Below are positions 1-31,874 of a stretch of 31,874 nucleotides of DNA, one piece after another. The notes beneath the pieces were generated by a model. That model worked only from the letters and a program-made list of their open reading frames with translations. It did not search any database and was not told the origin of the DNA. This DNA comes from a virus, in the IMG/VR virus record IMGVR_UViG_3300025695_000059, positions 1 through 31,874 of that record; one strand, given 5' to 3'. Position 1 is the first letter of the stretch. Each line of letters begins with the position of its first letter. Both the position numbers and the translations under genes were made by a program.

Positions 1-3000
1 ATTGGAGCTTCTTCTGATAGGAACTCGAAATAATCACATTCAGTTAATAATTTACCTAATATTCTTTGTGCTATCTCTCTTTTAGTTACGTTAGTCTGTA
101 CATTCTTGCTGTCGGTTACTAAAGGTGGTTCGTCTTGTAATGGAACCGATCTTTCTATTTCTATTATTTTAGGTGTTAATTGTGTGGTTATCTCAACCCT
201 TCTAGAAAATGAAGCTTGTGGTGATAGGTTACCACATATTAAATCAGCTTCCCTTAAAGGTATTTGTTTGTATTTATTATCACCTGAAGTTCTGATGGCT
301 TTCATACAACCTATAAACTTTTCGTCTATAGCTATATTATCTATAATTAAACCACCTTCATCTATTATTTTATCATATTCGTCGTAAGTACCTACGAGGT
401 AGTATACGTCTTCACCGTATGGTATTCTGTAATAAGGTATACCATTAAATTCAGAAGGTTTACCGAATTCATTTGTGTAAGTAGTGTCGGTAAACACATC
501 TTCTACAGTAAGGCCTGTTGCCGAATAAACCTCTAGTGTTATTTCCTGTCTACTATTAATGTCGTTAACCTCACCTCTGTTGATAGTTACGCTTGTAACA
601 GATTCTTGGTCGTTAAATATACTATCTATATTATTAGAATTTATTTCGCGACCATTATTAGTATAACATTTTACGGATTCATCAGTAAATACATTTAATA
701 TTAACCATTTAGCTACAGATACGAATCTTCTTGATGCTAATTTATTGTTATACCTCTGCATAGTACTATCAGTTTCACCTGGAGCTGATGGTGAAGCGTA
801 TGCAAGTACTTCTATTGTTAAGTTATAGTCTTTTACAGCAGCATAGGTTGATGCTGTTAGATTAGATGTTTCTGTTTGTAGTGATAAGTATTGTTCTTCA
901 TACCCAAAAGATCTTGCTGGATAATTATCTCTATCTTTTTCGAAAAAGTATCTAGCCCCATCTTTGGCTTTATTACCTATTGTTTTATCGTATCTAACCC
1001 AAAACTCTTCTTTTGGTACAACCGCACTACCACCAGCTTCCGCTCTTTTGTATCTGTGGTTTTCTTTATATATCGGATCCGTAGTATCTGAAATAGATGC
1101 TAAACCTTTATATATTTCAAAATATTCATTGTAAGGGTCAACAGAGAAGTCTTCGGACCCACTGTAATTTCTTACTGGTATATCGTTTTCGAAGAATAAT
1201 GTATATTCTGGTATGATAGGACGTTCCAATTCATTAGACTCTATCTCAATACTAGTACTCTTAAATGAACCACTACTTTCTACTGATTCTCTTATTTTTT
1301 CATTTGGTAGTCTAACGTCTAAGTCTGAAATAACTTTCTTAAAATATTCTATATCTGAATCTGTGAATACTCCCCATATTCTAGCTAATTCAAATATATC
1401 ATACTCTAAACAACCAGCCCAGAAAGCTGCTAATAACTCATCTACCTCACCATCCGTTATGGAAGCGAATTCTTTAGATACCAATAAGTTTAGTATAGAA
1501 GGGTGATCGACTACTATATCCCAAGATAATGTACCACTCCTTTCTGTGTTGTTATATGTGTATATTGGTTCTGGCCTACCTATAAATTGGTGTGTTGACC
1601 AATTAGTGTTGGTGTCATCAGTAAATCTCATGTTATATGGTGGAAACCACATTACCCTACCTCCGTTTGGACCTTTTTCACATGGTGGTAAATCTTTGAA
1701 TGGTAATGAGTCTCTCCAAGCTAAATTCTCTAAAGAGAACATATACTTTCTAGCTCTCTTTTCACCGAAACCTTCTACCACGGCATCACCTAGTCCATCA
1801 CCTAATCTACCGTAACCTTCGTTTACGTTCAAGGCTGACGGGTGTATATTTAGGTTGCCGTATCTATCTAACACAGAGTTTCTTTCTTTTCTATTTAGTT
1901 CCTTCCATCTGATTAAGTCTGTAACCTTTGAAAAAGGTTTAGCTTTAGTCCATGTTCTACAAAGTTCTACTTCGTCATATAACTTTTTATCTACTCTATT
2001 TCCAGCGGCATCTAAACCTGGTACTAGGTAATCATAACCTATTACTTCTTCGTCTTTATTTAATCTAGCTTTTTTAAATGGTGATATAACTCCACTACCT
2101 TTAGGGCTGAAGTTGTAACCATCATAGAACTTTGTTTTAGTTTGATCTATCGATCTAGATATAACATTTACGTCACTATCGTTAAGTAATTCTTGAGTTT
2201 TACTCATTATAGATGAACCTCTAAATTGTCTAGATTTAGATAAGTTATCTCTTTCTAAGTTCCTATCCCATTTAAAGTCTACGGCTCCGTCACCACTACC
2301 GCTACTAAAAGCACCTATGGTTGGGTCCCAGTATTTCTCTTCTGTACCACCTCTCCATATGAAGGTAGTTTGTAATGACCCGTATTTAGATACGTCTTCA
2401 ACACCTGGTTCTGTATAGTAACCAACCGTTCCATTTCTAGTCGTTAACTCTGTAGTTAATCTATTGCTAGAGGTTACTTGGTTACCATTTTTATCCGTTA
2501 ATAAGTTGAATATCCTAGATGTTGAGGTACCCATATATGTTTGATCTAAAGATGGATCAAAATCATTACCTTTTCTTAATCTTTTATATGTTCTTCTACC
2601 AGAACTATTAGTTAAGTCTGGTATATAGTCTGGTGAATATTTGTTTAGTGTTAAATTGGAGAAAGTCATGAATCTTTGACCTTTACCAGTTTCTCTTAAC
2701 CTTTCCTCATCTCTAGAGTCTAATTTTTGGTCAGAGTCATAATCAGGTAAACCAGTCGGTTTTAATAGTACAGAATCATCTGGAAAGAAAGCTGATGATA
2801 ATCCACCTAAACCTGTGACGTCTGAGACGAAACTAGCTAATTTACCTAGACCACCTTTAAAGGTGGTTATATCCGCATTACCTCTTTCTAAAATAGATGA
2901 TGGGTTTTTTAAAGCTTCAGCTATTTTTAATGGATTAGTTAACATTTCATCGAATGTTACTAAACCTAGAGCTTCGGCCGCTAATTTAGATGCTAATCTA

Positions 3001-5096
3001 GCTTCTAAGTGAAACCTTAATTCGATAGCACCTATTTGTGCTAATAAAGTATCGTTTTTAAGACCTGGTTCTGTTAATAGATTGGCTATGTTTAAGTCTT
3101 CACCTAATAAAGCACTCAAAGGTGTTGAAGCTGTAGGTGTGTTTAAGAAATCACCTAAAACTAAATCTGTAGGATCTGAATTATTTAGTTTATCTTCTGT
3201 TAAATAAGGGTTTTGAGGTGTATTAGGTGATTGGTTTAATATTAAATCAGCTAATATATCATAAACCACAGTAGATTCTGGTTGATACAGGTTTTTAGCG
3301 TTAGCGTTTAAGTATTGTATCTGTAAAGGTGTTAACTCATTTTGGTTTTGTACTATGTAGTTGTTTATTATAGTATCTGAACCAATTGGTATAGTTCCAG
3401 GATTTGCTAATGTATAGGAATCTGTAGCATCGTTAGGGTCTTTAACTAAGTTTAAACCTAGTAAACTTAACCTTAATGGTGACGCATCAGTCTGTACATC
3501 CCCTGGGTTCACATTAGAGAATGTGTTTATAGACGTATCTAAACCTCTACCAGCTAAATACTGGGCTGTTAAGGCTGCGTTTGCTGTAAGTGTACCTAAT
3601 CCACTAGTTATGTCCGTAGGAGTGCTTAAAGTCATGTTTAAGTTAATCGTCCTAGGTAACAAAGCATCGTTTACTAAGTCACCAGGATTTATAACATTAA
3701 AATCGTTTATGATAGTAGGTGTTCCTCTACCTGCTAAGTATTGTGCTGCGAAAGATCCGCTTAGGGTTGATAACCCAGTAGTTATATCTGTTGGTGTGGT
3801 TAAACTTTTATTTAAGTTTAATGTTCTTGGTATTAAAGCGTCTGCTGATACATCTCCAGGATTCGTATTTAAGTAATCGTTAATTACTGTATCTATACCT
3901 TTTCCAGCTAAATATTGGGCTGCTAGTGTACCAGTTAAACTAGTTATCCCAGCAGTTATGTCTGTTGGGGTGTTTAGTGTTCTATTAAAGTTGTTTGTTC
4001 TAGGTGTTACAGAATCCGTTACTATATCACCAGGGTTAGTGTTAATGAAATCATTGATAACACTGAAGGACCCTCTACCAGATAGGTATTGAGCAGAGAA
4101 AGCGCCAGTAAGATTGTTGATACCAGCTGTTATATCTGTTGGGGTGTTTAGTGCTCTAGCGAAATTAGAAGTCCTTGGGGCTATTGCGTCACTTAGTACA
4201 TCACCTGGGTTAATATTAGGTGATGTGTTTATTGGTGCAAAAGCACCTCTACCAGATAGGTATTGGGCTGCTAGTGCTCCACTTAAAGTACCTACTCCAC
4301 TTGTTATATCTGATGGAGTATTTAAAGTTTGTGCTAAATTTAAAGTTCTTGGTGATAACGCATCTGTTAATACATCACCAGGGTTTGTAACTATAAAGTC
4401 GTTAATGACACTAAATGAACCTCTACCAGATAAATATTGAGCTGATAATGCTGTGTTAGCTGTTAAGTTATTAACACCACTTGTTATATCTGATGGAGTG
4501 TTTAAGTTTCTAGCTAAATCTAAGTTTCTAGGTGCTACCGCATCTGTTAATACATCGCCAGGATTTATAACGTTAAAATCATTAATAACACTAAAAGCTC
4601 CTCTACCAGATAGGTATTGAGCCGCTACAGTTGTGTTAGCTGATAAATTATTCACTCCACTTGTTATATCTGATGGGGTGTTTAGATTTTTACCTATATC
4701 TAATATCCTTGGTGTGATAGCGTCTGTTAATACGTCACCTGGATTTGTATTGGTATAATCATTTATTACGGTTAGCTCACCTTTACTGTTAACTATATTA
4801 GCAACGTATTGTTGGTTACTATTTAAATCATTTAAACCAGTAGATATGTCTGTTGGTGTGTTTAATGTTCTACTTAACACTGATTTCCTAGTTGGTATAC
4901 CATCCGTATCGACATCACCTGGGTTTAGAACCTTGTAATCGTTTATAGGGGCATATTGACCTAAAGAACCTAGGTATGCGTTAACAGTTACTGAATTAGT
5001 TAAATTAACTAACCCTGTGACAACATCTGGTGTTGCTTTTAGGTTTAGTTTTAGTATTTCGTTTCTAAACTGTTCTGAAGTATTATAAAGACTCAT
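1..5096 (-). CDS. Giant tail/baseplate-like structural protein with nine repeats and an OmpA-like domain (partial, C-terminus off the window)
   Basis: An open frame starts at the ATG at 5096 and has no stop before the left edge, giving at least 1698 residues. I checked the frame at many points along its length. Residues ~15-547 hold nine tandem repeats with the core patterns TPTDIT.G, AQYLSGRG, INDF and NPGDVLTDA..PR. Around residues 1150-1210 a segment with FIGRPEPIYTYNNTERSG and DHPSI resembles domains seen in phage baseplate proteins. Around residues 1420-1465, AYASPSAPGETD followed by YNNKLASRRFVSVAKWL fits the OmpA C-terminal pattern, which binds peptidoglycan. It follows two tape-measure-like genes on the same strand, so a baseplate or tail-tip role is inferred. 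No signal peptide is seen. The existence of the gene is certain. The baseplate assignment is inference, and a fibre or other virion surface protein is possible. Confidence 0.75.
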   Translation of the reverse strand, partial: MSLYNTSEQFRNEILKLNLKATPDVVTGLVNLTNSVTVNAYLGSLGQYAPINDYKVLNPGDVDTDGIPTRKSVLSRTLNTPTDISTGLNDLNSNQQYVANIVNSKGELTVINDYTNTNPGDVLTDAITPRILDIGKNLNTPSDITSGVNNLSANTTVAAQYLSGRGAFSVINDFNVINPGDVLTDAVAPRNLDLARNLNTPSDITSGVNNLTANTALSAQYLSGRGSFSVINDFIVTNPGDVLTDALSPRTLNLAQTLNTPSDITSGVGTLSGALAAQYLSGRGAFAPINTSPNINPGDVLSDAIAPRTSNFARALNTPTDITAGINNLTGAFSAQYLSGRGSFSVINDFINTNPGDIVTDSVTPRTNNFNRTLNTPTDITAGITSLTGTLAAQYLAGKGIDTVINDYLNTNPGDVSADALIPRTLNLNKSLTTPTDITTGLSTLSGSFAAQYLAGRGTPTIINDFNVINPGDLVNDALLPRTINLNMTLSTPTDITSGLGTLTANAALTAQYLAGRGLDTSINTFSNVNPGDVQTDASPLRLSLLGLNLVKDPNDATDSYTLANPGTIPIGSDTIINNYIVQNQNELTPLQIQYLNANAKNLYQPESTVVYDILADLILNQSPNTPQNPYLTEDKLNNSDPTDLVLGDFLNTPTASTPLSALLGEDLNIANLLTEPGLKNDTLLAQIGAIELRFHLEARLASKLAAEALGLVTFDEMLTNPLKIAEALKNPSSILERGNADITTFKGGLGKLASFVSDVTGLGGLSSAFFPDDSVLLKPTGLPDYDSDQKLDSRDEERLRETGKGQRFMTFSNLTLNKYSPDYIPDLTNSSGRRTYKRLRKGNDFDPSLDQTYMGTSTSRIFNLLTDKNGNQVTSSNRLTTELTTRNGTVGYYTEPGVEDVSKYGSLQTTFIWRGGTEEKYWDPTIGAFSSGSGDGAVDFKWDRNLERDNLSKSRQFRGSSIMSKTQELLNDSDVNVISRSIDQTKTKFYDGYNFSPKGSGVISPFKKARLNKDEEVIGYDYLVPGLDAAGNRVDKKLYDEVELCRTWTKAKPFSKVTDLIRWKELNRKERNSVLDRYGNLNIHPSALNVNEGYGRLGDGLGDAVVEGFGEKRARKYMFSLENLAWRDSLPFKDLPPCEKGPNGGRVMWFPPYNMRFTDDTNTNWSTHQFIGRPEPIYTYNNTERSGTLSWDIVVDHPSILNLLVSKEFASITDGEVDELLAAFWAGCLEYDIFELARIWGVFTDSDIEYFKKVISDLDVRLPNEKIRESVESSGSFKSTSIEIESNELERPIIPEYTLFFENDIPVRNYSGSEDFSVDPYNEYFEIYKGLASISDTTDPIYKENHRYKRAEAGGSAVVPKEEFWVRYDKTIGNKAKDGARYFFEKDRDNYPARSFGYEEQYLSLQTETSNLTASTYAAVKDYNLTIEVLAYASPSAPGETDSTMQRYNNKLASRRFVSVAKWLILNVFTDESVKCYTNNGREINSNNIDSIFNDQESVTSVTINRGEVNDINSRQEITLEVYSATGLTVEDVFTDTTYTNEFGKPSEFNGIPYYRIPYGEDVYYLVGTYDEYDKIIDEGGLIIDNIAIDEKFIGCMKAIRTSGDNKYKQIPLREADLICGNLSPQASFSRRVEITTQLTPKIIEIERSVPLQDEPPLVTDSKNVQTNVTKREIAQRILGKLLTECDYFEFLSEEAP
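3455..5050 (-). repeat. Nine in-frame ~59-residue tandem repeats
   Basis: Nine copies of a protein-level repeat occupy the N-terminal third of the giant tail protein, with a period of about 57-60 codons. Each copy has a TP(T/S)DI(T/S).G motif, usually a QYL(A/S)G(R/K)G motif, an IND(F/Y) motif and an NPGD(V/L/I) motif followed by D and PR. The outermost copies are most diverged; the first has ATPDVVTG and NAYLGSLG. The central copies are closest to one another also at the DNA level, which suggests recent duplication or homogenisation by recombination there. Confidence 0.9.
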
Positions 5097-5117
5097 ATAT
5101 TATAAGTTTATTAATTT

Positions 5118-7772
5118 TTATATATTGTTAATCGGTGAAACCCCAAAACTGACTCTGTAGTTTGCTGAACCTTGGTTTTGTTGGGCCATCGTAGCTTCTA
5201 TATATTTACCAAACATTTGAGGGTCTGATGCATATAATTCTTCAGCTGTTATGGTTTTCGATCCATTAGGTGTATCGTGCTCTATTGTCCCAGACACGTT
5301 AACTACCATAGTCGAGTTATTATTTGATCCGTTAGATGAATACGTGTTTCTTGCAGCCATTTCATCTATAAATGCAACCGCATCACCCTTAGAACCTTTT
5401 ATTATCCTACCATCGGAATACACCATGGCATCTTGCGCTGATTCTATTGTCGGTGGTGGTGGTAAAGTGTATGTGTTCTTAACTTCATCGTCATCGAAAA
5501 AAGCATCTTTAATCCCAGCGGTTATTAGACCACCTGCTGCACCGATAAGAGCTCCTATTGGTGTAAATAACGCTCCACCTGCCGCACCAATAGCTGCTGC
5601 TGAGGCGTATGTACCAGCTCCAGTATCATTATTTTCAGCTCTGGCTACATTTCCTTGCATCATTTTAGCTCTTACGGCTTCATCACCTCCAGCCATTTTT
5701 ATGATACCCTCGTTCCTTTTACCGTTAGTTACAAAAGATTTAGCCATCAATTCTTGACCTGTATTACCTAAAGAACTACCGATTACTGGTATGTCTTTCA
5801 TCGCAGAAAATATACTACCGAATATATATTGTACGTATGGTAGTATGGTTTGAGCGATAAATCCGACCATACTGGACATAACATCTTTTATTTTAGTAAA
5901 GAATTTACCTTCACCATCCATAATCCCTTTGGCGTCTGTTAAAAACTTATTAAAATCATTTAAGAAAAACTTTAACCCAGTATCTAGTGTACCGTCTGGT
6001 TTAAATAATTCATCTATAAAAGGGATCATTTGATTAGCTATAGCGTCACCTAAATCTTCTATTTTTTTAAGAGTTCCTTCGTCTTGTAGGAATTTATCTA
6101 ATTGAGTGAATAATGGTGTTAAACCTATCGCAAATCTGTCTAAAACTATAGAGAATCTTTCACTTAAGTTAAGTCTTTGTTGTGCAGCGGATTCATTAGC
6201 TTTTCTAGCTGAAAGTATGTTTTTTAATTGATCCTCACCAGTTATATTACTAACTAATTTTTTGACACCATTAGGCATTTTTATCTCATAAGCACCAGAC
6301 TTATTCATTGTCATTAGATTAGCTAAAGCTTGTTGATCATCGTCATTAAAGTTTAGTAAAGAACCAGCTGACTTATTCAATGCAGTTAATTTATCTAGTG
6401 TTTTAGTTTGTTCTATACCAGCGTTAACTACTTCGTCATAGTTTTGGCCTAAGGCTTCAACCTGTTCTCTTAATATCTGACGTTCAGCTGGTGGTATTAT
6501 AAATTGACCATTCTTGTTTTTAGTAGCTATATTCTTAGCAGTATTAATCAATCTTTCGGCCATGCCATCAGCATTGTTCATTGATTCATACATTAAATTA
6601 AATGGGTTACCAAATTGTTGTGCCATCTCACCACCTAAAACCTGTATTCTAGCTGCCGCTTCAACCGCTTTTTCTGGACTAAAGAAAGAATCTTTAAATG
6701 ATTTAATCGATTCAGCTAAATTAAATCTGAGTGATTGTGCTTTTGCCGATAATTTTGTTAAATCTTCAACACTTCTACCAAATGCACTACCAGTTAAATT
6801 TTTAACTACATCTGTAGTTGTTTTTAGTAGTTTGGTTTGATTTAAACTAAATTTAGTAGCTACTTTCCTTCCTTTATCAGCTGTCTTCATTGTGTCGGCT
6901 AATGAATAACCTAAGTTATCAAACTCACTAACCATGTCTGTTACACCCTGAACTCCTAGACCAGTACTGTATCCTAGTTTAACTATATCCTCTATTTCTT
7001 CATTACTAAATAAACGATTTTTACCAGTGTTTTCACTGAAACCTTTTATTATAGTAGCTATATCTTCTATCTTACCACCGTAACCAACTATATCGTTGTA
7101 TAGAGTTGGCATACTCATAATGAGTTTTCTGTACTCATTATTTGTTAAACCTATATCCGCTGAAAGTCCTCCTACTGCTGACTGCATATTTAGGAACATT
7201 TTCCAAGCCTTCTCTATAGGGAATATAGTTTTAAATAATGCGGTACCTATAGATAAAGCTAATTTAAATATACCGCTTAATGGACTTAATAAATTACTCG
7301 CTATACTACCAAAGTTACTAACTCCAGCCATGACGCCACCTAGTTTACTGCTAGATGCTTTAGCCATTTTGTAGTTAACATCTGATATACCTTTTTCTAC
7401 TTTAGCTTGTTCTATCTTACCTTTTAGGTGTTTTTTCTGTTCATCGGTTAATTGTGATGCTAGTTTTTTCTCAAGTTTAACCATTCTATTTATGGCTCTA
7501 TCCTCTTTAACTAATTGCTTTTTAACTTTTTTTAGGTTGTTAGCGTCATCTACTTTACCCTTTGCCCACCTTTTTATGTTTTTACCTATGGTTTCTGATT
7601 TTAAATCCCATTGAAAACCTTCTTTCTTTTTAGATATAATGGCATCATGCATGTCTAACATGCGGTTCATTTGCTCTTCCTGAGTATTTTGATCTATTAT
7701 ACCATCTTTCCTAGCCTTATTTAAGGCTTCAGCAGCATTTTTTAAATCGTTTATGAAATCGGTTTGTGCCAT
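5118..7772 (-). CDS. Tape-measure-like tail protein, copy 2
   Basis: 884 residues. The protein has a lysine- and glutamate-rich, coiled-coil-prone N-terminus (roughly residues 1-145), a hydrophobic stretch near 150-185, a long central helical region, and a glycine/alanine-rich hydrophobic stretch near 735-775 (GAAGGALFTPIGALIGAAGG). Large size, alternating helical and hydrophobic segments and position downstream of the tube and assembly genes fit a tail tape measure protein. It is a clear paralogue of the neighbouring 920-residue protein: both begin MAQ, share a D-LK-ET-GK segment, an NLGYS motif, a LGG-x-FG-DPF/NPF segment and a similar G-x-KG-x-A block near the C-terminus. A late-type promoter lies at 7801-7808. 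No peptidase or muramidase domain was recognised. Function is inferred from architecture and order. Confidence 0.75.
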   Translation of the reverse strand: MAQTDFINDLKNAAEALNKARKDGIIDQNTQEEQMNRMLDMHDAIISKKKEGFQWDLKSETIGKNIKRWAKGKVDDANNLKKVKKQLVKEDRAINRMVKLEKKLASQLTDEQKKHLKGKIEQAKVEKGISDVNYKMAKASSSKLGGVMAGVSNFGSIASNLLSPLSGIFKLALSIGTALFKTIFPIEKAWKMFLNMQSAVGGLSADIGLTNNEYRKLIMSMPTLYNDIVGYGGKIEDIATIIKGFSENTGKNRLFSNEEIEDIVKLGYSTGLGVQGVTDMVSEFDNLGYSLADTMKTADKGRKVATKFSLNQTKLLKTTTDVVKNLTGSAFGRSVEDLTKLSAKAQSLRFNLAESIKSFKDSFFSPEKAVEAAARIQVLGGEMAQQFGNPFNLMYESMNNADGMAERLINTAKNIATKNKNGQFIIPPAERQILREQVEALGQNYDEVVNAGIEQTKTLDKLTALNKSAGSLLNFNDDDQQALANLMTMNKSGAYEIKMPNGVKKLVSNITGEDQLKNILSARKANESAAQQRLNLSERFSIVLDRFAIGLTPLFTQLDKFLQDEGTLKKIEDLGDAIANQMIPFIDELFKPDGTLDTGLKFFLNDFNKFLTDAKGIMDGEGKFFTKIKDVMSSMVGFIAQTILPYVQYIFGSIFSAMKDIPVIGSSLGNTGQELMAKSFVTNGKRNEGIIKMAGGDEAVRAKMMQGNVARAENNDTGAGTYASAAAIGAAGGALFTPIGALIGAAGGLITAGIKDAFFDDDEVKNTYTLPPPPTIESAQDAMVYSDGRIIKGSKGDAVAFIDEMAARNTYSSNGSNNNSTMVVNVSGTIEHDTPNGSKTITAEELYASDPQMFGKYIEATMAQQNQGSANYRVSFGVSPINNI

Positions 7773-7800
7773 ATATTAAATTTAGTATATATTCTTTAAG

Positions 7801-7808
7801 TATAAATA
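7801..7808 (-). promoter_or_regulatory. Late-type promoter motif TATTTATA before tape-measure copy 2
   Basis: On the minus strand this reads TATTTATA, 28 nt before the ATG at 7772. It matches the octamer found before eight other starts in the window. Confidence 0.55.
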
Positions 7809-7809
7809 C

Positions 7810-7831
7810 AAAAGAAATTGTTTTACAATTG
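7810..7831 (-). terminator. Weak hairpin after tape-measure copy 1
   Basis: On the minus strand, just after the stop codon at 7835, AATTGT and ACAATT form a 6 bp stem with an AAA loop, followed by TCTTTTGT. The stem is AT-only and the T tract is short, so it is at best a weak terminator before the next promoter. Confidence 0.3.
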
Positions 7832-7834
7832 TAT

Positions 7835-10597
7835 CTAACTTAAATTATTTATCATTTGTTGTAGTATCATTTTGGATGATAAAATAACTGTCTCATCAAC
7901 ACTATTGTCATTTGTATACCCCATTCTGTATATATTTTTTATCTTACCTTTAAGTACTATATTAAATTGATTACTGTTATAACCAATATTATTGTTAGTT
8001 AATTGATTTATATAATCTAAAGCGTAACCCTTTTTACCTTTGGTTAATTTACCTTCTTTAGTTATTATAGCATCATTCACATTTACTTCGTCAACACTGT
8101 AATCTTGGGTTGCGTCTATCGCTAAGTTGGTTACGTCAGTAGCTACGGCTATGGCTGTACCTATACCAAACACTGTTGATGCTATACCGCCACCCAGCGC
8201 TAATCCAGCTTGACCCCATTTACCCTCAACAGCATAACATATAGAGTCGAATATACCTATACCTAAACCTATGAGAGGTATTTTTTTTAATACTTGCTTG
8301 GCACCAGTTTTTAACATAGATTTAGCTATACCCTTAGCCCCAGATTGGGTTATTTTTTTCACCAGTACTCTTTTTAATTTTTTTCTACCAACACCTTCTA
8401 CTGTAGTAAAACCCATTTTAACTAATTTACCCGTAGGGTCAGCTGAGCTATAATCTTTGTTATACGCTTCTATATCATTGTTTAACCCATTTAAGTATTT
8501 ATCTTGGAACATTTGACCTGCACCCATTAACCCTTCGGATTGTATTTCTAACCCAGATTTCATTAACGATTGACCACCAACACCTACTTTTTCTTGAATA
8601 ACTTTACCTATGTAGTATATTAATTTACCTGAGTAGAACTCTAAAGGTTTTAATAAGTGTTTTATGATGTAGGGTTGTATTATATCTATTGAATCGGATA
8701 ATATTTTTGTAAAACCTTTTTGTGGGTCAGTCCATACATATAATAATTTATCTAACATACTATTAACAACTGAGGTAGCTCTTTTCATTATTTTTCCCCA
8801 TTCCCCATCAAAACCACCTGTTATGAATTTAACCAAACCATCACTGTATGACTTAACTAAATTATCTAAGTTTTGAATAGTATTATTACTAGTGAAATAT
8901 TTATCTAATACAACAAATACTTCGGAAAACCCGATCATAAATCTGTCAACAACCATGTTTATCCTTTCAGCTAGATTTTTCCTCATTATGGCTGATTCTT
9001 TGTTTTTTCTCTCTTGGTTAATCGTTTTTAATATACTAACGTTGCTAGGTATTTCGGATAACCTTTGGGTTACTCCGTTAGATAGTCTTATATTATAAGA
9101 TCCGTCTTCATTTAAGGTCATTAAATTTTTAAGTAGTTCTGATTTCTCTTCACCTATATTTAATTCAAATATACCTCTCTTCTCTAAAGCTTTTATCTTA
9201 TCTAAATCTTTACCTTGTTCTATCGCTACATTAAATAATTCTTCTGAGTCTTGACCTAATGCACTAGCTAGATTACGTATTATCTCACGATCTGCTGGTG
9301 ATATTTCAAAACCGTTTTTACCTTTGAAAGCTTTGTCTTTTAGCGATTCTATTAAGTCTGCTGTTAATTGTTCTGGTTCTAATATACTTTTACCCATTAA
9401 CACAAAAGGGTCACCAAAATAAAAAGCGAATTTACCTCCGAGTAATTTAGCTTTAGCGGCTACGTCAACTGCGATTTCTGGGTTTTTAAATGCGTCGGCA
9501 AAGTTTTTTACGGATTTAGAAACGTCTAACCTTAGTTTCTCAGTTTTAGTTACTAAATTAACCATACCTTTTAGACCCATGGTTATACCAAAACCAGTTA
9601 ACGCCACAGTAGTTTTATTTACACTGTTTAGTATTTTATATTGGTTTAGGTTTATAGCCATAGCTTTATCTCTCACATATTCCGTGAAATCTAATGTCTC
9701 GTCCACTGAATATCCTAGATTGTTAAAGTTACCCACAAATTCAGCGGCACCTTCTGTACCTAGAGCTGTACCTAGACCTAATTCTATTATTCTGGTGTAC
9801 TCTTCTTTGGAAAATAAATTATTTTTATTGGTTACGGAACTAAATTTACTGAACACTTTAGCTATATCTTCTAATTCACCACCTACGGTTAATACACCTA
9901 ACATTATATTAGGTAAACTACCTAAAAAAGTACCTGATTCACTTGCTGTTAACCCAGCGTCTGCTGATATTTTACCAGATAGAGTTTGGAATTTTAAATA
10001 CCATTTGTATGGTGCTAATATATCGAAGTTTTTAGGTATTAAGAATTTTACTACACTAATCGCTGCGTTTAATATACCTTTAGCTGCGCTTAGTAGTTTA
10101 TCACCCACAAATATAGCTATCATAGCTAAAGGGTGTCCACCTTTACCGTATTTAGCCATACCACCAGCCGCTTTAGCTGTTTCCTTTTCTATCTTTTTCT
10201 GTATTTCAGCCATTTTTTTGGCTGCTTCTAGTTGACCTCTTCTATCTTTTAATAATTTAGCTAATTTCTTATTACCAGATTTACTGAACTTATGTTCTTT
10301 TTCTCTGTATTCAGATATTTTTTCAGATAAAACTTTTTGTTCCTTTTTAAAATCCTTAGATTTTTTTATATCATCACTAACTATTTTACTAATCCTTTTA
10401 AAGTATTTACCTAATGTCTCTTGTTTGAGATCTAATTTATAATCTTCTTTTTTTGAATTTACTGAATCTATGGCGCTGTTTAGTGAGTCAGTTAAAAAGT
10501 TTTTCTTTTTATACTCACTTATATTACCGTTTTTATTTAATTCATTAACCTGATCAATTATATCAGAGAATTTTGAAGTTAGATCCCCTTGAGCCAT
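7835..10597 (-). CDS. Tape-measure-like tail protein, copy 1
   Basis: 920 residues. N-terminal ~150 residues are highly charged and coiled-coil-prone. A hydrophobic region follows near 155-195, then a long helical middle, and a glycine-rich hydrophobic patch near 800-840 (GLALGGGIASTVFGIGTAI). It aligns along most of its length with the next gene (884 residues), including the motifs NLFSKEE, NLGYS, EKLRL and ADREIIR.LASALGQ. Size, composition and place after tube and assembly genes fit a tail tape measure or a related tail-lumen protein. The ATG lies 9 nt downstream of the stop of the preceding gene, so the two are probably co-transcribed. Which of the two paralogues sets tail length cannot be told from sequence. 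Confidence 0.75.
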   Translation of the reverse strand: MAQGDLTSKFSDIIDQVNELNKNGNISEYKKKNFLTDSLNSAIDSVNSKKEDYKLDLKQETLGKYFKRISKIVSDDIKKSKDFKKEQKVLSEKISEYREKEHKFSKSGNKKLAKLLKDRRGQLEAAKKMAEIQKKIEKETAKAAGGMAKYGKGGHPLAMIAIFVGDKLLSAAKGILNAAISVVKFLIPKNFDILAPYKWYLKFQTLSGKISADAGLTASESGTFLGSLPNIMLGVLTVGGELEDIAKVFSKFSSVTNKNNLFSKEEYTRIIELGLGTALGTEGAAEFVGNFNNLGYSVDETLDFTEYVRDKAMAINLNQYKILNSVNKTTVALTGFGITMGLKGMVNLVTKTEKLRLDVSKSVKNFADAFKNPEIAVDVAAKAKLLGGKFAFYFGDPFVLMGKSILEPEQLTADLIESLKDKAFKGKNGFEISPADREIIRNLASALGQDSEELFNVAIEQGKDLDKIKALEKRGIFELNIGEEKSELLKNLMTLNEDGSYNIRLSNGVTQRLSEIPSNVSILKTINQERKNKESAIMRKNLAERINMVVDRFMIGFSEVFVVLDKYFTSNNTIQNLDNLVKSYSDGLVKFITGGFDGEWGKIMKRATSVVNSMLDKLLYVWTDPQKGFTKILSDSIDIIQPYIIKHLLKPLEFYSGKLIYYIGKVIQEKVGVGGQSLMKSGLEIQSEGLMGAGQMFQDKYLNGLNNDIEAYNKDYSSADPTGKLVKMGFTTVEGVGRKKLKRVLVKKITQSGAKGIAKSMLKTGAKQVLKKIPLIGLGIGIFDSICYAVEGKWGQAGLALGGGIASTVFGIGTAIAVATDVTNLAIDATQDYSVDEVNVNDAIITKEGKLTKGKKGYALDYINQLTNNNIGYNSNQFNIVLKGKIKNIYRMGYTNDNSVDETVILSSKMILQQMINNLS

Positions 10598-10606
10598 TTC
10601 TGTTTA

Positions 10607-11272
10607 TTAAAATTTAAAGGTTAGTGATTTACCTGATATATCTGGTCTTACACCAAAACCTATAGCCGACTTTATTGATTTATAGTTACCTGGTTTATTC
10701 AATACGTTTAAAAACACATCTAAAGATCTACCTGTTAAAAAATTATATGTTATGGTTTTCACCTTTTTAGTATCTTTTTCAACAATAGTTTCTATACTCT
10801 CGTCATTAGATACTATTTTAACCAAACCATCTTGTTTAAAACTATCATCGACAGAAACGTCTAACTTGAAATTTCTACTTAATAGAGGTTTTAAATCACC
10901 TAGTTCTGGTCCAGAGTTCTTTTTAAGGTACTCATAGTTTTTACCTAGATTAACGTTTATGTCGGGTATTCTAAATCTTTCAATCTTACCTTCTTTCATA
11001 AGGTAGAATAGAATAGATAGGACTATAACACTTAATTTATTTAGTTCGACTAGATCATCACTCTCTAAACTGTATTTATACTGATAATGGTGACCTAAAT
11101 AATTCTTCATAGCATCATCAACATCTTTATTAGCTCTACTGGCCATACTACCGTGTATTTCAGCGTGAGCGTTTGTTAAGAAATCGTCGAAGTTTTTTAT
11201 TTCATTATTCGATTCACTTAACCCCTCCATAATCAACTTAACTTGAGATTCTGTTAAAATATATTTTTTCAT
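10607..11272 (-). CDS. Unrecognised small protein with LTES N-terminal peptide
   Basis: 221 residues from the ATG at 11272. The frame is open upstream to 11299, but that extension would run through the promoter motif at 11285-11292, so the internal ATG is preferred. The protein starts MKKYILTESQVKLIMEGLSE, a peptide with the L-x-E pattern that T4-type prohead proteases cut. The rest (about 195 residues) is mixed charged and hydrophobic with no recognised domain. A late-type promoter sits 12 nt upstream, behind a bidirectional terminator. It lies just before the first tape-measure gene. It could be an internal head protein or a tail accessory protein. I do not recognise the family. Confidence 0.7.
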   Translation of the reverse strand: MKKYILTESQVKLIMEGLSESNNEIKNFDDFLTNAHAEIHGSMASRANKDVDDAMKNYLGHHYQYKYSLESDDLVELNKLSVIVLSILFYLMKEGKIERFRIPDINVNLGKNYEYLKKNSGPELGDLKPLLSRNFKLDVSVDDSFKQDGLVKIVSNDESIETIVEKDTKKVKTITYNFLTGRSLDVFLNVLNKPGNYKSIKSAIGFGVRPDISGKSLTFKF

Positions 11273-11284
11273 TTTTGTTTTATT

Positions 11285-11292
11285 TATAAATA
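11285..11292 (-). promoter_or_regulatory. Late-type promoter motif TATTTATA before 11272 gene
   Basis: The minus strand reads GGTGATATTTATAAATA, with TATTTATA 12 nt before the ATG at 11272. The same ten bases GGTGATATTT recur upstream of the tail tube gene. The short distance would give a very short leader. Confidence 0.65.
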
Positions 11293-11302
11293 TCACCAAA
11301 AC

Positions 11303-11331
11303 AAAAAACCCGCAGTTAAGCGGGTTTTTTT
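11303..11331. terminator. Bidirectional rho-independent terminator
   Basis: CCCGC and GCGGG flanked by A6 and T7 form a strong stem with loop AGTTAA. T tracts follow in both directions. On the minus strand it immediately follows the small gene ending at 11330 and separates it from the next promoter. Confidence 0.9.
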
Positions 11332-11503
11332 AATTTCTCTTAGATTTAGCTTTTTGCATCTCTCTTTCTCTAGCTTCTTTTATCTTATCATTCTCTTCCA
11401 TTAATATCTCAATAAACCTTCTTCTTTCAAATACTGGCATATTGATAACATCAGAATATGTAAAATTACCATGTTTGACTAGGACATAAGATTCATACAT
11501 CAT
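11330..11503 (-). CDS. Small tail-assembly-associated protein (possible frameshift extension of the preceding gene)
   Basis: From the ATG at 11503 this is 57 residues, starting MMYESYVLVKHGNFTYSDV and ending in a lysine- and glutamate-rich helix. The pattern (aromatic, H-G-x-F, then N-x-P-x-x-x-R) is like that of small proteins encoded next to tape measure genes in other phages. The frame stays open upstream to 11578 (GTG) and overlaps the end of the 253-residue gene by 62 nt across a run of nine T. Two readings are possible: a separate gene 13 nt after the upstream stop, or the C-terminal part of a frameshifted fusion. The ATG start is the simpler choice. It is followed by a strong terminator. 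Confidence 0.7.
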   Translation of the reverse strand: MMYESYVLVKHGNFTYSDVINMPVFERRRFIEILMEENDKIKEAREREMQKAKSKRN

Positions 11504-11516
11504 CTGATTTCTATAA

Positions 11517-12278
11517 TCAGACGTAAGGCCAAAGAAACTTGGACGTAATGGGAAGTTCACCAAAAAAAAACTCTCCACTTGGAGCTTGTATATTAATCGT
11601 TAAATCTAGCCCTGGTTCGTTGTCGGTTATGTGTTTCCTAAAGCTAGATGAATCCATTGGAGACATTGAGTCTACGAATTGCATAATAGCTGATTTATCT
11701 CTGATACCATCTACTTCTGTTATTTGGTTCTGAAGTCTAAGTGTCATTATTTGAGATATCGCACTAGAACCTAATTTCTTTGTTCTAACTTGATCCTCTT
11801 TAATCAACTTCTCATCATCATTAGCATTTAGAAACCTAAATTTAACATTTTTTTGTGATCTAGGTAGTAAGAATGAACATTCACCATTTTCATCAGGATC
11901 TAGTTCTATAGATTTTACTGGTAATTGACTTATATCAATATCTTCCACAAACGTTTGATCTGTTTTAGGGTCAGTTAATTCTACTGGGTAAATTTCACCG
12001 TATCCAGTAGCTCTTAAGAAAAAGATGATAGCGTTTCTATCGCCTGGTAATAAATCACCAGCTTTGATATCTTTATCTAATATCTTCTTTTCTAATAAAA
12101 CATCTAAAACCTTACCGCTCTGTAATAGGTTTGGTGAAGTTAGGATGTTTTCATCTGAGGCCGTCATGTAGGCTACTTTAACAGATGATTTTTTGTTTTT
12201 ATAAAACATACCTTTAGAGGGTAGTTCAATAACATCATGAGCTGGTTCAAAATAAACTTGTTGTTCTGAGTTTTCCAT
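11517..12278 (-). CDS. T4 gp26/gp51-like baseplate or tail assembly protein
   Basis: 253 residues. LPSKGMFY at 19-26, LLPGDRNAIIFFLRATGYG at about 76-94 and a C-terminus ending FLWPYV resemble the T4 baseplate protein family that includes gp26 (Pfam T4_baseplate). Members are hub or assembly factors of contractile tails. The gene lies between the tail tube and tape-measure genes, which is where tail assembly chaperones are normally found. Nine consecutive T at 11562-11570, coding for FFF near residues 237-239, lie inside the overlap with the downstream frame. A late-type promoter is 32 nt upstream. The family assignment is from remembered motifs and should be treated as probable. Confidence 0.65.
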   Translation of the reverse strand: MENSEQQVYFEPAHDVIELPSKGMFYKNKKSSVKVAYMTASDENILTSPNLLQSGKVLDVLLEKKILDKDIKAGDLLPGDRNAIIFFLRATGYGEIYPVELTDPKTDQTFVEDIDISQLPVKSIELDPDENGECSFLLPRSQKNVKFRFLNANDDEKLIKEDQVRTKKLGSSAISQIMTLRLQNQITEVDGIRDKSAIMQFVDSMSPMDSSSFRKHITDNEPGLDLTINIQAPSGEFFFGELPITSKFLWPYV

Positions 12279-12310
12279 ATTTTATTTAATTTGTTTAATA
12301 ATACTCTTTT

Positions 12311-12318
12311 TATAAATA
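12311..12318 (-). promoter_or_regulatory. Late-type promoter motif TATTTATA before the gp26-like gene
   Basis: The minus strand reads TAGTATTTATAAAAAG, 32 nt before the ATG at 12278. Because the core is nearly self-complementary, a plus-strand reading (TATAAATA) is also possible here. Confidence 0.55.
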
Positions 12319-12349
12319 CTATAAAGTTTAGTTTGTATAAAAAATATAG

Positions 12350-12357
12350 TATTTATC
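12350..12357 (+). promoter_or_regulatory. Late-type promoter motif TATTTATC before the Vsr-like gene
   Basis: The plus strand reads TATAGTATTTATCTAAAAG, with the octamer ending 15 nt before the ATG at 12373. It shares TAGTATTTAT with the minus-strand promoter at 12311, so the two face away from each other across about 30 nt. Confidence 0.6.
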
Positions 12358-12372
12358 TAAAAGTAAGAGTAT

Positions 12373-12786
12373 ATGGCTAAAAAGAAAGTTAAAAAGAAAA
12401 ATAAAATGCGTTCAGTTAGAAAAAAGATGAATGGTACTTCTAAATTAGAGACTTCTTTTGCTGATATACTTACGGAATTGGGTATAAAATTTAAACAGCA
12501 CTATGTTTTTAAGGAACGTGAATTCGATTTTCTTTTAACTGATCATAATATAATAGTTGAAACTCACGGTTGTTTCTATCATTGCTGTAAACAACATAAC
12601 CCAGAAGCAAAATATGCTTTTCAAAGAGCTAACCTTAAGAATGATAAACATAAAGTTAAACTAGTTAAGTTTGATCATAAGTATACATTATTGGTTATCT
12701 GGGAACATGAAATGAAAGAGAATGATGTACTCGTAGAGAGAGTTAATAAATTTATCACTAAGCATAGTAAATTACTTAACGATTAA
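12373..12786 (+). CDS. Vsr-like (PD-(D/E)XK-type) endonuclease
   Basis: 137 residues, with a very basic N-terminus (MAKKKVKKKNK) followed by a compact nuclease domain. KLETSFADILTELGI, then REFDFLL, IIVETHGCFYH and LLVIWEHE follow the order seen in Vsr-type very-short-patch repair nucleases and related homing endonucleases: a DF acidic strand, a V(D/E).GCF(W/Y)H strand with the metal or water-positioning histidine, and a C-terminal W-E strand. It is the only plus-strand gene inside the tail block, has its own promoter and a hairpin terminator, and so behaves as an inserted unit. A DNA repair, DNA degradation or homing role is possible; sequence alone does not decide. Family confidence is good, function uncertain. 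Confidence 0.75.
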   Translation: MAKKKVKKKNKMRSVRKKMNGTSKLETSFADILTELGIKFKQHYVFKEREFDFLLTDHNIIVETHGCFYHCCKQHNPEAKYAFQRANLKNDKHKVKLVKFDHKYTLLVIWEHEMKENDVLVERVNKFITKHSKLLND

Positions 12787-12798
12787 TTTATTATAATT

Positions 12799-12830
12799 AA
12801 AAAAGGGACTGTGAATCACAACCCCTTTTA
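12799..12830. terminator. Bidirectional terminator between convergent genes
   Basis: AAAAGGG and CCCTTTT pair, with an inner GTG/CAC pairing around loop AAT and two mismatches between. A and T runs flank the stem on both sides. It separates the plus-strand nuclease gene from the minus-strand tail tube gene. Confidence 0.8.
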
Positions 12831-12857
12831 TATATTTTACAATACTTATAGCTTTTA

Positions 12858-13346
12858 TTAGTAAACCAATATACAACGGTCCATTCTTAATGTAGCTGAG
12901 ATATCTGCAATTTCATCATCACTGTATTCTAATGACCCAAAATCAACATTAGTTAAGAAGGTACCTTGAAGTATCCATTTCTCAACAACAACACCAGTCG
13001 GATCTAACATCTCTAGTTCAATATCTTTTTTATAACCTGCGGCATAACCCATACGTCCAGTTACTGACTCTGCGTGTAGACGAACCCATTCCATTAAAGC
13101 TTGAGAAGCTGAAGGACCAATTGGATCTTTAAAGGTAACATCAATAGATTCCCAGTTAAATCTACCAGCAACATAAGTTGAGGTATTTAAGAAAGGTATT
13201 TCTACTTCATTTATTGTAACCTTTGGTCTAGATGTAGATATCACAAACCACTCGTTAATACCTAGTGAACTTGGAAATCTTAAAATAAATCTGTTCTTCT
13301 TCTTTGGTTCGTAAGGAACAGGCATTTTCATTAATAAGTTAGCCAT
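12858..13346 (-). CDS. Tail tube protein, T4 gp19-like
   Basis: 162 residues, close to T4 gp19 (163). The N-terminal region (PYEPKKKNRFILRFPSSLG), the VTFKDPIGPSASQALMEW strand-helix, the VEKWILQGTFLTNVDFGSLEYS segment and the D.C..Y C-terminus match the gp19/Hcp-like tail tube fold. The protein polymerises as hexamer rings to form the inner tube through which DNA passes. It lies downstream of the sheath gene as in T4 but is separated by a 600 nt non-coding spacer. It has its own late-type promoter 34 nt upstream and ends at a bidirectional terminator. Confidence 0.9.
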   Translation of the reverse strand: MANLLMKMPVPYEPKKKNRFILRFPSSLGINEWFVISTSRPKVTINEVEIPFLNTSTYVAGRFNWESIDVTFKDPIGPSASQALMEWVRLHAESVTGRMGYAAGYKKDIELEMLDPTGVVVEKWILQGTFLTNVDFGSLEYSDDEIADISATLRMDRCILVY

Positions 13347-13380
13347 ATTTTAATATATTTAAATTTTCTTTATTGTTTCT

Positions 13381-13388
13381 TATAAATA
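13381..13388 (-). promoter_or_regulatory. Late-type promoter motif TATTTATA before the tail tube gene
   Basis: The minus strand reads GGTGATATTTATAAG, 34 nt before the ATG at 13346. A second similar site (GACTATTTATATTAAAC) lies further upstream at 13505-13512. Confidence 0.65.
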
Positions 13389-13602
13389 TCACCAATTTTC
13401 CCTTTGTACGGATAATTCTAAAAAAAAGTTATTTAATTACGATTTAATTAACTATATTTGCTAGACCCCTACAGGTACGTTGGTTATTATACTTTATTGT
13501 TTAATATAAATAGTCTCAAAACCTCTTTTATTAAAAAAAATCAAAAATAATTTACTAAAAACTTGACTTTGTGGTTTTCAATCCTTATTTTTGATAAGGC
13601 TA

Positions 13603-13790
13603 TTATCCAGACCCCCCTATATATAAATAATATATATATATATAATAATATATAATATAATATAGGTACCTTATATATAATATATAATAATATTATAATA
13701 ATATAATATATAATAATATTATAATAATATAATATAGGTACCCTTATATATATAAATTATAATAACTTTATTATATTATTATTTATCCAG
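13603..13790. repeat. Direct repeat TTATCCAG flanking the A/T block
   Basis: TTATCCAG occurs at 13603-13610 and again at 13783-13790, bracketing a 172 nt nearly A/T-only segment. The arrangement looks like a target-site duplication, though eight bases can recur by chance. Confidence 0.4.
13683..13736. repeat. AT-only tandem repeat, 26 nt period
   Basis: A 28 nt A/T-only unit at 13683-13710 recurs exactly at 13709-13736, giving a 26 nt period with a 2 nt overlap. It sits between two TATAGGTACC sequences (13661-13670 and about 13733-13742). Confidence 0.85.
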
Positions 13791-13896
13791 CGCTAGCATC
13801 TATTTCTGATTTCTATAATAGACCAATCATTTAGATTCCTATTCTTAACTATTTACGCACTGAGTGATTTTTATATAAAACTTTATTAAACAAAAA

Positions 13897-13926
13897 AAAA
13901 GAGAGTAAATTAATACTCTCTTTTAA
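13897..13926 (-). terminator. Terminator after the tail sheath gene
   Basis: AAAAGAGAGTA and TACTCTCTTTT form an 11 bp stem with a 6 nt loop. On the minus strand it is followed by a run of T and lies about 20 nt after the sheath stop codon at 13947. Confidence 0.85.
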
Positions 13927-13946
13927 TTTCTATTATTTTATGTTAT

Positions 13947-16900
13947 TTAAATATCATCAAAAGATACATTTTGAGGTGTTACCGTAAATTCAAGTTCTAT
14001 AAACTCAAGTGTTGGTGTAGGTTTAATAAAAATCTTACCTCTTAATGTGTTTCTGTCTCCATCTTCAATATCCATTTCAACTGAAACTCTAAAGTCTGTT
14101 AAACCTCTTTCTTTTCTAATGTTATCCAATATAGGGTTAACTAATGATAGGAATTGGTTTCTAACTGTAGTATCATTCGGATCGAATAATAATCTCTTAG
14201 AGACACTCATAATTAATCTTCTAGCTTGAAGTAATAGTCTTCTAATATTAAGTCTATCCAACGCACTAGATTTAACTTGTAAGTTTCTGTTACCCCATAT
14301 AACAACCCCTACATCTGAATATGTAGCTAAAGGGTTAATTCTACCTGGGTAAAGTACATCTCTAGCTTCTTGATCTAAAGCTATACGAGCTCTATTACAT
14401 TTAACCAAACCTCTGTTGTAACCAGCTGTAGCGAACCATGGGAAAGAAACGTTATCTGTATAAGCTAAATTTCTAACTACCTCAGCCGTTGGTGGGATAT
14501 ATAGGTTAGCATTATTATCAGTATCGTTTATCTGTATCCAAGGGTAGTATATAGCTGTATAACTAGAGTCTATTTCAGTACTCTCTAACTCGTCAACTAT
14601 ATCCTCAGCATAATACCAGCTTTCTGAATCAGAAGGGTTATTATTGTTAAGTAATTTAATATCTGGTAGAGTAGGTAAATAGATAGTATCTAATCTCTTC
14701 TCTTCAACTATTTCAATAGCATCTCTAACTAAGTCAGTATTGTTTAATAAATCAATTCCTGGTGTAGTTAATATGTTTATAGCTATCTCTTCTGGGTTTT
14801 GCATTGTTCTTAAACCGTATAAAGTCGCATAATAATCTGAAGTACCGAATAATTCAGCATATTCAACATTAGTAAACGTATCGAAAACACCATTAACGAA
14901 ACCAGTTCTACCTACTTTGTAGTCATCTGTATTTGTTCTATTAACTCTGTAAGCGTCCCATCCATCAAAACCACCTGAAAATAAACAAGTGAATTTTCTA
15001 GTTCTCATACTGTTATAAGGGTGAGTAGTTGTACCATCTACAACGATAGGATCATTAAAAGTACCCACACCTACTGCGAAAACTTCGCTGTTAGTAACTG
15101 AGTCGATTATTGAAGATGCGTTAACATCCATATGGAATCCTTTTGTTTTAGTATTGTAATCATCACCAGTATTATAAGCGTTATCACCTAATATACTTTT
15201 CTTACCTTTGAATAGTAATAAATCTTGATCATAACCAAACTGGCTAGAGAATCCTAAATAATGTTTACGTACAACATCACCAGAAGAAACAACAGCGTTA
15301 TCGAAAGGTGGGTCGAATATAACATCACCAGGTGAATAATATTCTAATTTATAAGGCATTTCTGGTACTGAAAGGCTTCCAGCATCATCTACTCTAAATT
15401 CGTATCCTTCAAAACCAGCAGCAACTGCATCAGAAGGTGCGTTATTAGCCATTTCAAGAACGACATAACTACTTTTTAAAGGGTATTTATTATCTATTGT
15501 ACCAATTTTTCTACCGATATAATTGTCTAATGTCTCATCCATAGTACAATCAAGGAATCTTTCTAAAATAACTGGTGATTTATCAGTATCTTTAAAAGAT
15601 CTTATATATAAATCGAATGTCTTCTTAGATAAATCTACGTTAGCGATAGATAACTTAATTTCAAAGTTAGCGTTAGTACCATCTGATATAGAAATTAATC
15701 TAAACAATCTTTGTGGTAACCCACCTCTAAGTTCAGATACTATAAAAGGTGTTACTGGTGACTGGAATTGGAATTTATAATGATCCCAATCATTTTCAGC
15801 TACTAGCTCAGTATGTAATCCTTTAATCTTACCTTGTAATCTACCTAAGTTTAAAGAGTTATCATAAACTTCTTCAACAAATATCATAGAATCTTTATCA
15901 TTAGGTGTAGACCCAATAACTTTCTTTATATAATTAGATTTATCTCTATCTAAAGAAACTGTATAAGAAAACGTATTACCAGCTGGATTAGCAGTTGTAC
16001 CCGTCAAGTCGAATGCTAAATAAGGGTCGTTAACCAACTCGTCTTTTGAAGACATACCTAAAGAAGCAACATCAAAAATCAACCTATCACTAACATAACC
16101 ACCTCTACTTCTTAAAGTAGCAACGGTTTTATTATGACCTTCCTCGTTAGGTTTTGCTGATAAATGAGTTACATATAACTCTAATTCACCAGTAATAGTA
16201 CTTGCCCCACTAGGACTGAAAGAATGGCAGAAAAGACCAAAACTAGTACCTTCATATTCTCCAGTACTTGAATTATAAATCATCTCATTATTTAATATGT
16301 AAGAATCTCTATCGGAAGCTGGTACACTTAAAGGTAGATTATAAGAATCTACGTAATCTGGTGCCAATCCATTAGAAACTATAGCATCAGCATCAATATC
16401 AGTTTCTAACTGAGAAGTTAATAACCCCCAGTACATAGAATGTTTTTTATCGTAAAATTGTGCATTCTGATAACCACCTATAGTAGTAAAGAAACTATTG
16501 AATACAACAGAAAATTCATCCTCCGATATTCCAGTTTCATCAGAAACATATGCTATAAGTTCAGTAGAACCAGAGACACCAGGTACATAAAAACTATCTG
16601 TAGCCGTATCAAATTCAAAAGATATAGATGTTTTAGTAACACCAGTTGTAGCCAACGTAGTATCATCAATAGCCCCCATAGTCTTAAGAGACCAAGCCAT
16701 ACCAGCTTCATACCCAGATAAACCCAATACTCTTGTTACGTATAATTGGTTTGATTGAGATAAATACTGTTTAGCTATATAAGGTAATTCATATTTAACT
16801 ATTTGTGTATTTTTAAATTTTTGTGGATCAGTTCCACCGAAAGTCGTTTGGAATTCATCGAAATTCCTGATAAACATAGGTTGAAAAGCAGGTCCTTTAA

Positions 16901-17009
16901 CCGTCTCACCTATACTACCCAAAGTAGTAACACCGACAGTTTCCGTTGTAAATGTTAAGTCTTTTTCCGTTGTATAAACACCTGGAGATGCATAAACTTT
17001 ATTTGCCAT
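13947..17009 (-). CDS. Tail sheath protein, T4 gp18-like, enlarged
   Basis: 1020 residues, against about 660 in T4. The N-terminus (YASPGVYTTEKD, then GETVKGPAF and NFDEFQTTFGG) and the C-terminus (QVKSSALDRLNIRRLLLQ, then RGLTDFRVSVEMD) are the conserved parts of phage sheath proteins that make the polymerisation core and subunit-linking arms. Near residues 800-920, IDLLNNTDLVRDAIEIVEEKR and NRGLVKCNRARIALDQE also fit the conserved core. The extra ~350 residues lie in the middle and probably form surface domains. The protein encircles the tube and contracts to drive injection. A late-type promoter variant is 37 nt upstream, and a strong hairpin terminator follows. Confidence 0.92.
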   Translation of the reverse strand: MANKVYASPGVYTTEKDLTFTTETVGVTTLGSIGETVKGPAFQPMFIRNFDEFQTTFGGTDPQKFKNTQIVKYELPYIAKQYLSQSNQLYVTRVLGLSGYEAGMAWSLKTMGAIDDTTLATTGVTKTSISFEFDTATDSFYVPGVSGSTELIAYVSDETGISEDEFSVVFNSFFTTIGGYQNAQFYDKKHSMYWGLLTSQLETDIDADAIVSNGLAPDYVDSYNLPLSVPASDRDSYILNNEMIYNSSTGEYEGTSFGLFCHSFSPSGASTITGELELYVTHLSAKPNEEGHNKTVATLRSRGGYVSDRLIFDVASLGMSSKDELVNDPYLAFDLTGTTANPAGNTFSYTVSLDRDKSNYIKKVIGSTPNDKDSMIFVEEVYDNSLNLGRLQGKIKGLHTELVAENDWDHYKFQFQSPVTPFIVSELRGGLPQRLFRLISISDGTNANFEIKLSIANVDLSKKTFDLYIRSFKDTDKSPVILERFLDCTMDETLDNYIGRKIGTIDNKYPLKSSYVVLEMANNAPSDAVAAGFEGYEFRVDDAGSLSVPEMPYKLEYYSPGDVIFDPPFDNAVVSSGDVVRKHYLGFSSQFGYDQDLLLFKGKKSILGDNAYNTGDDYNTKTKGFHMDVNASSIIDSVTNSEVFAVGVGTFNDPIVVDGTTTHPYNSMRTRKFTCLFSGGFDGWDAYRVNRTNTDDYKVGRTGFVNGVFDTFTNVEYAELFGTSDYYATLYGLRTMQNPEEIAINILTTPGIDLLNNTDLVRDAIEIVEEKRLDTIYLPTLPDIKLLNNNNPSDSESWYYAEDIVDELESTEIDSSYTAIYYPWIQINDTDNNANLYIPPTAEVVRNLAYTDNVSFPWFATAGYNRGLVKCNRARIALDQEARDVLYPGRINPLATYSDVGVVIWGNRNLQVKSSALDRLNIRRLLLQARRLIMSVSKRLLFDPNDTTVRNQFLSLVNPILDNIRKERGLTDFRVSVEMDIEDGDRNTLRGKIFIKPTPTLEFIELEFTVTPQNVSFDDI

Positions 17010-17046
17010 ATCTTTTAATTTTATTAATCTTTTAATTTTACTTATT

Positions 17047-17054
17047 GATAAATA
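17047..17054 (-). promoter_or_regulatory. Late-type promoter motif TATTTATC before the sheath gene
   Basis: The minus strand reads TTTAATATTTATCAATAAG, with the octamer 37 nt before the ATG at 17009. The last base differs (C) as in the copy before the nuclease gene. Confidence 0.6.
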
Positions 17055-17067
17055 TTAAACTTTTTAT

Positions 17068-17089
17068 CAAAAAACCATAAAGTAGGTTC
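17068..17089 (-). terminator. Weak terminator after the 255-residue gene
   Basis: On the minus strand AACC and GGTT pair around TACTTTAT, followed by T6. The stem is only four base pairs. Its place between the gene end at 17114 and the sheath promoter fits a weak terminator. Confidence 0.3.
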
Positions 17090-17113
17090 ATTTTAAAAAA
17101 AGTTACATTATTT

Positions 17114-17881
17114 TTAATTGTTTTCGGTTATAGTTATCGTTCTGTTAACTGAAGGAGTTACGATGAAATCATCTGGATCTAATATAAAACCTTGTAAGTT
17201 AAATGTGTATAATTGAACATAAAACCTTTTATTATTCAAATCTGTTACTTGACTCTCATCAGACGTATCCTCAAGAACTATAGGTATGTAATGTCCATTA
17301 ACAACGGTATACGCTTGTCTACTCTGAAAATTCTTTAAAACTATAGCGTTAAACTTATTCAACTCCTCTTGTCTATAAGAGAATATTCTAACCGAATAAG
17401 TTATATCCACAGGTATAGGTTGAGGTATTTGATATATATCAACACCTCTATTATTACCATCCCAAGTAGGTACTTCAGCATAAGTATAATGTTTACCTGT
17501 AGGGATATTGTACCTAAGTGAAGGGTTTGTACCATATTTAGTATCTGGACTTCTAACTATATTAACGAAAGGTATCTTAGTGTTTTTATACTCATCGGAA
17601 AACTTCCATGTTTGAGAAAACTCATTCCAAGATTGTATACCCATCATAAAAACTGGTGTCTTATCACCATTTAAGGTTAAAGACAAATCATTATTAACGA
17701 ATTCCTTAAATCCTCTATCCAGGTCTATATGTAATACACCTTTAGGTAAATAAGTATCGTTATCCGTGATCATATCCTTCATATTCTCAGCTGCACCGCT
17801 TTGCATAGAATAAGGATAAGTGATGTTAGCGCGATCTCTATTTATATTTATTTTCTTCTTAAAAGAACCTGGTAAAGCCAT
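17114..17881 (-). CDS. Probable tail terminator/sheath stabiliser (gp15-like candidate)
   Basis: 255 residues without signal peptide or membrane segments. The C-terminal half (VDITYSVRIFSYRQEELNKF, then VLKNFQSRQAYTVVNGHYIPI and FYVQLYTFNLQGFILDPDDF) reads like tail completion proteins of T4-type phages, where gp15 caps the tail and stabilises the sheath. Its place directly upstream of the sheath gene and 2 nt after a neck-like gene supports this. It starts 2 nt after the preceding stop, so the two are translated from one message. The family match is from general pattern and order only; a head-tail connector role is the main alternative. Confidence 0.45.
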   Translation of the reverse strand: MALPGSFKKKININRDRANITYPYSMQSGAAENMKDMITDNDTYLPKGVLHIDLDRGFKEFVNNDLSLTLNGDKTPVFMMGIQSWNEFSQTWKFSDEYKNTKIPFVNIVRSPDTKYGTNPSLRYNIPTGKHYTYAEVPTWDGNNRGVDIYQIPQPIPVDITYSVRIFSYRQEELNKFNAIVLKNFQSRQAYTVVNGHYIPIVLEDTSDESQVTDLNNKRFYVQLYTFNLQGFILDPDDFIVTPSVNRTITITENN

Positions 17882-17883
17882 AA

Positions 17884-18405
17884 TTATATCCCATTAAAAA
17901 CGTTAGAATCAACGTTAGTACATTTTATTCTTCTAAAATAACCCTTATACCCGAAGTGTGAACTAGGGTTGTCACTAGTTATTTTACCATCATCAATTAC
18001 AGTAAAGTATTTGAAATTATCTTCATAATCAGAATAACCAACCATATCTCCATAAGATATATCTATATTCTTTTCTTCCAACTGCTTTTTAAGTACAGTG
18101 AATTCTAAATTACCGTAATCCTGATACCTCATATTACCGTCAGGTAAATAAGACTTATTCTCACTGGTAGATAAATTTAATATAACTTTAAGTTCAACAG
18201 GTGACTTAAACCTTATATCAGAAGCGTTACCTTCTTGATAAACATCATCTACCTGAGTATTAACCCTATCTATCCTAAATAAAACTACATTAAAATTCAT
18301 ATCACCCTCTATTAGTTCAGTAGCCATATCCAGCTCTAACCTAAAGTCATCTTCATCATAAAATTTGTTTAACCTACTATTAGGTACCCTGGTTTTTCTA
18401 TTCAT
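17884..18405 (-). CDS. Neck/head-tail connector-like protein (gp14-like candidate)
   Basis: 173 residues. The pattern MNFNVVLFRIDRVNTQVDDVY, then SPVELKVI and the later YGDMVGYSDYED looks like virion neck proteins that carry a D-DVY-E motif. It has no signal peptide or membrane segment. It is the first gene of a two-gene minus-strand unit that leads to the sheath gene, in the position of a neck protein (gp14) in T4-type phages. A late-type promoter lies 21 nt upstream. The role is inferred mainly from gene order; it is clearly a real gene. Confidence 0.45.
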   Translation of the reverse strand: MNRKTRVPNSRLNKFYDEDDFRLELDMATELIEGDMNFNVVLFRIDRVNTQVDDVYQEGNASDIRFKSPVELKVILNLSTSENKSYLPDGNMRYQDYGNLEFTVLKKQLEEKNIDISYGDMVGYSDYEDNFKYFTVIDDGKITSDNPSSHFGYKGYFRRIKCTNVDSNVFNGI

Positions 18406-18426
18406 ATTAAGTTAATATATATTATA

Positions 18427-18434
18427 TATAAATA
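18427..18434 (-). promoter_or_regulatory. Late-type promoter motif TATTTATA before the neck-like gene
   Basis: The minus strand reads AAACTATTTATATATAAT, 21 nt before the ATG at 18405. Confidence 0.55.
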
Positions 18435-18452
18435 GTTTAATATATTAATGAA

Positions 18453-18480
18453 TTGACTTTTAATAAGAAATCACTACAAT
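18453..18480 (+). promoter_or_regulatory. Possible sigma70-like promoter before the SNF2 helicase gene
   Basis: TTGACT at 18453-18458 and TACAAT at 18475-18480 are 16 nt apart, 40 nt before the ATG at 18521. No Bacteroidetes-type TAnnTTTG or late-type octamer is in good position for this gene. In AT-rich sequence such matches arise by chance, so support is weak. Confidence 0.3.
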
Positions 18481-18520
18481 TATTAAATAATAAGGTTTAT
18501 ACGATATAAATGCGTACAAC

Positions 18521-20299
18521 ATGAAACTACCTATAGAAAAAAGGGCTTTAGATATATTAAAAACTTACAAAGGGACTAATGATCACATATTAAAGATAAA
18601 AGGTGATTATAATAAAACTAAAAGTTTTGTCCCCACAAAAGCTCAGAGTAATTACATTGTAAGAAATGGTTATGTGGAACCAATTATCGTAAATAAACTT
18701 TTCACGATAAACCCATCATGTAGAAATTTTATATCAGAACAATTGAAATTAGATTTCATACCAGAAGAAGTTTTTGTTAATAAACTTTTAAGTAGGAAAA
18801 ATGATTTACTACATATAAGCGGTTGTTTTGAAGAAGGTTGTAACGAAAACTTTGTTTTCTATATTTCAAAAACCTGTATAAAACCGATAAAAACTGAACC
18901 AGATATCGATATAAGTAAATATTCTAGGCCACCAAAACCCCACCAAGTAGACGCTATAAAGAAATTATTAAGTAATGATAAGTTTATATTAGCTGACGAG
19001 ATGGGTCTAGGTAAGACAACCTCAGCAATAATTTCTGCGATAGAAGGTGGTGCTGAAAAGATATTAATAGTTTGCCCAGCCTCATTAAAATTAAATTGGG
19101 AGATAGAGATATCTAATTACGACTCGTTAGATAATATAAGTGTTGTTAATGGTAATAATTTTGAAGTTAAGAAATGGACAATAGTCAACTATGATATTCT
19201 AAAAAATTTCCACCATCTACCTAGGAGAGGTGTTAATACTGAAGATCTACCTGTGTCACCTATTGATTATCATAAATTCGACTTAGTTATAGCTGATGAA
19301 GCACACTACTTAAAAAATTCACAATCTAATAGAACTAAAATATTTAACGACTTCGCCTTCAAGATACCAAAGAGATGGTTACTAACTGGTACACCTATAA
19401 CAAATAAACCTATAGACTTTTACAACCTACTACACTTATGCGAGTCACCAGTAGCCGACAATTGGGTTGGTTACGTTAAAAGGTACTGTGCTGGTAAACA
19501 ATTCAACAGAAAGGGTACTAATAAAAAATATTGGGTATGTTCTGGGTCATCAAATCTAGAAGAGTTAAATGAATTTTCATCAGACGTAATATTCAGAAGA
19601 ACAAAAGATCAATCGGTTGACTTACCTCAAAAAACAATAAAACCAGTTTATTTACCACTAGAATTTTCTAAAAGTTATAATGCTTATATGAAAGAGTATA
19701 AAGATTGGCAGGAAGAAGCTAAACTTACTGGTGAGAAACCAAATGTAACCGAACATTTAACTAAATTAATAAAAGTTAGACAATTACTATCTTATGATAA
19801 GATACAAACAACCATTGATATGGCCGAAGAGATGATAGAAAATGGTCACAAGGTTATTATATTTAGTTGTTTCACAAACACTATAAAAGAATTTGAAGCT
19901 CATTTTGGTAATAAATGTGTTACTATAGACGGTTCTGTCTCTGGAATAAAAAGACAAGATGCTGTAGATAGGTTTCAAAATAACGAAAAAACGAAAGTGT
20001 TCTTAGGTAATATTGTAGCCGCTGGTGTTGGGTTAACCCTAACTGAAGGTAGTGTTGTAATATTTAATGATTTAGACTGGACCCCAGCAAATCATATGCA
20101 AGCTGAAGATAGAGCTCATAGAATAGGACAAGAAAATAAAGTACATATAATATACCCTTTATTTAGGGATACTTTAGATATGATAATGTATAAAACATTA
20201 CAAACTAAAATGGATATTATAAGTACTATAATGGGTGATAACCCAAAAGAAGATAATACATCTATGAGTAAAGAAGTTATTAATAGTTTAAATAGTTAG
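18521..20299 (+). CDS. SNF2-family DNA helicase/translocase
   Basis: 592 residues. An N-terminal domain of about 135 residues is not recognised. The helicase core begins with KPHQVDAIKKLL (about 139-150). Motif I is DEMGLGKT at 159-166, motif II is DEAH at 259-262, motif III is LTGTP at 288-292, and motif VI is AEDRAHRIGQ at about 528-537. These are diagnostic of SNF2 ATPases of the SMARCAL1/HARP type, which translocate on duplex DNA and can remodel or anneal forks. Phages such as T4 use UvsW-type superfamily 2 helicases for related work, so a fork remodelling or recombination role is inferred. It ends in a 4 nt tail-to-tail overlap with the GP88-like gene. Confidence 0.95.
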   Translation: MKLPIEKRALDILKTYKGTNDHILKIKGDYNKTKSFVPTKAQSNYIVRNGYVEPIIVNKLFTINPSCRNFISEQLKLDFIPEEVFVNKLLSRKNDLLHISGCFEEGCNENFVFYISKTCIKPIKTEPDIDISKYSRPPKPHQVDAIKKLLSNDKFILADEMGLGKTTSAIISAIEGGAEKILIVCPASLKLNWEIEISNYDSLDNISVVNGNNFEVKKWTIVNYDILKNFHHLPRRGVNTEDLPVSPIDYHKFDLVIADEAHYLKNSQSNRTKIFNDFAFKIPKRWLLTGTPITNKPIDFYNLLHLCESPVADNWVGYVKRYCAGKQFNRKGTNKKYWVCSGSSNLEELNEFSSDVIFRRTKDQSVDLPQKTIKPVYLPLEFSKSYNAYMKEYKDWQEEAKLTGEKPNVTEHLTKLIKVRQLLSYDKIQTTIDMAEEMIENGHKVIIFSCFTNTIKEFEAHFGNKCVTIDGSVSGIKRQDAVDRFQNNEKTKVFLGNIVAAGVGLTLTEGSVVIFNDLDWTPANHMQAEDRAHRIGQENKVHIIYPLFRDTLDMIMYKTLQTKMDIISTIMGDNPKEDNTSMSKEVINSLNS

Positions 20300-21465
20300 T
20301 GTTCACACAAAAAACTAATCTGAACATCCCTTCTTTGTGCACCGACATCACTATCACCTGTAGGTAAAACTATTACGTTATATTTAAACCCCTCCCCCTG
20401 ATCAGAAGGTAATTCGTCTGTATACACCAACGAACTGTAAGGTACGTTATACTTAGATGATATCAAATTTTTAAGTTCTTCTTCACCACCGTCATTAAAT
20501 AAAGGTTTACCATCCTCTCCCTTAACAAAGTGAGGTCCTTTTTTAACAAATATGTCTTTAAACAAATCCTTAGGTACTATCTTAGAAACCTTAACATTCT
20601 CCACATCAATTTTCTCAGTTTCTCTCTTATTAGCATCATCAGAAAAATTCATAATAAAGTTTTTATCTGCTATGTTAGCTATATCCCCCATTTTAGTGTA
20701 AGCATAAGACTCTACATTAAAACCAGATTTAAGAAGTTGATTAGTAACACTTATAGCTATGTCGTAGTATTTTTTAGCAAAAAAGTCACCAGCATCATTC
20801 CATCTTATTATCAATTTTATATCCTCACCCAACTTAGAAGACTCTCTTTTTATCTTATAAGCTAAAGGGTCTAATTCATCCATTATAATATTCTCATATT
20901 CCTCTGGATCATTGATTAATAAATTAAGTCTCTGAGTATATTTTAAATTTTTACCGTCATTCATTATATAAAACCCTTTACGAGCGTAACAATTAACAGC
21001 ACATGACCCAGCTCCAGGGCAAGTATTTATGGTATAAAAATTAGCGTTCTCTTTATCGTAAAGAATACTTCTTAATGCAGGTAAACCAGTGTTAACGGTA
21101 TATTGCAACCCACCTTTATCACCTTTTTCCATCTTAGGGTTTCTATCAAAGATCATTTTAGGTTTAGCAGTTATCTCTCTAATAAAATGTTCGATATCAA
21201 TATCACCATCCTTTAAAGGGATATTACCCCTACTAATAATAGGTTCGTTAGCACTAATCTTACCTCTATCCTTAGACTTGGTATTCAATCTTTCCAATTG
21301 ACCATTAAGCATATCGACAACATCTTCTGGTGCCATACAACTCTTCTTCACATCAGAGAAATCAGAATCCCAATCAACCTCATCAACACGTTCAGATTCG
21401 TTTATTCTATAACCATATAATTCCTTTAACCTATCTAAAGATTCTTTCAATACATTACTTCCCAT
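20296..21465 (-). CDS. GP88-like protein with conserved cysteine motif
   Basis: 389 residues from the ATG at 21465. The frame is open further upstream to 21636, but that extension overlaps the divergent promoter region and has no sensible N-terminus. NTCPGAGSCAVNCYARKG holds C149, C155 and C159; RWNDAGDFFAKKYY (221-234) and YAYTKMG (254-260) follow. This order fits the phage gene product 88 family (Pfam GP88), whose biochemical function is unknown; the clustered cysteines suggest a metal or iron-sulfur site. The N-terminus (NVLKESLDRL and later YRINESER) has L-x-E and I-N-E sites like prohead-protease cleavage signals. It is the only minus-strand gene in the right half, converging on the helicase gene. 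Confidence 0.75.
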   Translation of the reverse strand: MGSNVLKESLDRLKELYGYRINESERVDEVDWDSDFSDVKKSCMAPEDVVDMLNGQLERLNTKSKDRGKISANEPIISRGNIPLKDGDIDIEHFIREITAKPKMIFDRNPKMEKGDKGGLQYTVNTGLPALRSILYDKENANFYTINTCPGAGSCAVNCYARKGFYIMNDGKNLKYTQRLNLLINDPEEYENIIMDELDPLAYKIKRESSKLGEDIKLIIRWNDAGDFFAKKYYDIAISVTNQLLKSGFNVESYAYTKMGDIANIADKNFIMNFSDDANKRETEKIDVENVKVSKIVPKDLFKDIFVKKGPHFVKGEDGKPLFNDGGEEELKNLISSKYNVPYSSLVYTDELPSDQGEGFKYNVIVLPTGDSDVGAQRRDVQISFLCEH

Positions 21466-21503
21466 ACCGTTTTTTTTAATAAAGAGTTTAAAACCCTTAT
21501 GTA

Positions 21504-21511
21504 TGTAAATA
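21504..21511 (-). promoter_or_regulatory. Late-type promoter variant TATTTACA before the GP88-like gene
   Basis: The minus strand reads TACTATTTACATACAT, one base off the octamer, 38 nt before the ATG at 21465. It forms a divergent pair with the plus-strand site at 21567. Confidence 0.35.
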
Positions 21512-21566
21512 GTACCATACAAACACAAATAACCATTTACGTTAGTTTTTTTTATGTATAAGTTAC

Positions 21567-21574
21567 TATTTATA
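21567..21574 (+). promoter_or_regulatory. Late-type promoter motif TATTTATA before the neck-like operon
   Basis: The plus strand reads GTTACTATTTATAATAAAT, 15 nt before the ATG at 21590. It decides the start: the upstream in-frame ATG at 21554 lies before the promoter. Confidence 0.65.
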
Positions 21575-21589
21575 ATAAATAAATTACAG

Positions 21590-22681
21590 ATGAGAATAGA
21601 TCCTGCCGAAAAAGCGAAAATATACAAACAAACCAAGCACAGACTTGGTGCTCCTATAAGAAAAATACAATTAGAGGAAGATCAATTAGATTCCCTACTT
21701 GAGGTAGCAACAGAAGATTACGTAGAGTTTATACACAACTGGTTGATAGAACATCAATGGCCAAGTTTAGTAGGACTTAATGTCAATGAGGCTGATCTTA
21801 CTCGAGCATTTCTTTATAGAACCTTTGACCTAGTTACCCAATACACTTACTCTTATTCAAAAATAGTAGGTTTAGGTGCTGGAGAAGGTGGTTATGTAAT
21901 GAAGAAAGACTTTTTCGAATTAGAAAAAGGTAAACAAATGTATGAAATTCCAGCTAACAGAGAGATAAACGAAGTCCTATGGTTTACGCCAGCCTCATTA
22001 GATCAATCAGTTATAGACCCATTTTTAGGTGTATGGAATAATCAATTTGGAGCAGAATACATGGGGTTAGGTAGTTATTATATATTACCAGCTTTCGATA
22101 TACTAATGAGAACCACTGATAGAAACCTTAAAAACAGGATGATAAGAAGTGAATTGATTTATAAAATAACTAACGCACCAGATGGTAAAAAATACGTTCA
22201 CTTAATGAACACTCCTGGTGGTAGGTTTGATTTTAGAGCGGCAACATTTAATTCAGGTAAATGTTGGTATTGGTATTACGACATTAACCCAGAAATAAAA
22301 GACGATTGTTTAGCTAAAAACAAGGATATAATAAAATCGCCAATGGACGTACCTTTGGATAACGTAGATTTTGATGACCTAAATGATCCAGCTAAAATAT
22401 GGATAAGAAGATACTTTGTTGCTTTATGTAAAGAGACTTTAGGTAGAGTAAGAGGTACTTTTGGTGGTAAAATACCTGTACCAGACGCTGCTATGGAAAT
22501 GGAATACCAGTCACTACTATCAGAAGGTAAGGATGAGATGGTCACATTAAAAAAAGAGTTAGAAGATAGAATGGTTAGGTTTAACCCACTAGAAATGTTA
22601 AAAAGAATGTCGTCTGAAGCAGAAGAGATAAATAAAGCTTTAAAATATAGAGCGTTCCCTACACCAATAAAGATAATATAA
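21590..22681 (+). CDS. Virion structural protein, neck-like (gp13-like candidate)
   Basis: 363 residues, starting MRIDPAEKAKIYKQTKHRLG. The segments RLGAPIRKIQLEEDQLDSLL, AREINEVLWFTPAS (in part), IWIRRYFVALCKETLGRVRG and IPVPDAAMEMEYQSLLSEG resemble neck and connector proteins of large myophages, which carry an ALAKE-LG-RG-x-P-x-P pattern in their C-terminal half. No membrane or signal segments are present. The ATG at 21590 follows a late-type promoter. The stop overlaps the next start by one base (TAATG), so the three genes to 24596 form one translationally coupled unit. The neck role is probable rather than shown. Confidence 0.5.
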   Translation: MRIDPAEKAKIYKQTKHRLGAPIRKIQLEEDQLDSLLEVATEDYVEFIHNWLIEHQWPSLVGLNVNEADLTRAFLYRTFDLVTQYTYSYSKIVGLGAGEGGYVMKKDFFELEKGKQMYEIPANREINEVLWFTPASLDQSVIDPFLGVWNNQFGAEYMGLGSYYILPAFDILMRTTDRNLKNRMIRSELIYKITNAPDGKKYVHLMNTPGGRFDFRAATFNSGKCWYWYYDINPEIKDDCLAKNKDIIKSPMDVPLDNVDFDDLNDPAKIWIRRYFVALCKETLGRVRGTFGGKIPVPDAAMEMEYQSLLSEGKDEMVTLKKELEDRMVRFNPLEMLKRMSSEAEEINKALKYRAFPTPIKII

Positions 22682-24195
22682 TGAGATATAATGAATCATA
22701 TAAAAATGATTATTTTGATCTCACTATAAGTAACGACTCAAGAGACTTCGAAAGAGACTACAGTGATTGTGATTTGATAAATATTGATGTAACAAAAAGT
22801 TTGTGTTCTATAAAAAATAGGTACGAAGGATCTGACGTTACCATAGATAATATCACATTAACTGGTTACGATAATTATTTTTTAAATCACAGTGATAAGC
22901 AAGACCCTGACGCTATAATACAGAAGACGAGCAACGATGTGGAAGTATTCTCAAACCCAACTATAAATTATGTTGTTGAGAAAGGTGATACGTTTTGTTT
23001 ACACCCAGTTTCTGGGTACACTGGTTTATACACCTACAATATAGAATTAAACAAGTTAGATAGAGGGCAATACTATAACCATTTAAAAGGTGGTTTCTAC
23101 CAAGGATTTTTTAAAATAAATAACCAACCAGTAGAATGGTTCCCACATAGAGCTAAACTAGGGTGGACAGCTAATAAAGTTATACACCTACCACTACATA
23201 ATGACCCCAACGGCAAATTATTAAATAATAATTACCCTGGGAACGAAGGTTTTATATTCTACTTAGGTACTAGAGCTGAAAATAAATTCTCTGACCTAAC
23301 CGATATAGAAATAAGTAAACTTGACGAACACTACTCTATAAAACCCAAGGAAGGTAAAGCGATTTATAGTTATAAAGAACCAATAACACTGAACGGTATA
23401 GATAGATATATCGGTTATTACACTTTCCATAACGGATCAATGTATAGCGGTAGATCCTACACAGTGGATTCTAAACCTTTAAAATATCACGAGGAATATA
23501 AAGACTTAGATTATAACGCTATAGGGGTTAGAATAACAGAAGACGGTAGGATAGGTTATAGAGCTATATACCCTACAGATAAATGTTATACTGGTTCTAC
23601 TCAAGATGTGACTGGTATAACCACAAACTCTTTCATAACTGAACCAGACGACCAATGTAAAAATCACTCTGTGAGTAAAATAGTTACAAAACATATGACC
23701 ATAGAGGAGTGTTACACCAAAAAACCTATAATAAATTTAAATGAGAATAAATTCTTACATATAAGCACTGTATTTGAAAGAGACTTCCCTTATAATACTG
23801 ACTGTGAGTTGAAATATGGTGATTATAAAAAAGGTACTTTATCAATATACATTAACGGGTTTTTGGTTTTAAGGAACCATGATTTTATTGAAATTATAAC
23901 ACATGCTTTAGATGAACAGGATGAGTTACAAAAAACAGTACCCTACAACATATCTTTCGGTGGCGGTACTCAAAACTTAATCGAAGCTACGTATTTAGAT
24001 AACACCAAAAAAATAGATACGGTACTAGAAAGATTTTTCGCTGGTACATTTATGGGAGGAGTCAAAGACCTACAAATGCTATGTGTACCTCTGTATACTA
24101 TGGAGATAAAAGAAATAGTCAAATCAATAAAACCAAAATACGGTTTAAGAACAATAAACGGTGGCCGAAAGGTATTTATAAATAAATTATTCTAA
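22681..24195 (+). CDS. Virion structural protein, unrecognised
   Basis: 504 residues rich in aromatic, asparagine and glycine residues, as in beta-rich virion proteins. A segment near residues 115-170 (GYTGLYTYNIELNKL, then GGFYQGFFKI and GWTANKVIHL) and later YINGFLVLRNHDF with a GG.Q.L segment suggest a jelly-roll or concanavalin-like surface fold, but this is a guess from composition. Its start overlaps the upstream stop and its stop overlaps the next start (TAATG each time). Being between a neck-like gene and a BppU-like gene, it probably belongs to the neck, collar or a fibre. No catalytic motif was recognised. Confidence 0.55.
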   Translation: MRYNESYKNDYFDLTISNDSRDFERDYSDCDLINIDVTKSLCSIKNRYEGSDVTIDNITLTGYDNYFLNHSDKQDPDAIIQKTSNDVEVFSNPTINYVVEKGDTFCLHPVSGYTGLYTYNIELNKLDRGQYYNHLKGGFYQGFFKINNQPVEWFPHRAKLGWTANKVIHLPLHNDPNGKLLNNNYPGNEGFIFYLGTRAENKFSDLTDIEISKLDEHYSIKPKEGKAIYSYKEPITLNGIDRYIGYYTFHNGSMYSGRSYTVDSKPLKYHEEYKDLDYNAIGVRITEDGRIGYRAIYPTDKCYTGSTQDVTGITTNSFITEPDDQCKNHSVSKIVTKHMTIEECYTKKPIINLNENKFLHISTVFERDFPYNTDCELKYGDYKKGTLSIYINGFLVLRNHDFIEIITHALDEQDELQKTVPYNISFGGGTQNLIEATYLDNTKKIDTVLERFFAGTFMGGVKDLQMLCVPLYTMEIKEIVKSIKPKYGLRTINGGRKVFINKLF

Positions 24196-24596
24196 TGATA
24201 TTCAGTATAAGACAAAACTCAACGTTACCAACATTAAAAATGAAAGTTTTAAAAGACGGTAGACACGACTTCAGACATTTCGAGGAGTTACTAGAGAACT
24301 CTGTAGCTACATTCGCTATGAAGGACCAAGAAACAGGTATTTATAAAGTTGCTAACAAAGAAGCTAAAGTTGTTCTAGAGAAACCCTGTGAGGAAACATC
24401 TGAAAAAAATTATATAGTTACATACCAACTAACAAAAGAAGAGACTAACAAACCAGGTATATTTTTGGGAGAATTTAAAATAACCTTATTCGACCTTTAC
24501 GACCCAACCAAGGTTTATGGTGAGTTAATAGCACCTATACACGAACAACTATATATACATATATTAGATTCATTTGTTAAAACAGATATAGTATAA
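24195..24596 (+). CDS. Small structural protein, BppU-N-like
   Basis: 133 residues. FSIRQNSTLPTLKMKVLKDG, then a segment VATFAMKDQETG and a later IVTYQLTKEETNKPG and GEFKITL match the beta-sandwich pattern of N-terminal domains of phage baseplate upper proteins and similar small virion proteins. In those proteins the domain attaches a receptor-binding part to the virion. Here the domain stands alone and lacks a C-terminal fibre region. It is the last gene of the coupled three-gene unit, ahead of the structured intergenic region. Assignment is tentative. Confidence 0.5.
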   Translation: MIFSIRQNSTLPTLKMKVLKDGRHDFRHFEELLENSVATFAMKDQETGIYKVANKEAKVVLEKPCEETSEKNYIVTYQLTKEETNKPGIFLGEFKITLFDLYDPTKVYGELIAPIHEQLYIHILDSFVKTDIV

Positions 24597-24623
24597 TTTA
24601 TCCGCAACGGAAATCGCCCCAAA

Positions 24624-24654
24624 TTGACAAGGGGGGTACAGTTTCTTATATAAT
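24624..24654 (+). promoter_or_regulatory. Possible sigma70-like promoter, TTGACA with TATATAAT
   Basis: TTGACA at 24624-24629 precedes TATATAAT at 24647-24654 (17 nt to TATATA, 19 nt to TATAAT). A transcript from here would run through the hairpin at 24701-24760. Bacteroidetes hosts do not normally use this promoter type, so the match may be chance. Confidence 0.3.
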
Positions 24655-24700
24655 GTAAAAAAAAGGTGATTATCGTTGCTAATTTTATTATATTAATAAA

Positions 24701-24760
24701 TTTGGAGAAAAAAGGTTGTCCCTATATTAATTACAATAGGAGTACCCTTTTTTCTCCAAA
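24701..24760. ncRNA. Long hairpin, candidate structured RNA or terminator
   Basis: TTTGGAGAAAAAAGG at 24701-24715 pairs perfectly with 24746-24760. The stem continues inward with one A-T pair, two G-T pairs and a CCTAT/ATAGG pairing, interrupted by two mismatches, around a 10 nt loop at 24726-24735. It is not followed by a T tract in either direction, so a plain terminator is less likely than a structured RNA. Confidence 0.55.
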
Positions 24761-24781
24761 AAACTAATTCTCAGTAAATCT

Positions 24782-24789
24782 TATAAATA
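24782..24789 (-). promoter_or_regulatory. Orphan late-type motif TATTTATA facing the hairpin
   Basis: The minus strand reads ATTATTTATAAGAT. It has no minus-strand protein gene in front of it and would transcribe into the hairpin and antisense to the 133-residue gene. It may also be a chance match. Confidence 0.35.
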
Positions 24790-24804
24790 ATTAAACCAAA
24801 TGAG

Positions 24805-24836
24805 TTTGTTTAATTTAAAACTTTATCTTATATTTG
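24805..24836 (+). promoter_or_regulatory. Bacteroidetes-type promoter before the DNA polymerase gene
   Basis: TTTG at 24805-24808 and TATATTTG at 24829-24836 are 20 nt apart. This matches the -33/-7 consensus of the Bacteroidetes primary sigma factor (TTTG, about 20 nt, TAnnTTTG). Transcription would start about 15 nt before the ATG at 24859. It suggests early expression by host RNA polymerase. Confidence 0.7.
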
Positions 24837-24858
24837 CCCAATACTAAAAATAAACGTA

Positions 24859-27800
24859 ATGGCTGGATACAAGATACCTTTAGAAGATATAGAAAAATTT
24901 CTTAACGGACATGATGATGAGAAACACATCATTAACATAGAGTATGACAGAGATACAAACCTAATACATAAGATAAAACAACATCCAGAAGATGGTGTTT
25001 ATATAGAAAAAGAACCTTTATTAGCCTTTATGTGGATTAAAAACCTCAACAAACTAAAGGAACGTGTTAACTTTTATGGTAATAGTGATGCTAAGATAAA
25101 ATCAGCAAGAGAAAAATTTGGTATAGAAATAAAATCACTAAGACACAGTGATCATCCTAAATTAGTAGATGGTTATAAGTATCTACTAACCTGTAACCAA
25201 GGTCACCAAAGGATGTTAGATTTTTTTAGAGAAGGTGGTATATTCGTTTACGATAAAAGACCAGAGATAAGAAGTAACTTTTTAATGGTATCCCCAGTTG
25301 AACAGTATTTAATACATACTGGTAAAAGATTATTCAAAGGTTTTGAAGAATATTCAGAAATACATAAATTAGTATTCGATTTAGAAACCACTGGTTTAGA
25401 TCCTGAATATAGTAGGATATTCATGATTGGTATGTACACCAATAAAGGTGTTGAAGAAATTATACCTATAGAAGACGATGATGAATCTGAAAGACAAGGT
25501 ATTATTAAGTTTTTTGATAAGATAAACGAAATAAAACCCGCAATTATAGCTGGTTACAATAGCGCTAACTTCGATTGGCCTTTCTTCTTTAAGAGATGTG
25601 AAATATTAGGTTTAGATATACAAAAAATAGCTATAACATTAAAGACTGGTGAGTTAATCAACAATAGGTCTGGTATGCTTAAATTAGGTAGTGAAGTTGA
25701 GAACTACGAACAAACAAATATGTTCGGTTATAGTATTATCGATATAATTCATTCAGCTAGAAGAGCCCAAGCAATTGACTCAAGTATGAAATCAGCGGGG
25801 TTAAAATACGTATGTAAATACAATAAAATAAACAAAACTAATCGTGTTTATATAACTGGTGATAAAATAGGTGACACCTGGTACTCAGGTGATACTTTTT
25901 ATTTTAATGATAGAAATGGTACGTATAATAAGACAAAGGCATCTATAGAATTTACAGATAATATATCTAGAGAATACGTACAATCACACCCAGACGAAAT
26001 ATTTGTTTATAGTGAGAACTACCTTAGGGAAGGTTACGGTGAAGAATCAAAAGAGATGAGAGGTGAACCTAACACCGTAGGTATTGTAACCAGAAAAAAA
26101 TCAGGTACCACTGAAGACTCGTTCTTTAATGATTTGGAATTTGAAGAAAATAAAATTAAGATAAACGAGGGTATTAAAGAAATAATAAGTTTTATTGATG
26201 AGGGTAAAAAGATAAATTTCCCTACACAAGGTATAGGTGCTGATTCTTCGCAATTAAAACTGAGAGCACCAAAAACTTACGAATTCCTAATACAAACCTT
26301 AAAAGCGTTAAGAGCGTATATTGATACGATAAAAGAAGTAGATGGTAAATATATAGTCGAAAGATATCTTATTGATGATTTATGGGAAACAATGGAAGTT
26401 GATGAGATTTACAACCAAACATCTTTTCTGTTAGCTAAATTAGTACCAACCACATATCAAAGAGTATCAACAATGGGTACAGCTGGTTTATGGAAGTTAC
26501 TAATGATGACATACTCATTCGAAAACGGTATAGCCGTACCTACACCAGAAGAAAGACGTAGTTTCACAGGTGGTTTATCTAGATTATTTAAAGTAGGTTA
26601 TTCAGAAGAATTAAGGAAAATGGATTACGATTCATTATACCCAGCTATACAATTAGCTCACGATATATTCCCTAGTTCGGATGTAGACGGAGCTATGAAG
26701 TCTATGCTAAAGTATTTCCATACAGAAAGATTTAAAGCTAAAAACCTAGCAAGTAAATACAAGAAAGAAGGTGAGTACCAATTAGCCGATAAATACAAAA
26801 GAAAACAATTACCACTTAAAATATTTATAAACTCTATGTTCGGTGCGTTAGGTGCACCTTTAGCATTCCAATGGGCCGAAATAGACGTAAGTGAACAGAT
26901 AACCTGTACAGCGAGACAATACCTAAGATTATTAGTAATGTTCTTCATAAATAAAGGTTACGATCCGTCGGTACTAGATACTGATGGTGTTAACTTCACA
27001 GCACCCGAGAGTGGTGAGGATTTTACTTACATAGGTAAAGGTATTAGTAACAGTGTTGAGGAAGGTAAAGTTTATACTGGTGTAGATGCTACGGTAGCAG
27101 AATTTAACGACCTATATATGCGTAAAGAAATGGGTTTAAGTTTAGATGGAGCCTGGCCTTCAACTATAAACCTCTCAAGAAAAAATTATGCTTTACTAGA
27201 ATACGATGGTGGTATAAGTCTTACTGGGAATAGTATAAAATCTAAAAAATTACCTATGTATATAGAGGAATTTCTAAAAGTGGGTATTAAATTATTATTA
27301 GAAGATAAAGGATATGAGTTCGTATCTTATTACCATGAATACGCTGAAAAAATATATAATAGAGAAATTCCTTTAGCTAAAATAGCTACCAAATCAAGAG
27401 TTAAGAAAACGATAGAGAGTTATAAGAACAGAGGTTCTGATAAAAACGGTAGACAATTACCTAAACAAGCACACATGGAGTTAGCTGTTATAAATGATTT
27501 AGATATTAATTTAGGTGATACCATATACTACGTGAACAACGGTAAAACTAAATCTCACGGAGATTCACAATGTGATAAAGAAGGGAATATGTATGCTTCA
27601 TTAGTACCTATGGATATAATAGAGAATAAACCAAATGAGATTGGTGAATATAACGTACCTAAATACTTAGACGCTTTCAATAAGAAGATAAAACCATTAT
27701 TAGTGGCTTACTCCTTAGATGTTAGAAATAGAATCTTAATAAAGAAACCTGAAGACAAAGAGATATTCCTAAGATCTGAATTAAAGTTAGTTAATAACCA

Positions 27801-27960
27801 ACCAAATGACGTCAGTGATCAAGATACCTTATTAGAATTCTACACCCCTTCACCAACAGAAAGAGAGTTCTGGGATAAGTTATCATACAAATCAGATTTT
27901 TGGTTTGAGGATGATATAACATTTAGAATACCTGGGTTTGACGAAGAAATTAAAGTTTAA
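24859..27960 (+). CDS. Family B DNA polymerase with 3'-5' exonuclease
   Basis: 1033 residues. Exonuclease motifs: FDLETTG (173-179), AGYNSANFDWPF (231-242) and Y291-x3-D295. Polymerase motifs: DYDSLYP with D589 (motif A), K654 to G662 in KIFINSMFG (motif B), and D707-T-D709-G (motif C, where DTDS is usual). The order and spacing fit a full-length replicative enzyme with both proofreading and synthesis, of the T4 gp43 type. The first 165 residues form the usual N-terminal domain. A Bacteroidetes-type promoter precedes it, unlike the late-type motifs of the structural genes, so it is probably an early or middle gene. No intein or intron is visible. Confidence 0.97.
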   Translation: MAGYKIPLEDIEKFLNGHDDEKHIINIEYDRDTNLIHKIKQHPEDGVYIEKEPLLAFMWIKNLNKLKERVNFYGNSDAKIKSAREKFGIEIKSLRHSDHPKLVDGYKYLLTCNQGHQRMLDFFREGGIFVYDKRPEIRSNFLMVSPVEQYLIHTGKRLFKGFEEYSEIHKLVFDLETTGLDPEYSRIFMIGMYTNKGVEEIIPIEDDDESERQGIIKFFDKINEIKPAIIAGYNSANFDWPFFFKRCEILGLDIQKIAITLKTGELINNRSGMLKLGSEVENYEQTNMFGYSIIDIIHSARRAQAIDSSMKSAGLKYVCKYNKINKTNRVYITGDKIGDTWYSGDTFYFNDRNGTYNKTKASIEFTDNISREYVQSHPDEIFVYSENYLREGYGEESKEMRGEPNTVGIVTRKKSGTTEDSFFNDLEFEENKIKINEGIKEIISFIDEGKKINFPTQGIGADSSQLKLRAPKTYEFLIQTLKALRAYIDTIKEVDGKYIVERYLIDDLWETMEVDEIYNQTSFLLAKLVPTTYQRVSTMGTAGLWKLLMMTYSFENGIAVPTPEERRSFTGGLSRLFKVGYSEELRKMDYDSLYPAIQLAHDIFPSSDVDGAMKSMLKYFHTERFKAKNLASKYKKEGEYQLADKYKRKQLPLKIFINSMFGALGAPLAFQWAEIDVSEQITCTARQYLRLLVMFFINKGYDPSVLDTDGVNFTAPESGEDFTYIGKGISNSVEEGKVYTGVDATVAEFNDLYMRKEMGLSLDGAWPSTINLSRKNYALLEYDGGISLTGNSIKSKKLPMYIEEFLKVGIKLLLEDKGYEFVSYYHEYAEKIYNREIPLAKIATKSRVKKTIESYKNRGSDKNGRQLPKQAHMELAVINDLDINLGDTIYYVNNGKTKSHGDSQCDKEGNMYASLVPMDIIENKPNEIGEYNVPKYLDAFNKKIKPLLVAYSLDVRNRILIKKPEDKEIFLRSELKLVNNQPNDVSDQDTLLEFYTPSPTEREFWDKLSYKSDFWFEDDITFRIPGFDEEIKV

Positions 27961-27984
27961 CCCGAATATTACTAAAACTAAAGA

Positions 27985-27992
27985 TATTTATA
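27985..27992 (+). promoter_or_regulatory. Late-type promoter motif TATTTATA before the 28005 operon
   Basis: The plus strand reads AAAGATATTTATAATAAAAT, 12 nt before the ATG at 28005. It probably drives the run of genes up to the terminator at 30897. Confidence 0.65.
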
Positions 27993-28004
27993 ATAAAATA
28001 TCCT

Positions 28005-28571
28005 ATGGAGAATAGTAAAAAAATCAAAGAATTTATCGATTCAGATGGAACGATAATAAGTGGTGATATGAAACATATCGATTACAAGAATACGTCACAC
28101 GACACTACTGATGCGGCTATACTAAAAACTAGACAACCATTTGTTTTCCAAAACTACAGAAGATATTATGGTGAAGCTACTCTACCATTTAACGAAGAGG
28201 CTGACAAACAAAAAGATAGTCCAGAAAAGTTCTATGAGTTCTTGTATAAAAAGGGTTTAGAAAATACTTTTGAAGATTATTTTATAGAAGTTAAAACCAA
28301 AAAAGACGTTAAACCAGCTAACCCAGAGGAAGATATAACCAAATCTAAAAAAGATATGGCTTTCAAAATGTTGGAAGATTTAATGAGTAGAGGTAAAGAC
28401 TCGTCTATAATAACTAGAGATATGCCAGTTACTATAGAAGAAATAAAAGAAAAGGAAAACCTAATATTAGGTAAGTTAGATAAGTTGATAGAATTTTTTA
28501 ATGAAAACATGAATGAATCAGAAAAAAAAGTTTTATTAGATTATTTCAAAAAATCTTTAAACGATGACTAG
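28005..28571 (+). CDS. Unrecognised operon protein
   Basis: 188 residues, acidic and lysine-rich, with no membrane segment or signal peptide. The C-terminal third (IEEIKEKENLILGKLDKLIE) is likely a coiled coil. No family is recognised. It is the first gene of a co-directional run behind a late-type promoter, and its end overlaps the next start by 8 nt. Late expression suggests a virion or assembly role. Confidence 0.7.
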   Translation: MENSKKIKEFIDSDGTIISGDMKHIDYKNTSHDTTDAAILKTRQPFVFQNYRRYYGEATLPFNEEADKQKDSPEKFYEFLYKKGLENTFEDYFIEVKTKKDVKPANPEEDITKSKKDMAFKMLEDLMSRGKDSSIITRDMPVTIEEIKEKENLILGKLDKLIEFFNENMNESEKKVLLDYFKKSLNDD

Positions 28572-29073
28572 TCTTAAGGAAGAAATAAAAAGTTACATCG
28601 AAGAAGAAAACTCTATGTTAAAAGGTAAATCTTATGATTTACCAGATAATGTATTAGAATTCTTAAAAGATTGTATAAACAAATACTCTGAACACAAAAC
28701 AGTTAAAGGTTATAAAAGAGCTAATCATTTAATTAACAATCCTAACCAACCTTTCGTTAATCTAGTTATGGTAAAACATTATTTTGACAATATCGATAAA
28801 GATAGTACTAGTAAAATAGAATACGACCTAAACGGTGGTGATGTAATGAATAAGTGGGTTCAAAACCTAATTAAAAGTGAAAGAGAAAGAGTGAAGGGTC
28901 AAAAGGTTGCCAGAACCAACGCGGGTATGAGCAAACAGTTTAGACAAGATAATAAAGACAACGACTTTGATACTAGTTTAGGTGACAGGATAATGGATAC
29001 ACCAGACTTAATGACTAATAGTGCTTTATTAGAGAACTTAGATAAAATAAAAAACTTAATAGATAAAATTTAA
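28564..29073 (+). CDS. Unrecognised operon protein
   Basis: 169 residues. The N-terminal half is helical and charged; the middle holds LNGGDVMNKWVQNLIKSERE and a basic stretch with RTNAGMSKQFRQ, then a short acidic C-terminal helix. No membrane segment or catalytic motif is recognised. The start at 28564 lies inside the previous gene (ATGACTAG), so translation is probably coupled. The arginine-rich patch could contact DNA or other head proteins, but this is speculation. Confidence 0.7.
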   Translation: MTSLKEEIKSYIEEENSMLKGKSYDLPDNVLEFLKDCINKYSEHKTVKGYKRANHLINNPNQPFVNLVMVKHYFDNIDKDSTSKIEYDLNGGDVMNKWVQNLIKSERERVKGQKVARTNAGMSKQFRQDNKDNDFDTSLGDRIMDTPDLMTNSALLENLDKIKNLIDKI

Positions 29074-29078
29074 TAATT

Positions 29079-29360
29079 ATGGCTAATAATATTTTAAAAA
29101 AACCAGCTTCAGAACAACTTAGACAAGTAGCTTCTGATGAAAGAGATACTAAACTAATACCCAAGAACGAGTATAAACCAAACTCATTTGAGTACGGGTC
29201 TACTAACCCTAACGCAGTAAGTGATGGTGACAACAAGGGTAAAGGTGACTTAGGTAACGGTACTGTGGGTAACGTAACAGACATTGAAGAAAGGTCTAAA
29301 TTACTGGCAGTGAACAATTATAAGAATACAAATACATATCCAGACTCTTCTGTACTTTAA
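29079..29360 (+). CDS. Small unrecognised operon protein
   Basis: 93 residues, starting 5 nt after the previous stop. It is polar and glycine-, asparagine- and serine-rich (SDGDNKGKGDLGNGTVGNV), probably with little fixed structure, followed by a short helical segment DIEERSKLLAVNNY. No family is recognised. Such proteins in late operons are often small virion or assembly components. Confidence 0.65.
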   Translation: MANNILKKPASEQLRQVASDERDTKLIPKNEYKPNSFEYGSTNPNAVSDGDNKGKGDLGNGTVGNVTDIEERSKLLAVNNYKNTNTYPDSSVL

Positions 29361-29372
29361 TTTTTTTATTTT

Positions 29373-29915
29373 ATGTTTATAATTGAAAATAACGGTAATG
29401 ATAAGTTAGATGCTATAAGGAATGCCATCGAAAACAAATATGAAATTTCATTTTGGTATCGAGGTGTTAAGGTTAGTGATCCTAACGTTAAAAATTATAC
29501 CAAACAAAATTATAGACGTATACAACCAGTTGCGTTAGGTAAGAGTAAAGGGACTGGTAAGTGGATGTTAAGAGGTTACCAAACCTCTGGTGCTACAAAT
29601 ACTGAAAATAATAAATGGAAAACATTTATCGTTGATGAAATAAAAGATAATAGTGTACAAATAATGTATGATTCTACGGGTAAAGAATATAAAACATTCG
29701 AACCTAAAAGTGATTATAAGACCGACGGTTCTGACAAAAAAATGGATAATAATAAATCAATCCATTATTTAGACGTGAATAAACCAGCTGGTCCTAAAAA
29801 TCCTAATTATAAAGAATCTGAATTAGATAATAATAAAGAAGAGACAGATACTGTTAATGTTAATGAATCTTACAGTTCTGGATTTTTAAAATGGGTATAT
29901 AATACATATGAATAA
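29373..29915 (+). CDS. WYL-like domain protein
   Basis: 180 residues. Residues ~5-100 fit a WYL-type domain: AIRNAIENKYEISFWYRG, then YRRIQPVALGKSKGTGKWML, RGYQTSG and a final WKTFIVDEI. WYL domains are SH3-like and are often ligand- or nucleic-acid-sensing parts of regulators of defence systems. Here there is no N-terminal DNA-binding domain. The C-terminal part is charged and ends VNESYSSGFLKWVYN, reminiscent of other small proteins of this phage with -NES- segments. It sits in a late operon, so it may be a virion-borne protein. Domain assignment is moderate; function unknown. Confidence 0.6.
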   Translation: MFIIENNGNDKLDAIRNAIENKYEISFWYRGVKVSDPNVKNYTKQNYRRIQPVALGKSKGTGKWMLRGYQTSGATNTENNKWKTFIVDEIKDNSVQIMYDSTGKEYKTFEPKSDYKTDGSDKKMDNNKSIHYLDVNKPAGPKNPNYKESELDNNKEETDTVNVNESYSSGFLKWVYNTYE

Positions 29916-30489
29916 CGAAGACAAAGCAACTAAATTAGCTCAAGGTATTGCTAACGCAAGGAAAGTGATGCAAAAAGTGGAAGGGAACACTTCCTACAAC
30001 AACCAATCTAACGGTTCTCCACAACAAAGCTATAACGAAAAACAACCAGAATATATTTCTGAAGAAGAAATGAGAGCTAGAGTCCAATCAAAGAATAACG
30101 GACCTAAAAACACTATGAAGAACTTAGATTCCTCTAAAATGCCTAAAGATATATTAGAGTCATTTATAAACAACCCTATTATGGACCCAACGGTACCTGT
30201 AGGTTTAGACAGTGTTATAAGTAAAGTTAACGAGAACAATACTTACGCAACTATACAAGATGAAACTGAACCAACGGTTAGTAATATCATTAATGAATCT
30301 ACACCAGAAACTAAAATATCTGGAATGGATACTAAATTAATAGAATATATAATTAAGAAAACTGTTGAAGAAACGCTAGAACAAGTTAATAAACAAACAC
30401 CTATAGATGAAAATATTCAGATAAGATTAGGTGAAAAGACCTTTGGTGGTAAGATAGTATCACTTAAAGAAAATAATAAAAAAAAGTAA
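29908..30489 (+). CDS. Unrecognised operon protein
   Basis: 193 residues, start within the end of the previous gene (8 nt overlap). It is polar, glutamine- and asparagine-rich in the first half and has a helical C-terminus (DTKLIEYIIKKTVEETLEQV) followed by IRLGEKTFGGKIVSLK and a basic tail. This composition could suit a scaffold or core-like protein, but no family is recognised. Confidence 0.65.
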   Translation: MNNEDKATKLAQGIANARKVMQKVEGNTSYNNQSNGSPQQSYNEKQPEYISEEEMRARVQSKNNGPKNTMKNLDSSKMPKDILESFINNPIMDPTVPVGLDSVISKVNENNTYATIQDETEPTVSNIINESTPETKISGMDTKLIEYIIKKTVEETLEQVNKQTPIDENIQIRLGEKTFGGKIVSLKENNKKK

Positions 30490-30501
30490 AATTATTAAAT
30501 T

Positions 30502-30681
30502 ATGAGTAAAGAACAAATAATGGGTATCGTAAGACACGTACTAACCTTCGTTGGTGGTATTTTTGTCGCAAAAGGATTAGCAACAGACGCTTTTATGATT
30601 GAATTAGTCGGTGGAGGTATGACACTTATAGGTGGTGTATGGTCTATCATAGATAAAGTAAAATCTAACAAAGAAGGTTAA
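30502..30681 (+). CDS. Holin-like small membrane protein
   Basis: 59 residues. It has two hydrophobic segments, about residues 8-28 (HVLTFVGGIFVAKGLATDAF) and 33-51 (ELVGGGMTLIGGVWSIID), and a basic C-terminus (KVKSNKEG). The layout with a GG motif in the first helix and a G-G-x-WS-I pattern in the second fits small phage holins of the Pam3-gp28-like type. Holins make lesions in the cytoplasmic membrane to release lysin. No endolysin gene is recognised next to it in this window. The gene is short but has a clean ATG and is spaced normally in the operon. Confidence 0.7.
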   Translation: MSKEQIMGIVRHVLTFVGGIFVAKGLATDAFMIELVGGGMTLIGGVWSIIDKVKSNKEG

Positions 30682-30682
30682 T

Positions 30683-30871
30683 ATGAGTGTTATTAAGTTT
30701 TGTAAAAACAAATGTTGTCCAGTTGTAGAGATTAAAGATACCTCTGTGGTATTAGGTGATAAAGAAGGGCCAGAAGGAATAACAACTTGGACTAAATCTC
30801 AATTCTCCGATTTCGTAGAAGCTGCTAAATCTGGCAAATTTGATGAATTAGTTATTAAAGACAATAAATAG
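30683..30871 (+). CDS. Small DUF397-like protein
   Basis: 62 residues, starting 1 nt after the previous stop. CKNKCCPVVEIKDTSVVLGD, then EGITTWTKSQFSDFVEAAKSG and KFDEL resemble the DUF397 pattern (C-VEV--V-VRDS-x-GP, W/F-x-FV-x-K-GEFD), a small domain best known from actinobacteria. The function of that domain is not settled. Three of the first 12 residues are cysteine. The resemblance was judged by eye and may be convergent. Confidence 0.5.
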   Translation: MSVIKFCKNKCCPVVEIKDTSVVLGDKEGPEGITTWTKSQFSDFVEAAKSGKFDELVIKDNK

Positions 30872-30896
30872 TTTTTAATAAAATTTAAAATAATTG

Positions 30897-30927
30897 AAGA
30901 GGGATTTTGTGATCCCTCTTTTTTTTA
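30897..30927 (+). terminator. Terminator at the end of the 28005-30871 operon
   Basis: AAGAGGGAT and ATCCCTCTT form a 9 bp stem with loop TTTGTG, followed by T7. It ends the plus-strand operon just before the sugar kinase gene, so the in-frame TTG at 30894 is not used as its start. Confidence 0.9.
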
Positions 30928-30941
30928 TTATATTTAAACAG

Positions 30942-31688
30942 ATGGATAGGATTAAAGTATTAATTATAGGTGAGACTTGTACAGATGAGTTCGTGTACTG
31001 TGAGGTGAATAGACTATCACCTGAAGCCCCTGTACCAGTTCTAAACCCACTAAGTATTACTAAAAACAAAGGTATGGCTGGTAATACTAAAGAGAATGTG
31101 AAATCCTTAGTAGATAACCCAAACATCATACTAGTCACACAATCAGAAACCATAACTAAAACCAGGTACGTAGAGAATAAATCTAACCATATGTTCTTAA
31201 GGGTTGATAAAGGCGAAGACTCGATAACCCCAATAGAGTTAAATGAAGATATACTAGAATCCATAAAATGGTCTGATATAGTAATAGTTAGTGACTACAA
31301 CAAAGGGTTTATGAGTGACCAAGATATAAAGACCATTGGTGAATTGAGTAAATTATCTATACTAGATTCTAAAAGAAGATTGACCACAGATATGGTTAAC
31401 GGATATACATTTATAAAATTAAATGAGTTAGAATACACCAATAACGTAGATTTAAAACATGATGGTTTGATAATAACGCTAGGATCTAAAGGGGCTAAAT
31501 ATAAAGATAAAATATACCCTTCATCAAACCCACAAGAAACTATAGACGTTAGTGGTGCTGGTGATACATTCACGTCATCCTTCATAACATCATATTATTC
31601 AAAATCTGATATAGATTTTGCGATAAATACAGCTAACAAAAAAGCTTCTGAGGTTGTTAGCAAAAGAGGAGTTGTTATAGCTAAATAA
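30942..31688 (+). CDS. Compact HldE/PfkB-type sugar kinase
   Basis: 248 residues from the ATG at 30942. The frame is open to a TTG at 30894, but that part lies in the terminator. VLIIGE then NRLSPEAPVPVL (23-34), TKTRYV, RVD (87-89), SDYNKG (117-122) and SGAGDTF (204-210) are PfkB ribokinase-family motifs in the order of the kinase domain of HldE, which phosphorylates heptose 7-phosphate for ADP-heptose. D208 is the expected catalytic base. It is about 70-80 residues shorter than usual; the GGAANVA segment has become GMAGNTKENV and the following lid region is almost absent. The expected DPK is DSK. Substrate cannot be told; it precedes a possible glycosyltransferase. Confidence 0.75.
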   Translation: MDRIKVLIIGETCTDEFVYCEVNRLSPEAPVPVLNPLSITKNKGMAGNTKENVKSLVDNPNIILVTQSETITKTRYVENKSNHMFLRVDKGEDSITPIELNEDILESIKWSDIVIVSDYNKGFMSDQDIKTIGELSKLSILDSKRRLTTDMVNGYTFIKLNELEYTNNVDLKHDGLIITLGSKGAKYKDKIYPSSNPQETIDVSGAGDTFTSSFITSYYSKSDIDFAINTANKKASEVVSKRGVVIAK

Positions 31689-31749
31689 ATCACCGTATTA
31701 GTTTGATTTTAAGATTAATTTTACTATTATTATGTAAATAACTAATTTA

Positions 31750-31874
31750 ATGAGTAAAATTAATATACTAGTAAACCCTAACGACAGGGCAGGCTCTGGG
31801 AAATACAGATGTATCGACCCACATGTCGTATTACAAAACAACCACGGAGAAGATTTCTTTGTTGAAATAAACCA
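31750..31874 (+). CDS. Possible glycosyltransferase, N-terminus only (partial, runs off the window)
   Basis: Only 41 codons are present, from the ATG at 31750. INILVNPNDRAGSGKYRCID and the following PHVVLQNNHGEDFFVEIN are like the start of group 1 (GT4-type) glycosyltransferases, where a G-x-G-x-YR motif lies in the first Rossmann half. It follows a sugar kinase gene by 61 nt, which fits a sugar-transfer function. The sample is too short for certainty. Confidence 0.45.
   Translation, partial: MSKINILVNPNDRAGSGKYRCIDPHVVLQNNHGEDFFVEIN

Follow-up and report, generated by a model that had tools for sequence, protein, structure and literature searches.

The stretch of DNA analysed here, referred to below as the window, is an entire viral contig of 31,874 bases. 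Judged by its recognised sheath, tube, gp26-like, helicase, adaptor-like and polymerase genes, its source is a T4-like myophage, and the genes on which the argument draws by name are the following:

11517-12278 (-), gp26-like baseplate gene
12373-12786 (+), Vsr-like endonuclease gene
12858..13346 (-), tail tube protein gene (phrog_4542, E 1e-27)
13947..17009 (-), tail sheath protein gene (phrog_23, E 3e-54)
18521..20299 (+), UvsW/SNF2-type helicase gene (phrog_62, E 1e-108)
21590-22681 (+), connector/head-tail adaptor-like gene
24859..27960 (+), family B DNA polymerase gene (phrog_262, E 1e-48)

Viral metagenomes contain many relatives of the sheath, tube and polymerase, and by sheath the nearest named phages are Microcystis phage Mel-JY01 (PP395634), an uncultured 484-kb phage (LR756508) and the cultured Flavobacterium phage immuto (MW353176). 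A search of the window for tRNA and Rfam families returned none, and a scan for sigma-70 promoters gave 87 matches against a shuffled mean of 103.

A first-pass annotation, made from the window alone, had described an octamer, TATTTAT followed by A or C, ahead of nine starts on both strands. All nine copies lie where they were reported and on the reported strands, with 12-37 nt between the octamer and the ATG that follows it; a tenth, at 24173-24180 (+) upstream of the gene at 24195, had been overlooked. The putative late promoter cores and the features adjoining them are:

7801..7808 (-), putative late promoter core TATTTATA, gene 5118-7772; kept in 7/7 orthologues of at least 54% identity
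11285..11292 (-), putative late promoter core TATTTATA, gene 10607-11272; 6/6 distinct orthologue upstreams
11303..11330 (-), terminator-like hairpin and T tract, 10 nt upstream of the core at 11285-11292
12311..12318 (-), putative late promoter core TATTTATA, upstream of the gp26-like baseplate gene 11517-12278
12350..12357 (+), putative late promoter core TATTTATC, upstream of the Vsr-like endonuclease gene 12373-12786; weak orthologue support
13381..13388 (-), putative late promoter core TATTTATA, tail tube gene 12858-13346; 71/71 distinct orthologue upstreams
17047..17054 (-), putative late promoter core TATTTATC, tail sheath gene 13947-17009; 14/14 distinct orthologue upstreams
18427..18434 (-), putative late promoter core TATTTATA, gene 17884-18405; 14/14 distinct orthologue upstreams
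21567..21574 (+), putative late promoter core TATTTATA, connector/head-tail adaptor-like gene 21590-22681; 10/10 distinct orthologue upstreams
21575..21581 (-), opposed TATTTAT adjoining the preceding site (TATTTATAATAAATA); ATAAATA in 10/10 orthologue upstreams
24173..24180 (+), tenth putative core TATTTATA, within the 3' end of gene 22681-24195 and upstream of gene 24195-24596
27985..27992 (+), putative late promoter core TATTTATA, gene 28005-28571; 6/6 distinct orthologue upstreams

Orthologues keep TATTTAT while flanks and spacing diverge. All seven positions of the core are identical across the 71 distinct tube upstreams, most flanking positions vary, and the gap between core and ATG ranges from 30 to more than 50 nt. 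The tenth core, which overlaps coding sequence in the window, is present in 11/13 distinct orthologue upstreams, three of which have a different, non-coding-like context. Upstream of the gp26-like gene (12278), TATTTAT is retained only in the closest relatives, the others having TATTTAA; and at the endonuclease gene, which had been counted among the genes so marked, the octamer does lie upstream of 12373 but is poorly conserved in relatives. Within the record the flanks are shared in part, as had been noted, GGTGATATTTATAA occurring exactly twice and TAGTATTTAT lying upstream of both 12278 and 12373. The opposed cores at 21567-21581 are possibly a bidirectional pair that serves the divergent GP88-like gene as well. 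Between 11330 and 11272 the order is terminator-like hairpin, 10 nt, core, 12 nt, ATG; a terminator-like hairpin placed directly before a core suggests that transcription is re-initiated there, and the arrangement would otherwise be hard to explain.

On the sense strand, TATTTAT occurs at most 60 nt upstream of 10/23 window genes, whereas 5000 dinucleotide-preserving shuffles gave 1.28 such genes on average and never more than 7, and it is the commonest 7-mer in these upstreams. Counted over the whole window, the excess is moderate (29 TATTTATM versus a shuffled mean of 15.7, sd 4.7, with 1/100 shuffles as high), an outcome of the high AT content and of the fact that most remaining matches do not precede a start. 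In a de novo ranking of every 7-mer found within 70 nt upstream of genes, TATTTAT came first in each of five near-complete relatives, with z between 8.6 and 12.4 (observed/expected 39/8.7, 32/7.6, 31/7.1, 48/11.2 and 44/8.0). It likewise ranks first among upstream 7-mers in the late region of immuto (16 observed, 1.2 expected) and in the part of the Mel-JY01 genome analysed (10 observed, 1.8 expected). The same ranking returns TATAAATA from T4 and ATAAATAA from cyanophage S-SSM5, which validates the procedure. TATAAAT is far rarer than TATTTAT upstream of the relatives' genes.

The genes that follow the element are not a random sample of those in the phage. In the five relatives, TATTTAT lies upstream of 32/57 virion genes and 4/41 replication genes (Fisher p 2e-6), so the earlier observation that the motif marks mainly structural genes, on both strands, extends to them; it precedes the DNA polymerase gene in 0/11 upstreams, again as had been remarked, and the UvsW/SNF2-type helicase gene in 0/17. 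In immuto it is commoner in the 78-160 kb half, which holds the virion genes (21/79 versus 14/135, p 0.004, with a division point of our own choosing). About 44% of the recognised virion genes have no TATTTAT directly upstream, as would be expected if they lie inside operons.

A second class of promoter is found in the same phages. Promoters of the Bacteroidota primary sigma factor (sigma-A) have TTTG at -33 and TAnnTTTG at -7 (PMC7366714, PMC9723704), and a search with the pattern TTG, 18-23 nt, TAnnTTTG gave 13-21 such host-type promoters versus about 1 in shuffled sequence in four relatives (21 versus 1.1 in relative G001), 7 versus 0.9 in relative G003, and no excess in immuto. This enrichment points to Bacteroidota hosts, and the clade of T4-like myophages to which the window belongs probably infects Bacteroidota. 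Host-type promoters lie upstream of 10/41 replication genes but only 2/57 virion genes of the five relatives (p 0.003), and they and TATTTAT avoid each other (p 0.004). The only one found within the window precedes the polymerase gene:

24806..24836 (+), Bacteroidota sigma-A type promoter (TTG, spacer, TATATTTG), upstream of the DNA polymerase gene 24859-27960

In form, the TATTTAT sites are of another kind. A logo of 163 sites from the five relatives gives the consensus V-TATTTAT-A, in which T is almost absent just before the core, the sequence is A-rich 4-5 nt downstream of the 7-mer, and there is no -35 (-33) element. The distance to the ATG varies from 0 to more than 60 nt and is most commonly 10-19 nt, and the sites are biased toward the strand of the downstream gene. 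The late promoter of T4 consists of one box, placed roughly a helical turn upstream of the start, with AT-rich DNA downstream and nothing at -35, and it is used on either strand (PMC2988020). By their sequence, the TATTTAT sites match this design, and it is well supported that they work like T4 late promoters, although TATTTAT lies outside the strict T4 consensus TATAAATA.

Since the window is a fragment, it does not include the sigma gene that such a promoter would call for, but a gp55-like candidate was found in near-complete relatives. The late-sigma family phrog_234 gives one weak match each in 8/11 relatives, always to an ORF of about 235-248 aa. A profile built from 54 of these candidate sigmas aligns with T4 and cyanophage gp55 over region 2 (E 9e-6, probability 83); its best sequence match in the PDB is gp55 7d7c (E 0.05), collinear over region 2, and in the complete T4 genome it selects gp55 alone (E 9e-4). 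The profile finds exactly one copy in each of 11 relatives (nine contigs, immuto and Mel-JY01), in agreement with the first-pass suggestion that the motif may be read by a phage sigma factor. A search of Rhodothermus phage RM378 with the profile yielded no match, and one for phrog_12791, another late sigma family, yielded nothing. For the predicted structure (mean pLDDT 78, pTM 0.46), the top Foldseek matches are mostly sigma factors, the best with E 0.15. The T4 pocket residues L54, R57, F86 and Y97 correspond to I, R (45/53), F and Y in the candidates, H95 is replaced by Tyr or Phe, and T99 by Gly in 53/53, the last being consistent with a shifted promoter specificity. Each of these links is weak singly; taken together, they indicate that the protein of about 235 aa is probably a diverged gp55 homologue, the relationship lying in region 2. 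Immuto and Mel-JY01 share with the other relatives both the TATTTAT motif and a single copy of this family, annotated as 'hypothetical' (immuto35A_152 in immuto), but their sigmas share only about 24-27% identity with the one in G001. Sigma and motif do not co-occur perfectly: in LR756508, whose sigma has 27% identity, two 50-kb stretches gave no excess of TATTTAT, which suggests that the promoter and its sigma change jointly across greater distances.

On the basis of these data, we assign a probability of about 0.8 to the interpretation that TATTTAT(A) is the late promoter core of a clade of T4-like phages, read by the host RNA polymerase with a diverged gp55-like phage sigma. The element itself is real and conserved, and it is almost certainly a promoter. 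It would act as a -10-like core read in the normal direction, with transcription starting about 5-6 nt after the octamer; the reader would be host polymerase carrying the gp55 homologue encoded elsewhere in the genome, here presumed to pair with TATTTAT, and the genes behind the element would be expressed late. Early and replication genes would tend to use the host sigma-A promoter (TTTG, spacer, TAnnTTTG).

Phages commonly use host sigma factors, and flavobacteria have several alternative sigma motifs (PMC9723704), so that the element could be a promoter read by a primary or alternative sigma of the host. We regard this as unlikely: the host-type promoter of these phages is a different motif, standing before other genes and largely exclusive with TATTTAT; compared with the Bacteroidota sigma-A promoter (TAnnTTTG with TTTG at -33), the TATTTAT sites do not match and have no -33 element; and every relative examined encodes a gp55-type phage sigma. 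Less probable still, and very unlikely, is an RNA element of the mRNA leader that controls translation or decay. TATTTAT does sit in the leader zone, and RegA sites are an example of leader elements in T4-like phages; however, the distance to the ATG is widely variable, the close downstream genes at 7835, 17114 and 28564 are without the motif, one copy directly follows a terminator-like hairpin, and both position and form match those of T4 late promoters.

The first-pass annotation had called the motif the reverse of the T4 late core, and TATTTATA is indeed the exact reverse complement of TATAAATA, which could mean that the T4 core is used in reverse, through flipped binding or on the other strand. 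The description is misleading. TATNNATA is a palindrome, which makes two descriptions of TATTTATA possible: a reversed T4 core, or TATAAATA in unchanged direction and register carrying TT for AA at positions 4-5. The second, a two-base variant in ordinary orientation, is the simpler reading. Consistent with the ordinary orientation are the near-absence of T just before the core, the A-rich sequence that follows and the sites' preference for the strand of the downstream gene. The T4 late core occupies -13 to -6 (PMC1524935), and in the open complex gp55 captures the non-template bases -12, -9 and -8 (PMC7892883); aligned accordingly, TATTTATA retains both deep-pocket bases, A-12 and A-8, and departs from T4 only at -10 and at -9, the latter a shallow-pocket position. 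Sigma, moreover, recognises the non-template strand with a single polarity (PMC7892883). Drift of the core has a precedent in Aeromonas phage Aeh1, a T4-like phage whose late core, CTAAATA, has changed together with a diverged gp55 (PMC1524935), although there the change is at -13/-12 and in the present clade at -10/-9; and in RM378 the top upstream 7-mer is TATTTAA (12 observed, 1.4 expected). A reversed core is accordingly very improbable. That the sites are chance matches in AT-rich intergenic DNA, a caution raised earlier and favoured by the modest whole-window excess, is excluded by the shuffles, the de novo ranking and the conservation among orthologues.

Seen as a variant of the T4 late promoter, the system of this clade has in common with T4 one 8-bp box with AT-rich DNA downstream, the lack of a -35 element, use of both strands, the association with virion genes and a gp55-related sigma. 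It differs from T4 in having TT for the central AA, a sigma that is about 50 aa longer and ends in a conserved C-terminal part, and Gly at the T99 equivalent. Cyanophage S-SSM5, a T4-like phage, has a late core (ATAAATA by the same ranking) and a readable gp55; the core keeps the AAA of T4, and TATTTAT was not seen before its genes. The Bacteroidota primary sigma promoter, which these phages also carry ahead of DNA polymerase and other replication genes, has another box together with its -33 element and tends to exclude TATTTAT.

In T4, late transcription is coupled to the replication clamp. Among the relatives tested, no gp45 clamp was found (phrog_223 and PF02916 matched T4 only), and neither was a clamp of the DnaN type (bacterial beta); a more diverged clamp is possible. 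The neighbour of the sigma gene, of about 125 aa, was the sole candidate compared with the coactivator gp33 and gave no match (hhalign probability 1.3); it has a TATTTAT promoter of its own in G001, so a coactivator role is not favoured. By eye, the sigma alignment has no clamp-binding tail resembling SLDFLYE, and a different conserved C-terminal part takes its place. We tentatively suggest, with more doubt than confidence, that the late sigma might act without the clamp and coactivator of T4: its gp55-type region 2, joined to a conserved C-terminal domain, would read the re-specified TATTTAT. The C-terminal domain may be a helix-turn-helix resembling region 4, docking on the polymerase flap. 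If such clamp-free reading is true, late transcription in these phages may lack the coupling to replication that the gp45 clamp provides.

In the literature searched, mainly open-access papers, no earlier report of a TATTTAT(A) phage promoter was found, and we class the element as a variant of the T4-type late promoter whose reader is probably a diverged homologue of gp55. For a large clade of Bacteroidota phages, most of them uncultured, this supplies a putative late signal and a probable late sigma, the latter annotated as 'hypothetical' even in the cultured member of the clade, and with the motif, operons and expression timing can be predicted across hundreds of genomes from metagenomes. 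Together, TATAAATA of T4, CTAAATA of Aeh1, TATTTAT of this clade and TATTTAA of RM378 form a natural series on the change of phage-sigma specificity.

Four features of the window lie between its genes:

13389-13946: long AT-rich intergenic stretch with TA/ATT repeats, between the sheath and tube genes
13505 and 13622, minus strand: two additional TATTTATA copies within that stretch, no gene after either
18435-18520: upstream region of the helicase gene at 18521, holding TTGACT-16-TACAAT
24640-24780: in the gap that separates the DNA polymerase gene from gene 24195, a long inverted repeat (GGAGAAAAAAGG...CCTTTTTTCTCC region)

Neither a tRNA nor an Rfam match was found in 13389-13946. At the helicase upstream position relatives hold TTGACTTT instead of TATTTAT, the core of the proposed late promoter, and the element in the window is a possible middle promoter. 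The inverted repeat is probably a terminator. Elsewhere in the window, the adjacent long genes 5118-7772 and 7835-10597 (5118-10597 together) are mutual paralogues, as indicated by cross hits in relatives.

Variants of the late core may exist in other phages. TATTTAA ranks first among upstream 7-mers in the Rhodothermus phage RM378 (NC_004735.1, 1-50000), where the tube and sheath genes are among those it precedes, and is probably a late promoter variant not yet reported. In a 484-kb uncultured phage (LR756508.1, 180000-229900) the first-ranking upstream 7-mer is ACTTAAA, several copies of which are followed by GACA; this may be a further variant.

Directly after the gp55-like sigma gene, a conserved protein of ~125 aa (L248:2170-2553 and orthologues) is encoded in relative contigs G001, G002, G003, G006, G007 and G013 and in the Flavobacterium phage immuto. 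Tested by profile as a candidate for the late coactivator gp33, it showed no resemblance to gp33. A small ORF (131 aa) likewise follows the sigma gene in phage Mel-JY01.

Mel-JY01 (PP395634.1, 140000-189900) also carries TATTTAT late promoters, together with five Bacteroidota-type promoters (TTG..TAnnTTTG) among 53 genes (shuffled mean 0.28, maximum 3). The host on record for this phage is Microcystis elabens, an assignment that may deserve a second look.
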